From Inhella proteolytica (GTDB taxonomy: Bacteria > Pseudomonadota > Gammaproteobacteria > Burkholderiales > Burkholderiaceae_C): 64,000 nucleotides of DNA. The translations under genes were made by a program, and so were the position numbers. The notes beneath the pieces are model-generated. The model was not told the origin of the DNA, did no database searches, and saw only the letters and a program-made list of their open reading frames with translations. Shown in pieces: positions 1 to 64,000 of the stretch; positions within the stretch are counted from its first letter, which is position 1, and each line of letters starts with the position of its first letter. The stretch is from contig NZ_JAEDAK010000011.1 of the NCBI RefSeq assembly GCF_016093275.1, forward strand, positions 1 through 64,000, in the 5' to 3' direction.

Positions 1-770
1 CGCGCCGCCTCGGCCGCCGCCACGCGCTGCGCCTCGCGCCGCTCGGCTTCGCGGCGCAGCGCCTGCGCCCGCTCGGCCTCCTGGCGGGCCGCGGCCTGCG
101 CGGCCTCCCGTGCCAAGCGCTCAGCGTCCTCAATCGGCAGCGCCGGCCCCCGCCAGGCCAGCGCTGACGGCGGGCGCAGGGCCTGCAGCGGCAAGGGCGC
201 CAGCCGGGCCAGCGGCAGCACACGCAGCCGGCGTGGGGCCTCGGCGCGCTCCACCGTCAGCACGCCCAGGGTCGGCTCCGGTTCGGCGGGCTGTGCGGCA
301 GGTTCCGCCGGCGCCTCTGCGGGCTGGGCGGGTGCGGGCGCTGTCGGGGTCGGCTGCGCGGGGGCGGGTTCGGGCTTGGGCTCGACCTGCGGCACCGCGG
401 CGGTGCGCGGCACGCTGACCTCGAAGGCCTCGGCGGGCGGCGCACCCGGTTCCGGCAGGGCCAGCGGCGTGGGCTCGGGGGGCGCAGGCGGCAATGGAGC
501 CGCCGCTGCCGGCGAGATGGGTGCCGGCGGGGGCAGCACCAGCTCCAGCTCCGGCACCTCCACGCGCCGCTCCTGCCAAGGCAGCTGGAAGCCGGGCAGC
601 CCCGGGCCCAGACCGCCCAGGCTCAGGCTGGCCAGCAGCAGATGCACCCCCAGCGAACCCAGAAGCGCCAGGCTGAGGCGCCGCTGTTCCGCGCGCGGCC
701 AGGCATCGCCGCCTTGGGCCGCGGCCACGGGCAGCGGACCAAAAAAGCTCGGGCTCGGCGAAGACGGCAT
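1..770 (-). CDS. TonB/TolA-like envelope protein (partial, runs off the left edge)
   Basis: The reading frame stays open from an ATG at 768-770 to the window edge, so 256 residues are visible and the C-terminus is missing. A short cytoplasmic N-terminus leads into one hydrophobic segment at about residues 32-54 containing SLGVHLLLA, which resembles the anchor of TonB and TolA proteins. A long Pro/Ala/Glu-rich stretch follows (about 75-175). The last visible part (about 215 onward) is rich in Ala, Glu and Arg and looks like a charged helical or coiled-coil spacer, as in TolA. The likely role is a periplasm-spanning energy-transducing or envelope protein. TonB versus TolA cannot be decided without the C-terminal domain. 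It is divergent from senB with 50 bases between the starts. Confidence 0.75.
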   Translation of the reverse strand, partial: MPSSPSPSFFGPLPVAAAQGGDAWPRAEQRRLSLALLGSLGVHLLLASLSLGGLGPGLPGFQLPWQERRVEVPELELVLPPPAPISPAAAAPLPPAPPEPTPLALPEPGAPPAEAFEVSVPRTAAVPQVEPKPEPAPAQPTPTAPAPAQPAEAPAEPAAQPAEPEPTLGVLTVERAEAPRRLRVLPLARLAPLPLQALRPPSALAWRGPALPIEDAERLAREAAQAAARQEAERAQALRREAERREAQRVAAAEAA

Positions 771-820
771 GGCGCGAGAGGGGGCGGGCGGGGGGCGGCG
801 ACACTGCCGAGGCCCGCATC

Positions 821-1795
821 ATGCCCAAGCTAACCCTCGTCACCCCCGCACCGGCCGATGTGCACAACGGCAACGCGCAGACGGCCGAGCGCTATGCGCG
901 CCTGCTGGCGCCGGAGCACCGCGTGGACCTGCGCACGCAGTGGCGCCCCGGCGACCCGGCCGGCGCGCTGCTGATCGCCCTGCACGCGCGCCGCTCGGCC
1001 GCCAGCATCGCCGCCTGGCCGGTGCAGCAGCCGCTGCTGCTGGTGCTGACCGGCACCGACCTCTACCGCGACCTTGCCGCCGGCGATGCCGACACCCGCG
1101 CCAGCCTGGCGCGCGCCGATGCCCTGGTGCTGCTGAACCGGCTGGCGCCGCAGGCCCTGCCGCTGGCCTGGCGGGCCAAGGCCCGGGTGATCCTGCAAAG
1201 CTGCGCGGCCCGCGCTGGCGGGCCGCGGCCCCGGCGGCATCTGCGTGCGGTGGTGGTCGGCCATCTGCGCGCCGAGAAGGACCCTGCCACCCTGTTCGAG
1301 GCCGTGCGCCGCCTGGACCCGCAGGCCGGCATCCACATCGACCACCTGGGCGCCGCCCTGGACCCGGCGCTGGGCCGCGCCGCCCAGGCGCTGATGCGCG
1401 AAGCACCGCATTACCGCTGGCTGGGTGCGCGCCCGCATGGCGAGGCGCGGGCGCGCATCGCGCGCGCCAACCTGCTCGTGCACCCCAGCCGCATGGAGGG
1501 CGGCGCCCATGTGCTGATCGAGGCGCTGCGCTCGGGCACACCGGTGCTGGCCTCGCGCGTGGACGGCAACCTGGGCCTGCTGGGCAGCGACTGGCCGTTG
1601 CTGTTCGAGCCCGGCGACGCCCCCGCGCTGGCCGCGCCGCTGCAGCAGCTGCGCCAGCAGCCGCAGATCCTCGACCGCCTGGCGCCGCAGGTGCAGGCGC
1701 TTGCCGCCGACTTCGAGCCCGCGCGCGAGCGCGCCGCCCTGCAAGCCCTGGTGGCGCAACTGCTGGCGGGCGCGGCACGCGGGCCGGCTTCCTAA
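821..1795 (+). CDS. senB: Selenosugar synthase SenB (TIGR04348-type glycosyltransferase)
   Basis: The product has 324 aa and a GT-B glycosyltransferase layout. The N-terminal part has NGNAQTAERYARLL, ALHARRSAASI and LTGTDLYRDLA, which match my memory of the TIGR04348 family. The C-terminal donor-binding part has HPSRMEGGAHVLIEALRSG. In characterised members (selenoneine pathway), SenB couples selenophosphate to a UDP-sugar to give a selenosugar. The next gene is selD, 26 bases away, which would supply the selenophosphate. No senA (EgtB-like selenoneine synthase) is visible in this window. The family call rests on motifs and context. An unrelated sugar role is possible but less likely given the neighbour. 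Confidence 0.82.
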   Translation: MPKLTLVTPAPADVHNGNAQTAERYARLLAPEHRVDLRTQWRPGDPAGALLIALHARRSAASIAAWPVQQPLLLVLTGTDLYRDLAAGDADTRASLARADALVLLNRLAPQALPLAWRAKARVILQSCAARAGGPRPRRHLRAVVVGHLRAEKDPATLFEAVRRLDPQAGIHIDHLGAALDPALGRAAQALMREAPHYRWLGARPHGEARARIARANLLVHPSRMEGGAHVLIEALRSGTPVLASRVDGNLGLLGSDWPLLFEPGDAPALAAPLQQLRQQPQILDRLAPQVQALAADFEPARERAALQALVAQLLAGAARGPAS

Positions 1796-1821
1796 ACTGC
1801 GGCCCTGTTCAAGGAGAGCCC

Positions 1822-2862
1822 GTGACCGAACCCCGCCTCACCTCCCTCAGCCACGGCGGTGGCTGCGGCTGCAAGATCGCCCCCGGCCTGCTGAGCGAGA
1901 TCCTGAAGGGCAGCACCGCGCTGCCCGTGCCGCCGGAGCTGCTGGTCGGCATCGAGACCGCCGACGATGCCGCCGTCTACAAGCTGAACGACGAGCAGGC
2001 CCTGATCGCGACGACGGACTTCTTCATGCCCATCGTCGACGACCCCTTCGACTTCGGCCGCATCGCCGCCACCAATGCCATCAGCGATGTCTACGCCATG
2101 GGCGGCCGGCCCATCCTCGCGCTGGCCATCGTCGGCATGCCGATCGCCCAGCTCTCCACCCAGACCATCGGCCGCATCCTCGAAGGCGGCGCCTCGGTCT
2201 GCCGCGCCGCCGGCATCCCGATCGCAGGCGGCCACACCATCGATTCGGTCGAGCCCATTTACGGCCTGGTGGCGCTGGGCCTGGTGCACCCGAGCCGCGT
2301 CAAGCGCAATGCCGATGCGCGGGCCGGCGACCTGCTGGTGCTGGGCAAGCCGCTGGGCGTGGGCGTGTACTCGGCCGCGCTCAAGAAAGAGCAGCTGGAT
2401 GCCGCCGGCTACGCCGAGATGATTGGCGCGACGACCAAGCTCAACACCCCGGGGCCGGAACTCGCGGCCATCGAAGGCGTGCACGCGCTCACCGACGTGA
2501 CGGGCTTCGGCCTGGCCGGCCACGCGCTGGAACTGGCCCGCGGTGCGGGCCTGGGCGTGGAGATCGACTGGCCCGCCGTGCCCCTGCTGCCGGGCGTGCG
2601 CGAACTGGCCGCGCGCGGCTTCGTCACCGGCGCCAGCGGGCGCAACTGGGCGGCCTATGGCGCCGAGGTCGAGCTGCCCGCCGGCTTCGACCCCGTGGAC
2701 CGCGCCCTGCTGAGCGACCCCCAGACCAGCGGCGGCCTGCTGGTGAGCTGCAGCGCCGCGGCCCTGCCCGCCGTGCAGGCCTGCTTCGCCGCCCAGGGTT
2801 TTGCGCAGGCCGCGGTGGTCGGGCGCATCATCGAGGGCCGCGGCCTGAGGCTGCGTGCCTGA
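1822..2862 (+). CDS. selD: Selenide, water dikinase (selenophosphate synthase; SelD/SenC)
   Basis: The protein has 346 aa and starts at a GTG preceded by AAGGAG at 1811-1816. It makes selenophosphate from selenide and ATP in the cytoplasm. The N-terminus carries GGGCGCKIAP. Cys15 and Lys18 align with the catalytic Cys17 and Lys20 of E. coli SelD, so this copy uses cysteine rather than selenocysteine. Later family motifs include TTDFFMPIVDDPFDFGRIAA, NAISDVYAMGG, GGHTIDSVEP and DPQTSGGLL. It is probably co-transcribed with senB. Its product could also serve MnmH at 61981. The frame is open far upstream of the GTG, but that stretch is senB read out of frame. Confidence 0.95.
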   Translation: MTEPRLTSLSHGGGCGCKIAPGLLSEILKGSTALPVPPELLVGIETADDAAVYKLNDEQALIATTDFFMPIVDDPFDFGRIAATNAISDVYAMGGRPILALAIVGMPIAQLSTQTIGRILEGGASVCRAAGIPIAGGHTIDSVEPIYGLVALGLVHPSRVKRNADARAGDLLVLGKPLGVGVYSAALKKEQLDAAGYAEMIGATTKLNTPGPELAAIEGVHALTDVTGFGLAGHALELARGAGLGVEIDWPAVPLLPGVRELAARGFVTGASGRNWAAYGAEVELPAGFDPVDRALLSDPQTSGGLLVSCSAAALPAVQACFAAQGFAQAAVVGRIIEGRGLRLRA

Positions 2863-2895
2863 ACGACTGCGGGCCCCAGGCCCCTGGAGAACGCC

Positions 2896-3219
2896 ATGCT
2901 GAAGGGGCTGATCGTGATCGTGCTGCTCGCGGGCGGCTTCTGGCTGTGGCGCCGCGCGCGGCGCGCGGCCACACCGGCAGCGCCGGGCGACCGCCTTCGC
3001 CGCCGCGGCGCCAGCCGGCGCGATGACATCGACAGCGTGCCCGCCTACTCCTCGGCGAGCAGCGGCAGCGCCTTCGCCTTTGGCAGCGACGCCGGCGACA
3101 GCCGCCCGCGCTGTGGCGACGGCGGCTCCGACGGCGGTTCGGACAGCAGCTCGAACGGTGGCGGCAGCTGCGACAGCGGCGGCGGTAGCGACAGCAGCAG
3201 TAGCAGCAGCAGCGACTGA
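2896..3219 (+). CDS. Small membrane protein with Ser/Gly-rich tail
   Basis: The gene encodes 107 aa. A hydrophobic segment at residues 3-18 is followed by an Arg-rich patch (WRRARRAA), then a hydrophilic tail of Gly, Ser and Asp that ends in a serine run. The layout is a single membrane anchor with a disordered tail. It lies 33 bases after selD with a GGAGA motif upstream and may belong to the same transcript. I recognise no family, and low-complexity tails of this kind carry little functional information. The coding call rests on the signal-anchor start, spacing and codon use. Confidence 0.55.
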   Translation: MLKGLIVIVLLAGGFWLWRRARRAATPAAPGDRLRRRGASRRDDIDSVPAYSSASSGSAFAFGSDAGDSRPRCGDGGSDGGSDSSSNGGGSCDSGGGSDSSSSSSSD

Positions 3220-3222
3220 GCC

Positions 3223-3576
3223 TCAGCCCCCGCCGAACAGGCGGCGCCAGCGCGCCCGCGGTGCAGGTGCCGGCCGCGCCCAGCGCCGCGCCGGATCCAG
3301 CCGCAGCGCCAGCGCCTCATGCCCACCCTGCCAGGCCGCCTGGGCCGGGTTCAGGCCATCGGCCTCGGAGTGCAAATCGGGGCGGGCGCCGAACGCCAGC
3401 AGCAGCTCGGCCGCCGCCAGCTGCCCCTTCAGGATGGCCGCCACCAGGGCCGTGGCCAGGTACTCGGGGTGCGCGAAGTTCGGGTCCACGCCGCGCTCCA
3501 GGTGGTAGCGCAGCAGCTCCAAGTCACCGTCTTCGGCGGCGCCGAACATCTCTTTCCAGTTGCCACCGTCGGGCAT
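3223..3576 (-). CDS. Ankyrin-repeat protein
   Basis: This 117-aa protein consists of about two to three ankyrin repeats: GAAEDGDLELLRYHLERGVD, then ATALVAAILKGQLAAAELLL with AFGARPDL, then a degenerate third repeat. The C-terminus is Arg- and Pro-rich. Such small ankyrin proteins act through protein-protein contacts, and no partner is indicated. The start at the ATG ending at 3576 gives a clean N-terminus (MPDGGNWKEM). The frame upstream of it is Arg/His-rich shadow sequence. The gene is convergent with the 2896 gene, with only 3 bases between the two ends. Confidence 0.75.
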   Translation of the reverse strand: MPDGGNWKEMFGAAEDGDLELLRYHLERGVDPNFAHPEYLATALVAAILKGQLAAAELLLAFGARPDLHSEADGLNPAQAAWQGGHEALALRLDPARRWARPAPAPRARWRRLFGGG

Positions 3577-3723
3577 GGGCCGGGCTCCAGGTTCGCGGGG
3601 GCGCCAGTGTGCCGTGCGCGGGTCCGGGGCCCCAAAGATCAGGGGGTGGCGCGCCGCCGGCGCGGTGCCACGGCGTGCGCACAATGCCGCCGCCCGGCCG
3701 ACCGGGCAGGGAGGAAGAACACG

Positions 3724-4086
3724 ATGAGGATTCGCTTGTGGGTGGCGCTGGCGCTGCTGGTGGTGGGCGGCATGGCACTGCTGGTGGGCATCGGCCCGGC
3801 GGGTTGGTCGCCGCTGCGCCTGCCGCAGGCGCCGAAGCTGCCGAGCCTGCCCGGCAAGGACGCCAGCCAGGTGCACAAGTGCCGCGGCTCCGACGGCCAG
3901 CTGCTCTACAGCACCGAGCCCTGCCCCAAGGGCCAGCGGTCCGAACCCCTGGGCGGCCAGCTGAACGTGGTGCCCGCCACGCCGCTGCCCCAGGCGCCGG
4001 CCAGCAGCGTGCTGCGTCAGCTGAACGACCCGGCCGAGGCTGCGGCGCTGCGCGAGAAGCGCATGGAGAAGGCCATCCAGCCGTGA
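3724..4086 (+). CDS. DUF4124-like membrane-anchored protein
   Basis: The product has 120 aa. An N-terminal hydrophobic segment at residues 4-24 acts as a signal or anchor. A short domain follows with KCRGSDGQLLYSTEPCPKGQ, two cysteines flanking a D-G-Q-Y-S-type core, which is the pattern of DUF4124 proteins of betaproteobacteria. A charged C-terminus ends in REKRMEKAIQP. It should face the periplasm, and its function is unknown. AGGAAG at 3711-3716 supports the ATG at 3724. Confidence 0.72.
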   Translation: MRIRLWVALALLVVGGMALLVGIGPAGWSPLRLPQAPKLPSLPGKDASQVHKCRGSDGQLLYSTEPCPKGQRSEPLGGQLNVVPATPLPQAPASSVLRQLNDPAEAAALREKRMEKAIQP

Positions 4087-4117
4087 AGCCGCGGGCCCTC
4101 ACGGGTCTCACGGGTCG

Positions 4118-4420
4118 CTAGCTCCGCCGGCGCTTCCGCCACTGCAAGACGGTGATCAGCAGCGCCGCCAAAAACAGCCCTCCCAGCACCGGCAGGCCCG
4201 TCTGCACCCAGACCATGACGGTGGTCAGCAGCCAGCCGGGCAGTTCCACACCCGGCGTGCAGGTGCCTCCACCGCCAAAGCTCAGGCAGCTTTGGGAGAA
4301 CGCCCGGGCCGCCAGCACCCAGCTGCCCGCGCCGATGGCGAAGGCCAGCCACCAGCGTCCGGGGCGCTCCCAGGGCGTCCAGCCGTCTGCCGGCGCCACG
4401 GTCGGTCCTGCCTCTTTCAA
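4118..4420 (-). CDS. Small two-TM membrane protein
   Basis: The gene encodes 100 aa with two hydrophobic stretches (about 23-42 and 62-90) and a basic C-terminus (RKRRR). Between them is a Cys-containing loop (SCLSFGGGGTCTPG). The start is a TTG at 4418-4420 that overlaps the nadM stop codon, so translation is probably coupled; a GTG seven codons later is an alternative start. It sits last in the NAD salvage operon but has no recognisable link to NAD. I do not recognise the family. Confidence 0.6.
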   Translation of the reverse strand: MKEAGPTVAPADGWTPWERPGRWWLAFAIGAGSWVLAARAFSQSCLSFGGGGTCTPGVELPGWLLTTVMVWVQTGLPVLGGLFLAALLITVLQWRKRRRS

Positions 4421-5436
4421 CGCGTCAGCCCCAGGAAACGGTCCAGCATGTGGAAGTGGTCGTCGAAGAACTGGTCTTCCATGCCGGCCAGCTCGGCAAT
4501 CGGCACCCAGCGCGCCGCGCTGGCGTCGTCGGCGGCGCGCAGCTCGGGCAGTTCGCGCTCGCCCAGGTCGAAGTAATGCGCGTGCGTGACGGTGCGGCCG
4601 CGCTGGCTGCGGTCAGGGTGGTCGAACACCGCCACCTCTTTGAGCGCACGCGCCAGGGTGTCGGGCAGCAGGCGCAGGCTGGTCTCTTCTTCCAGCTCGC
4701 GCAGCGCCGACTGGTAGAGCGTGTCGCGCGGCTCCAGAAAGCCACCCGGCAGCGCCCACAGGCCCTGGCCCGGGTCCTGCCCGCGCTGGATCAGCAGCAC
4801 ATGGTTCGAGCAGCGCAGCACCGCGTCCACAGTGACGAACACCGGCGCATAGGGCGCGGCCGCCCAGGCCTGGCGATAGGTCTTCAGCATGGCCCACTCG
4901 CGCTTCAGCGCGGCCAGGTAGGGCAGGCGCGCCCAGGCCTGCACGAAGGCGCGCGTGCTCGGGGGCACCTGGTCCACCCAGCTGGCCAGCGTGGCGTCCA
5001 GGTCCTCGGTTTCAAAGAGTGCCGCGCGCAGGTCGGTGGCATCGACGCGGTGCTGGCGCGGCAGGCTGAGCAGCTGCCAGGGCGCGAAGCGGCGCAGGTA
5101 GTCGCTGGTGGCGTCCTTGAAGTGGCCCACCAGCAAGGCCTCGCTCTTGCCTGTGGCCGCTTGGACGCCAGCGCGAACGGCCTCGACCCAGCGGGCTTCG
5201 TCGTACAGGTCGCGCAGCGGCAGGAACCCGACCCGCGCGCGCTCGGCTTCCGGCAGCGCGAGCTTGACCATCTCGGCGCGCTCCTGCCAGCTGAAAGGGT
5301 GGCGCGGCGAACGCGCCTGGTGGGCCGAACCCAGCACCACGATGACGCGCTCGGCCTTTTGCAGGGCTTGCTGCAGCAGGGCGAGGTGGCCGTTGTGGAG
5401 GGGTTGGAAGCGGCCGATGAGGACGGCGGTGTTCAT
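4417..5436 (-). CDS. nadM: Bifunctional NMN adenylyltransferase / Nudix hydrolase
   Basis: The product has 339 aa. The N-terminal nucleotidyltransferase domain begins with IGRFQPLHNGH (residues 7-17), the HxGH-type ATP site of NadM. The C-terminal Nudix domain has a full box at about residues 231-252 (GGFLEPRDTLYQSALREL followed by EEET). Known fusions of this type form NAD from NMN and ATP, and the Nudix part cleaves ADP-ribose or similar pyrophosphates. The start chosen places IGRFQP six residues in; the open frame upstream lacks family resemblance. It is the penultimate gene of the NAD salvage operon, 128 bases after the oxygenase gene, and a stable hairpin lies in that gap. Confidence 0.93.
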   Translation of the reverse strand: MNTAVLIGRFQPLHNGHLALLQQALQKAERVIVVLGSAHQARSPRHPFSWQERAEMVKLALPEAERARVGFLPLRDLYDEARWVEAVRAGVQAATGKSEALLVGHFKDATSDYLRRFAPWQLLSLPRQHRVDATDLRAALFETEDLDATLASWVDQVPPSTRAFVQAWARLPYLAALKREWAMLKTYRQAWAAAPYAPVFVTVDAVLRCSNHVLLIQRGQDPGQGLWALPGGFLEPRDTLYQSALRELEEETSLRLLPDTLARALKEVAVFDHPDRSQRGRTVTHAHYFDLGERELPELRAADDASAARWVPIAELAGMEDQFFDDHFHMLDRFLGLTR

Positions 5437-5476
5437 GGTCGTTCTGCTTTCGAGTGGATGTTCCGTTTCGACAGAC

Positions 5477-5501
5477 CCCGCAGGGGCTTCACCCCTGCGG
5501 G
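5477..5501. repeat. Perfect 10-bp-arm hairpin between oxygenase and nadM genes
   Basis: CCCGCAGGGG at 5477-5486 pairs with CCCCTGCGGG at 5492-5501 around CTTCA. No T-run follows on either strand, so a classic intrinsic terminator is not supported. Closely similar hairpins sit at the right edge of repeat element C (around 41219-41240) and, in weaker form, at the left edge of element A. This may be an isolated module of that repeat family, lying inside an operon. Confidence 0.6.
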
Positions 5502-5564
5502 CTCTTACGACCTCCGCCTCAAAGCGGCGAGTGAAAACGGCGTGCTGGCTCATCGAGGCTCCTT

Positions 5565-6119
5565 TCAACTGACGCTTGGGCCGTAAAGCAGATCGGAACG
5601 CAGCACGTACTTGGTGCCCTCGACAAGGTTCGCGCCCTCATGCCAGGTGTCGTGCACGAAGAGCAGCCCCATGCCGGCCTCACCATGAATGGCGAACTCG
5701 CGGAAATCCGTCTCTCCCCCTTGGTAGCCGTGAGTCAGATAGATCAGCACCGTCAGCTTGCTGGTGTGTCCGGCCTCGTGCCACGGACCATCCTTGTGCA
5801 TCTTGAAGCGTTGGCCGGGTCGGTAGCGGTAAAAGCGCAGTGCCTTGGGTAGGCCAATCGGCACCTGCCCGTCAAGCTCAGGCAAGGGCAGCGCCCGCAG
5901 ACGCCCCCAAATGCGCGCCACCCAGACGGGATCCTCGAACATCGCCCGATCGTTGTTGCGGATTTGGGGCATTGCCACAGGACCTTCCGCGGTCCGCACA
6001 CCGGCCGGTTCAAAGCCAACTGCCTCGGCCAGCGCCACCAACTCGTCACACTCGCGAGCATTCAACAGGTCCGGCACCGTGCAGACGCGCTCGCCATGCC
6101 AGCGCAGCAAGCCACTCAC
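5565..6119 (-). CDS. 2-oxoglutarate/Fe(II) oxygenase, prolyl-4-hydroxylase type
   Basis: The protein has 184 aa. It shows the double-stranded beta-helix landmarks of 2OG-Fe(II) oxygenases: FKMHKDGPW (His and Asp metal ligands), YQGGETDF, then HDTWHEGANL (distal His) and KYVLRSDLLY (Arg for the 2-oxoglutarate carboxylate). It resembles prolyl 4-hydroxylase alpha-subunit-like proteins, but the substrate is unknown. Its ATG overlaps the nadE stop by 4 bases, so it is translationally coupled to an NAD synthesis gene. That placement is unusual and is treated as a finding. Confidence 0.88.
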   Translation of the reverse strand: MSGLLRWHGERVCTVPDLLNARECDELVALAEAVGFEPAGVRTAEGPVAMPQIRNNDRAMFEDPVWVARIWGRLRALPLPELDGQVPIGLPKALRFYRYRPGQRFKMHKDGPWHEAGHTSKLTVLIYLTHGYQGGETDFREFAIHGEAGMGLLFVHDTWHEGANLVEGTKYVLRSDLLYGPSVS

Positions 6120-7828
6120 TCAAACACCCCCGGCACCCGCGCCGCAATCGGCATCTGCCTCCCCTGCCCGAAGGCCCGCGAACGCAGCCGGATGATGGGC
6201 GGCGCCTGGCGGCGCTTGTATTCGCTGCGGTGGATCATGCGCGCCACCTTCTCGATCAAAGCCCGCCCTTCGGCGGTGGCCTTGAGCGCATCGAACTGCG
6301 CAAACGCAGCGGCGCGTTCCCACGCGGCCAGGCGCTCGCCTTCGATCAGCACCTTCAGCACCTCATCCAGCACCGGGTAGGGCGGCAGCGAGTCGCTGTC
6401 CTTCTGCCCCGGCGCCAGCTCGGCCGAGGGCTCTTTCTCGATGATGGCCACGGGAATCAACTCGCGCCCGGCCGCTTCGTTCAGATGGCGCGAGAGCGCG
6501 AACACCTCGGTCTTGAACAGGTCGCCGATGAGCCCGAGGCCGCCGTTGGTGTCGCCGTACAGCGTGCAGTAGCCCACCGAGACCTCGCTCTTGTTGCCAG
6601 TGGTCAGCAGCAAATGGCCGCGCGCGTTCGAGAAGGCCATCAGCGTGGTGCCACGCACGCGCGCCTGCAGGTTCTCCAGCGTCAGGCCCTGCATGGGCTG
6701 GCCGAAGCTTTCCGCGAACTGCGCCTTGAAAGCCTCGACCGCGCCTTTGATCGGGTGGTTCAGCAGCTCGATGCCGAGGTTGCGGCAGAGCGCCTCCGAG
6801 TCCGTCACCGAGCCGCTGGACGAGAAGCTCGAGGGCATGGTGATGCCGACCACGTTCTGCGGCCCGAGCGCCTCGGCGGCCAGGGCGAGCGTGAGTGCGC
6901 TGTCGATGCCGCCCGAGCTGCCCACCACCGCCTGCGTGAAGCCGCAGCGGCGCGCGTAGTCGCGCAGGCCCAGCACGATTTGCGCGCGGTAGAAGGCCAT
7001 CGGGCTCAGGCCTTCCGGCACCGGGCGCGGCAGACGCGCACCGCCGGGCTCCAGGAAGCGGCCGTTCTCGAAGCGCAGCGTGCGCACGGATTCGGCAAAG
7101 CGCTCGGCCTCGAACACCACGCCGGCCTCGGGTTCGACGGCGAAGCTGGCGCCGTCGTAGACCAGCTGGTCGTGCCCGCCCACATGGTTGACGTAGAGCA
7201 GGGGCAGGCCGTGGCGGCGGCTGGCGGCGGCAAAGATCTGGTGGCGCTGCTCGCGCTTGCCGATGTTGCTGGGGCTGGCGTTGATGCTGACCACCAGCTC
7301 GGGCGCGGCGTCGCGCAGGCGCTCGAAGGGGTTGACGCGGTAGTCCGCACCCTCGTCGTTCCAGCCGTCCTCGCAGATCAGCAGGCCGATTTGGGTATTG
7401 CCCAGGCGCAGCACCTTGGCCACGTCCGGGCCGGGCTCGAAGTGGCGGCGCTCGTCGAAGATGTTGTAGGTGGGCAGCAGCTGCTTGGCGTAGCGCAGCA
7501 GCACCTCGCCATCCTTCAGCACCAGCAGGCCGTTCTCCAGCTTCTTGCCGGGCCCCGTGCGCTCCAGCGGCGCACCGAACACCCAGGCCAGGCCGGGCAG
7601 TTCTGCCGAGGCACGCTGCAGCGTCGCCAGCCCCTGCTGCACCTGGCGCAGGAAGGCGGGCTCGTCGAGCAGGTCACCGGGGTAGTAGCCCCCTACCGCC
7701 AGCTCGGGGAAGACGATCAGCTGCGAGCCCTCGCGCGCCGCCTGCTGCGCGGCTTCGACCATGCGGGCCACGTTGCCGGGCACGTCGCCGACGGTGAGGT
7801 TGAGTTGGGCGATGGTGAGGTTCAGCAT
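6116..7828 (-). CDS. nadE: Glutamine-dependent NAD synthetase
   Basis: This 570-aa protein amidates nicotinic acid adenine dinucleotide to NAD using glutamine. The N-terminal nitrilase-fold glutaminase has the triad Glu42 ([10 protein letters not shown]), Lys115 ([10 protein letters not shown]) and Cys152 (LLICEDGW). The C-terminal synthetase has the P-loop SSGGIDS (residues 304-310), TTGNKSE and YGDTNGG. The ATG ending at 7828 gives the family N-terminus LNLTIAQLN and overlaps the pncB end by 3 bases of coding sequence beyond the stop, implying coupling. Length is normal for the two-domain form. Confidence 0.96.
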
Positions 7829-9021
7829 GGCTGGACTCCAAACACCTGGCGCAGGTAGGCCAGGAAGGTCTCGTCCTCGCACAGGGTCTTGCCGGGCGAG
7901 TCGCTCAGCTTGGCCACCGGCTGGCCGTTGGCGTGCGTCAGCTTCATCACGATGTTCAAGGGCTTGGGCCCGAGGTCGTTGCTCAGGTGCGTGCCGATGC
8001 CGAAGCCCAGCTGCACGCGGTCGGCAAAGTGGCGGTAGAGCTCGATAGCCTTGTCGACGGTGAGCCCGTCGCTGAACACCAGGCGCTTGGTGTGGGCGTC
8101 GATGCGCAGCTTGGCGTAGTGCGCCAGCGCCAGTTCGCCCCACCACACGGGGTCGCCGCTGTCGTGGCGCAGGCCGTCGAAGAGCTTGGCGAAGTAGAGG
8201 TCGAAGTCGGCCAGGAAGGCTTGCATGCCCACCACATCGGTGAGCGCCGTGCCCAGGTCGCCGCGGTACTCCTGCACCCAGTCCTCCAGTGCGGCCTTTT
8301 GCGAATCGCGCAGGCGCACGGTGCCCAGCGCCTGGAAGGTCTGCAGGTACTCATGCGCCATGGTGCCGATGGGCACCAGGCCCAGCTCCTTGGCCAGCAG
8401 CACGTTGCTGGTGCCCTTGAAGTGCTGCGGCAGCGCATCGCGCAGGCGCTCCACCACCTCGCGCTGCCAGCCGCCCGAGAAGCGCCGGCGCAGGCCGAAG
8501 TCGAACAGCTCGAAGGGGTGGCGGTAGGCAGCGGCCGCGGGGGCAAAGGCCTGCAGCGCGTCGATCTTGGCGGCCAGGCGGCGGCCACCCTCGGCGCGCA
8601 CTTCGGGGTTGTCGAAGCGGCGGAAGTAGAGCTCGTTGACGATGGCCAGCACCGGGATCTCGAAGCCCATCACATGCACCTGCGGGCCCTTGGCGACGAT
8701 GCGCAGCAGCTCCCCTTCCGCACGCACCTCAATGAAATCCCGCTGGAAGCGGAAGATGCGCAGGAAGTCGACGAAGTCGCTCTTCATGAAGCGCAGGCCG
8801 CGCAGGTAGGCCAGCTCGTCGGCGCGGAAGCTCAAGGCGCACAGCGCATCCAGCTCGCGTTCCACATCGGCCTGCAGTTCGGCCAGCGGGTAGGCCGGCT
8901 GGTTGCGGCAGACGAAGTGGTACTCGGCCTGCGTCTCGGGGTGGCGATGCAGCAGGGTCTGCCACATCGTGAACTTGTAGAGGTCGGTGTCCAGCAGGCT
9001 GGTGATGACGGGGTTCGACAT
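7822..9021 (-). CDS. pncB: Nicotinate phosphoribosyltransferase
   Basis: The product has 399 aa and converts nicotinate and PRPP to nicotinate mononucleotide in the Preiss-Handler route. The N-terminus [14 protein letters not shown] is the family hallmark. GTMAHEYLQ contains His223, equivalent to the phosphorylated histidine that couples ATP hydrolysis. GLRHDSGDP and [10 protein letters not shown] are further conserved motifs. It lies 2 bases after pncA and overlaps nadE, as a core member of the NAD salvage operon. Confidence 0.96.
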
Positions 9022-9023
9022 GC

Positions 9024-9857
9024 TCAGACCTCGGTGCTGAGGGCCAGTTGCACGCCCTGCGCGCGCATGGCCTCGAAGAACTCGGCCTGCTGGGCCTCGA
9101 AGCCGGTGACGGGGCTGATGCAGTCGGTCAGCAGCACCAGCTTGTCCAGCTTGCGCGAGGGCAGATGCGCGGCCAGGTGCTCGACGGTGGCGCGCACACA
9201 GTGGCTGCCGGCCTCGCCGGCGATCAGCACGCGGTCAAAGCGGTCCAGCTCGGCCAGCAGAGTGGCGTTCAGCGTGGTGCGCACATCGCTCGGGTCGGGC
9301 ACCTCGGCCTGCAGCGCGCTGTAGTGCTCGGTCCAGGGGTTTTCGCCCTTGGTGACGATGGCCACCGAGCGCCCCTGCGCATCGGCCCAGGCATCCAGCG
9401 CGGCCTGCAGGCCGGCGTGCACGGTGTGGCCCCAGGTGCCCATCTGGCAGTGCACCGGCCACACCATCAGCGTGTAGCGGCCGCTGGCCTCCAGCGCGTC
9501 CAGGTAGGCCAGCACGCGCTCCAGCGCCTGGGCGTCGCGCGGGCGAAAAGCCCCGGCGCGCACCTGCGCGGCGGTGATGGGCGTGAACGGTGCCGGGGTG
9601 TGGCCGGCCAGATCGCGCCAGAAGCCGGGGTGGGCCACGTCGATGCGGTGGTGCGAATCCAGCGTCACCGTGATGGCGTCCAGCTTCGCGCCCAGGCGCT
9701 GCACCAGCGCGGCGGCGCGCAGCAGGTCGGCATGGGCTCCCGTCACCGGCAGCGCGGGTTGCAGGGGTTCTTCGCCTGGCATGGCGTGCGGCCGCCAGTT
9801 CTCGGGCAGGTCGCAGAAGTCGTTCTGCGGGTCGATCAGCAGCAGATGCGTGTGCAT
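9024..9857 (-). CDS. pncA: Nicotinamidase (isochorismatase fold, long form)
   Basis: The protein has 277 aa and hydrolyses nicotinamide to nicotinate. Asp9 ([10 protein letters not shown]) and Cys220 ([11 protein letters not shown]) are candidates for the catalytic Asp and Cys, and Lys170 (IVTKGENPW) for the lysine. Asp67, His69 and His76 ([16 protein letters not shown]) fit the metal site. It is longer than the usual 180-215 aa, mainly through inserts in the middle. The start at 9857 is preferred because an upstream in-frame ATG would lie inside the palindromic operator at 9899-9923. It heads the pncA-pncB-nadE operon. Confidence 0.88.
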
Positions 9858-9898
9858 GGTCTTCGTCCTTTTCGTCTGTGTGCGTGCCATCCTAAGCC

Positions 9899-9923
9899 TG
9901 TTAATTGCACTTTGCAATTAACA
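9899..9923. promoter_or_regulatory. Probable NrtR operator (25-bp perfect palindrome)
   Basis: TGTTAATTGCA and TGCAATTAACA are perfect 11-bp arms around a CTT centre. It is strikingly AT-rich for this genome and lies between the divergent starts of pncA (9857) and nrtR (9993). NrtR regulators of NAD metabolism bind palindromes in such positions, so this is the obvious candidate for control of the salvage operon and for autoregulation. The palindrome is seen directly. Its binding by NrtR is inferred. Confidence 0.85.
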
Positions 9924-9992
9924 AGACTTGATGCCGACCGCAGCCCCCGTGAATGGGTGCACGACCCGACCACGGGCGCTATCCTTGCTTCG

Positions 9993-10676
9993 GTGAACCG
10001 CACAACAAACTCCGAGAGCAAGCTGATCTGCACCGTGGACGTGGTGCTGCTGACCCTGCACGAGGGCCAGCTCCAGGTGCTGCTATTGAAGCGCGAACGC
10101 GAGCCCTTTGCCGGCGCCCTCGCCCTGCCTGGGGGGTATGTGCACGAGCAGGAGGACCAGGACTGCGCCGACGCCGCCCAGCGCGTGCTGCGCGACAAGC
10201 TCGGCCTGCAGAGCCCCTACCTGGAGCAGCTGGCCAGCTTCAGCGGCCCCGGGCGCGACCCGCGCGGCTGGTCGGTCTCGGTCGCCTACTTCGCCCTGGT
10301 GCCCGCGCTGGAGGCCCTGCCGGCCGGCGCGCAGTGGCGCCCCGTGGACAAGCTGCCCACCCTGCCCTTCGACCACGGCGCCATCGTGACTACCGCGCTG
10401 GAGCGGGTGCGCAACAAGAGCCAGTACTCGTCGCTGCCCGTGCACCTCTGCCCCGAGCCCTTCACGCTGCCGCAGCTGCAGGCGGTGTACGAGGCCCTGC
10501 TGGGCGAGCCGATCAACCCGGTGAGCTTCCGCCGCAAGATGGAGGAACTGGATGCGATTGAGGCGATCCCCGGCGCCAAGAGCAGCGGCGGGGCGCATCG
10601 GCCGGCGCAGCTGTATCGGGTGCGGGAGGGGTTTCGGGAGCGGTTGCGGGTGGTGGGACGGGGGTTGAAGGCGTGA
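9993..10676 (+). CDS. nrtR: NrtR-type Nudix-related transcriptional regulator of NAD salvage
   Basis: The product has about 227 aa from a GTG start. The N-terminal half is a Nudix fold (VVLLTLHEGQLQVLLLKRE, then LPGGYVHEQEDQDCADAAQR). The catalytic REXXEE core is replaced by RVLRDK, so hydrolysis is probably lost, as in NrtR regulators that only sense ADP-ribose. The C-terminal part (about 145-227) fits the winged-helix DNA-binding domain (FTLPQLQAVYEALLGEPIN, SFRRKMEELDAI). It is divergent from pncA-pncB-nadE with a palindrome between them. The start is uncertain, as another in-frame GTG lies at 9956. Confidence 0.9.
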   Translation: MNRTTNSESKLICTVDVVLLTLHEGQLQVLLLKREREPFAGALALPGGYVHEQEDQDCADAAQRVLRDKLGLQSPYLEQLASFSGPGRDPRGWSVSVAYFALVPALEALPAGAQWRPVDKLPTLPFDHGAIVTTALERVRNKSQYSSLPVHLCPEPFTLPQLQAVYEALLGEPINPVSFRRKMEELDAIEAIPGAKSSGGAHRPAQLYRVREGFRERLRVVGRGLKA

Positions 10677-10746
10677 CAGTGCGCGCAAATGGAAAGTTTG
10701 GATCCGCGCAGGTTTTGCTGCGACCCGGCGCAGAAGGAAACATTGC

Positions 10747-11343
10747 GTGAATCTGATTCTGGAGAAGACGACCCATCCGCCCTACTTCACCAATATGCGC
10801 TGGACGCTCGACGCCATGAATCTGAAGGCCGCAGCGTTCGACTGGTACGTGAGGGAGATCGAAGCCAACTGCGGCGAGTCCGTCTTTTCGGATGCCGATC
10901 GCTGGGTGGACGGCGATGAACTGCAGCGCGTGCTGGAAACGCATGAGATCCAGTTCATATGGGGTGTGTTCAGCGCCTTCCCGAAGGGCCAGCGCCTCGA
11001 CCTTCAAGACTTGAAGGGCGCTCCCAGCGATGGGCGCCCGTGGACCCGCGATCCACTGACCGATCCACTGCCCGGAGCCCTCTTTGAAATTGAGTGCTTT
11101 GACGGTGGCGCGACCCTGCTGATCGGCGTGCCGGATGAGGCGGGACGCTGCTTCTGCAAGGCTTTTCCAGATGCTCGCCCGCTGTCCAGTTCCGATTGGC
11201 AGCAAGGCTCACAGCAAGACGCCGACTGGGATGACCTGGTCACAGCCCGCGCCGAGCGGATCGAGCAGGGTGGCCCCACGCTGAGCCTGGATGAGCTGAA
11301 GTCCCTCGGACACTGGCGGAAGTCCTCGCAGAAGTCGCGCTGA
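10747..11343 (+). CDS. Hypothetical protein of 198 aa
   Basis: A GTG start at 10747 is preceded by AAGGAAA. The product is a soluble, acidic protein (MNLILEKTTHPPYFTNMRW, WVDGDELQRVLETHEIQFIW) with no signal peptide or membrane segment. Codon use is visibly less GC-biased than in neighbouring genes, suggesting recent acquisition. The size, composition and solitary position resemble immunity-type or polymorphic-toxin-associated proteins, but no motif supports that. I do not recognise a family. Confidence 0.7.
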   Translation: MNLILEKTTHPPYFTNMRWTLDAMNLKAAAFDWYVREIEANCGESVFSDADRWVDGDELQRVLETHEIQFIWGVFSAFPKGQRLDLQDLKGAPSDGRPWTRDPLTDPLPGALFEIECFDGGATLLIGVPDEAGRCFCKAFPDARPLSSSDWQQGSQQDADWDDLVTARAERIEQGGPTLSLDELKSLGHWRKSSQKSR

Positions 11344-11374
11344 ACCGCCCATTGCCTCAGCGGTCGGACCGGCA

Positions 11375-11620
11375 TCAGCCCCGCCGCCGCTCCCGCAACA
11401 TGAACAAGTAGAGCCCCTCCACCTTCTCCCGCGCCCAGGGCGTCTTGCGCAGCACCTTCAGGCTGGAGTTGATGCTGGGCTCCTGGCTGAAGCAGCGCAG
11501 CGCGATGCGTTCGCTCAGGCCCTGCCAGCCGTACTCGGCGACCAGCTCGGTCAGGATCTTTTCCAGCGTCATACCGTGCAGGGGGTTGCGCGGCTGTGGG
11601 GTGGGGGTCGGGTCGCTCAT
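11375..11620 (-). CDS. VF530 / DUF2132 family DNA-binding-type protein
   Basis: This small protein has 81 aa from the ATG ending at 11620; an ATG three codons upstream is an alternative. NPLHGMTLEKILTELVAEYG, LSERIALRCF, PSINSSLKVLRKTPWARE and KVEGLYL match the VF530/DUF2132 family (Vibrio VF530 and relatives), a compact helical fold suggested to bind DNA. The cellular role is unknown. It is monocistronic and convergent with the 10747 gene. Confidence 0.85.
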   Translation of the reverse strand: MSDPTPTPQPRNPLHGMTLEKILTELVAEYGWQGLSERIALRCFSQEPSINSSLKVLRKTPWAREKVEGLYLFMLRERRRG

Positions 11621-11690
11621 CGGCGCCATGCTGCCTCAAGTGGCGGCAGGCGGTGGCCGCGATGATGCGGCCCCCCTCGCTTCCACCCCC

Positions 11691-11984
11691 ATGATGAGCC
11701 GCCTGCTGAAGTTACTGACCCCGCTGCTGGCGCTGGCCGCCCTGCACAGCGCCCCCGCGCAGGCCGCCGTGAGCGTGCAGTACTACAACCGCGACAGCCA
11801 GATCCACATCTGGGAAGCCTGGTGCGGCGGCAGCCGCTACAGCGTGCGCTTCGATGCCAATGCCTCGGGCACCACCACGATTCCGGGCGAAGGCCCCTGC
11901 AGGGTGAAGACGCCGCATGGCGAGGTGCGCCTGGGTCAGGGCGCGCACATCGAGATCAAGGACGGCAAGATCCGGATCCAGTAG
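11691..11984 (+). CDS. Small secreted protein
   Basis: The product has 97 aa. Residues 1-25 (MMSRLLKLLTPLLALAALHS, then APAQA) form a clear signal peptide with an AQA cleavage site. The mature part of about 72 residues is beta-rich, with two cysteines (WCGGSRY and GPCRV) that could form a disulfide, and ends in EIKDGKIRIQ. It should be periplasmic. No family is recognised. Confidence 0.65.
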   Translation: MMSRLLKLLTPLLALAALHSAPAQAAVSVQYYNRDSQIHIWEAWCGGSRYSVRFDANASGTTTIPGEGPCRVKTPHGEVRLGQGAHIEIKDGKIRIQ

Positions 11985-12119
11985 CAGCCAGCGCTCGGCG
12001 GCCCGGCCCGGGTTGCAGCTGGTGCAGCCCAAAGCACCATCCGTCGCACAGCGCCGCGGCGCCCGGGCGCGCTCCGCAAGACTGCCGGCCCTCTGCACCA
12101 TGCGCCCCGCGCCGCCGCC

Positions 12120-13442
12120 ATGAAACCCCTGCGTTTGCTTGCCGCCTTGCTCGCCCCGCTGCTCCTGTTGCTGCTGTGCCTGGCCGGCCCCGCGCGGGCC
12201 GACGAGGGGCCGGACCCGAAGGCGCCCATCGCCGTGGCGCCGGTGGACGACGCCTGGCGTGCCGCCCTGCCGCGTGACGCCCAGCTCGCCACCCAGGCCT
12301 ATCTGGACCGGCTGGCCCCGGCCGCCGTGCAGCGCGCCAACCAGTACGAGGAAGGCGGCTACTGGCTGCAGCTGGCGGAGTTCCTGCTCGGCCTGGGGGT
12401 GGCGGCGCTGATGCTGGGCGGGCGCCGTTCGGCGCGGGTGCGCGACTGGACGCAGCGCGTGGGCCGCCGGCCCCTTTTCCGCGACGGCCTGTACGGCGCC
12501 GTGTACGGCTTCAGCGCCGCAGTACTGATGCTGCCGCTGCGCTTCTACCAAGGCCATGTGCGCGAGCACGCCTATGGCATGTCCACCCAAAGCGTGGGCG
12601 CCTGGTGGGGCGAGTGGGCCATCGGCCTGGGCCTCGAAGCCCTGGGCGCGGCCCTGGTGGTGGCGCTGCTGTATGCGGTGATCCGGCGCGCCGGCGCGCA
12701 CTGGTGGCTCTGGGGCACGGCCCTGTGCGGCGGCCTGCTGGCGCTGCTGCTGCTGGTGCACCCGGTGTGGATCGCACCGCTCTTCAACACCTACACCCCG
12801 CTCGAACCCGGGCCGGTGCGCAGCGCAGTGCTGGCGATGGCGCAGGCCAATGGCGTGCCCACGGCCGAGGTCTACACCTTCGACGCCTCGCGCCAGACGC
12901 AGCGCATCAGCGCCAACGTCAGCGGTCTGGGCAGCTCGGCCCAGGTGCGGCTGAACGACAACCTGCTCAAGCGCACTTCACTGCCCGAGATCCGCGCGGT
13001 GATGGGCCACGAGCTCGGTCACTACGTGCTGAACCACGGTCTGAAGATGCTGATGCAGTTCACGCTGCTGATCCTGTTCGGCTTCCTGTTCTGCCAATGG
13101 GCGCTGAGCCGCCTGTTCGCCCACTTCGGCGCGCGCTGGGGCACGCAGGCGGTGGGCGATGTGGCCAGCCTGCCGCTGCTGGCCGCGGTGTTCTCGTTCT
13201 TCATGCTGCTGGCCACGCCGGTGTTCAACACCATCGTGCGCACGCAGGAAATCGAGGCCGACCGCTTCGGCCTGAACCTGGCCCGCGACCCGCACGGCTT
13301 TGCCGAGGCGATGCTGAAGCTGGCCGACTACCGCAAGCCCGACCCCGGCGCGCTGGAAGAGTTCGTGTTCTTCCACCACCCGAGCGCCCGCCACCGCATC
13401 CATGACGCGATGCGCTGGCGCGAGGCGATGGGGACGCCCTAA
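12120..13442 (+). CDS. M48 family integral-membrane metalloprotease (Ste24/CAAX-protease-like)
   Basis: The protein has 440 aa. An N-terminal signal-like segment is followed by several membrane spans (about 84-100, 130-142, 165-190 and 197-215). The zinc site is HELGH (His297, Glu298, His301), and the distal ligand lies in TQEIEADRFGLN. RISANVSGLGSSAQVRLND precedes it, as in M48 peptidases. Eukaryotic Ste24 trims prenylated proteins; bacterial members are thought to act in membrane protein quality control. The substrate here is not known. Confidence 0.9.
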   Translation: MKPLRLLAALLAPLLLLLLCLAGPARADEGPDPKAPIAVAPVDDAWRAALPRDAQLATQAYLDRLAPAAVQRANQYEEGGYWLQLAEFLLGLGVAALMLGGRRSARVRDWTQRVGRRPLFRDGLYGAVYGFSAAVLMLPLRFYQGHVREHAYGMSTQSVGAWWGEWAIGLGLEALGAALVVALLYAVIRRAGAHWWLWGTALCGGLLALLLLVHPVWIAPLFNTYTPLEPGPVRSAVLAMAQANGVPTAEVYTFDASRQTQRISANVSGLGSSAQVRLNDNLLKRTSLPEIRAVMGHELGHYVLNHGLKMLMQFTLLILFGFLFCQWALSRLFAHFGARWGTQAVGDVASLPLLAAVFSFFMLLATPVFNTIVRTQEIEADRFGLNLARDPHGFAEAMLKLADYRKPDPGALEEFVFFHHPSARHRIHDAMRWREAMGTP

Positions 13443-13723
13443 GCCCTGCCCATGCCGCTGCTGGCTGGCGGCGCCGGCTGCACGGCCTGGCCGCTGTCCG
13501 GCGGGCCCAGCACCCAGGGCGAGGCGGCCTGCTGGGCATGCAGGTACAGCCAGGCGGCCAGGCCGAGCAGCAAGGCCAGCAGCAGCAGGCCGGCCAGGCG
13601 GCGCCACAGGCTGACGGGCGCGCGCCGCGAGGGCAGGCCGCGCGGCCTCAGGGGTTCGCGGGCACGGCGGCGGTGGATCTCGTGATCCTCCTGCCAGGGG
13701 TTGGAAGTGCGTTGCGGGTCCAT
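13439..13723 (-). CDS. Small single-span membrane protein
   Basis: The gene encodes 94 aa. A basic N-terminal region (HRRRAREPLRPRGLPSRR) precedes one transmembrane helix at about 41-63 (LAGLLLLALLLGLAAWLYLH). A Pro-rich C-terminus overlaps the end of the M48 protease gene by 4 bases on the opposite strand. I do not recognise the family and no good ribosome site is visible, so the call is moderate. Confidence 0.5.
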   Translation of the reverse strand: MDPQRTSNPWQEDHEIHRRRAREPLRPRGLPSRRAPVSLWRRLAGLLLLALLLGLAAWLYLHAQQAASPWVLGPPDSGQAVQPAPPASSGMGRA

Positions 13724-13834
13724 GCGGAGCGGAAAAGGGTCGGCGCGATCCGGCCGGACCGCCAGGGCCGCAGTCTGAAAGCGGCGCCGCGCGCCGAATG
13801 TGGGAGCAGCGCGCGATCGCCTGTAGGACGGTGG

Positions 13835-14416
13835 CTAGGGCGCGCCGCTCGGGGCGCCCTTTTCGCCCCCGTCCTGGTCGCCGTCCTTCTCCCAGTAACC
13901 GCTGGCCAGCAGGCGCTTGCGCAGCTGGGCCCGGGCACGGTGCAGGCGACTCTTCACCGCCTCCAGGCTCAGGCCCAGCTGGGCTGCCACCTCGGGGGCA
14001 CTCAGCTCCTGCACATCGCGCAATAGCAGCACCTCGCGGTGGGGCGGGCTCAGCGCCGCGAGCGCGCGCTGCAGGTCCAGGCGCAGGTCGATGGGCAGGC
14101 CGGCGGCGGCCGGCTGCTCGGCCTCGGGCAGCTCGTCCAGGGGTTCGGCCGTCTCGCGGCCCCGCCACTGGCGCCGGCACTCGCGCTCGACGATGCGGAA
14201 CAGCCAGCTCGCGAAGGTGGCGACCGTGCGCAACGCACCGAGCTTGCGGTAGAGCTGCCAGAGCGCGTGCTGCACGGCGTCCTCGGCGTCCTCGGCCTGG
14301 CGGCAGCTGCGGCGCGCAAAGCGCCTCAGATCGGGCTGGCAGACGGCCAGCAGCTCGGTCAGGGCGGCGGCCTCGCCGCGCTGCGCCGCCTCGATCAGTG
14401 CCGGCTGGACGCGCAT
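13835..14416 (-). CDS. ECF-type RNA polymerase sigma factor
   Basis: The product has 193 aa. Region 2 (about 8-80) contains DAEDAVQHALWQLYRKLG and FASWLFRIVERECRR. Region 4 (about 120-178) contains LSPPHREVLLLRDVQELSA, EVAAQLGLSLEAVKSRLHRA and RAQLRKRL, the helix-turn-helix for the -35 element. The gene is coupled by an ATGA overlap to the upstream DUF2892-like membrane protein. No typical anti-sigma factor lies beside it. Its regulon and signal are unknown. Confidence 0.9.
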   Translation of the reverse strand: MRVQPALIEAAQRGEAAALTELLAVCQPDLRRFARRSCRQAEDAEDAVQHALWQLYRKLGALRTVATFASWLFRIVERECRRQWRGRETAEPLDELPEAEQPAAAGLPIDLRLDLQRALAALSPPHREVLLLRDVQELSAPEVAAQLGLSLEAVKSRLHRARAQLRKRLLASGYWEKDGDQDGGEKGAPSGAP

Positions 14417-14625
14417 CAAGGCCGACGCTCCAGGCTGCAGCGCCCCAGCAGCGCGCAGGCTGGGCAGAAGCCGGCCAGGGCCGTCAGCGCCAGGATGGCA
14501 GCCGTGGCCAGGGTCAGCAGCAGCCAGGGGCCGCTGGCCAGGGGCACCAGGCCCAGCAGCATCAGGGCGGCCAGGCCGCGCAGCAGGCGTTCCCAGCGGG
14601 GCAGTTTGCTTTTGAAGAGAGACAT
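14416..14625 (-). CDS. DUF2892 (YgaP-like) small membrane protein
   Basis: The protein has 69 aa, with two hydrophobic segments (about 14-30 and 33-52) and the signature GFCPACALLGRCS near the C-terminus. This matches the DUF2892 membrane module best known from YgaP. Its two cysteines recall the GFCP-type motif of the family. Its stop overlaps the start of the ECF sigma gene, so the two are translationally coupled. A role in sensing or anchoring for that sigma factor is possible but not shown. Confidence 0.75.
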   Translation of the reverse strand: MSLFKSKLPRWERLLRGLAALMLLGLVPLASGPWLLLTLATAAILALTALAGFCPACALLGRCSLERRP

Positions 14626-14823
14626 GGGGGACAAAGGAGGGAAGTGGTTGACCCTTGTCTGGAGGCAGGCGGGCGGCAAAAGGATTCGGCCGACCGCGAA
14701 TTCTTTCCTGCACTCGGCGGCCTTCAGCCATCGGCTTCGGCGAACCCCAGGCGAACGCCACTTGCGCGCGCCGGGGCTTTCGCCAACAGTGCCGCCCTTC
14801 CCAAGTCCGGCGCCTGCCCCATC

Positions 14824-16251
14824 GTGTCCAGCATTCCTGTTCCCTCCTCCACCGCCGCGGCGGTGCCTTCCGCCGGCCCGGCCGGCCGCAGCTTTCTCGG
14901 CCACCCGGTGGGCCTGGGCTGGCTGGCCTTCTGCGAGTTCTGGGAGCGCTTCTCCTACTACGGCATGCAGGCCCTGTTGGTGCTCTACCTCAGCAACCAC
15001 CTGTTCCTGCCGGAGCACGCCGGCAGCGTGGCCGGCCTGCAGACGCTGCGCGGCTGGATCGAGGGCGTCACCGGCCCGCGCTCGCCGCAGCAACTCGCCT
15101 CGGTGGTGTTCGGGCTGTATGCGGGTCTGGTCTATCTGACGCCGATCTTCGGCGGCCTGCTGGCCGACCGCTGGCTCGGCCGCACGCGCACCGTCGTCAT
15201 CGGCGCCAGCCTGATGGCGGCCGGCCATTTCCTGATGGCCTTCGAAGCCGCGCTGCTGCCGGCCCTGGGCTGCCTGCTGCTGGGCGTGGGCTGCTTCAAG
15301 GGCAATATCGCCGCGCAGGTGGGCGATCTGTACGTGCCGGGTGACCAACGCCGCGCCTCGGCCTTCCAGATCTTCATGCTGGCGGTGCAGGTCGCCGTGA
15401 TCGCCTCGCCCATCGTGTGCGGCACGCTGGGCGAGAAGATCGGCTGGCACTGGGGCTTCGGCGCGGCCGGCGTGGGCATGCTGATCGGGCTGCTGATCTA
15501 CCTGGCCGGGCGCAAGCACCTGCCGCCCGAGCTGCCGCGCGGCCAGGCCGCACGCGCCGCCACTGCACCGGCCGAAAGGCTCGGCCGCGAAGGCTGGGCG
15601 CGCCTGCTGCTGCTCGTCGGCCTGCTGCCGCTGCTGATGCTCTCCATCGTCGGCAACCAGCAGTTCAACAACGCCTACCCGCTGTGGTCGCAGAAGCACA
15701 TGGACCTGCTGCTCTGGGGCTTCCAGGTGCCGGTGAGCTGGCTGCAGGCGGTGGATGCGGCGGTGAGCCTGGGCACGATGCTGGCCTCGATCGCCTTCTG
15801 GCGCTGGTGGGCCACCAAGCGCCGCGAGCCGGATGAGCTGAGCAAGATGGCGCTGGGCTCGCTGATTGCCGCCTGTGCCCCGGCCCTCTTGATCCTGGCC
15901 GCGCAGCAGATCGAGAGCAATGGCGCCAAGATCAGCCCGCTCTGGACCCTGGGCTACACGCTGATCAACAACCTGGGCTTCGCCAACATCCTGCCGGTGG
16001 GCCTGGCGCTGTACTCGCGCGTCTCGCCGGTGCGCCTGCAGGGCGTGCTGATCGGCGTGTACTACCTGCACCTGTTCTTCGGCAACAGCTTCGTGGGCTG
16101 GCTGGCGGGCCTGCTGGACGAGATGCCCGGCACGCAGTTCTGGGCCCTGCACGCGGTGCTGGTGGCCAGCGCGGGCGTGGGTCTGATCGTGGTGAAGCTG
16201 GTGTTCGGGAAGTTGCTGGCGCCGCAGCCGACTCAGGCCGTGGCGAGCTGA
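14824..16251 (+). CDS. POT/PTR family proton-dependent peptide transporter
   Basis: The product has 475 aa from a GTG start at 14824. It is a multi-span major facilitator of the peptide transporter type. The hallmark FCEFWERFSYYGMQALLVLY lies at about residues 38-57 in the first helix, including the ExxERFxYY motif for proton coupling. GGLLADRWLGRTRTVVIGAS and VGCFKGNIAAQVGDLY follow. It should import di- and tripeptides across the inner membrane. Its 3' end overlaps the convergent glycosyltransferase gene by 19 bases. The exact start is uncertain. Confidence 0.9.
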   Translation: MSSIPVPSSTAAAVPSAGPAGRSFLGHPVGLGWLAFCEFWERFSYYGMQALLVLYLSNHLFLPEHAGSVAGLQTLRGWIEGVTGPRSPQQLASVVFGLYAGLVYLTPIFGGLLADRWLGRTRTVVIGASLMAAGHFLMAFEAALLPALGCLLLGVGCFKGNIAAQVGDLYVPGDQRRASAFQIFMLAVQVAVIASPIVCGTLGEKIGWHWGFGAAGVGMLIGLLIYLAGRKHLPPELPRGQAARAATAPAERLGREGWARLLLLVGLLPLLMLSIVGNQQFNNAYPLWSQKHMDLLLWGFQVPVSWLQAVDAAVSLGTMLASIAFWRWWATKRREPDELSKMALGSLIAACAPALLILAAQQIESNGAKISPLWTLGYTLINNLGFANILPVGLALYSRVSPVRLQGVLIGVYYLHLFFGNSFVGWLAGLLDEMPGTQFWALHAVLVASAGVGLIVVKLVFGKLLAPQPTQAVAS

Positions 16252-17516
16252 GGCGCACAACGCGCCAGGATCGCCTCGCAAGCCTGCGCCATCGCCTGCC
16301 CCGGGCCTTGCAGGCGCGGGGCCAGGGCCTGGCAGCGGGCGCGCAGGGCGGCGTCGCCCAGCAGGGCGGTGAGCGCGCCGGCGGCGCGCTCGGCACGGTA
16401 GTGGGCGGGCAGCAGCTCGCGCGCCACGCCCAGGTCGATGAGTCGGCGGGCGTTGTCGAACTGGTCATAGGCCTGGGGCCGCACCAGCTGCGACAGGCCG
16501 GCGCGCAGGGCCTGGGCGCTGGTGCCGATGCCGCCGTGGTGCACCAGCGCCGCCAGCTGGGGCAGCAGCCGGGCATAGGGCGCAAAGGGCACATGCAGCA
16601 GCTGCGGTGGCAGCTGTGCCGGCACCTGCTCGGGGAAGTGGCTGAGCAGCAGGCCGCGCAGCCCGGCCTGCGCACAGGCCTGGGCAGATTCCGCAAAGAA
16701 GCCGCGTGCCGTGGCGGTAGCCGTGCCGGCGCTGAAGCCGACCGGCGCGGGGCCGGCGGCCAGGAACGCCTGCAGCGCCTGCGGCAGCGGAGCAGCATGG
16801 GCCGGGTCGTCGAGCGGGAAGTCGAGCAGCTGCAGGTGCGCAGGCCAGTCGACGGGGGGCGGGGCGAACCAGGCCGGGAACAGACCCAGCAGCGCGTCGC
16901 TGCGGTGGATCCAGTCGTTGAACAGATCGCGCACCGGCGCCAGGCCGAGCCGGGCACGCAGCTGGTTGAGCGGCGTGCGGAAATGCGGCTCCATGAAGGC
17001 CTTGTCCATCAGCCACCAGGCCAGGCGCTTCAAGGCCCGCGGCGTGCCGCTGCCCAGCTCCTGCAGCGCATGCGGGCCCACGCGAGCCGGCTGCAGCGTG
17101 GAGCGGATGGCCGCCGGCGCGAGGTGCACGGTGGCACAGGGCATGCCGGTGGTTTCTGCCGCCAGGCGGTGCGAGAACTGCAGCGCGCTGCCGATGAGCA
17201 CGCTGCCGGCCGGGTCGATGTCGGCACGCATGGCCTCATAGCAGGGCGCCAGCAGCGCGGCCAGTTCCTGCGCCACGCGCGCCATCGCTTGGTCAGGCTT
17301 GGCGTCGCTGAGTTGGGCGAACAGGCGGTGGTAATCCGCCACCTCGCCCACCGGCCGGAACTGCACTCTGCTGGGGGCGAGTGCCGCTTCGAAGTAGGGG
17401 TTGGCAAAGAAATGGACGCGATGGCCGCGCCGCACAAACTCGGCCGCCAGGGCAGCAAAGGGCAGCACATCGCCATGGCTGCCGAAGCTGGCGATCAGGA
17501 TGCGCGGAAGGCTCAC
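16233..17516 (-). CDS. UGT/YjiC-type glycosyltransferase (GT1)
   Basis: The protein has 427 aa from a GTG at 17514-17516. The N-terminus RILIASFGSHGDVLPFAALA is the acceptor-side Rossmann start of GT1 enzymes that act on small lipophilic acceptors. The C-terminal donor site has FAPYARLLPQLAALVHHGG followed by IGTSAQAL, the HHGGxGT signature. Known relatives glycosylate sterols, macrolides, rhamnolipid precursors or carotenoids. The acceptor here cannot be inferred. It is divergent from the cupin gene at 17737. Confidence 0.85.
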   Translation of the reverse strand: MSLPRILIASFGSHGDVLPFAALAAEFVRRGHRVHFFANPYFEAALAPSRVQFRPVGEVADYHRLFAQLSDAKPDQAMARVAQELAALLAPCYEAMRADIDPAGSVLIGSALQFSHRLAAETTGMPCATVHLAPAAIRSTLQPARVGPHALQELGSGTPRALKRLAWWLMDKAFMEPHFRTPLNQLRARLGLAPVRDLFNDWIHRSDALLGLFPAWFAPPPVDWPAHLQLLDFPLDDPAHAAPLPQALQAFLAAGPAPVGFSAGTATATARGFFAESAQACAQAGLRGLLLSHFPEQVPAQLPPQLLHVPFAPYARLLPQLAALVHHGGIGTSAQALRAGLSQLVRPQAYDQFDNARRLIDLGVARELLPAHYRAERAAGALTALLGDAALRARCQALAPRLQGPGQAMAQACEAILARCAPQLATA

Positions 17517-17658
17517 GCTTGAAGGGGTGCAAGGGCCGGGCAGGCGGGAGCGCCAGTGTCCGGCCCGAGCGCCGGGCTGGCCGCCACAAACCCCCGGACT
17601 GGGGAGAGGGTGCCGAATGGCAGGGGGTTGGCCAACCCCGCGCCCCGCTGCCGTGCTG

Positions 17659-17683
17659 GATTGATAGACCCAGCGCATCAATC
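17659..17683. promoter_or_regulatory. Inverted repeat in the divergent glycosyltransferase/cupin promoter region
   Basis: GATTGAT (17659-17665) and ATCAATC (17677-17683) flank 11 bases. They are AT-rich against the local background and lie 54 bases before the cupin start. A separate 16-bp perfect palindrome, GGGGTTGGCCAACCCC, is at 17624-17639. Either could be an operator; no cognate regulator gene is adjacent. Confidence 0.35.
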
Positions 17684-17736
17684 CCGGCCAAGGATTGCAT
17701 TGGACGGCAGCGCCCGGCGCGCCCAGCATCGCGGCC

Positions 17737-18210
17737 ATGCACACCCCTCCCGAACTGCTGCGCGCCGCCGCCATTGCGGCAATGCCGGCCCAGACCAAGA
17801 CGCATCTGCTGAACCCCAACGCGGTGCGCAGCGCCAAGGCGCTGGGCGCGGCCACCGGCTTGAAGCACCTTGGCATCCACCTGATGACGGTGCAGCCCGG
17901 CCATGCGGCCACCGAGTACCACCGCCACCACTACGAGGAGCAGTGCTTCTACGTGCTGGCCGGCCAGGGCGAGGTGTGGATCGACGAGCAGCCCTATGCC
18001 GTGGGCGTGGGGGATTTCGTCGGCCTGCCGGCGCGGGGCGCGGCCCACACGCTGCTGAACACCGGCAGCGAACCGCTGGTCTTCCTGGCCGCCCGCCAGA
18101 TGCTGGCCCAGGACGTGTGCGACTACCCGCGCCAGCGCCAGCGCCTCTACATGGATGGCGACGAGGAGGTGCTGGTGGCGTACGAGCAGATCCGCCCCGC
18201 ACCCGGCTGA
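17737..18210 (+). CDS. Cupin-domain protein
   Basis: The product has 157 aa. A conserved cupin barrel is seen with YHRHHYEEQCFYVLAGQGEV (motif 1, His/Glu metal ligands) and GDFVGLPARGAAHTLLNTGS (motif 2). A C-terminal extension follows (QMLAQDVCDYPRQRQRLY). Proteins of this length and layout are often metal-dependent sugar or small-molecule enzymes, or binding proteins, of unknown substrate. The start MHTPPELL is preferred over an upstream ATG because the cupin fold begins soon after. Confidence 0.85.
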   Translation: MHTPPELLRAAAIAAMPAQTKTHLLNPNAVRSAKALGAATGLKHLGIHLMTVQPGHAATEYHRHHYEEQCFYVLAGQGEVWIDEQPYAVGVGDFVGLPARGAAHTLLNTGSEPLVFLAARQMLAQDVCDYPRQRQRLYMDGDEEVLVAYEQIRPAPG

Positions 18211-18269
18211 GCGGCGCGCGGGCGCCGAGAATGCGCGCGCGCCGGGCCGCTTCCCGCGCTGCCCTGCCC

Positions 18270-19190
18270 ATGAACGTTCCGCCGCGCCGCCTCCTTCTTG
18301 CCGCCCTGGCCTGCCTGGCCCTGGGCCTGCCCGGCGCCGTGCGGGCCGACCCGCTGCGCATCCTCTGGGTGGTGACGCACAGCCCGCCGATGTTCAGCCT
18401 GGAAAACGGCCGCGCGCCCCAGCGGCCCGAGCAGCTGGGCCAGGGCGAGCTGGACGGCATGCTGCGCCTGCTGACGCAGCGCATGCCGCAGTACCGGCAC
18501 GAGTTCGTGGTGGCCGAGTACCCGCGCCTGGAGGCGCTGGCGCGCCAGGGCGAGCCGGTGTGCTCGAACCTGCTGCTGCGCACCCCCGAGCGCCTCAGCT
18601 GGCTCCACTTCACGCACACCCATGTGCCGCTGCAGGCGCGCCAGATCCACTTCGTCACCCGCGCCGAGCTGCTGCCGCGCCTGGGCCTGAAGTCCGGTGC
18701 GGTGGTGGACCTGGCGGCGCTGCTGGCACGGCCCGAGCTCAGGGGCCTGCTGGAGCGTCACCGCTCCTACGGCAAGGAAGTGGATGCGCTGCTGCAGCGC
18801 CACGGTCAGGACCTGCTGGCGCGGGCCATGCCGCGGCGCGGCACCAATTTGCTGCGCATGCTCAGCGCCGGCCGCATGGACTTCACGCTCGACTACGGCG
18901 TGACGGTGGCCGCCTACAACCGCAACGAGACGCCGCAGACGCCGCTGGTGGCCCTGCCGCTGAGCGGCGCACCCCCCACCACGGCGCGCGCCACCCTGGC
19001 CTGCGTGCGCAATGCCGAGGGGCGCGAGCGCATCGCGGCGGTGGACGCCGCCGTGCGCCGCCTGGCCGCCGAGCAGCCGCGCGAGGCCTGGATGCGCAGC
19101 TGGCTGGGCCACGCCCCCGAGGGCTCGGACCGCGAACGCCTGGAACGCTACTTCGACGAGCGCGCGCGCGGCGGGCCGCAGATCGACTGA
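18270..19190 (+). CDS. Solitary periplasmic SBP_bac_3-like protein (TIGR02285-type)
   Basis: The protein has 306 aa with a signal peptide (cleavage near AVRA-DP). The mature part resembles family 3 solute-binding proteins: RILWVVTHSPPMFSLENG, QLGQGELDGMLRLLTQRMPQ and TPERLSWLHFTHTHVPL. It matches my recollection of the TIGR02285 family. No ABC permease or ATPase is nearby. A close paralogue lies at 37047 with the same order of motifs (HDMPPVFS, GELDGLQRLL, RTPERLSWLYFTPTH). The ligand is unknown. Confidence 0.8.
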   Translation: MNVPPRRLLLAALACLALGLPGAVRADPLRILWVVTHSPPMFSLENGRAPQRPEQLGQGELDGMLRLLTQRMPQYRHEFVVAEYPRLEALARQGEPVCSNLLLRTPERLSWLHFTHTHVPLQARQIHFVTRAELLPRLGLKSGAVVDLAALLARPELRGLLERHRSYGKEVDALLQRHGQDLLARAMPRRGTNLLRMLSAGRMDFTLDYGVTVAAYNRNETPQTPLVALPLSGAPPTTARATLACVRNAEGRERIAAVDAAVRRLAAEQPREAWMRSWLGHAPEGSDRERLERYFDERARGGPQID

Positions 19191-19207
19191 GGCTGCGACG
19201 CGGCGCC

Positions 19208-20098
19208 TCAGTGCGCCAGCTCGGCGCCGGCCCCCAGCGGCAGCAGGCGCGGCGCCGCACCGCGTTCCAGCACCACCAGATGGTTGCGCGGCACCGCGGC
19301 CCAGGCACGCGCGGGCGTCAGGCGCTCGGACGAGACGATGCTCGCCGGCTCGCGCTCTTCCTGCGCGCGCTGGCCGAATTCCTGCGCCGTGGTCTCGTAC
19401 AGCTGGCCCTGCAGCACGTAGAGCGAATCGCCTTCGCTCGCGGGGTCGGTGGTGAAACGGCTCACCACCGCCTGCTGGCCGTTGGACACCGCCAGGTTCA
19501 GGTAGTGCGGCGCCTGCACGCCGGCCGCCTGGCTGGCGGCCAGCACGCGCTGCAGCGTGGCGGCCAGGCGCTCGGCCAGGCGCAGCGCGGGGTCGGGCGC
19601 ACGCTCGTCGGCCTTCTCATGGCGCAGCAGCTGGTCCACGAAGACGGCGAACACATGTTCGGTATCGGTGCTGCCGCGCACCCGATTGAAGGCCTCGTCG
19701 CACAGCGGTTCGAGCAGGCGGCGGCGCAGGCGGGTGAACTCGTTCAGGTAGCCGTTGTGCATCAACAGGTGGCGGCGCCAGGCAAAGGGGTGGCAGTTCG
19801 CCAGGTCCACCCCGAAGCCCGGCGTGGCAGCGCGCACATGGGCCAGCACGCAGGGCGAGGCCACCACGCGCGAGAGCTCGCGCAGATTGCGGTCGCTCCA
19901 GGCCGGCGTGACCGAATGGAACACCGCGGGCTCGCGCGACAGGCGCGGCGCGTACCAGCCCACGCCGAAGCCGTCGCCGTTCAACGGCTCGCGCCGCTCC
20001 TTCGAGCGCACGCTCTGGTGGATGAGCGAATGCTCGGGCTCGATCAGCAGCTTGCTGAGCCGGATGGAAGGGCCGAGGTAAAGCGTGAAGCGGCACAT
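19208..20098 (-). CDS. Class II glutamine amidotransferase (YafJ/EgtC-like)
   Basis: The product has 296 aa. The nucleophile is Cys2 directly after the initiator Met (MCRFTLYLGP). NGDGFGVGWYAPRL, LAHVRAATPGFGVDLANCHP and LLMHNGYLNEF are the glutaminase motifs of the class II (Ntn) fold. E. coli YafJ and EgtC of ergothioneine synthesis are related. EgtC would be interesting next to a selenoneine gene elsewhere in the window, but the ergothioneine genes are not seen, so a generic YafJ-like role is the safer call. Confidence 0.88.
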   Translation of the reverse strand: MCRFTLYLGPSIRLSKLLIEPEHSLIHQSVRSKERREPLNGDGFGVGWYAPRLSREPAVFHSVTPAWSDRNLRELSRVVASPCVLAHVRAATPGFGVDLANCHPFAWRRHLLMHNGYLNEFTRLRRRLLEPLCDEAFNRVRGSTDTEHVFAVFVDQLLRHEKADERAPDPALRLAERLAATLQRVLAASQAAGVQAPHYLNLAVSNGQQAVVSRFTTDPASEGDSLYVLQGQLYETTAQEFGQRAQEEREPASIVSSERLTPARAWAAVPRNHLVVLERGAAPRLLPLGAGAELAH

Positions 20099-20162
20099 GG
20101 CGGGGCATCCGATTGCCAGGGCCGCAGCGTAGCGCTGCGCACACGGCTCGCGCGCCGGGCAT

Positions 20163-21557
20163 TCAGGCCGGTGGCCGGGGCGGCGCCAGCCGGGCCCAGG
20201 CCACGGCCAGCGCCAGCAGCAGCAGGCCGCTGGCCAGCACAAAGCTGTGGCGCAGCGCCGCCGCCACCTCGGCCGGCCCGGCCCGGCCCAGGCCGCCAGA
20301 CGGCAGGGCCTGCACGAACACCGCGCCCATCAGCGCCGCGCCGCTGACCAGGCCCAGATTGCGCGCCAGGTTCAAGAGCCCCGACACCAGCCCGCGCTGC
20401 ATCGGCGCCACCCCCGCCAGCAGCGCGCTGGGCGTGGCCGCCTGGAACAGCGCGTAGCTGCTCGTCAGCGCCACCAGCGGGCCCAGGTAGCCGGCCAGGC
20501 CCCAGGCCAGCGGCGCCAGCGCCAGGCCGGTGCTGGCCAGCAGCATGCCCAGCAGCCCCAGGCGTCCCACGGCGGCGCTGCCCCAGCGGTCCACCGCGCG
20601 GCCGGCCGGCCAGCCCACCAGGGCCACGCAGGCCGGGCCCACGGCCATGGCCAGGCCCAGGCCGGCAGCATCCAGGCCCAGGCTGTGCACCAGGTGGAAG
20701 GGGCCGAGCACCAGCGTCGTCATCAGCACCACCGCCACCAGCGCCGTGGCCAGCAGCTGGGCGCGCAGACGCGGTGCGCGCAGCTGCGCCAAGTTCACCA
20801 GCGGTGCCGCCACGCGGCGCTGCGCCCACACGAACAGCGCCAGCCCCAGGGCCGCCAATCCGAGCAACGGGCCGCGCAGGCCCCAGGCGGCGCCTTGGGT
20901 CAGCGCCAGCGCGTAGGCGGCCAGCGTCAGGGCCAGCAGCAGCGCACCCAGCGCATCGAAGCGCTCGGCCGTGCGCGCCGGCCCATCGGCCGGCAGAAAG
21001 CGTACGGCCAAGCCAAGGGCCAGCAGCGCCAGCGGCAGCTGCAGCAGGAAGAGCGCGCGCCAACCCAGGCCGGCCAGCAGCAGCCCGCCGAGTGCGGGCC
21101 CGAGCGCGGTGCCAAAGGCCGAGAGCGTGGCCATCAAGCCCATGGCCTGGCCGCTGCGCTGGGCCGGCACGGCGGCCGCCACCAGGGCCAGGCCCAAGGC
21201 CATCATGCCGGCCGCGCCGGCGCCCTGCAGCGCCCGCGCCGCCACCAGGCTCCACAAGCCCGGCGCGGCCGCGGCCAGGCCCGAGCCCAGGCCGAACAGC
21301 GCGATGCTGGCGAGCAGCAGCCGGCGCCGCCCCAACAGATCACCGAGCCGCCCGGCGCTGACCACCAGCGTGGTGCTGGCCAGCAGATGGGCCAGCACCA
21401 CCCACTGCACGCTCTCGAAGCGGCTGCCGAAGGCCTGCACCAGCGTGGGCAGGGCGACGTTGGCAATGCTGGTGCCGAGCGCCGGCAGCAGGGCACACAG
21501 GGCGAGTGCAGCGAGCGCCGAGCGGCCCGCGGCAGCGGGGCTTGGGGGGTGGGTCAT
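20163..21557 (-). CDS. MFS drug-efflux-type transporter (DHA2-like)
   Basis: The protein has 464 aa with about 14 hydrophobic segments. Early motifs are ALGTSIANVALPTLVQAFGS, VQWVVLAHLLASTTLVVSAG and RLGDLLGRRRLLLASIALFG (MFS motif A). These match the DHA2/EmrB class of proton-driven exporters. The ATG ending at 21557 is favoured over one twelve codons upstream. It is divergent from a LysR regulator gene, which probably controls it. The substrate is unknown. Confidence 0.88.
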   Translation of the reverse strand: MTHPPSPAAAGRSALAALALCALLPALGTSIANVALPTLVQAFGSRFESVQWVVLAHLLASTTLVVSAGRLGDLLGRRRLLLASIALFGLGSGLAAAAPGLWSLVAARALQGAGAAGMMALGLALVAAAVPAQRSGQAMGLMATLSAFGTALGPALGGLLLAGLGWRALFLLQLPLALLALGLAVRFLPADGPARTAERFDALGALLLALTLAAYALALTQGAAWGLRGPLLGLAALGLALFVWAQRRVAAPLVNLAQLRAPRLRAQLLATALVAVVLMTTLVLGPFHLVHSLGLDAAGLGLAMAVGPACVALVGWPAGRAVDRWGSAAVGRLGLLGMLLASTGLALAPLAWGLAGYLGPLVALTSSYALFQAATPSALLAGVAPMQRGLVSGLLNLARNLGLVSGAALMGAVFVQALPSGGLGRAGPAEVAAALRHSFVLASGLLLLALAVAWARLAPPRPPA

Positions 21558-21657
21558 CAGGGGCTCCAGGGTCTGTTTTGAACCTGGCGCCACGGTAGGC
21601 AGGCCGGTGAGCAGGCGGAAGGCGCATCATCTGCACTTCATCTGTGCACCAGACGCC

Positions 21658-22581
21658 ATGTCACCCCCCGATCTGAACCTGCTGCCGACGCTGGACGCCC
21701 TGCTGGCCGAGGGCAGCGTGGCCGGCGCGGCACGCCGCCTGGGCCTCAGCCCCTCGGCCATGAGCCGCGCGCTGGCGCGCCTGCGCGCCGCCACCGGCGA
21801 CCCCCTGCTGGTGCGCGCCGGCCGCGGCCTGGTGCCCTCGCCGCGCGCGGTCGAATTGCGCGAGCGCATCGGCAGCCTGGTGCAGGAGGCCGAAGCCATG
21901 CTGCGCCCGGCGCGCCGGCTGCGCCTCAAGCAGCTGCAGCGCCGCTTCACGCTGCGCAGCCGCGAGGGCTTCGTGGAGAACTTCGGCGCGCGCCTGCTGC
22001 AACGCGTGGCCGCCGAGGCCCCGGGCGTGCAGCTGCACTTCCTGCCCAAGCTGGACAAGGACAGCGCACCGCTGCGCGACGGCCGGGTGGCCCTGGAGAC
22101 CGGCGTGGTGGCCGCCGACAGCGGCCCCGAGCTGCGCACCCAGGCCCTGTTCCGCGACCGCCTGGTGGGCGTGGTGCGGCCTGGCCATCCCCTCAGCCGC
22201 GGCCGCGTCACGGCCGAGCAACTGGCCGCCGCCCGCCACGTGGCCGTGGCCTTGCAGGGCAGCGGGCCGGAGGCCATCGACACCGCACTGGCCGCCCTGG
22301 GCCTGCAGCGCGAGCAGGCCGCCACGGTCGGCGGCTTCGCCGCCGCCCTGGCCCTGGTGCGCGACGCCGAGCTGGTGGCCTGCGTGCCCGAACGCCACAC
22401 CGGCAGCCTGCGCGCCGGCCTGCACAGCTTCGCGCTGCCGGCCGAGCTGCAGATCGGCGCGCTGACGATCTCGCTGCTCTGGCATCCGCGCTGGGACGGC
22501 GATGCGGCGCACCGCTGGTTGCGGGGGTGTGTGCAGGAGGTCTGCGGTGATTCGGAGCAGGGCTGCACCCACCGTGGTTGA
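21658..22581 (+). CDS. LysR-family transcriptional regulator
   Basis: The product has 307 aa. The N-terminal helix-turn-helix is LLPTLDALLAEGSVAGAARR, then LGLSPSAMSRALARLRAATG. A substrate-binding-like effector domain follows from about residue 90. The closest pattern is the NodD/LeuO-like branch that starts with DLNLL. It is transcribed away from the MFS exporter gene across 100 bases, where TGCAC and GTGCA flank TTCATCT, a plausible LysR site. Control of the exporter is inferred from the divergent arrangement. Confidence 0.9.
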   Translation: MSPPDLNLLPTLDALLAEGSVAGAARRLGLSPSAMSRALARLRAATGDPLLVRAGRGLVPSPRAVELRERIGSLVQEAEAMLRPARRLRLKQLQRRFTLRSREGFVENFGARLLQRVAAEAPGVQLHFLPKLDKDSAPLRDGRVALETGVVAADSGPELRTQALFRDRLVGVVRPGHPLSRGRVTAEQLAAARHVAVALQGSGPEAIDTALAALGLQREQAATVGGFAAALALVRDAELVACVPERHTGSLRAGLHSFALPAELQIGALTISLLWHPRWDGDAAHRWLRGCVQEVCGDSEQGCTHRG

Positions 22582-22611
22582 GGCCTGCGGGACAGCCCTC
22601 GGGGGCTTCAC

Positions 22612-22733
22612 CCCCACCCCAGCCAGTCCGCTTGCAAGCGGACTGTCCTTCGCCCGGGGTCGCAGGGCCCGCAGTGGGCCCTGCTCGCTCCGGGCTCAGC
22701 CCCTCCCCGCATTTCTTTGCTGCGCCAAAGAAA
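22612..22733 (+). repeat. Left arm of the 122-bp perfect inverted repeat (element A)
   Basis: Every base of this arm is matched by the reverse complement of 23216-23337. A 122-bp perfect match within 730 bp implies recent duplication or gene conversion, or selection for the paired structure. Outside the arm, similarity continues weakly on the left (a CTTCA with flanking G and C runs). Confidence 0.93.
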
Positions 22734-23215
22734 AGGGGGAAAAAGAAAAGCGCTGAATGCGCGCACGCCGCCTAGGGCGGCGCGCGATTGCACGTCCGGT
22801 TCACATGGCTCCCACACCCCTCCTGGGACTGCGAAAACCTGCCCGCTAAGCTGGCCGGAGTACCGGCCGACTAGACCACCGCAAACCATTGCGGGCTTTC
22901 TGCGATGAATGGACCCCCAACGAGCAACTGGGTACCCCAGGGCGCTGGTTGGGGGTCTGTTCTTCGGAGCGCCGAGGGTGATGGTCTGCGGTGCCCGGGA
23001 CGACCGGTACCCCGGGCGCCTTCGTCGTCCTGACCGTCGAAGTCAGATGAGGGCTCCTCTCAGTGTGAGCCCAAGCACCGCCATCACAGTTCGCCCCTAG
23101 GGCTGAGCGCGGAGCGAGGTGAGTCCCAATGGACTCACCGACCCCGCCGCGAAGGCCCGAGCCCGTCTCGCGGGCGAGGGCGACTGTGTGGGTTGGCGCC
23201 TTTCTTTGCCCCGCG

Positions 23216-23337
23216 TTTCTTTGGCGCAGCAAAGAAATGCGGGGAGGGGCTGAGCCCGGAGCGAGCAGGGCCCACTGCGGGCCCTGCGACCCCGGGCGAA
23301 GGACAGTCCGCTTGCAAGCGGACTGGCTGGGGTGGGG
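23216..23337 (-). repeat. Right arm of the 122-bp perfect inverted repeat (element A)
   Basis: This is the exact reverse complement of 22612-22733. It ends 61 bases before the stop codon of the DUF748 gene on the minus strand, so it would be transcribed in that gene's 3' untranslated region and could fold with the left arm or into its own hairpins. Confidence 0.93.
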
Positions 23338-23398
23338 TTGAAGACCCCACGGGCTCTCACAATCAGCGCTCGACACGCTTCAGGGCGCCGTCACCCCC

Positions 23399-26300
23399 TC
23401 ACTGCTTCGGCAGCACCTCTACCTGCAAAGGCAGCTCAAGCGCATCACCCGGCAGCGCCGCCGGAGCTTCCACCCGCAGGCGCTGCAGGCCCTGGGCGCG
23501 CAGCCAATCCGCCATGGCAGCGGCACGTGCCTGGCCCAGCTGTTCCAGCGCCTGCGGGGCCAGCGGTTCGGCGGCCAGCAGGCGTTGCCAGAGCAGCTCG
23601 GGCAGGGGCCGGCCGGCCAGTTCGGTGCGTTCGGCCTCGCTGAGCGGCGCCGGCGCGCGGCCCAGCGCGGCCTGGGCGCGGGCCAGCAGGCGCTGGGCCA
23701 TGTTGGGGGGCGGTGCGGGCTGGGCCAGCGCGTGGCGTTCTTCCAGGCGCTCCAGTTCGGCGGCGCTGAAGCGTCGCGCGTAGAGCTGGCGCAGGGCCTT
23801 GGCGGATTGGGCGGGCAGCAGCAGCGCGTCCTCGGCTTCGAGCCGGTGACCCTCGATCTGCGCCAGCTCCTCGCGCAGCTGGCGGGCCTTGAGTACCGGG
23901 GCGTCGCGCTCGGGCGTGTAGCCGGCGCTCAGGCGCAGCTGCAGGCCGGGGCGCTTGGCCAGGGCCTGGGCCAGCTGCTGCAGCTTCTCGCGCTCGGGCG
24001 GGGCCAGCTGGGCGCTGCCGGCGGGGAAGCCGATGCGGTCGCTCAGTTCCTTGTCACCGCCGAACAGCGCACCCAGCGCGCGGAAGGGCGCGCTGACGAT
24101 CTTGCCCAGCACATTGGTGATGACCTTCCAGATCAGGCCGCCGTAGCTGAACTTGGGTTCGTCCAGGCTGCCGCTGACGGGCAGGCCGAGGTCGATGCGG
24201 CCCTCGCTGTCTTCCAGCAGCGCGATCGCCAGGTCCAGCGGCAGGGAGGTGGCGCTGGGGCTCTCGATGCGCTCGCCCAGCACCAGGCTTTGCATGACGA
24301 TGCGGTTGTGGCCCTGCAGCTGGCGCGCACGCAGCTGGTAGTCGAGGTCCAGGTCGAGCTTGCCCGAGGCGATGCGGCGGCCGGCGAAGGTGGCGGTGTA
24401 GGGCGTCAGCCGTGTCATCTCGATGTTGCGGAAGCGCAGCTGCAGGTCGCTGAAGCCGGTCGGGTCCAGGGCCTGCAGGCGGCCGCTGGCTTGGGCCTGG
24501 CCGTAGTCGTCCACCTGGCCGTCGAAGCGCAGCTCGGCCGGGCCGCTGCCGGGCGCGCTGTCCAGGCCGGCCAGCTCGCCCTCGCCCTGGTGGATGCGCA
24601 CCGCAAAGGGCAGGGCCAGCGAAAGGTCGGCGAAATCGACGCGGGCCTCGCGCAGGCGCAGGTGCTGCAGGCGCAGGCGGGGCGGCGGGGTGCTGGCCGT
24701 TGTGCTGGCGGCGGCGCCCGTTGCGGCGGACGGCGGCGTCTGCCACAGCCCGTCCCAGTTGACGTTCTTCTGCGCGTCGATCAGCAGCTTGGCCTGCAGG
24801 CCGTCGATCTGCAGCCGGCCCAGGTCCAGCAGGGTGGGCGAGAGGCGCAGGCGCGGCGCTTGCAGGCGGCGCCAGGCCAGGAAGGGTTCGTTCAGCACGC
24901 CGGGCTCGTCCACGCGCAGCGCGGCCAGCGTGGCCTGGCCGGCGAACTGCCAGGCCGGGGCCTGCCGCAGCCGGCCCTGTGCATCGAAGCGGCCGCCCGT
25001 CAGACGCAGCGGCGTGTAGGCGGCCAGATAGGGCTGCAGCGGCGCCAGCGCCAGCTGCTGCAGGCCGAGCTGCAGATCCAGCTGCGGCAGCAATTGGCCT
25101 TGCGCGCGCAGCCGACCGCCGCTGGCCAGCTCGGCCTCGGCCTGCAGCTGCAGCGCGGCCGCACCCAGGCCTTCCAGGCGCGCCTGCGGCAGGCGCAGCG
25201 TCCAGCGCTGCGGCGGCTGCACACCGGCATCGTCCAGCTGCAGCTGGGCGTCGGCCAGGGTCAGGGGGGCGATGCGGGTCTGCCAGGCCGGGCCTGCTGC
25301 GGGCGGTGCGGCTTCGCGGCGCTGCAGGGCTGCCAGCAGGGGCAGGCCGCCGCTGGCATCGCGCTGCAGCTGCAGCGCCGCGCCCTGCAGCCGGATCGGG
25401 CCGAGCTCCAGCTGCCGCGCTGCCAGGTCCAGGGTGCCGCCGCTCAGCTGGGCCTGCGGCAGGCGCAGCCAATCGCCCCCGCGCAGGCCCTGGGTCTGCA
25501 GCTGCAGGCCTTGCAGCTTCAGCGCGGGGGCCTCCGTGCCGCCCCAGGCGGCCTCGGCAGCGAGCTGCAGGTTCAGGGCGTCCAGCTCGACGCGCTGTGG
25601 CTGTTGGAAGCCGGCTTCATCGAGGCGCAGGGCCAGGCCCTGCAGATCGAGCGCGCCGAGCGCGAGCTGCCAGCGTGGGCCGGGGGGCTGCTCAGCCGCG
25701 GCGGCGGCGGGCAGCCAGGCCTCCACATCGAAGCGCCCCGCGGCATCGCGCGCCAGCTGCAGATTGCCGCCCTGCAGGCGCAGCGCAGCGAGCTGCAGGC
25801 GGCGTTGGCGCAGGTCCAGGCGGCCGCCTTCCAGCAGCAGGCGCGGCAGCTGCACGGCGGGTTCGGCCGCCTGCAGGCCTTGCAGGCGCAGGCCGTCAAG
25901 CTGCAGGCGCAGATCGTCCACCTGCAGCTGCGGCGCCTGGCCGGGGTCGCTCTGGGCCTCGTAGCGCAGGCTCAAGGCCATCTGCCCGCCGGGCGGCTGC
26001 ACGGCCAGTGGCGGGTTGGGCATCAGGGCCCAGAGCTTGGCCAGCTGCAGGCCGTCGAGCTGGATCTGGCCCTGGGCGCGCAGCGGCTGCAGGCCGAACT
26101 CGCCGCGCCAGCGCAGCTCGCCACCCAGGCCGGTGCGTGCCACCAGCTGGTGCGCGCCGCGTTCTTCGGGCAGGGTGGAGAGATCGCGCAGCTCCAGCTG
26201 CAGGCGGTCGAGGGTGTCGGTGCGCAGCGCCTGGGCGCGCCGGTCCTCGTAATCGAAGCGCCCCTGCTCGACCTGCAGCAGCGCGATGCGCAGGCGCGGG

Positions 26301-26737
26301 GGCGTGGCATCGGGCGCGGCGGGCTGCGCCTGCAGCGCCGCCAGCAGCGCGCCCCAGTTGCTGCGCCCCTGCGGCAGCAGCTGCAGGCGCAGCTGCGGGC
26401 CCTCCAGGCGCAGCAGGTCCAACGCGGTGGCGCGGTGGCGCAGCGCGCCCAGCAGGTTGATGTCCAGGCGCACCCGCTGCACCCCGGCCAGACGCTCGCC
26501 CTGCGGACTCTGCAACTGCAGCTGCTCCACTTCGAGCGCAATGCGCCAGGGCGAAAAGCGCGCCGCCTGGAAACGCAGCATGTGCCCGGCCAGCCCCGCC
26601 TCGGCCCGCCCCAGGCCCCAGCGCAGCAGCGGCTCCACCGCCAGCGGCAGGGCGATGAACCAGAGCACCAGCAACAGGCCGAGCAGGGCCAGCAGTGCGC
26701 GCAGAGGGCGGGAGGTGGGGAGCAGGCGGCGCGGCAT
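23399..26737 (-). CDS. DUF748 / AsmA-like large envelope protein
   Basis: The protein has 1112 aa. An N-terminal anchor lies at about residues 13-35 (LRALLALLGLLLVLWFIALP). A very long, Leu/Gln-rich beta-repeat body follows, typical of AsmA/DUF748 proteins, with the motif NWDGLWQTPP and a conserved block near residues 770-880 (LTPYTATFAGRRIASGKLDL, GLPVSGSLDEPKFSYGGLIW). After that comes an OmpA-like stretch (FPAGSAQLAPPEREKLQQLA). AsmA-type proteins span the periplasm and are linked to lipid transport or outer-membrane assembly. It stands alone between repeat elements A and B. Confidence 0.87.
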   Translation of the reverse strand: MPRRLLPTSRPLRALLALLGLLLVLWFIALPLAVEPLLRWGLGRAEAGLAGHMLRFQAARFSPWRIALEVEQLQLQSPQGERLAGVQRVRLDINLLGALRHRATALDLLRLEGPQLRLQLLPQGRSNWGALLAALQAQPAAPDATPPRLRIALLQVEQGRFDYEDRRAQALRTDTLDRLQLELRDLSTLPEERGAHQLVARTGLGGELRWRGEFGLQPLRAQGQIQLDGLQLAKLWALMPNPPLAVQPPGGQMALSLRYEAQSDPGQAPQLQVDDLRLQLDGLRLQGLQAAEPAVQLPRLLLEGGRLDLRQRRLQLAALRLQGGNLQLARDAAGRFDVEAWLPAAAAAEQPPGPRWQLALGALDLQGLALRLDEAGFQQPQRVELDALNLQLAAEAAWGGTEAPALKLQGLQLQTQGLRGGDWLRLPQAQLSGGTLDLAARQLELGPIRLQGAALQLQRDASGGLPLLAALQRREAAPPAAGPAWQTRIAPLTLADAQLQLDDAGVQPPQRWTLRLPQARLEGLGAAALQLQAEAELASGGRLRAQGQLLPQLDLQLGLQQLALAPLQPYLAAYTPLRLTGGRFDAQGRLRQAPAWQFAGQATLAALRVDEPGVLNEPFLAWRRLQAPRLRLSPTLLDLGRLQIDGLQAKLLIDAQKNVNWDGLWQTPPSAATGAAASTTASTPPPRLRLQHLRLREARVDFADLSLALPFAVRIHQGEGELAGLDSAPGSGPAELRFDGQVDDYGQAQASGRLQALDPTGFSDLQLRFRNIEMTRLTPYTATFAGRRIASGKLDLDLDYQLRARQLQGHNRIVMQSLVLGERIESPSATSLPLDLAIALLEDSEGRIDLGLPVSGSLDEPKFSYGGLIWKVITNVLGKIVSAPFRALGALFGGDKELSDRIGFPAGSAQLAPPEREKLQQLAQALAKRPGLQLRLSAGYTPERDAPVLKARQLREELAQIEGHRLEAEDALLLPAQSAKALRQLYARRFSAAELERLEERHALAQPAPPPNMAQRLLARAQAALGRAPAPLSEAERTELAGRPLPELLWQRLLAAEPLAPQALEQLGQARAAAMADWLRAQGLQRLRVEAPAALPGDALELPLQVEVLPKQ

Positions 26738-26792
26738 GGCTTCAGCTTACGGCGGGCAGGACCTCCTCTGGCAATGGAAGTTGGCTGCTCGG

Positions 26793-27412
26793 AAGACCCC
26801 GCCGGGTCTCGGCCCGGCGGCCGACCTACTTCTCTTTGCTTCGCCAAAGAGAAGTAGGCAAGAGAAAGGCGACCCCGATGCCTGCGCCCCCGGCTTTGCC
26901 GGGGGTGCCCTGTGGTGCTCGAAGAGCGGGCCCAGGCGCAAAACTCACTTCGCTCGCGTTGCTCGCTCCGTTCAAACAATTGCGCCAAGTCAGATCACGA
27001 AGCGCGCTACCGCGCGCGGGCCCACTCTTCTGTGCTCCTCGGCTTGGCATAGGGGAGACCCCAAACAGCCAAGCAGCCAACAGCCGAATACCGAACAGCC
27101 CGGACGTCACCCATCGCGCCGTTTCCCGGCTGTTGGCTGTTCGGCTGTTCGGGCTGCTGCCCCTATGCGCTGCCGAGCAGCACAGCTTGCCTGGGCAGCG
27201 TGCGAAGCACGCGTTCCCGTCATGCTCGGTCCAACTGTTTGAACGGAGTGAGCGAAGCGAACGCAGTGAGTTTTGGGCCGGCCCAGGCAAGCGAGCAGCG
27301 CAGGGGACCCCAGCCGCAGGCTGGGGCTGCGCATCGGGGCTTGACCTTTTGGTTCCTTTTGGGTCAAGCCAAAAGGAACTCGCCTGCCGGGGCGAGACCC
27401 GGCGGGGTCTTG
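26793..27412. repeat. Composite palindromic intergenic element B
   Basis: This 620-base element fills the divergent intergenic region between the DUF748 gene and frmA. The outer arms are AAGACCCCGCCGGGTCTCG (26793-26811) and its reverse complement at the right end. Inside them are hairpins: CTACTTCTCTTTG/CAAAGAGAAGTAG and CCCCCGGC/GCCGGGGG on the left, and CCCCAGCC/GGCTGGGG and GTTCCTTTTGG/CCAAAAGGAAC on the right. Next come inverted modules with AACTCACT...CTCCGTTCAAACA. The centre has CAGCCGAATACCGAACAGCC (27081-27100) opposed by CGGCTGTTGGCTGTTCGGCT. The reverse-complement copy is element C. No gene is seen. Confidence 0.88.
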
Positions 27413-27480
27413 CGCTGACCGCCAATCAGGCTCGCCACGCTCCGCACTAGCATCCGCGCCCAGACCTTAAGGAGCCCCCC

Positions 27481-28587
<1,107 letters not shown>

Positions 28588-28589
28588 AC

Positions 28590-29429
28590 ATGAGCTGGAA
28601 CCCCGAAGTGATTGGCGAGTACCGCTGCTTCGGCGGCGTGCAGGGCTACTACCGCCACGCCTCCAGAGCCGTCGGCCTGCCGATGCAGTACAGCCTGTAC
28701 CGCCCGCCCGGCACGCCGCGCGGTCTGCTGCTCTGCCTGGCCGGGCTGACCTGCAGCGAGGAAACCTTCCCCATCAAGGCCGGCGCGCAGCGCCTGGCCA
28801 GCGCGCTGGGCCTGGCCCTCTTGAGCCCCGACACCAGCCCGCGCGGCACGAACATCCCCGGACAGGCCGACGACTGGGGCTTCGGCGTGGCCGCAGGCTT
28901 CTACCTGGACGCCACGCAGGCGCCCTGGGCCCCGCACTGGCGCATGGAAAGCCATGTGATGCAGGAGCTGCTGCCGGCCGTGCAGGCGCAGCTGGGCGGG
29001 CTGCCCACCAGCATCCTGGGCCACTCGATGGGCGGGCATGGCGCGCTGACGTTGGCGCAGCGCCACCCCGGGAGCTTCCAGTCGCTGTCGGTCATCGCGC
29101 CCATCAGCGCGCTCAGCCAATGCCCCTGGGGACAGAAGGCCCTGCCGGCCTATCTGGGCGCGGACGAGGCGCAATGGGCCGCGCACGACGCCAGCGCGCT
29201 GATGCGCGCGCAAAGCGCGCCGCCCTTCCCGGCCGGCATCCTGATGGACCAGGGCGAGGCCGACCAGTTCCTCAGCGATCAGCTCAAGCCCGAGCTGTTC
29301 GAGGCCGCCTGCGCGGCGGTGGGCCAGCCGCTGACGCTGCGCCGCCATGCCGGCTACGGGCATGGCTATTACTTCGTCAGCACCGTCATCGACGACCACC
29401 TGCGCCACCACGCGGCGGCGCTGGGCTGA
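28590..29429 (+). CDS. fghA: S-formylglutathione hydrolase
   Basis: The protein has 279 aa, of the alpha/beta hydrolase (esterase D) family, and releases formate and glutathione from S-formylglutathione. LLCLAGLTCSEETF is the family's oxyanion and conserved-Cys segment. LGHSMGGHGALTLA holds the catalytic Ser, MDQGEADQFL the Asp, and GHGYYFVSTVI the His. The ATG at 28590 follows the frmA stop by 2 bases. Its stop shares the palindrome TGATCGATCA with the stop of the convergent gene. Confidence 0.95.
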   Translation: MSWNPEVIGEYRCFGGVQGYYRHASRAVGLPMQYSLYRPPGTPRGLLLCLAGLTCSEETFPIKAGAQRLASALGLALLSPDTSPRGTNIPGQADDWGFGVAAGFYLDATQAPWAPHWRMESHVMQELLPAVQAQLGGLPTSILGHSMGGHGALTLAQRHPGSFQSLSVIAPISALSQCPWGQKALPAYLGADEAQWAAHDASALMRAQSAPPFPAGILMDQGEADQFLSDQLKPELFEAACAAVGQPLTLRRHAGYGHGYYFVSTVIDDHLRHHAAALG

Positions 29430-29433
29430 TCGA

Positions 29434-29775
29434 TCAGGGCCTGGGGCGACGCAGCCAGCGCCCCACCCAGCGCAGGCAGCCGTAGGCGCCGCTGAAGAGC
29501 ACACAACCGATGGCGATCAGGCCCAGCGTCAGCGGCCAGTCGTCGGCGCCCATCCAGACGGCCAGCCCCAGCAGGGCCAGCGCGTACAGCGCCAGCAGGC
29601 GCAGCAGGCCCGGCCCGGGGCGCCACACGGCCCACAAGCCGGCACCCATGCCCAGGAGCACGGCCGAGTAGCTGACGGCCACGGCCAGCATCCAGTCGCT
29701 GCCGCCATGGGCCCAGGCGGCCGGGCTCAGGCCCGCCAGCAGCAGGGCCAGGCCCCAGCGTGGGGCAGACCTCAT
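29434..29775 (-). CDS. Small membrane protein with signal peptide
   Basis: The gene encodes 113 aa. An N-terminal signal-like segment ends near SPAAWAHG, and further hydrophobic stretches lie at about 29-49, 57-75 and 80-100. The HGGSDW after the signal is followed by what look like two or three membrane spans. Its start overlaps the stop of the upstream LprI-like gene by 4 bases (ATGA). It is the last gene of the GlxA/DedA operon. No family is recognised. Confidence 0.65.
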   Translation of the reverse strand: MRSAPRWGLALLLAGLSPAAWAHGGSDWMLAVAVSYSAVLLGMGAGLWAVWRPGPGLLRLLALYALALLGLAVWMGADDWPLTLGLIAIGCVLFSGAYGCLRWVGRWLRRPRP

Positions 29776-30500
29776 TCGCCCGCTCCGCAGCGCGCCGCGC
29801 CGGCGGGGGCGCGTTCGCGGCGCAGGAACTCCACGCCCTCAAAGCCCGCACGCACGCCGCAAAACTGCGCGCGGCAATGGCCTTCGGGGTCCTCCAGCAC
29901 CAGGCTGTGGGCCTTGAAGCGCAGGCGCAGCCGGCAGGGGCGATCGGGCAGGACGGATTCGGCGGGCCGCAGCTCCAGCGCCTCGCCGACGCGCTCGGCC
30001 GCGCCTTCCAGCGTGCAGGTGTGGGCATTGGCCTGCACCAGCTCCACCGCCAGCTGCCAGCGCCCGTCGGGCCGCGGCTGCAAGCTCAGGCAATCGGCCG
30101 CGGCGCTGCTCACCCATTGCTGGCGCTCGACGTCCAGCACCTGGATGCGGCGCGGCATCAGGTAGTGGCCGGCGGCATCGGCCGGCCAGGGTGCCGCCGC
30201 CTGCCAGCCCTGCAGCTGGGCAAGCCGCTCGCGCTGCACGCGCGCTAGGCAGGCGTCGTCGGCGCAGGGGTTGCGCTGCTGGCGCAGCCAACGCTGCTGG
30301 TCCAGGCGCAGCGGGTCGGTGTCGATGCTCTGCTGTTGCGCCGCGCGGAAGGCCGCCGCCACGGCTTCGTCCAGCGCGCTCAGTTCGGGGTTGGCGCACA
30401 GGCGCCGCTCAACCGGCAGCTGGGCCTTGCGGCAGTCGAAGCTGGCGGCCTGGGCCGCTCCCTGCGCGGCGATCGGCAGGGTGAACGTCAGAGCCTTCAT
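29772..30500 (-). CDS. LprI-like (DUF1311) secreted protein
   Basis: The product has 242 aa. A signal peptide (cleavage near AAQAA-SF) is followed at residues 20-75 by an LprI-type domain: SFDCRKAQLPVERRLCANPE, LSALDEAVAAAFRAAQQQ and CLARVQRERLAQLQGW. This domain occurs in lysozyme-inhibitor-like and DUF1311 proteins. The C-terminal 150 residues are Cys-containing and beta-rich without a family I can name. It overlaps both neighbours by 4 bases, indicating an operon. Confidence 0.75.
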   Translation of the reverse strand: MKALTFTLPIAAQGAAQAASFDCRKAQLPVERRLCANPELSALDEAVAAAFRAAQQQSIDTDPLRLDQQRWLRQQRNPCADDACLARVQRERLAQLQGWQAAAPWPADAAGHYLMPRRIQVLDVERQQWVSSAAADCLSLQPRPDGRWQLAVELVQANAHTCTLEGAAERVGEALELRPAESVLPDRPCRLRLRFKAHSLVLEDPEGHCRAQFCGVRAGFEGVEFLRRERAPAGAARCGAGE

Positions 30501-31429
30501 GCCGACTCCTCCAAGGCCAGCCCGGCGCGCTGCCAGCCCTCGATGCCACCGCGCAGCACGCGCGCGCGCCGGCCCTGCTGCTGCAGCCAGCGCGCCGCCT
30601 TGGCGGCGGAGACATCGTGCGGGCAGGCGCAGTAGGTGACGAACTCGGCCTCAGCGGGCCAGCGCTGGAGCAGCGCGGGGTCCAGCGCGCCCAGGTCCAG
30701 GCCCTGCGCGCCGGGGATGCGCGTCTGCCCCGGCAGGGGCGCGCGCACGTCCAGCAGCACCGGCGCGGCCTGGTATTGCTGCTGCAGCGCGGCCAGCTCG
30801 CTGGGCCCGATGCTGCGCGTGCCGCGCAGTGCGAACTGTTCGTGCAGGCGGCGCAGCAGGCGCCAGAGCAGGTAGGCGGCCACCAGGCCGGCCAGCATCA
30901 GCAGCGCCTGCTGGCCCAGCTGCGCCAAGCCGGCCAGAAGCTGCTCGATCTGGCGGTGGAACAGCGCGCCCAGGCCCAGGCCGGTGGCGCCCCAGAGCAG
31001 GGTGCCGGCGCCGTTCAGGCGCATGAAGGTGGCGGCCGGCATGCCCATGGCCCCGGCCAGCGGCGCGGCCAGGATGCTCAGGCCCGGCAGGAACTTGGCC
31101 AGCACCAGGGTCAGGCCGCCGCGGCGCGCGAAGCTGGCTTCATTGCGGCGCACGCACAGATCGGGCGAGAGCGAGATGCGGCACAGGGTGCTGAGCACCT
31201 GCCGGCCCCAGCGCCGCCCGGCCCAGAACCACAGGCTGTTGGCCAAAGTGGCGGCCAGGCCCGCCAGCAGCAGGGCCTGCAGGCCGAACAGCGGCTCGTG
31301 CGCGGCGCGCCCGCCCACCAGCATCAAGAGCGGCAGCGAGGGCAGGGGCGCGCCCAGCTGTTCGGCCAGCACAGCCAGAAAGACCAGCAGCAGGCCATGC
31401 TGTTGCAGCAGGTGAAGCAGGGTGTCCAT
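30497..31429 (-). CDS. DedA-family membrane protein fused to a rhodanese domain
   Basis: The protein has 310 aa. The N-terminal two thirds is a DedA/VTT membrane domain (VFLAVLAEQLGAPLPSLPLL, KFLPGLSILAAPLAGAMGM). The C-terminal third (about 215-305) is a rhodanese domain with VLLDVRAPLPGQTRIPGAQG and the active loop YCACPHDVSAAKAA, whose Cys is retained. DedA proteins act in lipid flipping and membrane homeostasis; the rhodanese part may carry sulfur or act as a binding module. The fusion is known in proteobacteria. Confidence 0.9.
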   Translation of the reverse strand: MDTLLHLLQQHGLLLVFLAVLAEQLGAPLPSLPLLMLVGGRAAHEPLFGLQALLLAGLAATLANSLWFWAGRRWGRQVLSTLCRISLSPDLCVRRNEASFARRGGLTLVLAKFLPGLSILAAPLAGAMGMPAATFMRLNGAGTLLWGATGLGLGALFHRQIEQLLAGLAQLGQQALLMLAGLVAAYLLWRLLRRLHEQFALRGTRSIGPSELAALQQQYQAAPVLLDVRAPLPGQTRIPGAQGLDLGALDPALLQRWPAEAEFVTYCACPHDVSAAKAARWLQQQGRRARVLRGGIEGWQRAGLALEESA

Positions 31430-31439
31430 GCCGGCAAGC

Positions 31440-32411
31440 CTAACGGTCGGTGCGGCGCAGCTCACGCACGCCCCGGCCCAGCTTGCGGCGCAACAGCGCG
31501 CGCAGGCTCACGCCATCCGCATAGCCCACCTGGGCGGCGATCTGCTCGATGTCCAGCCGCGTGCTGCGCAGCAGGTGGGCGGCCTGCTGCACGCGCAGGT
31601 CCTGCACAAAGGCCAGCGGGCCCTTGCCCAGCACGGCCTCGCAGCGGCGCTGCAGGGTGCGCGGGCTCACCGCCAGCGCGGCGGCAGCGGCCTGCAGCTC
31701 GAAGCCCTGGGCCAGGCGCTCGCGCGCCCATTGCTCGAAGCGGGCGATCAGCGGGTCCGCATGGGCCAGGTGGTCGGGGATCACGTAGGGCGCCTGCGAG
31801 GGCCGCTCGTCGACGATCAGGTAGCGCGCCACCAGGGCCGCCAGCGCCGGGCTGGTCTGGCGCAGCAGCCACAGGCTCAGGTCCAGATGACCCATGGCCG
31901 CGCCCGAGGTGACGAAGCGCCCGCTCTCCAGCACCAGGCGCGATTCGTCCAGGCCGATCTGCGGGTAGCGCTGGCGGAACAGCGGTGCCAGCCACCAGGT
32001 GGTGGTGGCGGCGTGCCCGTCCAGCAGCCCGCTTTCGGCCAGCACGAAGCCGCCGATGCAGGCCGCGGCCACGCGCGCGCCGCCCTGCTCATGGCGTTCG
32101 CGCAGCCAGGTGCAGGCCTCGCGCACCTCGGGCCGCTCCAGCGCCGGCAGCAGGGTCTGCGGCATCTTGGCGCCCAGCGCGGGCAGCAGGATCCAGTCGG
32201 GTCGCTCGTCGCCGCGCAGGGCCTGCACCGGCAGCCGCAGGCCCTGCGCGCTGCGCACCTGGCGGCGCAGGCCGGCGAGCCGGAACTCGAAGGGCGGCGG
32301 CGCGTCCGGGCTCTGCAGGGCCGCCAGCTCATTGGCCGTGCCCAGTGCGTCCAGCATGCAGGCAAGGCCCAGATCGAACACGCCATCGAGGGCCAGCACA
32401 AGGATTTTCAT
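31440..32411 (-). CDS. GlxA-type AraC-family transcriptional regulator
   Basis: The product has 323 aa. The N-terminal DJ-1/PfpI-like domain (MKILVLALDGVFDLGLACML, VAAACIGGFVLAESGLLDG, TTTWWLAPLF) is typical of GlxA regulators. Two helix-turn-helix units of the AraC type occupy the C-terminus (LAVSPRTLQRRCEAVLGKGP, IAAQVGYADGVSLRALLRRK). It is divergent from the monooxygenase-type gene at 32521 and lies 10 bases upstream of the DedA-rhodanese gene. It may regulate either or both. Confidence 0.9.
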   Translation of the reverse strand: MKILVLALDGVFDLGLACMLDALGTANELAALQSPDAPPPFEFRLAGLRRQVRSAQGLRLPVQALRGDERPDWILLPALGAKMPQTLLPALERPEVREACTWLRERHEQGGARVAAACIGGFVLAESGLLDGHAATTTWWLAPLFRQRYPQIGLDESRLVLESGRFVTSGAAMGHLDLSLWLLRQTSPALAALVARYLIVDERPSQAPYVIPDHLAHADPLIARFEQWARERLAQGFELQAAAAALAVSPRTLQRRCEAVLGKGPLAFVQDLRVQQAAHLLRSTRLDIEQIAAQVGYADGVSLRALLRRKLGRGVRELRRTDR

Positions 32412-32520
32412 GATGGCGTGAACGATATCAAGGATGTCATTTGTGCACCTACCGGCCGGGGCCGTGAATTCCTAGAGTCCAGCCCGTCGAATGTCCGACA
32501 GCCCCCTACCGGAGATCCCC

Positions 32521-32826
32521 ATGAGCATCCAACTCGCCCTGTTCGCCCGCATCGAAGCCAAGCCCGGCAAGGAAGCCGAGGTCGAGGCCCTTCTGAAGGC
32601 CGCCCTGTCCATGGCCAATGACGAACCGACGACGCCGATCTGGTTCGCGCTCAAGCTCTCGCCCAGCACCTTCGGCGTGTTCGACGCCTTCCACGACGAG
32701 GCCGGGCGCCAGCGCCATCTGAGCGGGCCGATCGCCCAGGCCCTGATGGCCCAAGGCCCCGAACTGTTCGCCCAGCCGCCCTCGATCGAGCCGATCGAGG
32801 TGCTGGGGCTGAAGAATCGGGCCTGA
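32521..32826 (+). CDS. Antibiotic biosynthesis monooxygenase (ABM) domain protein
   Basis: This 101-aa single-domain protein has a dimeric ferredoxin-like ABM fold: LALFARIEAKPGKEAEVEAL at the N-terminus, IWFALKLSPSTFGVFDAFHD in the middle, then HLSGPIAQALMAQ. Relatives include small quinol monooxygenases and stress-response proteins. No substrate can be named. The ATG at 32521 follows GGAGA, and the upstream frame is not family-like. It is divergent from the GlxA regulator gene. Confidence 0.85.
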   Translation: MSIQLALFARIEAKPGKEAEVEALLKAALSMANDEPTTPIWFALKLSPSTFGVFDAFHDEAGRQRHLSGPIAQALMAQGPELFAQPPSIEPIEVLGLKNRA

Positions 32827-32851
32827 CGCGTCTGCCCCCGGAGAGCCTGCC

Positions 32852-33241
32852 ATGCCCATCCATATCGTCCGCCTCGGCAGCCCGCGTGGCCCCGATGAAG
32901 GCCCGCGCATCGGCACCGTGCGCCGCCCGCCGCGCGGCGTGCCCAAGACCGAGTTCGCCACGCAGAACTGGTACGACAGTTGGTTCCCGCTGCTGGCCCC
33001 CAGTGCCGAGCTGATGAAGCAGGGCCAGGCGGTCGAAACGGATGCGCAATGGCAGGCCTTCGCCAAGGCCTACCGGCGCGAGATGGCCGAGCCCGCCGCG
33101 GCCCAGTCCATCGCCCTGCTGGCCACGCTCTCCACCCACAGCAGCTTCGCCGTCGGCTGCTATTGCGAGCACGAGGCGCGCTGCCACCGCTCGCTGCTGC
33201 GCGGCCTGCTGCTCGAAGCCGGCGCACAGGTGGCGCCATGA
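32852..33241 (+). CDS. DUF488 family protein
   Basis: The protein has 129 aa. VRLGSPRGPDEGPRIGTVRR and the C-terminal CYCEHEARCHRSLLRGLL match the DUF488 family. The conserved Cys-Cys-H-R segment is present. These small proteins lack a confirmed function. The stop overlaps the start of the next gene by 4 bases, so the pair is coupled. Confidence 0.8.
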   Translation: MPIHIVRLGSPRGPDEGPRIGTVRRPPRGVPKTEFATQNWYDSWFPLLAPSAELMKQGQAVETDAQWQAFAKAYRREMAEPAAAQSIALLATLSTHSSFAVGCYCEHEARCHRSLLRGLLLEAGAQVAP

Positions 33242-33750
33242 CGAAGATCCAGGACGCCACCCCCGACCAGGCCGCGGCCCTGGGCCGGCTGCTGGTGCGG
33301 GTCTACGCCGCCCTGCCGGGCTTCCCCAGCCCGGCCGAGCAGCCCGGCTATTACGAGATGCTGGCGCAGGTGGGCGCGCTGGCCGAGCGCCCGCGCACCC
33401 AGGTGCGCGTGGCGCTGGATGCGGACGGCGCCGTGCGCGGCGGCCTGGTCTATTTCGGCGACATGGCCCAGTACGGCTCGGGTGGCGCGGCCACCCAGTT
33501 GCAGGGCTGCGCCGGCATCCGCCTGCTGGCGGTGGACCCGGCCGCGCGCGGCCAGGGCCTGGGCAAGGCGCTGACCCTGGACGCGCTGGCCCTGGCGCGT
33601 GCCCAGGGCCGGCAGGCCATGGTGCTGCACACCACGCAGGCCATGCAGACGGCGTGGCGGATGTACGAAGGCCTGGGCTTTGCGCGCGCGCCCGAACTGG
33701 ACTTCAGCCAGCAGGGCCTGGCGGTGTTTGGGTTTCGGCTGACGCTGTGA
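33238..33750 (+). CDS. GNAT-family N-acetyltransferase
   Basis: The product has 170 aa. The acetyl-CoA motif is IRLLAVDPAARGQGLGKALT (beta4 and the V/R-x-x-G-x-G/A loop), followed by AMQTAWRMYEGLGFARAPE near the C-terminus. The acceptor is unknown. The gene is coupled to the DUF488 gene upstream. Its stop codon is immediately followed by the stop of the convergent acetyltransferase, with no spacer. Confidence 0.88.
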   Translation: MTKIQDATPDQAAALGRLLVRVYAALPGFPSPAEQPGYYEMLAQVGALAERPRTQVRVALDADGAVRGGLVYFGDMAQYGSGGAATQLQGCAGIRLLAVDPAARGQGLGKALTLDALALARAQGRQAMVLHTTQAMQTAWRMYEGLGFARAPELDFSQQGLAVFGFRLTL

Positions 33751-34263
33751 TCAGGCGTGCGTGTAGACCCAGCAGGGCCCACCCAGCAGCTCCAGCTCAC
33801 CGGTGCGCCGCGCGCCCAGGCGCTCGGCCAGGCGGATCGAAGGCTCGTTGGCCGGACGGATCAGGCTGATCAGCGGCCGACCCTGCTGCAAGGCCGGCGC
33901 CTCGCGCAGCGCGGCCTGCGTGGCCTCGAAGGCATAGCCCTGGCCCCAGTGGGCGTGGCCCAGCAGCCAGCCCAGCTCGAAGCCGGGCCAGCCCTCGGGG
34001 TCGATGAAGCCGGTACGGCCGAGCAGCAGGCCATCGCTCTTGCGCTCGATCGCCCATTGCCCATAGCCGCGCAGCGCCCAATGCCCCAGCATGCCGGCCA
34101 GCGCGCGCCAGCTCATCGCCCGGTCGATCACGCTGCCGTCGCCGATGAAGCGCATCACCTCGGCGTCGGCCGACATGGCGGCAAAGGCGTCCAGGTCGGC
34201 GCCGGTGAAAGGCCGCAGGCGCAGGCGCGGGGTGTCGAGCGTGAGCGGGGCTTGGGGCTGCAT
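33751..34263 (-). CDS. GNAT-family N-acetyltransferase (RimJ/RimL-like)
   Basis: This protein has 170 aa from the ATG ending at 34263. LDTPRLRLRPFTGADLDAFA at the N-terminus and FELGWLLGHAHWGQGYAFEA and ANEPSIRLAERLGARRTGEL later are typical of the RimJ/RimL type, which acetylates N-termini of ribosomal or other proteins or small amines. The specific target is unknown. It is convergent with, and directly adjacent to, the unrelated GNAT gene at 33238. Confidence 0.88.
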   Translation of the reverse strand: MQPQAPLTLDTPRLRLRPFTGADLDAFAAMSADAEVMRFIGDGSVIDRAMSWRALAGMLGHWALRGYGQWAIERKSDGLLLGRTGFIDPEGWPGFELGWLLGHAHWGQGYAFEATQAALREAPALQQGRPLISLIRPANEPSIRLAERLGARRTGELELLGGPCWVYTHA

Positions 34264-34435
34264 GGGCACCGATGCTAGGCAGGCGGCGCAGGCCTGGACG
34301 AAAGCCAGGGGGTGCCATCCGCCCCCCGCGTTTGCCGCTTCAGCCCCAAGGTCTGGCACTCCATCCGGCCGCGCTGGCGGGCGGGCCAGGAGCTGGCTAG
34401 GCTGCGCCTCTTTCGATGCTTCCGCCCTCCTTCCC

Positions 34436-35299
34436 ATGCAAGCTCTGCGCCCCCTGCTGCTCGCCCTGAGCCTGGCCACCTCCGCCGCCCTCGCCGCCCC
34501 CAGCCAGTCGCTCGATCAATACGAGATCAAGCCCGAGCGCGCGCCGCAAGGCCAGCTGGTCAACTACATCAAGTCCAACCTGGACGGCAGCAAGCGCCTG
34601 GTGCTCTCGCTGTACTTCGCCAAGCCCTTCGAGGTGGAGGCGCTGAAGGTCGAAGGCGACGGCCGCTACATCGCGCACGTGCAGGCCAAGCTGGACCCGC
34701 AGACCCTCACCGCCACCTGGATGCGCAGCTTCAACGGCCTGGAGAACGGCCCCGGCAAGCAGCGCCTGCAGATGCAGATGGACGGCAGCGCGCAGCGCCT
34801 GGTGGCCAGCGTGGCCGGCACGCAGATGCCCGTGGCCCCCAGCCACCTGCCCGCGCATGTCTACAACTTCGACCTCAGCAGCCTGAACCTCACGCTGCCG
34901 CTGCTGAAGAACCCGCGCGCCGACTTCACGATCGGCCTCATCGACCCCGACTTCGCCGCCCTGCGCACGCGCTTCAAGCCGAACGCGGGCGAGCTCGAGG
35001 GCCTGTTCATCGACAAGGGCCAGGCCCAGTTCCGCTACCTGCGCGACGAGGAGCTGGACGGCGTGCCCACGCATCGCTTCGAAGTCGGCGGCCCGGCCTT
35101 CGGGGGCGTCACCGGCACGCTCTGGGTCAATGCCAAGGACCGCCTGATCGAGCGCTTCGAACACGCCCTGCCCGACAACCCGGACTGGAAGAGCTTCAAG
35201 CTCAGCCGCATCTCCGAGCGCGCGATGGACGCCGCCGCCTGGGAAGCCTTCAAGGCCGCCAGCGTGCAGCGCGCCATGGGCTTGGTGGAGGCGGAATGA
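34436..35299 (+). CDS. Secreted protein of unknown function
   Basis: The product has 287 aa. A signal peptide at 1-20 (cleavage near SAALA-AP) is followed by a beta-rich mature protein: SLDQYEIKPERAPQGQLVNY, SKRLVLSLYFAKPFEVEALK, and later DGVPTHRFEVGGPAFGGVTG and TLWVNAKDRLIERFEHALPD. The pattern looks like a lipoprotein-carrier- or DUF3108-like beta sheet, but I cannot assign it. It overlaps the start of the NTF2-like gene by 4 bases. Confidence 0.75.
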   Translation: MQALRPLLLALSLATSAALAAPSQSLDQYEIKPERAPQGQLVNYIKSNLDGSKRLVLSLYFAKPFEVEALKVEGDGRYIAHVQAKLDPQTLTATWMRSFNGLENGPGKQRLQMQMDGSAQRLVASVAGTQMPVAPSHLPAHVYNFDLSSLNLTLPLLKNPRADFTIGLIDPDFAALRTRFKPNAGELEGLFIDKGQAQFRYLRDEELDGVPTHRFEVGGPAFGGVTGTLWVNAKDRLIERFEHALPDNPDWKSFKLSRISERAMDAAAWEAFKAASVQRAMGLVEAE

Positions 35300-35661
35300 A
35301 GGCGGCGGACTTCATCGCCCTGGAGCGCCGCCGCACCCAGGCACTGGTGCAGCGCGACATCGCCACGGCGCGCGCCCTGCACGCGCCCGAGTACCAGCTC
35401 ATCACGCCCGGTGGCGGCGCCTTCAGCCGGGAGCAGTACCTGGACAAGATCGAGCGCGGCGAGCTGGTCTATCTGGGCTGGGAGCTGGGCGAAGTGGCCG
35501 TGCGCCAGGGCACCGACATGGCCCTGCTGCGCTACCGCGCCACCCTGACGCTGGCCGGCGGCGAGGAGCGGCCCTTCCAGGTCTGGCACACCGATTCCTA
35601 CGAGCTGCGCGAGGGCCAGTGGCTGGCGGTGTGGTCGCAGGCCACGGCCATCAAGGCCTGA
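35296..35661 (+). CDS. NTF2-like (DUF4440/SnoaL-type) protein
   Basis: The protein has 121 aa with the NTF2-like cone fold pattern: RRRTQALVQRDIATARALHA, PEYQLITPGGGAFSREQYLD, then VWHTDSYELREGQWLAVWSQ. Such proteins are small enzymes (cyclases, isomerases) or binding modules. It is translationally coupled to the secreted protein upstream. A second, secreted NTF2-like gene follows 26 bases later. Confidence 0.8.
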   Translation: MKAADFIALERRRTQALVQRDIATARALHAPEYQLITPGGGAFSREQYLDKIERGELVYLGWELGEVAVRQGTDMALLRYRATLTLAGGEERPFQVWHTDSYELREGQWLAVWSQATAIKA

Positions 35662-35687
35662 TGCGGCTACGCTGCGCGCCCTCCACC

Positions 35688-36176
35688 ATGAAAACCACCG
35701 CCGCCCTCATCGCCCTGCTGCTGGGCCTGCTCGCCGCACCAACCCAGGCCCAGACCCCGCCCGCACTGCAGCAGGAACTCGACGCCCTGGACGCCGCGCT
35801 GTTCGAGCCGCTGTTCAACCGCTGCGAGCTGGAGCGCATGGACGAGCTGCTGCACCCGCAGCTGGAGTTTCTGCATGACCAGGCCGGCCGCCAGGACCGC
35901 GCCGGCTTCGAGCGCGCCACGCGCCAGAACCTGTGCAGCGGTCAGGGCGACAAGCCCCTGCGCCGCTTGTTGCCGGGCACGCTGGAAAGCCACCCGCTGT
36001 ACGCCAACGGCGAGCTCTACGGTGCGGTGCAGACCGGGCGCCACGCCTTCTTCCTGCGCGGGGCCGATGGGCGCGAGCGCCCCACCTCGCAGGCGCGCTT
36101 CGTGCACACCTGGCTGCGCGTGGGGGGGCGCTGGCAGCTCTATCGCGTGCTCAGCTTCGACCACCGGCCGCAGTGA
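35688..36176 (+). CDS. Secreted NTF2-like (DUF4440-type) protein
   Basis: The product has 162 aa. A signal peptide at 1-21 (ALLLGLLAAPTQAQ) precedes an NTF2-like domain: NRCELERMDELLHPQLEFLH, DQAGRQDRAGFERATRQN and FVHTWLRVGGRWQLYRVLSF. It should be periplasmic, unlike its cytoplasmic neighbour of the same fold. Two adjacent NTF2-like genes may reflect duplication, although similarity between them is low. The next gene starts one base after its stop. Confidence 0.8.
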   Translation: MKTTAALIALLLGLLAAPTQAQTPPALQQELDALDAALFEPLFNRCELERMDELLHPQLEFLHDQAGRQDRAGFERATRQNLCSGQGDKPLRRLLPGTLESHPLYANGELYGAVQTGRHAFFLRGADGRERPTSQARFVHTWLRVGGRWQLYRVLSFDHRPQ

Positions 36177-36668
36177 ATGACGCTCGACCTGATTCCCGCC
36201 AGCGCACGTGAGCAGCTGGACTGCATCGAGAACCTGATGCAGTTCTTCAACTACGAGCTCAGCGCCTGGTACCCGGTGCGCCTGGCCGAGCACGGCCTGT
36301 ACCGCCTGCGCCCCAAGGCGCCCTACTGGGCCGAGCCGCGCACCCGGCCCTACCTGCTGCAGGTCGATGGCGAGCCCGCCGGCTTTGCGGTGCTGGACGG
36401 CGACTGCCTGGAGCCCGCCCAGCAGCTCAACCTGGGCTACTTCTTCATCGTGCGGCGCTTCCGCGGCCAGGGCCTGGCACGCCAGGCCTTTGCCGAGCTG
36501 CTGCGCCGGCACCCGGGCGCCTGGGAGGTCTATTACCTGGCGCACAACCAGCACGCCGACGCCTTCTGGCCGCGCCTGCTGCCCAGCCTGGGACTGCAGG
36601 GCCTGCAGCGCGAGCACCGCGTGGTGGACGAGGAGCCCAGCGTCTGGTTCCGCTTCGACACCCCATGA
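36177..36668 (+). CDS. GNAT-family N-acetyltransferase
   Basis: The protein has 163 aa. MTLDLIPASAREQLDCIENL opens the domain, and LNLGYFFIVRRFRGQGLARQ carries the acetyl-CoA binding loop (RRFRGQGLA). The end, RVVDEEPSVWFRFDTP, fits a predicted GNAT subfamily. The acceptor is unknown. It abuts the upstream gene and overlaps the downstream gene by 4 bases. Confidence 0.85.
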   Translation: MTLDLIPASAREQLDCIENLMQFFNYELSAWYPVRLAEHGLYRLRPKAPYWAEPRTRPYLLQVDGEPAGFAVLDGDCLEPAQQLNLGYFFIVRRFRGQGLARQAFAELLRRHPGAWEVYYLAHNQHADAFWPRLLPSLGLQGLQREHRVVDEEPSVWFRFDTP

Positions 36669-37045
36669 ACTGGATGCTGGCGTGGGCCGATTCGGAGCTG
36701 GCGGGCATCGAGCGCCAGGGGGCTGATCTGCACCTGCGCCTCTCTGCCGCGCGCCTGCGCCAGGGTGAGCAAGCCCGCTACGCACGGGGCCTCGTGCTGG
36801 TGCTGGAGCAGGCCGAGCCCGAGGGCGACGCCGCTGCGCTGGCCGGGCTGTTCGGCGCGCTGGAGGCCGGCGAGCTGCAGGTGGGCGGCCAGCGCCAGCG
36901 CAGCGTGGCCCTGGGTCAGCGCGTCGCCGGCCCCGTGCGGCTGGTGCTGCAGCTGCGCCGCGGTCGCGAGTGGTGTGTGCAGGCCCAGGCTCTGTGCCTG
37001 CCGCCGGCGCAAGGCCTCACGCTGCATGAGGACTGGGCCTGCTGA
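36665..37045 (+). CDS. Hypothetical protein of 126 aa
   Basis: This is a soluble protein without signal peptide (MNWMLAWADSELAGIERQG, ARGLVLVLEQAEPEGDAAAL, GGQRQRSVALGQRVAGPVRL). The regular alternation of hydrophobic residues suggests a beta-sandwich. It is coupled to the GNAT gene upstream (ATGA overlap) and ends 1 base before the next start. I do not recognise the family. Confidence 0.65.
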   Translation: MNWMLAWADSELAGIERQGADLHLRLSAARLRQGEQARYARGLVLVLEQAEPEGDAAALAGLFGALEAGELQVGGQRQRSVALGQRVAGPVRLVLQLRRGREWCVQAQALCLPPAQGLTLHEDWAC

Positions 37046-37046
37046 G

Positions 37047-37949
37047 ATGAGCTGGCTGCGCCGAGGTTTGCTGCTGTGCGCTGCCGCCTGGTTGGTGCTG
37101 CGCCCCGCGCTGGCGGCGGAGACCATTCGCTGGGTGGTGCACGACATGCCGCCCGTCTTCAGCCTGCCCGGCGGCCACACGCCCAAGCGCGCCAGCGAGT
37201 TCGGCCATGGCGAGCTGGATGGCCTGCAGCGCCTGCTGGTGGCGCGCCTGCCGCAGTTCCAGCACGAGTTCGTGGTGGCGGTGCCCACGCGCTTCGAAGC
37301 CCTGGTGCGCCAGGGCGAGCCGATCTGCAGCCTGCTGCCGCGCCGCACGCCCGAGCGCCTGAGCTGGCTCTACTTCACGCCCACGCACCCGCCGCTGAAC
37401 TCGCGCGCGGTGCACCTCGTCACGCGCGCCGAACTGCTGCCGCGCCTGAACGCCCTGGGCACGCCGTTGAGCCTGGCGCGCGTGCTGCAGGAGGCCGGGC
37501 TGCAGGGCGTGCTGACGCGCGACCGCTCCTTCGGCCCGCGCATCGACCAGCTGCTGCAAACCCAGGGCCAAGCCCTGCTGCAGGGGGCGCTGGCCTGGCG
37601 CGGGCAGAACCTGCTGAGCATGCTGCAGGCAGGCCGCATGGACTACACGCTGGAACACCCCGTGCTGGTGGACGAATACCTGCGCCAGCAAGGCAGCGGG
37701 GTGGCGCTGGTCAAGCTGCCGCTGCTAGAGGCGCAGGCGATCAGCCAGGCCACCGTGGCCTGCGCCCGCAACCCGGCGGGCCGGCGCCACATCGAGGCCA
37801 TCGACGCCGTCATCCGCGCGCTCGCCCGCGCGCCCGACCGCAGCGCCTGGCTGAAGGAATGGCTGGGCGAACTGCCCGAGCCGGGCGACCGCGAGCGCAT
37901 CGACCGCTTCATGGACGCGCGGGCGCGGCGTGGGGCGCAGATCGAGTGA
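37047..37949 (+). CDS. Solitary periplasmic SBP_bac_3-like protein (TIGR02285-type), second copy
   Basis: The product has 300 aa with a signal peptide (cleavage near PALAA-ET). IRWVVHDMPPVFSLPGGHTP, GHGELDGLQRLLVARLPQFQ and RTPERLSWLYFTPTHPPLN parallel the 18270 gene along the whole length, as does the C-terminal GDRERIDRFMDARARRGAQI. No transporter subunits are adjacent. It is convergent with the sensor kinase gene downstream. The ligand is unknown, and a sensory role is possible but unproven. Confidence 0.8.
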   Translation: MSWLRRGLLLCAAAWLVLRPALAAETIRWVVHDMPPVFSLPGGHTPKRASEFGHGELDGLQRLLVARLPQFQHEFVVAVPTRFEALVRQGEPICSLLPRRTPERLSWLYFTPTHPPLNSRAVHLVTRAELLPRLNALGTPLSLARVLQEAGLQGVLTRDRSFGPRIDQLLQTQGQALLQGALAWRGQNLLSMLQAGRMDYTLEHPVLVDEYLRQQGSGVALVKLPLLEAQAISQATVACARNPAGRRHIEAIDAVIRALARAPDRSAWLKEWLGELPEPGDRERIDRFMDARARRGAQIE

Positions 37950-37977
37950 GGGCTCGCGCGAGGTGCGAGCGGCCGGC

Positions 37978-40023
37978 TCAAGCCGCCCGCTGCAGCCGCA
38001 ACTCGAAGCACACCCCGTCCGCCACATTGCGCACTGCAATCGCCCCGCCCATCTTGGCCAGATAGGCCCGCGCCACCGCCAGGCCCTGGCCGCGGTGGGG
38101 GCCGCCCTCGGCGTCGCTGGCGCCCAGCTCGAACAGGCTGGGCAGGCGCTCGGGGGCGATCTGCGGGCCCTGGTTGTGCACCGCCACCACGGCCTGCTCG
38201 CCAGCCTGTGAAAGGGCCAGCGTGATCGGCGTGCCCGGCGGCCGGTAGCGCGCGGCGTTGTTGAGCAGATGGGTCAATGCGTCTTCCAGCTTCAGCGGGT
38301 CGGCGAACACCCAGCAGGGTGATTCGCAGCCGGTGGCGACGACCTGCTCGATGCCCGCAAAGGGCGCATTGGCCGCCACCTCGCGCAGGAAGGCCGCCAG
38401 GTCCAGGCGCTCGCGCTGGGCGCTGGCGTGGGCCAGGGCTTCGCCCACCGAGGCCTGGCCGTACAGCAGCTGCAGCGCCGCCTGCATGCGCTGCAGGTAG
38501 CGGCGGCTCGGGTCCTCGTCCTGCGCGTGCAGGGCCAGCAGGGATTGCAGCGGGCTCATGATCTCGTGCCCCACCGCATGCCATTGCTCGCGCTCCTGCA
38601 CGGCGCGGATCTGCTCGTGGCGCAGATGTTCGCGCGAGCGCGCCAGCAGCTCGGCCAGCGAGCCGGCCAGGATGCCGAGCTCGTCGCGGCCCTTGAGGTC
38701 GGCCACGTCGAGTGCCGGCAGCTCGTCGGGCTTGGCCTGCAGGGCCTGCGTCAGCGCATTGGCGCGGCGCGTCAGCTGGGCCATGCGGCGCAGCAGGCCG
38801 ATCTCGACGATCAGCCAGGCCAGGGCGATGGCACCGGCCAGCAGCGCGAAGTACAGGGTGTAGCGGGTGGCGGTGGCGGCGAGCTTGCGGTCCAGCGCGC
38901 GTGGGTCGCCTTCCAGCGCCAGGCGGTAGCTGCGGCCCTCGTGCTGCAGCTCGGTCTGCATGAACAGCGGCCCTTCCAGCCGTGCCGCGGGCAGGCGGCG
39001 GATCAGGCGCGTCAGCCAGGGGTAGGCGGGTTCGTCGCCGCCTTCGGCCTGCAGCGTGGCCAGGGGCTGCGTGCCGGCGCCGAACACGCGCAGGCGCTCA
39101 CCGGCGCGCAGCTGGGTGCGCAGGGCCGCCAGGCTCAGCGGCGCCTGGGCGCCGGGCGCGGCGCTGTCCAGCAGCACGCTGCCGTCGGGGCCGAGCAGGC
39201 GCAGCTGCAGGCGCAGCAGGGTCCAGTCCGGCGGCGGCCAGGCCGCGCCGGCGCGCGCCGCCTCGCGCCAGGCTTCCAGCGGCAGCGGAATGCGCAGGCT
39301 CAGCAGCGCGCGGCGCGAGCAGCCGGGGGCGTCGGCACAGGCCTCGTCCTGCCACAGCCAGGCACGGAAGTCGCGATCCGGCCGGGCCTTGGGCGGCAGC
39401 TGGTCGGGGTCGGCCGCCAAGGGCAGCGCAAAGCCCGGCAGCTGGCCGCGCCGCTCGCGGAGCAGCTCCAGCGGCGCGCTCCACAGCTGGCGCCCCTGCG
39501 GGTGCTGCACGCGCACCTGCACGCGGTGCAGGCCGGCCAGTTGCAGCGCCCCGCGCTCGCGGCCTTGCAGCGCGCCCTCCAGCGGTAGGCGCGCCACCGC
39601 ATACACCACCGCCCCGGCGCTGGCGCGCTGGCCAAGGCCCATACAGAGCTCGCGCCCATCGGCCCAGCGCGCCGCGCAGCCGCTCAGCTCCATCACGCGC
39701 TCGGCCTTGGTGGGGTCGTCGAAGTCGATCGCGCCCACCGGCAGGCGCAGCGGCACCCCGCCCTCGGCATCGGGCGCGGGGCGCTCGGCGTTCAGCAGCG
39801 CCAGCTGGCCGCTGGGGTGGCGCAGGCGCTCGGCCAGCACCTCCAGCTGGCCGCGAAAGCCCGCCTCGAAGGCATCGCGCTGGCGCTGCTTCTCATCGGT
39901 GAGCAGCTGCAGGGCCAGCGCGGCGCTGCCCACCAGCAGGGCCAGGAAGACCAGGCGCAGCAGCACGCGGCGGCGGAAGGCCGCAAGCGGCAACCGGGGC
40001 AGCTTGTCGAAGTGGCGGATCAC
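37978..40023 (-). CDS. Membrane sensor histidine kinase
   Basis: The protein has 681 aa. Two membrane helices (about 20-42 and 395-415) enclose a large periplasmic sensor domain that includes cysteine pairs (ELSGCAARW, DACADAPGC-like region). A HAMP-like linker leads to the H-box HAVGHEIMSPLQSLLALHA, with His486 as the phosphorylation site, then DALTHLLNNAARYRPPGTP as N-box. The G-boxes read VHNQGPQIAPERLPSLFELG and HRGQGLAVARAYLAKMGG. Its start overlaps the response regulator stop by 4 bases. The signal is unknown. Confidence 0.9.
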   Translation of the reverse strand: MIRHFDKLPRLPLAAFRRRVLLRLVFLALLVGSAALALQLLTDEKQRQRDAFEAGFRGQLEVLAERLRHPSGQLALLNAERPAPDAEGGVPLRLPVGAIDFDDPTKAERVMELSGCAARWADGRELCMGLGQRASAGAVVYAVARLPLEGALQGRERGALQLAGLHRVQVRVQHPQGRQLWSAPLELLRERRGQLPGFALPLAADPDQLPPKARPDRDFRAWLWQDEACADAPGCSRRALLSLRIPLPLEAWREAARAGAAWPPPDWTLLRLQLRLLGPDGSVLLDSAAPGAQAPLSLAALRTQLRAGERLRVFGAGTQPLATLQAEGGDEPAYPWLTRLIRRLPAARLEGPLFMQTELQHEGRSYRLALEGDPRALDRKLAATATRYTLYFALLAGAIALAWLIVEIGLLRRMAQLTRRANALTQALQAKPDELPALDVADLKGRDELGILAGSLAELLARSREHLRHEQIRAVQEREQWHAVGHEIMSPLQSLLALHAQDEDPSRRYLQRMQAALQLLYGQASVGEALAHASAQRERLDLAAFLREVAANAPFAGIEQVVATGCESPCWVFADPLKLEDALTHLLNNAARYRPPGTPITLALSQAGEQAVVAVHNQGPQIAPERLPSLFELGASDAEGGPHRGQGLAVARAYLAKMGGAIAVRNVADGVCFELRLQRAA

Positions 40024-40706
40024 CGTGCCGACCAGCGAAAGCCGCGCATCGGCACGTTCTCCAAGCCGTCAAAGCCAGGGTCCACATCGCGCAGCGCGTC
40101 GCGAATCGTGGCCACATGCTTGCGCACGTTGTCCTTGCTGCGGCCGCTCTTCACCACGTCGAAGAGTTCCTCGTAGCTCACCACCTCGCCGCGCCGCTCC
40201 AGCAGGGTGGCGAGGATGCGCTGCGCCGTGAGCGGCAGGTTCAGCTTCTGGCCGCGCCACAGCGGGCTGCGCTGCCACAACGGGTCCAGCGTCGGGGCGT
40301 CGTCCGCCGCGGCGGGCTTGTTGGCGCGCAGCAGGGCCAGCACGGTCTCGATGAACTCGGCCTCCTCGAACTGGGTCTTCTGCAGATAGTCCCAGGCATC
40401 CAGCGCCTTCATGATGGAGCGGTACACCGCCGCCGGCATGGCGCTGACCACCAGCACCGGCGTGCCCAAGGAGCGCTTGTTCAGCGCGTTGATGAGCGCG
40501 ATGCCGGCATGGCGCTCACGGCCCAGCTCCAGGTCGAGTGTGACGAGGTCGAAGCGCTGCGTGGTCAGCGCCGCCTCGGCGGCCTCGCGGGTGAAGAAGG
40601 GCTCGATCACGGCATCGGGCCGCGCGGCGCGCAGCCATTGCTGCAGCTGTTCGCTGGTGGGGCGGTCGTCCTCGACGACGGCGATGCGGGGGGCGGCGGG
40701 GCTCAT
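40020..40706 (-). CDS. OmpR-type response regulator
   Basis: The product has 228 aa. The receiver domain (about 6-128) has acidic residues EDD at 12-14, phospho-acceptor Asp58 (LVTLDLELG) and Lys110 (DYLQKTQF). The C-terminal winged helix (about 145-228) has LPLTAQRILATLLERRGEVV, RKHVATIRDALRDVDPG and MRGFRWSAR. It is the cognate partner of the kinase encoded by the overlapping gene downstream. A dyad motif at 40745-40761 lies 38 bases before its start. Confidence 0.92.
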   Translation of the reverse strand: MSPAAPRIAVVEDDRPTSEQLQQWLRAARPDAVIEPFFTREAAEAALTTQRFDLVTLDLELGRERHAGIALINALNKRSLGTPVLVVSAMPAAVYRSIMKALDAWDYLQKTQFEEAEFIETVLALLRANKPAAADDAPTLDPLWQRSPLWRGQKLNLPLTAQRILATLLERRGEVVSYEELFDVVKSGRSKDNVRKHVATIRDALRDVDPGFDGLENVPMRGFRWSAR

Positions 40707-40744
40707 GAGGGCGGATTGTCAAAGCCGCCGGGGTGCGGGGGTGT

Positions 40745-40761
40745 GGAAGCTTTCTTCCGCG
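40745..40761. promoter_or_regulatory. Shared dyad motif upstream of the response regulator
   Basis: GGAAGCTTTCTTCCGCG is an imperfect dyad (GGAAG/CTTCC) that differs by one base from GGAAGTTTTCTTCCGCG at 46571-46587, in the promoter region of the SPFH and periplasmic-protein genes. The match and positions are seen. A common regulator, for example this response regulator, is a guess. Confidence 0.35.
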
Positions 40762-40799
40762 GCGCGGGTTTGGCAATGCACTTAAAGCGCCGGTCTTCC

Positions 40800-41245
40800 C
40801 AAGACCCCGCCGGGTCTCGCCCCGGCAGGCGAGTTCCTTTTGGCTTGACCCAAAAGGAACCAAAAGGTCAAGCCCCGATGCGCAGCCCGAACGGCCAGCA
40901 GCCGGGAAGCGGCGTGATGAGTGAAGTCCGGGCTGTTCGGTTTGCAGCTGTTGGCTGTTGGCTGTTGGCTGTTTGGAGCCTCCCCTATGCCAAGCCGAGG
41001 AGCACAGAAGACGCGGGCCCGCGCGCGTCAGCGCGCCTCGTGCTCTGACTTGGCCCAACTGTCTGAACGGAGCGACCGCAGTGAGCGAAGTGAGTTTTGG
41101 GCCTGGGCCCGCTCTTCGCGCACCGCAGGGAACCCGTCGCCGCAGGCGAGGGGCGCAGGCATCGGGGGCGCCTTTCTTGGCCTACCTTCTTTGGCGAAGC
41201 AGAGAAGGCAGGTCGGGTGCAGGGGTGAAGCCCCTGCGGGCTCCT
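40800..41245. repeat. Composite palindromic intergenic element C (inverted copy of B)
   Basis: This gene-free stretch is the reverse-complement relative of element B. Positions 40800-40888 are identical to the reverse complement of 27324-27412 (89 bases), and 40981-41011 to that of 27026-27056 (31 bases). It has the same order of modules: outer arm, GTTCCTTTTGG/CCAAAAGGAAC hairpin, CAGCC repeats (GCTGTTGGCTGTTGGCTGTT), GAACGGAGCGA...AGTGAGTTTT, and a TTCTTTGGCGAAGC-type hairpin. It is about 170 bases shorter than B, having lost part of the core. The right end has a hairpin like the one at 5477-5501. Confidence 0.88.
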
Positions 41246-41274
41246 TCGATCTGGCACCAATCCAAAACCCGTGA

Positions 41275-41520
41275 TCAGGCCTCCCCGCCAAGTTGGCGCC
41301 AATCGCGAGCCGCCGGGGAACTCGCCGGGGCCTCAGGCGACATGCCGAAGAAGATCAGCGCCTTGTTGGCACCGAATAGGTGCAGAGTCAATCGATTGAA
41401 CTCGGCCCACAGGTAGATCGGGCCGGTAGTCGAGGCGGGGCCGATCCGCGCCGATGCGAGGCGCGGCTGCGGCCCTGGGTGACGGTCAAGGCGTGAGCAG
41501 TCTTCATCGCCGTCTGGGCG
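41275..41520 (-). pseudogene. In-frame 81-codon coding-like extension after the ankyrin gene stop
   Basis: The frame of the ankyrin gene continues without a stop for 81 codons beyond its TAG (41521-41523) to a TGA at 41275-41277. The stretch reads like protein, with GC-rich third positions and segments such as TTGPIYLWAEFNRLTLHLFG and ANKALIFFGMSPEAPASS. No good start codon lies near its beginning. It may be the broken end of a longer ancestral protein, the remnant of a separate gene, or a read-through extension. The family is not recognised. Confidence 0.4.
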
Positions 41521-42795
41521 CTACCGAATCGGATCCGCCTCCCACAACTTGGCCACCTTCCTGGGTACGCAGCACACCAGCTCGACGCTGTCGAACTCCA
41601 TGCGCCAGTAGCGCAGGTTCTTGTCGTGAGCCTTCAGCAGCGCATCGGCCTCGACCCAGAAGCCGCAGTCGAAGCCCTCGTGTGCCGGGTTCAAGGGCCA
41701 GCGCTGCGCTTGGCCCAGGGCCTCGAAGCTGAGCACATAACCCGGCTGGCCGGTCTTGCACTGGAGCTTGTCCACTGCAGGGCCGCCCAGGCCGGCCAGC
41801 TCCTGCACCAGGTCGCGATAGAAGTCGGCCGAGAGTCCGTCGGGGTCGCAGTCGATGGCCGTGGTGCGGGTCGGCAGCAGCGCTTCGGTCAGCTCCAGCA
41901 TGCCCCAGCGGGCATCCTGGCAGTCACAGGCACGCGTGAGGGCGCCGGCAAGATCGATCCAGGCGGGTTCGACGTCTGCGGCCCGCAGGAAGGCCCCAAA
42001 GGCTTCGACCTGCTGCTCCGGGCCTTCGGCCTCATGGCAGGCATCCCAAAGCTTGTCCAGCTTGCCAAGGCGTTTGGCTGGTCGCTCGCTCTGGGCGCCG
42101 GCCTGGGCCAGCAGGCGGTGCATGGCGCGGTGGTCCGAGCTCCAGTCCAGCAGCGTGGAGTGGTCCAGGCGCGAATTCGGGTTGGCGCCGGCGGCGAGCA
42201 GTCGCCGCGCAGCCGGCACCGAATCGGCACGAACGGCCGAACCCAGCGGGGTTTCCAGGTTGCGATTGACGAGCTCCAGAGACGCGCCGCGGGCCAGCAG
42301 GAAGTCCAGCCAAGCCAGATCCCCGCGCCACGCCGCGATGTGGAGCGCGGTGTCGCTGAACTCGAAATGCCGGCTGTCCACCGACAGGCCCTGCGCCAGC
42401 GCCTGTTCAGCGTGGCGGCCGTATTCACTGAAGGGCTGACGCACCAGGGCTTGCAGCATGCCCGTCACGTTCAAGGGGGCGCCGGCTGCTAACAGCGGCA
42501 GGAACAGCGCCGCCCGAAAGGGCTCGGACAGCGCCTCTTCCAGCGGGCTGACCCAGTGGGGATCCCGGCCGCCGATGTTGACGCGGTCGATGCGCATGCC
42601 GGCACCGATCAGGGCCTGCAGCACAGGCAGGGGCAGGGCCTGCCGCCGGTCCGCATCGCCGCGCAGCGCCTGCAGCAGCACCTGAGGCTCGGTGGGATCG
42701 GCGCCTTGCGCGAGCGCAGCCTCCAAGTCCTGGAGGGAGCCGCTGCGTATCGCGGCGAGCAGGGCCGTGGTGCTGCTGTTCTGTTGGGGATTCAC
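41521..42795 (-). CDS. Ankyrin-repeat protein of 424 aa
   Basis: Ankyrin-type repeats cover roughly residues 10-260 (TALLAAIRSGSLQDLEAALA, DTALHIAAWRGDLAWLDFLL, TPLGSAVRADSVPAARRLLA, then AAGANPNSRLDHSTLLDW). The remaining C-terminal part (LTRACDCQDARWGMLELTEA, ending WEADPIR) belongs to no family I know. A GTG at 42793-42795 with GGAGAA upstream is the preferred start; an ATG at 42864 would add 23 residues encoded by a 15-bp tandem repeat. GC is lower than in neighbours. Another 81 codons stay open after the TAG. Confidence 0.82.
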   Translation of the reverse strand: MNPQQNSSTTALLAAIRSGSLQDLEAALAQGADPTEPQVLLQALRGDADRRQALPLPVLQALIGAGMRIDRVNIGGRDPHWVSPLEEALSEPFRAALFLPLLAAGAPLNVTGMLQALVRQPFSEYGRHAEQALAQGLSVDSRHFEFSDTALHIAAWRGDLAWLDFLLARGASLELVNRNLETPLGSAVRADSVPAARRLLAAGANPNSRLDHSTLLDWSSDHRAMHRLLAQAGAQSERPAKRLGKLDKLWDACHEAEGPEQQVEAFGAFLRAADVEPAWIDLAGALTRACDCQDARWGMLELTEALLPTRTTAIDCDPDGLSADFYRDLVQELAGLGGPAVDKLQCKTGQPGYVLSFEALGQAQRWPLNPAHEGFDCGFWVEADALLKAHDKNLRYWRMEFDSVELVCCVPRKVAKLWEADPIR

Positions 42796-42812
42796 CGTGG
42801 GTTCTCCGTGGC

Positions 42813-42842
42813 GATCAGTCGATTTCAGATCAGTCGATTTCA
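42813..42842. repeat. Two perfect tandem copies of a 15-bp unit
   Basis: GATCAGTCGATTTCA occurs at 42813-42827 and again at 42828-42842, directly upstream of the chosen ankyrin start. The 15-bp period keeps the reading frame: if the upstream ATG were used it would encode LKSTD twice. This looks like slippage in the 5' leader. Confidence 0.85.
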
Positions 42843-42886
42843 GGAGCGGGGATTCTGGGCGCACGCCGGAGCCTGCAGCCGTGCCT

Positions 42887-43552
42887 TCAGCGTGGCCGGC
42901 ACGCTACCCCGAAGTCCAGATGCACATGCTCGTCATGCCGCACCCAGGGCCTACCCTTCATCCAGGGCAGCTCCTTCAGCCCGGGGTCGATGGCGATCAC
43001 GCGCGCCTGGTAGGCCGGCTCCAGGATCACGCGCACCAGTGGTGCGTTTTGGGCCTGAGCCGCATCGTGCAAGGCACGCAGCCAGGCGGCCAGGGCCTCG
43101 AAATCGATGCGGTAGTCCTGCCAGCGCCCCTGGGCATCGAACTCGATGTCATAGCCGAAGCGCTGGCTCAGCGGCGTGGGCAGGGGCACCGAGCGGCCCT
43201 GTGCATCGCGCACCGGCACGAACAGATCGACCGACAGGCCGTTCTGGTGCGTGCGGTGCGGCGGCATCGGGCCGCCCTTCTCCTTGCCAGTCTCGCCGTA
43301 GACGAACTGCAGTTCGGGCCGCTCGCTCTGCAGGCGCTCGAAGGATCGCGCCAGCACCGCCGCCACCTGTTCGTGCACATGGGTGCGGCCCAGCGTGGCG
43401 GCCAGGGTGCTGTAAGCGCGGAAGTTCGGGCCGTCGAGCGGCAGCTGGACGGCGCCTTCGATGCGGCCCTGGGCCACGGTGCCATGGCATTGGCTCCCGG
43501 CAAGGGCGGGTACAGCGGTGAACAGGGACAGGGCAAGCAGCAGCGGTCTCAT
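42887..43552 (-). CDS. Penicillin-insensitive murein endopeptidase-like protein (MepA/M74)
   Basis: The product has 221 aa. A signal peptide at 1-19 (LLLALSLFTAVPALAG) precedes a zinc peptidase domain. HRTHQNGLSVDLFVPVRD gives His102 and Asp109, matching the HxxHxxGxxxD pattern of MepA and LAS enzymes; RHDEHVHLDFG near the C-terminus supplies the last His-x-His ligands. MepA cuts D-Ala-mDAP cross-links in peptidoglycan in the periplasm. It is monocistronic and sits 23 bases from the LysR gene end. Confidence 0.85.
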   Translation of the reverse strand: MRPLLLALSLFTAVPALAGSQCHGTVAQGRIEGAVQLPLDGPNFRAYSTLAATLGRTHVHEQVAAVLARSFERLQSERPELQFVYGETGKEKGGPMPPHRTHQNGLSVDLFVPVRDAQGRSVPLPTPLSQRFGYDIEFDAQGRWQDYRIDFEALAAWLRALHDAAQAQNAPLVRVILEPAYQARVIAIDPGLKELPWMKGRPWVRHDEHVHLDFGVACRPR

Positions 43553-43575
43553 GGGCCGCAGCGTAGCGAAGCGGG

Positions 43576-44475
43576 TCAGGCCGCCGCCTGCGCCACGCAT
43601 GCCTGCAAATGCTCGATCAAGGCCCGCAGCGCCGGCCGCAGGCTGCGCCGTTCGGGCATCAACAGCACCAAGGGCGTGGGCTCGCCCAGCCAGTCGGGGC
43701 AGAGCCGCTCCAGGCGGCCGGCCTGCAGATCGGCCGCCACGTCAAGCGCGCTCTTGTAGGCGATGCCGGCGCCGGCCAGGGCCAGGCGGCGCACGGCGTC
43801 GCCATCGTCGGCCGCCAGCGGGCCGCCCACTTCCACACGCACGCTCTCGGCACCGCGCTCAAAGGTCCACACGCGGTGCAGCTGGTCCTGGATGGCGAAG
43901 CACAGGCAGTCGTGTTCGCGCAGCTGCTCGGGGTGGCTGGGGCGGCCGCGGCGCTGCAGGTACTCGGGCGCGGCCACCAGCACGCGGCGGTTCTGCGGCG
44001 CCAGCGGCAGGGCCACCAGGCCGGAGTCGGGCGGGGCGCCGTAGCGCAGCGCCAGGTCGAGCTGCTCGCGCAGCAGGCCGGCCAGGCGGTCGGCCACCTG
44101 CAGGCGCAGCTCGATGCCGGGATGCTGGCGGCGGAATTCCAGCAGCCAGTCCAGCGCCAGGTTGCGGCCCAGGTCGGAGGGCAGGGCCACATGCAGCCGG
44201 CCCTGGATCTGGCAATGCCCGGCGCACAGCGCCTCATGGCCCTGGGTGATCAGCTCCAGGCCCTGCTCGCAGGACTGCAGGAACTGCTCGCCCGCCAAGG
44301 TGAGGCGCAGCTGGCGGGTGGAGCGCAGGAACAGCGGCACGCCGATCTCGGCCTCCAGGCGCTTGATGGCGGCGCTCACCGCCGCCGGGCTCAGGTTCAG
44401 CGCCCGCGCCGCCTCGGAAAAGCTGGCGGCGCGGGCGGCGCGCACGAAGAGCTGCAGGTCTTGGAGGGCTTTCAT
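43576..44475 (-). CDS. LysR-family transcriptional regulator
   Basis: The protein has 299 aa. The N-terminal helix-turn-helix is LQLFVRAARAASFSEAARAL followed by NLSPAAVSAAIKRLEAEIGV. The effector domain starts at about 90 (LHVALPSDLGRNLALDWLLE) and has the typical PSDLGRN form of the CrgA/DsdC-like branch. It is divergent from the oxidoreductase gene at 44582. The dyad TTTCAA-N7-TTGAAA in between is a plausible binding site. Confidence 0.92.
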   Translation of the reverse strand: MKALQDLQLFVRAARAASFSEAARALNLSPAAVSAAIKRLEAEIGVPLFLRSTRQLRLTLAGEQFLQSCEQGLELITQGHEALCAGHCQIQGRLHVALPSDLGRNLALDWLLEFRRQHPGIELRLQVADRLAGLLREQLDLALRYGAPPDSGLVALPLAPQNRRVLVAAPEYLQRRGRPSHPEQLREHDCLCFAIQDQLHRVWTFERGAESVRVEVGGPLAADDGDAVRRLALAGAGIAYKSALDVAADLQAGRLERLCPDWLGEPTPLVLLMPERRSLRPALRALIEHLQACVAQAAA

Positions 44476-44483
44476 GCGGTGAT

Positions 44484-44502
44484 TTTCAAACAGGCGTTGA
44501 AA
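44484..44502. promoter_or_regulatory. Candidate LysR operator
   Basis: TTTCAA (44484-44489) and TTGAAA (44497-44502) are perfect 6-bp inverted arms separated by 7 bases, containing a T-N11-A core. They lie 8 bases upstream of the LysR start and 80 before the oxidoreductase start, where autoregulation and activation sites are usual for LysR pairs. Confidence 0.55.
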
Positions 44503-44581
44503 CTGAATGCTGGCGCAGTGGGTTTTTCTCCTTATGGCAAGCAGCCAAAGTTCAGCCCATCGCAACCGGAGCCTGAAACCC

Positions 44582-45598
44582 ATGAAAGCCATTGCCTACC
44601 AACACAGCCTGCCCATCAGCAATCCCCTGGCCCTGCAGGACGTCGACCTGCCCGCCCCCGAGGCGCGCGGCCACGACCTGCTGGTCGAGGTCAAGGCCAT
44701 CGCCGTCAACCCGGTGGACCACAAGATCCGCCAGGGCGTGCAGCCGGAAGCCGGGCAGTGGAAGGTGCTAGGCTGGGATGCCGCCGGCGTGGTGCGCGCG
44801 GTGGGCGAGCAGGTCACGCGCTTCAAGGTGGGCGACCGCGTCTGGTACGCCGGCGCCATCGACCGCCCCGGCAGCTATGCCGAGCTGCAGCTCGTGGACG
44901 AGCACCTGGTGGGCGCCATGCCCGCCAGCCTGGACTTCGCGGCCGCGGCCGCCCTGCCGCTGACCACGATCACCGCCTGGGAGCTGCTGTTCGAGCGGCT
45001 GGGCGTTGAACAGGGTGGCGGCCAGGGCCAGAGCCTGCTCGTCATCGGCGCGGCCGGCGGCGTGGGCTCCATCCTGGTGCAGCTGGCGCGCCAGCTGACG
45101 CAGCTGACGGTGATCGCCACCGCCTCGCGCCCCGAGACCGAAGCCTGGGTGCGTGAACTCGGCGCCCACCAGGTCATCAACCACCGCCGCCCGCTGGCCG
45201 AGGAAATCCAGCGCCTGGGCCTGCCCGCGCCCCAGCTGGTGGCCAGCCTGACCGAGACCGGGGCGCATTTCGCGCAGATCGTCGAGCTGATGGCACCGCA
45301 GGGCAAGCTGGCGCTGATCGACGACCTGCAGCCCGGTCAGCTGGACGTGATGGCGCTGAAGCGCAAGAGCCTCTCCTTGCACTGGGAAATGATGTTCACG
45401 CGCTCGCTGTTCAACACCGCCGACAAGATCCGCCAGGGCGAACTGCTGAGCGAGGCCGCGCGCCGGGTGGATGCCGGCACGCTGCGCAGCACCGTGGGTG
45501 AGCATTTCGGGCGCATCAACGCCAGCAACCTGCGGCGTGCGCAGGCGCTGCAGGAAAGCGGTGCGGCGCGCGGGAAGATCGTGCTGGAAGGGTTCTGA
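44582..45598 (+). CDS. Zinc-independent quinone oxidoreductase-like alcohol dehydrogenase (MDR)
   Basis: The product has 338 aa, of the medium-chain dehydrogenase/reductase superfamily. VEVKAIAVNPVDHKIRQGVQ and LGWDAAGVVRAVGEQVTRFK mark the catalytic domain. LLVIGAAGGVGSILVQLARQ is the NADPH Rossmann motif. The structural-zinc cysteines are missing, as in quinone oxidoreductases. It probably reduces quinones or unsaturated carbonyls, and is likely to be controlled by the divergent LysR gene. Confidence 0.9.
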   Translation: MKAIAYQHSLPISNPLALQDVDLPAPEARGHDLLVEVKAIAVNPVDHKIRQGVQPEAGQWKVLGWDAAGVVRAVGEQVTRFKVGDRVWYAGAIDRPGSYAELQLVDEHLVGAMPASLDFAAAAALPLTTITAWELLFERLGVEQGGGQGQSLLVIGAAGGVGSILVQLARQLTQLTVIATASRPETEAWVRELGAHQVINHRRPLAEEIQRLGLPAPQLVASLTETGAHFAQIVELMAPQGKLALIDDLQPGQLDVMALKRKSLSLHWEMMFTRSLFNTADKIRQGELLSEAARRVDAGTLRSTVGEHFGRINASNLRRAQALQESGAARGKIVLEGF

Positions 45599-45611
45599 GC
45601 GCGACCGGCCC

Positions 45612-46451
45612 TCAAGGGCCGGTGTGCCCGGCCTGTTCCAGTGCACGCGCCTCGGCCTGGTGATAGGCCGCGGAATCGCGCACGGCCGCAATGTCACGCC
45701 ACAGGTCCAGCACCTGTCGCGGGTTGCGCCGCCAGTAGGCATGCGAGAAGACGGTGAAGTAGGCGCGCTCCTGCAACAGGGGCTGCAGCTTGCGCAGGCG
45801 CGCGGCCAGGCCGGGGTTGCCGCGCAGCACGCGGTCGGCCTCGTTGACCTGCAGCGCCGCCGCCTGCACATGGCCGCGCGCCAGCTTTTCCAGATTGGCC
45901 TCGGCCGTGCGCGCGCCTTCGTCCACCGTGAGGCCCAGGCCGCGCACCACCGAGGCAATCGAGTAGCCGGACTGCACACCCACCCGCAGCGCCTCGGTCG
46001 GTGCGCCACTCAAGTGCTGGCCGTCCCAGCGCAGCGGGCTGGCCTTGGCCACGTACCAGCTGTAGCGGTTGTGGCGCAGGGCCAGGCTTTCGTCCACCAT
46101 GCCGCGCCGGGTCGGGTACACGCCCAGCTCCTCGCGCTCGGGCAGATGGCTCATGCTCAGCACGACGTCGCGCTCGCCGTTCTTCAGTTCGGCCAGGCAG
46201 CGCTTCCAGGGCAGCAGGGCGATCTGAACCGGCACGCCGCTGCGTCGCGCCAGCAATTCCAGGAACACGAAATCCAGGCCCTCGCGCTGGATGCGCCCCT
46301 GGGCATCGGCCATGCGCCAGGGGATGTGGGGCACATCGTTCAGGCAGACCCGCAGCGGTGTGGGCTCCGCGGTCTGCGCCGCGGCCTGCCCCAGGCCGCC
46401 CAGGGCCAAGAGCAGCGTGAGGGTGCACAGCACAAGGCGGGGCAGGCGCAT
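45612..46451 (-). CDS. Solitary periplasmic amino-acid-binding-type protein (SBP_bac_3)
   Basis: The protein has 279 aa with a signal peptide (cleavage near AAAQ-TA). LRVCLNDVPHIPWRMADAQG, GLDFVFLELLARRSGVPVQI and ALLPWKRCLAELKNGERDVV are family 3 binding-protein motifs, and NRYSWYVAKASPLRWDGQHL follows. No ABC permease or ATPase is nearby. It differs in sequence from the 18270/37047 pair and is closer in style to the 61197 gene. The ligand is unknown. Confidence 0.82.
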   Translation of the reverse strand: MRLPRLVLCTLTLLLALGGLGQAAAQTAEPTPLRVCLNDVPHIPWRMADAQGRIQREGLDFVFLELLARRSGVPVQIALLPWKRCLAELKNGERDVVLSMSHLPEREELGVYPTRRGMVDESLALRHNRYSWYVAKASPLRWDGQHLSGAPTEALRVGVQSGYSIASVVRGLGLTVDEGARTAEANLEKLARGHVQAAALQVNEADRVLRGNPGLAARLRKLQPLLQERAYFTVFSHAYWRRNPRQVLDLWRDIAAVRDSAAYHQAEARALEQAGHTGP

Positions 46452-46564
46452 GGAACTTCCTGGCAGGGCAGTGCCTGCAGTGTGCGCCCGCCGCGGTGAT
46501 TTGGGGGGCTGGCGAGGATCCGCGCATCACCAAGTGGAGGTCGTTTCCAACGGGGCTGAACCTC

Positions 46565-46590
46565 GGGCGCGGAAGTTTTCTTCCGCGCCC
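46565..46590. promoter_or_regulatory. Perfect palindrome in the divergent region before the SPFH gene
   Basis: GGGCGCGGAA (46565-46574) and TTCCGCGCCC (46581-46590) are perfect 10-bp arms around GTTTTC. It lies between two divergent starts (46451 and 46672), so a terminator role is unlikely. Most of it recurs at 40745-40761 before the response regulator gene, suggesting an operator. Confidence 0.5.
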
Positions 46591-46671
46591 ACGCCCACAC
46601 CCTCCCGGCGCCGGCATGGCGGGTTCGCGGGGTGCAAGGGAACCATGGCGGCACCGCAACCGGAGCCGACC

Positions 46672-47877
46672 ATGAACGACACCCACCCCACCGAAGCCCT
46701 GCCCCAAGCCACGCTGCGCACGCAGCTCACCGAACTGGGCCAGGCCCTGCAATCCCGCGCGCTGCGCCGCAGCGCCCTCGCCCTGGCCGCCGTGGCCGCA
46801 CTGGCGGGTGGCACGCACTGGCTGCTGGGCCAGCTGCAAACCGTGCCGCGCGGCAGCGTGCTGGTGCGCACGGGCATGGGCAAGCCCGAGCTCATCGCCG
46901 AAGGCCGCGCCTGGGTGCTGCCCGGCCTGCACGAGGCACGCGTGCTGCCGGCGCGCGACCTGCTGCTGCGCCGCGATGCCCGCCAGACCGTGCAGACCGT
47001 CGAAGGCCTGGCCGTGGGCCTGGAGGTGCAGCTGCGCCTGCAGCTGGACCCGCAGCGCTACGCCCAGCTGGCGCGCGAGCTGCCCGAGAACTTCGAGAAG
47101 GAGCTGGTGGCGCCGGCGCTCAACACCGTGCTGCTGCCGCTGGTGGCGCAGCGCACCGTGCGCGAGCTGTTCTCCACCCAGCGCGGCGAGATCGAGAAGC
47201 TCGCCCTGCTGCAGCTGCGCCAGCGCCTGGCCGCCGATGGCCTGATCCTGAAGTCGCTCAGCTTCGGCCAGCTGACGCTGCCGGACGACTACCGCCGCGG
47301 CATGGAGAGCCTGCTCAGCGAAGGCCTGGCCGCCGAGAAGATGCGCTACACGCTGGAGCTGAAGGAGAAGGAAGGCCTGCAGACTGAGATCGAGGCCAAG
47401 GCCGCCGGCAAGCAGCGCGAGATCGCCGCCGAGGCCTCGGCGCGCGAGCAGCTCATCGCCGCCAAGGCGCAGGAAGAGGCGATGAAGCATGTGCTGCCCT
47501 TCAAGCAGCGCCAGATCGAGCAGCGCCAGCTCGAAGCCGAGGCCGAGCGCCAGGCGCGCGTGAAGCTGGCCGAGGGTGCCGCGCAGGCCCGGCGCATCGA
47601 AGCCGAGGGCGAGGCCGCGGCGCGCCAGAAGCTGGCCGATGCCGAGGCCTACCGCGTGGCCGAGCTGGGCAAGGTCAACGCCATTCAGATGGAGCGCGAG
47701 GGCCAGCTCATCACCAAGCACCCGCTGCTGGTGCAGAAGACCCTGGCCGACAAGCTCGGCGACAAGGTGCGCGTCATCGTGGCGCCCCCGGGCATTGCCG
47801 GCAGCCTGATGGGCGGCCCGCTCGAAGCCCAGCCCCAGAAGGCCAAGGCCGAAGACACCGAAGCCAGCGCCGAGTAA
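46672..47877 (+). CDS. SPFH/band 7 (prohibitin-type) membrane protein
   Basis: The product has 401 aa. One membrane anchor at about 34-53 (LALAAVAALAGGTHWLLGQL) is followed by an SPFH domain (VPRGSVLVRTGMGKPELIAE, QTVEGLAVGLEVQLRLQLDP). A long Ala/Glu/Gln-rich coiled coil spans about 235-350 (KEKEGLQTEIEAKAAGKQRE, QIEQRQLEAEAERQARVKLA). Such proteins form membrane microdomain scaffolds or protease-associated rings. It precedes a secreted SH3-type protein gene on the same strand. Confidence 0.88.
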   Translation: MNDTHPTEALPQATLRTQLTELGQALQSRALRRSALALAAVAALAGGTHWLLGQLQTVPRGSVLVRTGMGKPELIAEGRAWVLPGLHEARVLPARDLLLRRDARQTVQTVEGLAVGLEVQLRLQLDPQRYAQLARELPENFEKELVAPALNTVLLPLVAQRTVRELFSTQRGEIEKLALLQLRQRLAADGLILKSLSFGQLTLPDDYRRGMESLLSEGLAAEKMRYTLELKEKEGLQTEIEAKAAGKQREIAAEASAREQLIAAKAQEEAMKHVLPFKQRQIEQRQLEAEAERQARVKLAEGAAQARRIEAEGEAAARQKLADAEAYRVAELGKVNAIQMEREGQLITKHPLLVQKTLADKLGDKVRVIVAPPGIAGSLMGGPLEAQPQKAKAEDTEASAE

Positions 47878-47927
47878 ACCCCCACCCAACCCCCGGCCCA
47901 CCCCCCAGTTCACCCCAGCCCCACACC

Positions 47928-49406
47928 ATGAACGCCCTTCGCAACAGCCTCGCCACTTTGGTGGCCAGCGCCGCCGCCCTTGCCCTGGCCTTGATTGCCC
48001 CCACGCCCGCCCGCGCGGCCAGCGCCCTGGTGCTCCAGGACAGCACCCCGCTGCGCGCCGCTGCCAAGGACAGCAGCCCGCTGCTCACCCCGCTGTGGCG
48101 CGGCGAGGCGCTGGAGCTGCGCGGGGCCAAGGGCGACTGGCTGCAGGTCTGGGACCACGCCCGCGAGCGCGGCGGCTTCGTGCGTGCCGAGCGCCTGCTG
48201 CCTCTGCCCACGGGCGAGGCCGCCCTGCCCGAGCTGCTGGCCCAGCTGCGCCTGCTGCGCCAGCAAGCCGGCGCGGAAAGCCTGGGCCTGGGCGTGGCCG
48301 CCGCACTGATCGAACGCGCCGATGCCGACTGGCTGGCCAGCCCGCAGGGCGCCGAACTGCTGGACGCACTGGTGCAGCTGCAAGAACGCCTGGCCGAGCG
48401 CGTCCAGAGCGCCGGCCCCCAGCAGCAAACCAGCAGCGCCGCGCACGCCGAGGTGGCCAAGCGCTACGGCTACCCGCTGCGCAGCCTGGCCCAGGCCGAT
48501 GGCAGCCAGCGCATCTGCCCGAACGAGGAACCGGCCCGCCTGCTGCGCGCCCATGCCAGCGCCAGCGCCGCACAGCAAGCCCGCGCCGCCCTGGCCCTGA
48601 CGCGACCCGACTGCACCGCGGCCGAGCTGCTGCCCAGCCAACTGCTCGCCCTGCACGAGCAACGCACCGCCTGGCTCGAAGGCATCGCCCTGAACGAGCT
48701 GCCGCCCACGCTGCGCAACCGCCTGCTGCTGCGCCGCGCCGGCGCTTGGAGCAGCCTGGCCTTTGCCGAACGCGCCCGCGACATGCGCCCCGCCGCCACC
48801 CTGGCCCTGCAGGCCTGGGCCCAGCTGATTCCGGCCGAGCTGGGCGAGGACGATGCCGCCGCGCTGCGCGAGGCCGCCATCCGCCTCGCCCCGATGCGCC
48901 ACGCCGTGCAAGCCCGCCCGACCCAGCTGCGCTGGGGCAAGCTGGAGCTGCGCCTGGAAGCCGCCGGCCCCGGCCAGACCTGCTTCCAGCTGCTGGAGCA
49001 GCGCGGCCCGACCGCCGAGCCGCGCGGTGCGCGCCAGTGCAGCCATGGCGCCGTGCATTGGGCCAGCGCGCGCCTGGCCCCCGATGGCCGCAGCCTGGTG
49101 CTGGCCGTGCAGCCGCTCGACGGCTGGACCGAGCTGTGGCGCCTGCAGGCCGACGGCCCGCTGCAGGTGCTGCCGCCGAATAGTTCCGCGCCCGGCCTGG
49201 GCGTGGCCGAGTTCGCCGGCTTCATGGGCCCGCAGCTGCTGGTGGCGCGCGAGGCCATCGCCGAGGGCAAGACCCTGCGCCGCTTCGAGGTCTATGGGCC
49301 CGAGCTGCTGCAGCCGCAGCGCTGGGCGGGTGAGTACGCGCTGCTGGGCGCCTTTCAGCGCGGGGTGGATGCGGGGTGGAGGGCGGGGAGCCCGCTGGCG
49401 CGCTGA
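47928..49406 (+). CDS. Secreted protein with N-terminal SH3-like domain
   Basis: The protein has 492 aa. A signal peptide (cleavage near ARAA-SA) is followed at about 33-92 by a bacterial SH3-like domain (LVLQDSTPLRAAAKDSSPLL, WRGEALELRGAKGDWLQVWD). An Ala/Leu/Arg-rich helical region follows (about 95-340), then a beta-rich C-terminus (LRWGKLELRLEAAGPGQTCF, RLAPDGRSLVLAVQPLDGWT). It should lie in the periplasm, perhaps bound to peptidoglycan. It follows the SPFH gene by 50 bases and may share its transcript. The family beyond SH3 is unknown. Confidence 0.78.
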   Translation: MNALRNSLATLVASAAALALALIAPTPARAASALVLQDSTPLRAAAKDSSPLLTPLWRGEALELRGAKGDWLQVWDHARERGGFVRAERLLPLPTGEAALPELLAQLRLLRQQAGAESLGLGVAAALIERADADWLASPQGAELLDALVQLQERLAERVQSAGPQQQTSSAAHAEVAKRYGYPLRSLAQADGSQRICPNEEPARLLRAHASASAAQQARAALALTRPDCTAAELLPSQLLALHEQRTAWLEGIALNELPPTLRNRLLLRRAGAWSSLAFAERARDMRPAATLALQAWAQLIPAELGEDDAAALREAAIRLAPMRHAVQARPTQLRWGKLELRLEAAGPGQTCFQLLEQRGPTAEPRGARQCSHGAVHWASARLAPDGRSLVLAVQPLDGWTELWRLQADGPLQVLPPNSSAPGLGVAEFAGFMGPQLLVAREAIAEGKTLRRFEVYGPELLQPQRWAGEYALLGAFQRGVDAGWRAGSPLAR

Positions 49407-49433
49407 AGAAGCCTTCGCCGATGATCGGTTCGC

Positions 49434-49988
49434 ATGAAACCGTCGAATCCCATAGACCAGTTCGCTGTCAGCGCTTCGAGCTTTTGCCGTTGGTGCGAGG
49501 CAGCGCCCAGCGAGCAGGCTGACAGGGAACTGCGTTCACGAGAGGTTCGGCGACTGCTCGCTCGTCTGATCGCCGACGCGTTGGCGCTTCCAGAGACGAA
49601 CCCTGGCAACTCGCCGGATTCGGTGCGCGCCACGGACGACGAGTTGAAGGCCTTGACCCCACGACTGGCCGACCTTCCGGTCGATAAGTACGGTGTGTAT
49701 TTCTGGCCTGCGGACCTGCAATCGGATCCCGTGGTGGCGAGTTTGATTGACGACCTGCAGGAAATTTATCGGGACTTGAGGGATGGCCTGTGGCTTTATG
49801 AGCAAGGCCACATCGACGCTGCGGCCTGGCAATGGCTACTTCTGTTTGAGATTCATTGGGGACATCACGCCAGCAACGCCCTGCATGCTTTGCAGGGCCA
49901 GACTGCCAACACTTCGTACGGTGCTGCAGTCTTAATCGGCGGTAAGACGAGCCACACCAGCGCTTTGAAGGATCTTGGCGGTTTGTAA
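49434..49988 (+). CDS. DUF5063 family protein
   Basis: The product has 184 aa, soluble and acidic. VYFWPADLQSDPVVASLIDD and LQEIYRDLRDGLWLYEQGH, followed by AAWQWLLLFEIHWGHHASNA, match the DUF5063 family, which has no known function. Codon use is less GC-biased than in neighbours, suggesting a different origin or weaker expression. Repeat element D starts directly after its stop codon. Confidence 0.82.
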   Translation: MKPSNPIDQFAVSASSFCRWCEAAPSEQADRELRSREVRRLLARLIADALALPETNPGNSPDSVRATDDELKALTPRLADLPVDKYGVYFWPADLQSDPVVASLIDDLQEIYRDLRDGLWLYEQGHIDAAAWQWLLLFEIHWGHHASNALHALQGQTANTSYGAAVLIGGKTSHTSALKDLGGL

Positions 49989-49989
49989 G

Positions 49990-50586
49990 AGCCCGCCGGG
50001 ATTTCGTCCCGGCAGCCGACTCCCTTTCTTGCTCGTGCAAGAAAGGAAGCAAAGAACACGGCCCCGATTCCGGCGCCCGGCTTGCAGCCGGGTCCCCTGC
50101 GCTGCGCGAAATACTGGGCCGGCCCAAAACTCACTGCGTTCGCGGAGCTCACTCCGTTCAGACAGTTGGGCCGAGCTTGATGGGTGGGCGTGCGTGCCGC
50201 ACGCCGCCCAGCATTTCTGTGCTGCTCGGCACCTGCATAGGGGCAGCGGCCAACAGCCGAATACCGAACAGCCCGCGCTGCAACCTCCTGCGCGCCGTTT
50301 CCCGGCTGTTCGGCTGTTGGCTGCTCGCCCTTCGTAGCTGCCGAGCAGCACAGCGGCTTGGGGCGCGCGCGCAGCGCGCATCAACTTCTGGCCCAGGGCG
50401 GCCGTTCAAACGGAGAGAGTGAAGCGAACGTAGTGCGTTCCGCCCTGCAGCCCCAAGACGCGAGCAGCGCAGGGAATCCCCGGCCGCAGGCCGGGGACAG
50501 CGGAGCGGGCGCGTGTTCTTTGCCTACTTTCTTGCACGAGCAAGAAAGTAGGTCGGCTGCCGGGACGAAAGCCCGGCGGGATCTCT
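49990..50586. repeat. Composite palindromic intergenic element D
   Basis: This stretch of nearly 600 bases without genes lies between the convergent DUF5063 and DUF2867-like gene ends. The outer arms (CGTCCCGGCAGCCGAC on the left, its reverse complement on the right) enclose hairpins CTTTCTTGC/GCAAGAAAG and CTACTTTCTTGC/GCAAGAAAGTAG, GC-rich hairpins (CCCGGC/GCCGGG, CCCCGGCC/GGCCGGGG), then the AACTCACTGCGTTCGC / CTCCGTTCAGACAG module. The inner arms are CTGTGCTGCTCGGCA (50217-50231) and its exact reverse complement (50339-50353). The core CAGCCGAATACCGAACAGCC (50254-50273) is identical to that of element B. Confidence 0.88.
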
Positions 50587-50674
50587 CGTATCGCCCCCCA
50601 CTCATCAAGTGCGAACAGCCTGGCGCAATGCCCTGCACGCTTTGCAGGCCCTGGCAGGCAATTCGTAAATGAGC

Positions 50675-51190
50675 TCAGGACAACTCCGCATCCCCTGCTG
50701 ACTCTTGGCTGAGCAAGCGCCGCGCCGCCGCCCGCAGCAGCGCCCGCGAATACCAGACATGAAAACCCAGCAGCGCCCGAAAGCCCCAGCCGAAGCCGCC
50801 GCCCGGGCGCGGCAGCACGGCGGAGCCAAAGATCAGGCGGGTGCCGGCGGGTAGCGGCTCCACGCGCAGCCAGGAGCGCGTGCGGCCGCTCAGGTCCTGC
50901 AGCAGCAGCTCCTGCCCGTTGCGGTCCAGCACCTGCCAGGCCGAGAACGCCGTGCGTTCGCCGCGGCCCAGCGCGGCGGCATCGGCGTCGCGGGCGGGGC
51001 GGCGCAGCAGCAGGCCGATCAGGCCGCGCTCCAGCTTGAAGAGCGGCGTGGCATAGAAGGCGGCCACGTAGTCGGCCAGGCGCACGGTCTGGGGGATCTG
51101 CAGCGCATAGGCGTCGGCAAAGGCGCCGGCCGGGTTGTGCTGCAGCAGCAGGCCGGGCGGCACGGGGTTCAGGGCTTGGAGCTCGTTCAT
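50675..51190 (-). CDS. DUF2867-like protein
   Basis: The protein has 171 aa, cytoplasmic, starting at the ATG ending at 51190. QIPQTVRLADYVAAFYATPL, FKLERGLIGLLLRRPARDAD, then TRLIFGSAVLPRPGGGFGWG and LGFHVWYSRALLRAAARRLL resemble DUF2867 proteins. The function is unknown. It is divergent from the M3 peptidase gene across 106 bases and convergent with DUF5063 across element D. Confidence 0.68.
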   Translation of the reverse strand: MNELQALNPVPPGLLLQHNPAGAFADAYALQIPQTVRLADYVAAFYATPLFKLERGLIGLLLRRPARDADAAALGRGERTAFSAWQVLDRNGQELLLQDLSGRTRSWLRVEPLPAGTRLIFGSAVLPRPGGGFGWGFRALLGFHVWYSRALLRAAARRLLSQESAGDAELS

Positions 51191-51296
51191 GGCCGCGCAG
51201 CATAGGCAGGGCTGGGGTTTGCCCGCTGTGAGTGACGTCACGGCCGCGCGGCGCCGCGACACTGCGCGCCTTTCAAACGCTCCACCCCCCGCCCCC

Positions 51297-53156
51297 ATGC
51301 CCGCCCTGCGCCCCCTCCTGCTCGCCCTCGGCCTCGCCCTGGGCGCCACCGCCTTCGCCCAAGCCCCGGCCGCCGCGCCGCTGCCCACGGTCTGGGACTT
51401 GAAGCCCATCTTCGCCAGCGAGGGTGACTGGGATGCCGCGCGCAAGGCCCTGGTGGCCGAGCTGCCGCAGCTGCAGGCGCTCAAGGGCACGCTGGGCAAG
51501 AGCCCGGCCGCCTTCCGCGCCGGCCTGGAGCGCCTGAGCCGCGCCGCCCAGGCCTGGGAAAAGGTGCAGGTCTACGCCTACCTGCAGCAGAGCACCGACA
51601 ACCGCAACGCCGCCTACCAGGAGCGCGGCAATCTGGTGGCCGCGCTGGGTGGGCAGTACGCCGCCGCCATCGCCTGGCTGGAGCCCGAGATCCAGCAGAT
51701 CGGCGCGGCCAAGGTGCAGGGCTTCGTGAAGGCCGAGCCGGCGCTGCAACGCCATGCCGAGCGCCTGCGCAACATCCTGCGCCGCCAGGCGCACACGCTG
51801 AGCGCCGAGACCGAGGCCGCCATCGCCGCGCTGGCGCCCATCCGCGCCGCCACCGGCCAGGTGCGCACCCTGCTGGTGGACGCCGACATGCGCTGGCCCG
51901 AGCTGCAGATCGACGGCAAGACCGAGAAGGTGGACGACACCCGCTACGGCCTGCTGCGCCAGCACCCGGACCGCGCCGTGCGCGAGCAGGTCTTCAAGGC
52001 CTTCTTCGGCGCACTCGGCCAGTACGAGAACAGCTTCGGCGCGACCCTGGCCAACACGGTGCAGGACGGCACCGTGATGGCCGGCCTGCGCAAGCACAAG
52101 AGCGCCGTGGCCGCCAGCCTGGACGGCGAGGAGATCCCCGAGGCCGTCTACCGCACCCTGGTGGCCGAGGTGCACAAGGGCCTGCCCACGCTGCACCGCT
52201 ACTTCAAGCTGCGCCAGAAGATGCTGGGCCTGCCCGACCTGGCGTACCACGACATCTACCCCGCCCTCGTCAAGCAGAGCAAGAGCTACAGCCTGGAAGA
52301 GGCCGCGCGCCTGACGGTCGAGGCCACGAAGCCCCTGGGCGCCGACTACCAGCGCCTGCTGCAGGGCGCCTTGAGCGCCGGCACCATGCACGCCCTGCCC
52401 GCCGAGGGCAAGAGCGGCGGCGCCTACCAGTGGGGCGTGTACGGCAAGACGCCCTATGTGTTCCTGAACCACCAGAACGACTTCGAGTCCGTCAGCACCT
52501 TCGCGCACGAATGGGGCCATGGCATCCATACCGCGCTGGTGAATGAGGGCCAGCCCTACGAGACCGCGAACTACGCGATGTTCGTGGCCGAGATCGCCTC
52601 CACCGCCAACGAGCTGCTGCTCAGCCAGCACATGCAGCGCCAGGCGCAGAGCAAGGAAGAAAAGCTCTACCAGCTGGGCTACGCGCTGGAGCGCCTGCGC
52701 AGCACCTTCTTCCGCCAGGCCATGTTCGGCGAGTTCGAGCTGATGACCCACGACGCCGCCGCCAAGGGCGAGGCGCTGAGCGGCAAGCGCTTCACCGAGA
52801 TGTACTGCGGCTTGCTGAAGCAGTACCACGGGCATGAGCAGGGCGTGATGAAGATCGACCCCGCCTACTGCAGCGAGTGGGCCTTCATCCCGCACTTCTA
52901 CCGGCCCTTCTACGTCTACCAGTACGCCACCTCGATCACCGCAGCCCTGCACTTCGCCGAGCGCGTGCAGGCCGACCCGAGCGGCGCCGCGGCCAAGGTC
53001 TTCCTCGACACCCTGCGCCTGGGCAGCACCGTGCCGCCCTACGCCGCACTGAAGCGCGCCGGCCTGGACATGGCCAGCCCCGCGCCTTACCGCACCCTGG
53101 TGGCGAAGATGAACGCGATCATGGACGAGATGGAAACGCTCTTGGCCCAGCCTTGA
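51297..53156 (+). CDS. M3 family oligoendopeptidase F-like, secreted
   Basis: The product has 619 aa. A signal peptide (cleavage near AFAQ-AP) suggests a periplasmic enzyme, unlike the usual cytoplasmic PepF. The zinc site HEWGH has His404, Glu405 and His408, with the third ligand region ANYAMFVAEIASTANELLLS. The N-terminal lobe is TVWDLKPIFASEGDWDAARK. Late motifs are QYHGHEQGVMKIDPAYCSEW and PFYVYQYATSI. It degrades oligopeptides of moderate length. The next gene overlaps its stop with a TTG start. Confidence 0.92.
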   Translation: MPALRPLLLALGLALGATAFAQAPAAAPLPTVWDLKPIFASEGDWDAARKALVAELPQLQALKGTLGKSPAAFRAGLERLSRAAQAWEKVQVYAYLQQSTDNRNAAYQERGNLVAALGGQYAAAIAWLEPEIQQIGAAKVQGFVKAEPALQRHAERLRNILRRQAHTLSAETEAAIAALAPIRAATGQVRTLLVDADMRWPELQIDGKTEKVDDTRYGLLRQHPDRAVREQVFKAFFGALGQYENSFGATLANTVQDGTVMAGLRKHKSAVAASLDGEEIPEAVYRTLVAEVHKGLPTLHRYFKLRQKMLGLPDLAYHDIYPALVKQSKSYSLEEAARLTVEATKPLGADYQRLLQGALSAGTMHALPAEGKSGGAYQWGVYGKTPYVFLNHQNDFESVSTFAHEWGHGIHTALVNEGQPYETANYAMFVAEIASTANELLLSQHMQRQAQSKEEKLYQLGYALERLRSTFFRQAMFGEFELMTHDAAAKGEALSGKRFTEMYCGLLKQYHGHEQGVMKIDPAYCSEWAFIPHFYRPFYVYQYATSITAALHFAERVQADPSGAAAKVFLDTLRLGSTVPPYAALKRAGLDMASPAPYRTLVAKMNAIMDEMETLLAQP

Positions 53157-53659
53157 GCACGACCCACATCGCCCTGCTGCGTGCCGTCAACGTCGGCGGC
53201 ACCGGCAAGCTGCCCATGGCCGAGCTCAAGGCCATGGCCGCTGAGCTCGGCTTCGCGAACCCGCGCACCTACATCGCCAGCGGCAACCTGCTGTTCGAGT
53301 CGGCGCTGCCCGCACCGGAGGCCGGCGCGCGGCTGGAAGCGCGCCTGGCCGCCTACGCCGGCAAGCCGGTGGGGGTGCTGATGCGCAGCCCCGCCGAGCT
53401 GCGCGAGCTGCTGGCGCGCAACCCCTTTCCGCAGGCGGAAGGCAACCGCCTGCTCATCACCTTCCTGCCCGCCCCGCTGCCCGAGCCCCTGGTGGCCAAA
53501 CAGGCCAAGGACGAGGCCTGGCGCCTGCTCGGTCGCGAGCTCTGGGTGCATTACCCCAGCGGCATCGGCAGCTCCAAGCTGCGCATCCCGGCAGCCGAAG
53601 CCGGCACGGCGCGCAACCTCAACACCGTGCAGGCGCTGCTGGGCCTGGCCGCCCCATGA
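53153..53659 (+). CDS. DUF1697 family protein
   Basis: The protein has 168 aa from a TTG start (53153-53155) that overlaps the M3 peptidase stop (TTGA). HIALLRAVNVGGTGKLPMAE, LGFANPRTYIASGNLLFESA and YPSGIGSSKL are the DUF1697 hallmarks. These are small alpha/beta proteins of unknown function. Its stop overlaps the next ATG by 4 bases, so three genes are coupled. The TTG start is set by the conserved N-terminus. Confidence 0.87.
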   Translation: MSTTHIALLRAVNVGGTGKLPMAELKAMAAELGFANPRTYIASGNLLFESALPAPEAGARLEARLAAYAGKPVGVLMRSPAELRELLARNPFPQAEGNRLLITFLPAPLPEPLVAKQAKDEAWRLLGRELWVHYPSGIGSSKLRIPAAEAGTARNLNTVQALLGLAAP

Positions 53660-54174
53660 GCCCGATCGAGACCCCGCGCCTGCGGCTGCAACCAATGGGC
53701 CTTCAGCACGCCCCCTTCATGCTGCGTCTGCTCAACGAACCGAGCTGGCTGCAGTTCGTGGGCGACCGCGGCGTGCGCAGCCTGACCGACGCCGAGCGCT
53801 ACATCCGTGAGGGGCCGATGGCGAGCGTGGAGCGCCACGGCTTCGGCTTCGGCGTGGCCGAGTGCCGCCGCAGCGGCCAGGCTCTGGGGATGTGCGGCCT
53901 GACCCAGCGCGACTACCTGGACGCCCCCGACATCGGCTTTGCCTTCCTGCCCGAGCACTGCGGCCAGGGCCTGGCCCACGAGGCCGCCGCGGCCACGCTG
54001 CAGCATGGCCTGCAGGTGCTCAAGCTGCCACGCATCCTGGCCACCACGCGCGATGAAAACCTGGCCTCGCAGAAGCTGCTGACCAAGCTGGGCCTGCGCT
54101 TCGAGCGCCACTTCCCGCACCCGGACGGCAGCCGGCAGCTGCGCCTGTACGCCATCGCGGGCCCGGCGGATTGA
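53656..54174 (+). CDS. GNAT-family N-acetyltransferase (RimJ/RimL-like)
   Basis: The product has 172 aa. IETPRLRLQPMGLQHAPFML is the RimJ/RimL-type start, and PDIGFAFLPEHCGQGLAHEA contains the acetyl-CoA loop. RDENLASQKLLTKLGLRFER is the C-terminal helix motif. It resembles the 33751 gene in type but not closely in sequence. The acceptor is unknown. It is translationally coupled to the DUF1697 gene. Confidence 0.9.
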   Translation: MSPIETPRLRLQPMGLQHAPFMLRLLNEPSWLQFVGDRGVRSLTDAERYIREGPMASVERHGFGFGVAECRRSGQALGMCGLTQRDYLDAPDIGFAFLPEHCGQGLAHEAAAATLQHGLQVLKLPRILATTRDENLASQKLLTKLGLRFERHFPHPDGSRQLRLYAIAGPAD

Positions 54175-54253
54175 GCCGGGCGGAGGCGTGCGCCTCACGT
54201 TTCTTTGCAATCGGGGGGCGCCAGCGCACCAGCGCTGCGCGATGCTGGGCGCC

Positions 54254-55261
54254 ATGCCGAACCGCCGCACCGCCCTGGCCCTGACCCTGTCGCCCCTGCT
54301 GGCCGCCGCCCAGCCGCCGCGCGAGCGCATGCCGCCGCTGCGCCGCGTCTTCCCCGATGAAGACACGCTGGAGCTGCGCTGGACCGACCCGGCGCGCGGC
54401 CGCGAGATCCCCTTGCGCCTGCGCCTGCCGCCTGGCAGCGGGCCGGTGCCGCTGGTGCTGTTCTCGCACGGCCTGGGCGGTGGACTGGCGGCGGGCAGCC
54501 TGTGGGCGCAAGCCTGGGCGGCCGCGGGCATCGCCACCCTGCATCTGCAGCATGGCGGCAGCGACACCGGCGTGCTGCGCCAGGGCCTGAAGGCGCTCAA
54601 GCAGGCCGCAAGCCCCGAGCAGTTGCGCGCGCGCGTGCAGGATGTGAAGGCCGTGCTCGACTTGCTGCCCGAGCAGCAGCGCCATGACGAGCGCCTGCAG
54701 CGCCTGCGCCTGGACGCCCTCGGCATGGCCGGCCATTCCTTCGGCGCCCACACCACCCTGGCCCTGGCCGGCCAGCGCTTTCGCGGCCGCGCCATGGGGG
54801 CGGACGAACGCCTGCGCGCCTTCGCCGCCTTCAGCCCTTCACCCGGCACGGCCGGGGTGGCGCCGGCGGAATCCTTCGGCGGCATCCGCAAACCCATGCT
54901 CTGCCTGACCGGCAGCCTGGACGGCGACCCGCTCGGCGACGGCAACAACGACGCCCGCGAAACCCGCGGCGACTGGCGCCGTGCCGTCTACGCCGCGCTG
55001 CCGGCTGGCGACAAGGCCGAGCTCTGGCTCGATGGCGCCGACCACATGGTGTTCGGCGGCATGGACCTGCAGCGCCTGCCGACCCGCCTGCGCGAACGCC
55101 CGGCCCAGGCCGAGGCGCAGACGGCGCGGCACCAGGCCCTGATCGCCGCGGTGACGACGGATTGGTGGCGCGCGCAGCTGCTGGGCGACGCGGCGGCGCG
55201 CGAGCGCCTGGCCCGGCCACCGGCCAGCCTGGGCGCCCAGGACGAATGGCGGCGCGGCTGA
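54254..55261 (+). CDS. Secreted alpha/beta hydrolase (dienelactone hydrolase/PAF-acetylhydrolase-like)
   Basis: The protein has 335 aa. An N-terminal signal (RRTALALTLSPLLAAAQ, possibly Tat-type with a twin Arg) precedes a hydrolase domain. VPLVLFSHGLGGGLAAGSLW is the oxyanion region, LGMAGHSFGAHTTLALAG holds the nucleophile Ser, and CLTGSLDGDPLGDGNNDA and LDGADHMVFGG carry the Asp and His. The substrate is unknown. An ATG four codons upstream (54242) is an alternative start. Confidence 0.85.
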   Translation: MPNRRTALALTLSPLLAAAQPPRERMPPLRRVFPDEDTLELRWTDPARGREIPLRLRLPPGSGPVPLVLFSHGLGGGLAAGSLWAQAWAAAGIATLHLQHGGSDTGVLRQGLKALKQAASPEQLRARVQDVKAVLDLLPEQQRHDERLQRLRLDALGMAGHSFGAHTTLALAGQRFRGRAMGADERLRAFAAFSPSPGTAGVAPAESFGGIRKPMLCLTGSLDGDPLGDGNNDARETRGDWRRAVYAALPAGDKAELWLDGADHMVFGGMDLQRLPTRLRERPAQAEAQTARHQALIAAVTTDWWRAQLLGDAAARERLARPPASLGAQDEWRRG

Positions 55262-55288
55262 GCGCCTACACTGCGCGCCTTTCCGTCA

Positions 55289-55441
55289 TTGGGGAGTAGC
55301 CGCCCTGTCAGGTCCAACCGGCAGGGGCACGCGTCAACACACTGGGTTCGATGAGCCCTGGCGCGTGCGGCAGGGGTTTGACACCCGTCTGGCAAGACCT
55401 TTGACCGGATGCCTCCGCCGTGGGCCGGGAGGCGTCTGGTC
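55289..55441 (+). ncRNA. yybP-ykoY manganese riboswitch
   Basis: The 5' leader of the UPF0016 gene carries the conserved signature of the yybP-ykoY class: GGGGAGTAGCC at 55291, GCGTCAACACACTG at 55331, and GACCTTTGACCGG at 55396-55408. A long imperfect hairpin (55403-55416 paired with 55428-55441) follows and overlaps the last conserved box, a likely expression platform. Mn2+ binding turns on downstream exporter genes. No T-run follows the hairpin, so control of translation is more likely than termination. Confidence 0.95.
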
Positions 55442-55474
55442 ACAAGGCATCCGCCGGCCCCTTGGAGTTCTCGA

Positions 55475-56041
55475 ATGGAAGCCTTTCTCGTCAGCACCGG
55501 CCTGGTGGCCCTGGGTGAAATGGGCGACAAGACCCAGCTGCTGGCCATGCTGCTGGCGGCGCGCTTCAAGCGCCCGGCGCTGATCGTGCTGGGCATCCTG
55601 GTGGCCACGCTGGCCAACCATGCACTGGCCGGCGCTCTTGGAGCGATGGTGGCCCAGGCCCTGGGGCCGCAGTTGCTGCGCTGGATCATCGGCTTGGGCT
55701 TCCTGGCCATGGCCGTGTGGATGCTCGTGCCCGACAAGGCCGACGATGAAGGCGTGGAGGGCAGCGCGCGCCGCATGGGCGTGTTCGCCACCACCGTCAT
55801 CGCCTTCTTCCTGGCCGAGATGGGCGACAAGACGCAGATCGCCACCGTGGCCTTGGCCGCGCGCTTCGAAGGCGCGCTGGTGGCCGTGGTGGCCGGCACC
55901 ACGCTGGGCATGCTGATCGCCAACGTGCCGGCGGTCTACCTGGGCCACCGCTTTGCCAGCCGCATCCCGATGCGCTGGGTGCATGGCGTGTCGGCCCTGA
56001 TCTTTGCGCTGCTGGGCCTGGCCACGCTGCTCTGGGCATGA
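55475..56041 (+). CDS. UPF0016/TMEM165-family manganese exporter
   Basis: The product has 188 aa with about six membrane helices arranged as two repeats. Each repeat carries the family signature: EMGDKTQLLA at 15-24 and EMGDKTQIAT at 115-124. The acidic residues and Thr form the cation site. The yybP-ykoY Mn2+ riboswitch directly upstream agrees with a role in Mn2+ efflux; relatives move Mn2+ or Ca2+. GGAG at 55464-55467 precedes the ATG. Confidence 0.95.
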   Translation: MEAFLVSTGLVALGEMGDKTQLLAMLLAARFKRPALIVLGILVATLANHALAGALGAMVAQALGPQLLRWIIGLGFLAMAVWMLVPDKADDEGVEGSARRMGVFATTVIAFFLAEMGDKTQIATVALAARFEGALVAVVAGTTLGMLIANVPAVYLGHRFASRIPMRWVHGVSALIFALLGLATLLWA

Positions 56042-56042
56042 A

Positions 56043-56067
56043 AAAGGCCGCCCCAGGGGCGGCCTTT
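56043..56067. terminator. Bidirectional intrinsic terminator
   Basis: AAAGGCCGCCCC (56043-56054) and GGGGCGGCCTTT (56056-56067) are perfect 12-bp arms. They start two bases after the UPF0016 stop and lie 30 bases before the end of the convergent subtilase gene. The A and T ends of the arms act as short U-tracts on both strands. Confidence 0.8.
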
Positions 56068-56096
56068 CCGGTCGAGCGCGCTGTCTTGATGCGCGC

Positions 56097-58268
56097 TTAC
56101 TTGATGCGCACGTAGAGCATGGCCTGGGCCAGCACCTGGGCGCCGGCCTTGACCTGCAGCACCGCCTGCTTGTTGCCCATGGCCGCGCCCTGCGCCGCGC
56201 TCATGCCGATCTGCACCGTGGTGCTGGCCCCCGCCGCCAGGGTGATGGGCGCGTTGCTGACGCTGAAGCCCACGCCGCTGCCCTGCGCCTCGACGATGGC
56301 CAGGCTCAGGGTTTGCGCCGCACCGCTGGTGTTGGTGAGCGTCACCGTGCGGCTCATGGCCTGGCCGCTGCCGCTGGGCACGGGGCCGAAGCTCAGGCTG
56401 ACCGGATCCAGGCTGACCGCCGCGCCCAGGGCTGCGGGCAGGTTGACCCGCCCGGTCCCGACCAGGTTCGCGTTGCTCAGGATCTGCGTGCCCGTCAGGT
56501 CCTTGATGACCTTGCGGTCGGCGGTGTTCACCAGCGCGGAACGCACCTGCACCGCGCTCCAGTCCGGCTTGGCTTGGCGCAGCAGCGCGGCGCTGCCGGC
56601 CAGATGCGGGGTGGCCATGGAGGTGCCGTTGAAGAAGGCGAAGCAGGGCGCACCGCCGCAGTAGGCGCGCGGGATGGAGGAGACGATGTTGACGCCCGGG
56701 GCCATCACGTCGGGCTTGATGCGGAAGTCCACATCGGTCGGGCCCTCGCTGGTGAAGTCGGCCACGAGGTCGTTCTTCGCCGCATTCGCCTGGTAGGTGC
56801 CGAACTGCGGCAAGGTGGTGCTCACGCCGTCGGCGGCCTTGAAGGCGGCGACGTCGAGCTGGTCCACCATGTAGGCGGGGATGCTGGGCTGGGGCAGGCC
56901 GTCGCCGTTCTGGCCCATCACCATCAGGCCCGGCACGCGGTTCACCACCACCGCGCCCACGCCGCCGGCGGCCTGCACATTGCGCACCTTGACGCTGAAG
57001 TCGCAGGTGCCACGGGTGATCAAGGCGATGCGGCCGTTGAGCGAGCCGGCGGCGAAGGGGCTGCAAGCCTCGGAGAGCCCGTTGTATGGGCTGCTGGCGT
57101 CGTTCAGCACCGCCAGCGGGGCGGTGGCGGGGCCGGCGCCGAAGTCGCCCTTGGTGCTGGCGTAGGGGGTGGCGTTCAGCTGCACCAGGTGCACGATCTC
57201 GTGGCCCACGCTGCTGGCGCCGGCGGTGAGCGCACGCTCGGCCGAGCCGGGCGAACCGACGGTGCGCTCGCCCGGGCCGTCATTGCCGGCCGCCACGGCG
57301 ACGATCATGTTGGCCTGGTCCAGGTTGTCCACCGCCACGGTCAGCAGGTCCTGCACACCCTGTGCGCCGCCGCCCAGGCTCATGTTGGCCACATCGAAGC
57401 CGTCCTGGTAGGCGGCCTCCAGGGCGTTGAGGATGTCCTCACTGCGCGCATTGCCCACATCGGCGGGGAAGACGTTGTAGTTGCCCAGCAGCGCGCGCGG
57501 CGCTACGCCGCTCATCGCATAGGGCAGGGCCACGCCGTCCACCGTGGTGGGGGTCTGGTAATTGCAGGCCACGGTGCCGGCCACATGGGTGCCGTGCGAA
57601 TCGATGGCCTCGGCCGTGTAGCCGCGCGAGCCGGCCTTCATGTTGAAGACCTTGGCGGCGATGACCTTGTTGTTGGTGAAGCGGCGGTCGCCCAGCTGGG
57701 CCTGCGCGGCATAGCCGGCGTCGCTGAAGCAGGGGTGGCCGACGTCAATGCCCGAGTCGACGATCGCCACCTTGACGCCCGCACCGGCCTGGTTGCTGCC
57801 GCCCAGGCTGGCCCAGGCCTGTTCGGCCCGGATGACGGCGAGGTCCGGGTCGGTACCCACCGGGTAATAGATGCCCTGGTACTGCGCCGTCTTCACCAGC
57901 GGGGAAGCCTGCAGCTGGGCCAGGCTGGCGCCGTTGAGCTTCACGGCCACGGCGTTCAGCGCCAGATCGAACTCGCCGCTCACGGCGGCCTGCGGCAGGT
58001 TCTGGCGCAGCCAGGCCTTGAAGTCATTGCGCAAGGCCGAGAGCTGGGCGCGGTAGGCCTTGGTGCTGGTGTTGCCGAAGTCGATCTTCTTGCCCTTGGC
58101 GGGCTTGGTTTTCACGTACGTGGCCAACGGCTCGCCGTGCAGTTGCACCAGGGCGATGCTGCTGTCCTGGGTCGGGCCCTTGCCACGTTCGGTGTTGGGT
58201 GCGGCCTGGGCGGCGGTGCTCAGGGCGACGGCGAGGGACAGGGCGCTGAGGGCAAAAAGACGCGGCAT
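56097..58268 (-). CDS. Secreted S8 subtilisin-like serine protease with PA domain
   Basis: The protein has 723 aa. A signal peptide (cleavage AQA-A, residue 22) and an inhibitor I9-type propeptide (about 35-140) precede the catalytic domain. The triad is Asp171 (VAIVDSGID), His225 (DSHGTHVAGT) and Ser550 (FNGTSMATPH), with Asn329 (AAGNDG) as oxyanion residue. A PA domain is inserted at about 380-490. The C-terminal 100 residues form a Fn3-like beta domain (LSFGPVPSGSGQAMSRTVTL). AGGAGG upstream supports the start. It is likely extracellular. Confidence 0.93.
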   Translation of the reverse strand: MPRLFALSALSLAVALSTAAQAAPNTERGKGPTQDSSIALVQLHGEPLATYVKTKPAKGKKIDFGNTSTKAYRAQLSALRNDFKAWLRQNLPQAAVSGEFDLALNAVAVKLNGASLAQLQASPLVKTAQYQGIYYPVGTDPDLAVIRAEQAWASLGGSNQAGAGVKVAIVDSGIDVGHPCFSDAGYAAQAQLGDRRFTNNKVIAAKVFNMKAGSRGYTAEAIDSHGTHVAGTVACNYQTPTTVDGVALPYAMSGVAPRALLGNYNVFPADVGNARSEDILNALEAAYQDGFDVANMSLGGGAQGVQDLLTVAVDNLDQANMIVAVAAGNDGPGERTVGSPGSAERALTAGASSVGHEIVHLVQLNATPYASTKGDFGAGPATAPLAVLNDASSPYNGLSEACSPFAAGSLNGRIALITRGTCDFSVKVRNVQAAGGVGAVVVNRVPGLMVMGQNGDGLPQPSIPAYMVDQLDVAAFKAADGVSTTLPQFGTYQANAAKNDLVADFTSEGPTDVDFRIKPDVMAPGVNIVSSIPRAYCGGAPCFAFFNGTSMATPHLAGSAALLRQAKPDWSAVQVRSALVNTADRKVIKDLTGTQILSNANLVGTGRVNLPAALGAAVSLDPVSLSFGPVPSGSGQAMSRTVTLTNTSGAAQTLSLAIVEAQGSGVGFSVSNAPITLAAGASTTVQIGMSAAQGAAMGNKQAVLQVKAGAQVLAQAMLYVRIK

Positions 58269-58410
58269 CGAAGCCTCCTGATGGGCGAAGGCCGTGAGAT
58301 TAGTCACGACTTGTTTCCGCGAACCCCCTGTTCGCGCGGGGCGGAGGCCGTGTTTGCGGGCAAGTCCCGAGCGGGTTGCGGAGCAGGGCTGTCGGGTGCT
58401 GGCGGCGCGG

Positions 58411-58416
58411 TTGACA
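58411..58416 (+). promoter_or_regulatory. Candidate -35 box for the DUF1800/DUF1501 operon
   Basis: A perfect TTGACA lies 56 bases upstream of the DUF1800 gene start, in an AT-richer patch (TTGACATTTCTTT). The matching -10 (GGCATT at 58434-58439) is weak. The 203-base divergent gap to the subtilase gene holds nothing else that I can name, apart from a short hairpin near CGCGAACCCCC...GTTCGCGCG (58318-58339). Confidence 0.4.
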
Positions 58417-58471
58417 TTTCTTTGCGCGCCAGCGGCATTGACGGCGGGAACAAGGGCGCGATGCTTGCGCC

Positions 58472-59887
58472 ATGAAGCTGCGTCGCCGCCCCCTGCTTGC
58501 CGGCCTGGCCGCCGCCCTGGCCCTGCACCCCGCCCGTGCCTCCACCGCGCCCCTTGAAACCCTGCACGCCTGCAACCGCCTGGGCTACGGCCCGCGCCCG
58601 GGCGATCTGGCACAAGGGGGCCGCTGGCTCGAACGGCTGGAGCAGCAACTGCAGCCGCAGCCCCTGCCCGCCGCGCTGCAGCAGCGCCTGGATGCCCGCC
58701 CCGCCGTGAACCTGGCCGAGCGCGCCGAAGCCTTCCGCCAGCTGCAGCGCCAGCAGCGTGCCGAGGACGAGAACCCGCGCCGCGAGCTGATCCGCCAGGC
58801 CCTGCACGAGGCCGCCGAGGCGCGCCTGCTGCGCGCGCTGGCCAGCCCCAACCAGCTCGAAGAGCGCCTGGTGGACTTCTGGTTCAACCACTTCAACGTC
58901 TTCTTCGACAAGGGCCTGTGCCGCATGCTGGTGGCGGACTACGAGGCGCGCGCCATCCGCCCCCATGTGTTCGGGCGCTTTCGCGACCTGCTCGGTGCCG
59001 TGGCCACCCACCCGGCCATGCTGTTCTACCTGGACAACGCGCAGTCCACCCGCGCCGGCTTCCAGGGGTCGGGCGGTGGAGGGGGGGGCAGCCGCGGCCT
59101 GAACGAGAACTACGCGCGCGAGCTGATGGAGCTGCACACCCTGGGCGTGGGTGCGGGCTATGGCCAGCAGGACGTGACCGAGCTGGCGCGCGTGCTCACC
59201 GGCTGGACTTTCCGCCCGCGCGACCTGCAATTCGTCTTCGACCCGCGCCGCCACGACGAGAACCCCAAGACCTGGCTGGGCCAGACGGTGCCCGGGCGTG
59301 GCCGCGCGCAGGGCGACTGGGTGCTGGACCAACTGGCCCGCCACCCCGCCACCGCGCAGCGCATCGCCTTCAAGCTCGGCCAGCACTTCCTGGCCGACGA
59401 ACCGCCCGCCGCAGCCGTGGCGGCCGCGCGTGCCGCCTTCCTGGCCAGCGACGGCGACCTGCGCGCCACCGTGGCGGCCTTGCTGCGCCACCCGGAGGCA
59501 CGCGACCCAGCCCGCTACGGCGCGCAGTTCAAGACGCCGCAGCGCTTCGTGATCTCGATGCTGCGCGCCTGCGCCCTCACGCCCGAGGACTGGACGCCCA
59601 CGCTGCAGGCCCTGCGCGCCCTGGGCCAGCCGCTGTTCGGCTGCGTCACCCCCGATGGCTACAAGACCGTGCGCAGCGCCTGGCTGGACCCCGAGGCGCT
59701 GGCGCGCCGCGCCGAGCTGGCGGCGCGCGTGGCGCAACGTGCGCGCCTGGGTGCGGAGGCGGCGGAACAGCTGCTGGAGACGCTGGGCCCGGCAATCGGC
59801 AGCGCCGCACGCGCGGCCATCGCCCAAGAACCGCCGCAGCTGCGCGCCGCGCTGATCCTCGGCTCGCCCGATTTCCAAAACTGCTGA
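58472..59887 (+). CDS. DUF1800 family protein (secreted)
   Basis: The product has 471 aa with a Tat-like or Sec signal (KLRRRPLLAGLAAALALHPA). Family motifs are LHACNRLGYGPRPGDLAQ near the N-terminus, LVDFWFNHFNVFFDKG, ENYARELMELHTLGVGAGYG, VTELARVLTGWTF and FKTPQRFVISMLRA. A Gly run (GSGGGGGGSRG) interrupts the centre. DUF1800 proteins nearly always pair with DUF1501 proteins, as here; the pair has no settled function. Confidence 0.92.
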   Translation: MKLRRRPLLAGLAAALALHPARASTAPLETLHACNRLGYGPRPGDLAQGGRWLERLEQQLQPQPLPAALQQRLDARPAVNLAERAEAFRQLQRQQRAEDENPRRELIRQALHEAAEARLLRALASPNQLEERLVDFWFNHFNVFFDKGLCRMLVADYEARAIRPHVFGRFRDLLGAVATHPAMLFYLDNAQSTRAGFQGSGGGGGGSRGLNENYARELMELHTLGVGAGYGQQDVTELARVLTGWTFRPRDLQFVFDPRRHDENPKTWLGQTVPGRGRAQGDWVLDQLARHPATAQRIAFKLGQHFLADEPPAAAVAAARAAFLASDGDLRATVAALLRHPEARDPARYGAQFKTPQRFVISMLRACALTPEDWTPTLQALRALGQPLFGCVTPDGYKTVRSAWLDPEALARRAELAARVAQRARLGAEAAEQLLETLGPAIGSAARAAIAQEPPQLRAALILGSPDFQNC

Positions 59888-59902
59888 AGGGAAGGTCCGA
59901 GC

Positions 59903-61123
59903 ATGAGCCTGCACCGCCGCCATCTGCTGCTCGCCAGCCTGCCCGCCGCCTTGCTGAGCCCGCGCGCGCGCGCCGCCGGTGCGCCCCCCAAGCGCTGGAT
60001 CGTCGTGCTGCTGCGCGGCGCCATCGACGGCCTCTCCGTCTGCGCGCCGTACGCCGAGCCCGACTACGCGCGCGAGCGCCCCGGCATCGCCCTGCCGCCG
60101 CCCGGGCAGGAGGGCGGGCTGCTCGACCTGGATGGCCGCTTCGGCCTGCATCCGGCGCTGGCACCCCTGCAGCCGCTCTGGGCCGCCGGCCAGTTCGGCT
60201 TCGTGCAAGCCTGCGGCGCGCCCACCAGCAGCCGCAGCCACTTCGAGGCGCAGGACGAGCTGGAAGCCGGCACCCCGGGCGTGAAGACCACGCCGGACGG
60301 CTGGCTGGCGCGCCTGCTGCAGGGCGACGAGGCCGGTGTGCAGGCCGTCTACACCGCCCCCACGCGGCCCAAGCTGCTCAGCGGCCCGGCCAGTGCGCGC
60401 GTGGCCGCGCTGCCCGGCGCCACCCGCGCGCCGGAACGCCCGGCTCTGGGCGCGGCACTGGACCGCCTGTACGCACAAGACCCGCAGTACGCCGCCACCT
60501 GGCAGGCTGCACAAAGCGGGCGCAGCCAGATGGCCGGCGCGCTGGAAGCCGGCCAGGGCATGAACGGCAGCATGGCCGGCGGCGACCCGACGGCCGACCG
60601 CGGCGCCCCCGGCGCCAACACCCTGCCCGCCACCGCCCGCCGCCTGGCCCAGGTGCTGCGCGCCGACCCGACGCTGCGCTTCGCCTGCGTGGAGCTGGGC
60701 GGCTGGGACACCCACGCCCGCCAGGGCGCCGCGCAGGGCCAGCTGGCCGGCCGTCTGGCCCCGCTGGGTCAGGGCCTGGCCACGCTGGCGCAGTCCTTGG
60801 GCCCGCTGTGGGCCGATACCGTGGTCACCGTCATCAGCGAGTTCGGCCGCACCGTGGCCGAGAACGGCACCGGCGGCACCGACCACGGCCATGGCAACGC
60901 GCTCTGGCTGCTGGGCGGCGCCGTGCGGGGCGGCCAGGTGCTGGGCGCCTGGCCGGGGCTGGACAGCGCCGCGCGCTTCCAGGGCCGCGACCTGGCCGTC
61001 ACCACCGACTACCGCGCCGTGCTGGCCGGCGTGGCCGCGCAGCACCTGGGCCTGCGCGACGCCACGCTGGCCCGGCTCTTCCCCAGCTACGCCGGCGCCC
61101 CCATGCCCGTGCTGCGCGCCTGA
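59903..61123 (+). CDS. DUF1501 family protein (secreted)
   Basis: The protein has 406 aa with an N-terminal twin-Arg-containing signal (HRRHLLLASLPAALLSPRAR). RWIVVLLRGAIDGLSVCAPY, ELGGWDTHARQGAAQGQLAG and VISEFGRTVAENGTGGTDHG are hallmarks of DUF1501, an alkaline-phosphatase-like fold with a conserved His/Asp set. It follows the DUF1800 gene by 15 bases with a GAAGG ribosome site and forms the usual pair. Confidence 0.93.
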   Translation: MSLHRRHLLLASLPAALLSPRARAAGAPPKRWIVVLLRGAIDGLSVCAPYAEPDYARERPGIALPPPGQEGGLLDLDGRFGLHPALAPLQPLWAAGQFGFVQACGAPTSSRSHFEAQDELEAGTPGVKTTPDGWLARLLQGDEAGVQAVYTAPTRPKLLSGPASARVAALPGATRAPERPALGAALDRLYAQDPQYAATWQAAQSGRSQMAGALEAGQGMNGSMAGGDPTADRGAPGANTLPATARRLAQVLRADPTLRFACVELGGWDTHARQGAAQGQLAGRLAPLGQGLATLAQSLGPLWADTVVTVISEFGRTVAENGTGGTDHGHGNALWLLGGAVRGGQVLGAWPGLDSAARFQGRDLAVTTDYRAVLAGVAAQHLGLRDATLARLFPSYAGAPMPVLRA

Positions 61124-61196
61124 AGGGCGAACCCGGCTTGACGCCCGCCCGCGCGGGCGTTTCACTGCGGCGCATCGCCTGCCAGGAAGGGTCCGC

Positions 61197-61946
61197 ATGC
61201 CGATCAACCGCCGCCACTACTGCCTAGGGATGGCCGCCAGCCTGGGCGGCACGGCGCAGGGGCAGACCACGGTGCAGATCGCCTTCGATTCGCAAAACCC
61301 GCCCTTCATGTACCAGGCCAAGGGCGAAGGCGCCGCGCGCGGCGTCTACCCGATGCTGCTGCGCGCCATCTTCAAGCAGCTGGGCGAACCCCTGCAGCTG
61401 CTGCCCATGCCCTGGGCGCGCGCCCTGGGCGGGCTGGACCGCGCCGAACATGGCGTGGGCGGCCTGTACGCCAACCGCGAGCGCCTGGCCAAGTTCGACT
61501 ACGGCCAGCCCATCCTCACCGAGACCGTGCGCATCTACGCCCAGCGCGGCCGGCTCAAACAGTTCAACGGCCTGGACGACCTGCGGGGCCTGCGTGTGGG
61601 CGTGCTGCGCGGCTGGAGCTATGGCGACGAGTTCGACACCGCCCGCAAGACCGGGCTGATGAAGGTGGAGGACGTGACCGACGACCGCGCCAATTTCGGC
61701 AAGCTGGAGCGCGACTTCCTGGACGTGGTGCTCAGCGTGGAGCAGACCGGCGAGCAGGTCATGGCCAGCGGCGAATTCCCCTCGGTGCGCGTGCTGCCCA
61801 ACCCGCTGACCGAGAACCCCGCCTATGTGGCCTTTCACAAATCGCGCCAGCAGCAGGGGCTGCTCGCGCGCATCGACGAGGTGGTGGCGCAGCTGCGCCG
61901 CAGCGGCGAGCACGCGCGCCTGGTGGCGCAGGGCCTGAAGGACTGA
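61197..61946 (+). CDS. Solitary periplasmic SBP_bac_3-type protein
   Basis: The product has 249 aa. A short N-terminal signal (MPINRRHYCLGMAASLGGTA) is followed by TTVQIAFDSQNPPFMYQAKG, GVYPMLLRAIFKQLGEPLQL, PMPWARALGGLDRAEHGVGG and FDYGQPILTETVRIYAQRG, motifs of family 3 binding proteins. No ABC transporter genes are adjacent. It lies 34 bases before mnmH and may share a transcript, but a functional link to selenium is not evident. The ligand is unknown. Confidence 0.82.
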   Translation: MPINRRHYCLGMAASLGGTAQGQTTVQIAFDSQNPPFMYQAKGEGAARGVYPMLLRAIFKQLGEPLQLLPMPWARALGGLDRAEHGVGGLYANRERLAKFDYGQPILTETVRIYAQRGRLKQFNGLDDLRGLRVGVLRGWSYGDEFDTARKTGLMKVEDVTDDRANFGKLERDFLDVVLSVEQTGEQVMASGEFPSVRVLPNPLTENPAYVAFHKSRQQQGLLARIDEVVAQLRRSGEHARLVAQGLKD

Positions 61947-61980
61947 CGGGCTTTAGGCCCCAGGCGCGACACTTGCGCCC

Positions 61981-63027
61981 ATGACTGCCCCCGAAGAAGC
62001 GCTCGGCATCCGCCCCTTTGCCAGCTACGCCCGCATCATCGATGCGCGCACGCCCAAGGAGTACGCCGAAGACCACATCCCCGGCGCCATCAACCTGCCC
62101 ATCGTCAGCCAGGATGAGTTCGCCGAGGTCGGCACCCTGCACCGCACCAACCCGCACCAGGCCTACGTGATCGGTGCGCAGTACGCGCTGCGCAATGTGG
62201 CGCGCTACATCGGCGAGGTCATCGCCCAGCATGGCCCGAAGGACCGGCTGCTGATCTACTGCTTCCGGGGCGGCAAGCGCAGCCGCGCCTGGGCCGACCC
62301 GGTGCGCAACATCGGCTACCCGGTGGACGTGCTGCCCGGCGGCTGGAAGGCCTACCGCGCCTGGGTGCGCGAACAGCTCGATCAATGGCCCGCCAAGCTG
62401 CAGCTGCGCGTGCTGGGCGGCAGCACCGCCTGCGGCAAGACGCGGCTGCTGCAGGCTCTGGCCGCCGAGGGCGCGCAGGTGCTGGACCTCGAAGGCATCG
62501 CCCGCCATCGCGGCTCGCTGCTCGGCGCCCTGCCCGGCCAGCCCCAGCCCACGCAGAAGAGCTTCGATTCCGAGCTGCTGCAGGCCCTGCAGCGCCTGGA
62601 CCCGGCGCGCCCGGTGTGGGTCGAGGCCGAGAGCAAGAAGATCGGCAACGTGCAGCTGCCCACGCCCCTGCATGAGGCCCTGCGCGCCGCGCCCACCTGG
62701 CGCGTGGCCGCCCCGCTGGCCGCGCGCGTGCAGGTCTGCCGCGAGGACTACGCCCACTTCGCCGCCGCGCCGCTGGAGATGGTGGCCAAGCTCGAACCCC
62801 TCAAGCCCCTGGTGGGCGGCGAAACCCTGGCCCACTGGCGCGCGCTGGCCGAAGCCGGCGACAGCGATGCCCTGTTCGCCAGCGTGATGGAGCGCCATTA
62901 CGACCCCTGCTACGAACGCTCGCTCAAGCGCGAGCACACACTCACGCCGGTGGAACTGGCGGGGGTGGATGAGGCCAGCTTGCGGGCGGCGGCGCGCGCC
63001 TTGATCGCGGCCGAGGTGCCCCGCTGA
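61981..63027 (+). CDS. mnmH: tRNA 2-selenouridine synthase
   Basis: The protein has 348 aa. The N-terminal rhodanese domain (IIDARTPKEYAEDHIPGAIN) has its active Cys94 in LIYCFRGGKRSRAWA. The C-terminal part has a P-loop (GSTACGKT, residues 147-154) and EAESKKIGNVQLPTPLHEAL. MnmH (SelU) first geranylates and then selenates 2-thiouridine at tRNA wobble position 34, using selenophosphate. The selenophosphate synthase gene selD lies about 59 kb upstream in this window. Confidence 0.95.
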   Translation: MTAPEEALGIRPFASYARIIDARTPKEYAEDHIPGAINLPIVSQDEFAEVGTLHRTNPHQAYVIGAQYALRNVARYIGEVIAQHGPKDRLLIYCFRGGKRSRAWADPVRNIGYPVDVLPGGWKAYRAWVREQLDQWPAKLQLRVLGGSTACGKTRLLQALAAEGAQVLDLEGIARHRGSLLGALPGQPQPTQKSFDSELLQALQRLDPARPVWVEAESKKIGNVQLPTPLHEALRAAPTWRVAAPLAARVQVCREDYAHFAAAPLEMVAKLEPLKPLVGGETLAHWRALAEAGDSDALFASVMERHYDPCYERSLKREHTLTPVELAGVDEASLRAAARALIAAEVPR

Positions 63028-63032
63028 CGCGG

Positions 63033-63503
63033 ATGCCCATCGCCCTCAGGGCGGCGCACCCGCAGGACGCCGAAGCGGTGGCACAGGTGCTGTGCGAGTC
63101 GCGGCGCGTCTTTCTGCCCTTCGCACCGATGGCGCATCCGCCCGACGAGGTGCAGGCATGGATCGCCTCGGCCCTGATTCCGGGTGGCGGCGTCACCATC
63201 GCCACCCGCGCGGGCCAGGCCGTCGCCATGCTCGCGCTGTCAGGCGACGACCCATGCCGCTGGATCAACCAGCTCTGTGTGATGCCGGGCCACACCGGCC
63301 TGGGCTTCGGCGCGCAGCTGCTGCGCTTCGCCCATGACACGCTGCCACCGCCCATCCGCCTCTACACCTTCCAGGCCAACAGCGGCGCGCGTCGCTTCTA
63401 CGAGCGCCACGGCTACCAGGCCATCGCCTCCAGCGACGGCGCCGGCAATGAAGAGCGCAGCCCCGATGTGCTGTACGAGTGGCGCGGCGGCGGCCCAGGA
63501 TGA
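63033..63503 (+). CDS. GNAT-family N-acetyltransferase
   Basis: The product has 156 aa. IALRAAHPQDAEAVAQVLCE opens the fold. INQLCVMPGHTGLGFGAQLL is the acetyl-CoA-binding segment (GHTGLGFG loop), and YTFQANSGARRFYERHGYQA the C-terminal motif. It follows mnmH by 5 bases and is probably co-transcribed. The acceptor is unknown. Confidence 0.9.
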   Translation: MPIALRAAHPQDAEAVAQVLCESRRVFLPFAPMAHPPDEVQAWIASALIPGGGVTIATRAGQAVAMLALSGDDPCRWINQLCVMPGHTGLGFGAQLLRFAHDTLPPPIRLYTFQANSGARRFYERHGYQAIASSDGAGNEERSPDVLYEWRGGGPG

Positions 63504-63515
63504 AACCGACAAACC

Positions 63516-64000
63516 ATGCATGAGATGAACGATTCCAACCGCCACCCGCAAAGCACCGGGTCCGACTCCTTGCCGCGCCTTAGCGCAGCGCAGCTGAACT
63601 TCACGGGCTCGCCCCACTATGTCAACCGCACGGCCCGGTTTGTCCTCGCCGTGCCGGCGCTAGCGGGTGGCGGCGAACCCCTGCTCATTCCGCAGGGCGA
63701 CCCTCGCGCGGGGCAGGTGCTCAAGAAGGACAGCTCGGGTCGGATCGGGCGCGGCGTGGTGTTCTTCAACGGCACCGACCGCGCGTGGCAGGCCGCGCGC
63801 GGCGATGGGCGCGAGGCCATCCTGTTCAACGACATCGGGGCGGATCAAGCCAAGCTCCTGCAAGAGCGCCTGCTTGCGTTGACTCCGCAGGGAGCGCCCT
63901 TGACCCTGGCGTCGATCAAATCCTTGCTCCACTACGCACAGCAGGAACTTGGACTGCTCGACTGTTATCACAAGCGCCTGGACTCGGTGCAACGCGACAT
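63516..64000 (+). CDS. Hypothetical protein (partial, runs off the right edge)
   Basis: From an ATG at 63516 (or 63525) the frame is open to the window edge, showing 161 residues. It has no signal peptide. Segments are LSAAQLNFTGSPHYVNRTAR, FVLAVPALAGGGEPLLIPQG and GRGVVFFNGTDRAWQAARGD, followed by an alpha-helical part (LTLASIKSLLHYAQQELGLL). Codon use is less GC-biased than upstream genes, suggesting a different origin. I do not recognise the family. Confidence 0.65.
   Translation, partial: MHEMNDSNRHPQSTGSDSLPRLSAAQLNFTGSPHYVNRTARFVLAVPALAGGGEPLLIPQGDPRAGQVLKKDSSGRIGRGVVFFNGTDRAWQAARGDGREAILFNDIGADQAKLLQERLLALTPQGAPLTLASIKSLLHYAQQELGLLDCYHKRLDSVQRD

What the first reader, a model, noticed from the sequence alone, without database searches (positions are those of the whole stretch)
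22595..50586. A dispersed family of long, nested-hairpin intergenic elements (A-D)
Four gene-free blocks (22595-23345, 26793-27412, 40800-41245, 49990-50586) share one plan. GC-rich outer arms enclose a strong AT-tipped hairpin (for example CTACTTCTCTTTG/CAAAGAGAAGTAG), a CCCC/GGGG hairpin, an inverted AACTCACT...CTCCGTTCA module, and a core of CAGCC/GGCTG repeats. B, C and D clearly share sequence; A shares mainly the architecture. Symmetry runs from tens of bases to the whole element. They sit between convergent, divergent and codirectional genes, so a pure terminator role does not fit. Candidates are a non-autonomous mobile element, a nucleoid- or supercoiling-related site, or a structured RNA. 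I know of no described function.
Basis: partly seen in the sequence, partly recalled or inferred. Interest (0 to 1): 0.75.

Follow-up and report, generated by a model that had tools for sequence, protein, structure and literature searches.

The report
Mobile repeats with triple-helix pseudoknot ends
The four gene-free blocks belong to a widespread class of repeats, undescribed as far as we could find, that insert between bacterial genes and whose two ends keep, through many sequence changes, the plan of a knotted hairpin with a third strand laid along it, a fold best known from telomerase RNA.

Summary
Blocks B, C and D belong to one repeat family (22 bodies in this 4.98 Mb genome). Block A heads a second family (24 bodies). 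Both share an end module that occurs, patchily, in Beta- and Gammaproteobacteria and on a Fusobacteriota plasmid. Each end holds a pyrimidine/purine hairpin whose loop pairs with bases downstream (37 loop types; 3.94 bp against 3.12 shuffled). The purine run after the hairpin mirrors the hairpin's own purine arm: 92 mirror, 0 direct, 10 neither, of 102 informative modules. That is base-triple covariation; on the opposite strand it is a telomerase-type pseudoknot. An inner stem around AACTC..TCARACA also covaries (169 instances). Elements come and go at orthologous sites: fabH-fabD filled in 3 and empty in 7 of 10 genomes. No target duplication and no linked transposase was found. Best reading: non-autonomous mobile repeats whose ends act as folded, probably outward-read, RNA. 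The trans-acting factor and function are unproven. Rfam has no match and nine literature searches found no description; no IS or MITE library was available.

The parts
22591..23358 (.). Element A: second family; 163-nt inverted end arms around a 442-nt distinct core
   Evidence: Inverted repeat I1; 24 bodies in the genome
22712..22753 (+). Left end pseudoknot module of A (TTTCTTTG-CTGCGC-CAAAGAAA, loop pairs GCGC downstream)
23196..23237 (-). Right end pseudoknot module of A (loop pairs GCGCC/GGCGC)
26793..27412 (.). Element B: full inverted two-half element of the first family
26801..26824 (+). Outer GC hairpin of B's left end; its loop is complementary to the bases just after it (PK1; the two possible hairpins share bases)
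   Evidence: read; group test
26826..26872 (+). Left end pseudoknot module of B: stem CTACTTCTCTTTG/CAAAGAGAAGTAG, loop TCGCC pairs GGCGA, purine run AAGAGAAA mirrors AAAGAGAA
   Evidence: read; group tests
26942..26978 (+). Conserved internal-loop motif AACTC..TCAAACA of B's left half, flanked by covarying stem P5
27236..27272 (-). Same motif, B's right half
27340..27379 (-). Right end pseudoknot module of B (variant CTTGACC/GGTCAAG, 7 bp)
40800..41245 (.). Element C: first family, left half internally deleted
40833..40872 (+). Left end pseudoknot module of C (CTTGACC/GGTCAAG)
41060..41096 (-). Conserved AACTC..TCARACA motif of C's right half
41168..41212 (-). Right end module of C; its stem has mismatches, so the automatic scan misses it
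   Evidence: read
49987..50586 (.). Element D: full inverted two-half element, first family
50023..50060 (+). Left end pseudoknot module of D (loop CGTG pairs CACG)
50128..50164 (+). Conserved AACTC..TCAGACA motif of D's left half
50512..50552 (-). Right end pseudoknot module of D (CGTG/CACG)
5468..5498 (.). Lone outer end hairpin (CCCGCAGGGGCTTCACCCCTGC) outside the four blocks
   Evidence: Inverted match to C's right end (25 nt of it)

Best explanation
The blocks are members of a superfamily of dispersed, mostly non-autonomous mobile repeats. A full element is two structured halves facing each other, usually 400-600 bp in all, around a replaceable centre; single halves also occur. SHOWN by covariation: each end carries a pyrimidine/purine hairpin whose loop pairs with downstream bases, and a purine run in mirror register with the hairpin's purine arm, which is the signature of base triples. 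Read on the strand that leaves the element, this is an H-type pseudoknot whose pyrimidine loop lies parallel to the purine strand of the long stem (U.A-U and C+.G-C triples), the plan of the telomerase RNA pseudoknot (plan recalled). Inside the halves of the B-type and pasteurellacean elements (not the A family), a conserved internal loop (AACTC / TCARACA) sits between two variable stems. SHOWN: elements are present or absent at the same intergenic site in related genomes. INFERRED: the folded ends are what a trans-acting factor recognises for copying or insertion, and the active molecule is an RNA read outward through each end. INFERRED: a by-product is that transcripts crossing the element in either direction end in, or pass, a very stable RNA knot, so neighbours are insulated and insertion between genes is tolerated.
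For: Dispersal: 22 B-type and 24 A-type bodies in the own genome; B matches in 24 of 60 genomes of the draw, own included. Filled and empty sites: fabH-fabD, 551 query bases between the flanks when filled (3 genomes, two of them shortened), 20-56 bp in the other 7 of 10; ilvY-ilvC 677-704 bp with a full element (6), 366 and 390 bp with a half (2), 139-266 bp without (9), another palindrome (1), of 18 loci holding both genes out of 31 looked at; dapF to the next gene 459 bp in Pasteurella multocida against under 30 bp in a Lonepinella genome. Structure: loop-downstream pairing 3.94 vs 3.12 bp, highest of 1000 shuffles 3.57, over 37 loop types; mirror 92, direct 0 of 102, null mirror mean 14.7, highest 28 of 5000; P5 stem 7.2 vs 2.8 bp over 169 instances, highest of 100 shuffles 2.99. 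Strand: A.C mismatches, which are G.U on the outward strand, exceed G.T 24:3 in the hairpin stem and 5:2 in P5, and 13:6 in the loop pairing. Replaceable centre: A core, B core, other centres in other taxa, unique DNA (L069), an AAA ATPase gene (L218).
Against: No transposase, recombinase or reverse transcriptase is linked: none of 11 Y1_Tnp stretches from the own genome and its relatives, and 1 of 17 from Pasteurellaceae (L324, module about 1 kb from the gene), holds an end module near the gene; only Y1_Tnp was searched for, no other enzyme. No target-site duplication: 3.67 vs 3.50 +/- 0.15 in 30 copies, 80 of 500 shuffles as high (a first run, anchored some ends inside the element). No copy was caught moving between near-identical strains; two sites shared by three Haemophilus-like genomes show slow turnover. 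Transcription was not tested. A rule-anchored count of the loop pairing was weak (52% paired vs 42% shuffled, highest of 2000 shuffles also 52%; sliding by -1 gives 52%), because the rule misplaces the partner when it begins with A. A first mirror test on whole purine runs did not separate mirror from direct (6.73 vs 6.72; mirror null 6.02), because those runs include the Gs of the pairing; the refined tests do. The counts are distinct sequences, not independent events. Other mismatches (mostly T.C) are also common: 18 of 45 in the stem, 32 of 39 in P5, and many C.A cases are one recurrent position.
Confidence: 0.55

Rival explanations
1. Bidirectional RNA boundary element kept for its host function: a mobile-derived but selected 3'-end protector, processing site or Rho-assisted terminator that ends transcripts arriving from either side.
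For: Outward-strand G.U preference and the triple helix at the exit side. Enriched between convergent genes (12 of 44 against 24 of 163 gaps) and thinner between divergent ones (8 of 44 against 48 of 163) with a crude gene caller. Flanks read outward are C/A-rich and T-poor.
Against: Sits in divergent promoter gaps (ilvY-ilvC, block B) where no transcript end is needed. Patchy presence at orthologous sites. No U-tract after the end hairpins of the own copies read.
Confidence: 0.2
2. DNA-level site: the nested palindromes and mirror repeats form cruciform or H-DNA in supercoiled DNA and serve as topological or nucleoid sites, or as folded single-stranded DNA recognised by a recombinase.
For: Mirror repeats are classic H-DNA formers (recalled); inverted halves give whole-element palindromes. 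IS200-like Y1_Tnp genes occur in 45 of 60 genomes of the draw, own included, and in 10 of 12 Pasteurellaceae tested.
Against: A.C and G.T mismatches should be equally bad in DNA but are 42:11 in total, with the caveat that cases are not independent. No Y1_Tnp match in G025 although it has 13 B matches, nor in G062 and G093, which carry elements.
Confidence: 0.15
3. REP/REPIN-RAYT system: large relatives of repetitive extragenic palindromes spread by a RAYT (Y1_Tnp) protein.
For: Inverted pairs of structured units, intergenic, many copies; Y1_Tnp genes common in the same genomes.
Against: Units of about 200 nt rather than 20-40; no constant GTAG/CGTC tag seen; RAYT-like genes not flanked by the units; genomes with elements but no Y1_Tnp match, some of them drafts.
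Confidence: 0.07
4. Chance or mutation bias: GC-rich hairpins generated repeatedly by replication slippage.
For: Palindromes are easily produced by template switching (recalled).
Against: Same module and internal motif in genomes of very different base composition; mirror register 92:0.
Confidence: 0.01

Closest known systems
REPINs / BIMEs (REP-RAYT system; PMC3116915 and PMC2817692 seen as search listings with abstract starts, PMC3733652 passages only)
   Same: Dispersed intergenic inverted pairs of structured units, non-autonomous, high copy number
   Different: Unit is about 200 nt with a pseudoknot and a conserved internal loop; no constant tag; no adjacent RAYT
Bacterial MITEs (e.g. NEMIS/Correia, ERIC, MITEAba12; PMC6382973 and PMC10969869 seen as search listings)
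   Same: Short, gene-free, inverted ends, present or absent at orthologous sites
   Different: Ends are long folded modules rather than short sequence-conserved TIRs; no target duplication found; no parent insertion sequence found, and no IS library was searched
Intrastrand triplex motif TM-ECO (Holder et al. 2015, PMC4666352; abstract and two Results sections read)
   Same: Pyrimidine stem, purine stem, second purine run on one strand
   Different: A/G-rich with variable sequence kept in mirror register, combined with a loop-downstream pairing, and placed at both ends of a 400-600 bp element
Telomerase RNA and ENE/MALAT1-type triple-helix pseudoknots (recalled)
   Same: On the outward strand: long stem with a pyrimidine loop in register for U.A-U and C+.G-C triples, short stem, short third loop
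   Different: No template or RT known; bacterial, repetitive, at the ends of a dispersed element
Type III toxin-antitoxin pseudoknot RNAs (CptI, PMC4627078; search listing only)
   Same: Bacterial H-type pseudoknot RNA with tertiary contacts
   Different: Modules come as facing pairs, not tandem arrays; toxin genes were not searched for

Membership tests
REP/REPIN-RAYT | 20-40 bp palindrome with a GTAG or CGTC tag | tested here: not met
   Units of about 200 nt, 8-15 bp stems, no constant tag seen in the copies printed
REP/REPIN-RAYT | RAYT gene flanked by the repeats in the same genome | tested here: not met
   0 of 11 Y1_Tnp stretches from the own genome and relatives hold an end module or the AACTC motif; 1 of 17 from Pasteurellaceae has a module about 1 kb away. 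In L334 the motif match lies inside a gene and in L327 a module lies about 6 kb off
Bacterial MITE | No coding capacity, short, inverted ends | tested here: met
   88 of 92 facing pairs within 900 bp; no gene called inside any of 44 own copies (crude caller; two copies at contig edges left out)
Bacterial MITE | Occupied and empty orthologous sites | tested here: met
Bacterial MITE | Target-site duplication | tested here: not met
   30 of 34 copies with both outer anchors: 3.67 vs 3.50 +/- 0.15, 80 of 500 shuffles as high; a 2-3 bp duplication could hide
Bacterial MITE | Parent autonomous transposon with the same ends | tested here: inconclusive
   Four facing pairs further than 900 bp apart: one around an AAA ATPase gene, one around unique DNA, two not convincing
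Described structured RNA (Rfam 15) | Match to a covariance model | tested here: not met
   Only the riboswitch at 55279-55470 reaches gathering score in the window; the 5 weak matches in seven element loci (E up to 1) and 5 in A (E up to 5) are all far below the families' cut-offs
Triple-helix H-type pseudoknot | Loop pairs with downstream sequence, with covariation | tested here: met
   (alignment-free test); weaker
Triple-helix H-type pseudoknot | Third strand in Hoogsteen register, with covariation | tested here: met
Triple-helix H-type pseudoknot | Fold observed by probing or structure | not testable with these tools
   Needs SHAPE, DMS, NMR or crystallography
Intrinsic terminator | GC hairpin followed by a U tract on the exit strand | tested here: not met
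   Outward flanks of the own copies are C/A-rich and T-poor
Known IS or MITE families (ISfinder and the like) | Sequence match to a listed family | not testable with these tools
   No such library was available

The most novel reading that the evidence does not exclude
A widespread class of bacterial mobile elements in which mobility or copy control runs through an RNA: each end encodes an outward-reading RNA with a telomerase-type triple-helix pseudoknot and a protein-binding internal loop, recognised in trans by an unknown enzyme, possibly a reverse transcriptase or a ribonucleoprotein. To my knowledge it would be the first bacterial triple-helix RNA domain carried by a transposable element.
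Probability: 0.25. Interest if true: 0.92.

Novelty: new variant of a known kind. Interest (0 to 1): 0.77.

Why it matters
If right, a good part of the gene-free DNA in some Beta- and Gammaproteobacteria belongs to one old class of structured mobile repeat that the annotated records seen here leave blank. Its ends offer an unusually clear evolutionary record of a triple helix: third-strand bases change in step with the stem they contact. That makes a long-standing question directly testable, namely how dispersed palindromic repeats without a transposase spread and what their folds are for. It also gives a set of natural variants for studying RNA triple helices in bacteria.

Tried and rejected
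RAYT link: tested in relatives and in Pasteurellaceae, not supported. Phage origin: no match in 50,697 phage records; in viral contigs the pattern hit 16 stretches, of which only L272 looks like the module. E. coli: no match in 20,395 records. Plasmids: 14 of 72,556 records. The phage, E. coli and plasmid searches used one 72-base query, so diverged forms could be missed. Cargo-bearing autonomous copy: four far pairs read, none convincing as a transposon. Target duplication: none. MAFFT alignment of 63 end modules gave no usable columns for the pseudoknot partner, so alignment-free tests were used; the rule-anchored version was weak. The first mirror test was uninformative. PK1 as a simultaneous pseudoknot is doubtful: many loops are about 4 nt and linkers 1-3 nt, and the two hairpins share bases; the complementarity itself exceeds its null (2.68 vs 2.19, highest of 500 shuffles 2.41), so a switch between two hairpins is more likely. 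Holder et al. describe triplex motifs but not this element in the parts read (PMC4666352). Passages only were seen of PMC2267715, PMC8632094, PMC6429828 and PMC3733652, none describing it. Nine paper searches listed no description; only open-access papers are held, and only the listed rows were seen.
Full report
1. What is there. The four blocks were read base by base. A is bounded by 163-nt arms, 94% complementary. B, C and D are one family: the B query finds 57 matches in the own genome, which merge into 22 element bodies plus a few lone ends. A is a second family with 24 bodies, 19 with the full core and 5 ending within it. The two families share the end module. In a draw of 60 genomes, own included, B matches occur in 24. 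The A core query matches 5 of 60, own included; of the four relatives only G005 (366 nt) and G003 (233 nt) match the core itself, the others the end module.

2. The end module. From outside inward, each end has a GC hairpin, then a pyrimidine/purine hairpin of 8-15 bp with a loop mostly of 4-6 nt, then a purine run, then a short stretch complementary to the loop. Variants of the loop and its partner include TCGCC/GGCGA, GCGCC/GGCGC, CCGCC/GGCGG, GTCGCC/GGCGAC, TTGCC/GGCAA, CGTG/CACG, TGTG/CACA, TGCCC/GGGCA, TCGTC/GACGA, TCACC/GGTGA, TGTC/GACA and CTTGACC/GGTCAAG. One own copy (L069) has a double change from GCGCC/GGCGC to GCGTC/GACGC within its family. Some modules lack a good partner, for example TCTTGCC in several copies and CTTGGCC.

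3. Tests of the pairing. Taking one example per loop type (37 types, 177 distinct modules chosen without reference to the pairing), the longest pairing is 3.94 bp on average, against 3.12 when downstream parts are dealt out anew; the highest of 1000 such shuffles is 3.57. Two looser sets agree: 4.16 vs 3.30 over 50 loops, no shuffle of 200 reaching the lowest observed mean; 4.04 vs 3.23 over 75 loops. A version that fixes the partner by a rule was weak, because the rule fails when the partner starts with A.

4. Test of the third strand. Write the hairpin's purine arm as A(p)G A(q) and the following run as A(p')G A(q'). Of 180 distinct modules 158 could be parsed so, and 102 have p different from q. 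In 92 the run is the mirror (p'=q, q'=p), in 0 it is the direct copy, in 10 neither. Dealing the runs out anew gives 14.7 mirrors on average, 28 at most in 5000 trials. Mirrors occur in seven asymmetric classes; after collapsing by source 53 of 62 are mirrors and none direct (the earlier set gave 90 mirrors and no direct copy). A mirror copy has no use for ordinary pairing, but it is what a Hoogsteen third strand needs. On the complementary strand the order is short stem - pyrimidine loop - long stem - 3-nt loop, with the pyrimidine loop parallel to the long stem's purine strand. That is the telomerase RNA plan (from general knowledge, not from a call).

5. Rest of the half. In B-type and pasteurellacean elements each intact half also has a stem (P5) around a conserved internal loop AACTC..TCARACA, with a variable inner hairpin. 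Over 169 distinct instances of the motif, a few of them chance hits in genes, P5 averages 7.2 bp, against 2.8 when sides are dealt out anew (highest of 100 shuffles 2.99); 137 of 169 have 6 bp or more. Stems are GC-rich in GC-rich hosts and AT-rich in Pasteurellaceae, while the loop motif stays. A-family elements have the same ends but another core; in it one stem switches whole (CGCCGCCTAGGGCGGCG, GCCGGCCTCGGGCCGGC, GCCGACCTAGGGTCGGC) among copies of one genome.

6. Which strand. Mismatches inside stems are A.C more often than G.T on the inward strand: 24 to 3 in the hairpin stem (18 others), 5 to 2 in P5 (32 others, mostly T.C), 13 to 6 in the loop pairing (16 others). A.C here is G.U on the outward strand, which an RNA tolerates. 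Together with the geometry of the triples this points to an RNA read outward. The counts are not phylogenetically independent; a common case (CTCAC/GTAAG, seen) recurs in Comamonadaceae and Oxalobacteraceae, so this is support, not proof.

7. Distribution. In an even draw from the class the pattern is in 7 of 369 genomes, own included; three of the six others have a single hit. Presence is patchy; diverged modules escape an exact pattern. The phage and E. coli collections gave no match.

8. Mobility. In Pasteurellaceae, searched 61 genomes; the loci it returned (30 best matches) and one were examined. Of these 31, 18 hold both ilvY and ilvC: full element in 6, half in 2, another palindrome in 1, nothing in 9; 13 lacked ilvY within reach and were dropped. 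The fabH-fabD gap is filled in G068, shortened in G062 and G106, and 20-56 bp in the other 7 of 10 genomes (gene names by NCBIfam). Pasteurella multocida has an element in the 459 bp between dapF and the gene before xerC; in Lonepinella those genes are under 30 bp apart. A Lonepinella element lies between purH and purD. In the window, one flank each of B and C is recognisable in three congeners, and no element was found in the stretches fetched there; the far flank was not found, so these are weaker cases. Of 92 facing pairs, 88 lie within 900 bp; 132 modules were unpaired, some because loci are cut. No target duplication was found. Two sites are shared by three close Haemophilus-like genomes; in one of them (G068) the copies at the two sites are 95% alike, in another (G106) 86%, and a G106 copy at one site is 99% like a G068 copy at the other over 322 nt, which suggests exchange between copies.

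9. Context in the own genome. Of 44 copies (two more at contig edges left out) none contains a called gene; 5 overlap a called gene by 19-76 bp, at least one of these a miscall. Context is 24 codirectional, 12 convergent, 8 divergent, against 91, 24, 48 for all gaps over 40 bp, with a crude caller that misjudged several window genes, among them those at A and B, and missed the DUF5063 gene at D (corrected). Read toward the element the flanks are 71% G+T and 7% A at 10-20 bases out (30 copies).

10. Known or not. Rfam has no match. Nine full-text searches gave no description. The closest ideas are REPINs, MITEs and the TM-ECO triplex motif; membership of the first fails on the tag and on the RAYT link, of the second on target duplication, with the parent transposon open. 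No IS or MITE library could be searched. What appears new is the combination: mobile-looking repeat, pseudoknot ends, and covarying base triples.

11. Open. The trans-acting factor, the insertion chemistry, and whether the RNA exists. The mechanism given is the best-supported one at about 0.55; the structural part (pairing and mirror register) I hold above 0.9.

Noticed in passing
window 55279-55470 (+): A manganese (yybP-ykoY) riboswitch, 75.5 bits against a cut-off of 45.
   Followed up: no
Flanks of 30 own copies, 40 bases outward from each end: Read toward the element, the flanks are G/T-rich and A-poor (at 10-20 bases out G 37%, T 34%, C 22%, A 7%); read outward they are C/A-rich, a little like Rho-loading sequence. 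Reason unknown.
   Followed up: partly
L279 (Variovorax plasmid) and L203 (Noviherbaspirillum), element centres: The centre of these elements contains CCCTCTCCC...GGGAGAGGG...GGGTGAGGG-like runs that resemble the TM-ECO intrastrand triplex motif of Holder et al..
   Followed up: no
L287, L289 and L291, in or beside the elements: Pasteurellaceae elements carry DNA-uptake signal sequence (AAGTGCGGT, name recalled), often as inverted pairs, in or beside their centre.
   Followed up: no
L296 (G091, ilvY-ilvC gap): A different palindromic insert (ends TTTCTTCGTTTTTTT...AAAAAAACGAAGAAA with a CCCCTCTTTGCTAAAGAGGGG hairpin) occupies the gap where relatives have the pseudoknot element.
   Followed up: no
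L069:1620-3004: Two facing A-family halves of about 226 nt enclose about 900 bp of DNA with no Pfam match in its longest frame.
   Followed up: partly
L218:2825-5213 (Methylomonas): Two facing halves enclose an AAA_21/AAA_15 ATPase gene, a possible cargo.
   Followed up: partly
L342 (G062) against L347 (G068), fabH-fabD site: The G062 copy lacks about 240 bp of the element and the two aligned parts overlap by about 25 bases, as if a deletion joined two like stretches inside the element.
   Followed up: no
G020 (relative): 20 Y1_Tnp matches in one 4.3 Mb genome, several as two adjoining fragments, as if an expanding and partly broken IS200-like family.
   Followed up: no
window 18359-18658 and 37124-37423: A 300-nt direct repeat at 75% identity, perhaps paralogous genes.
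   Followed up: no
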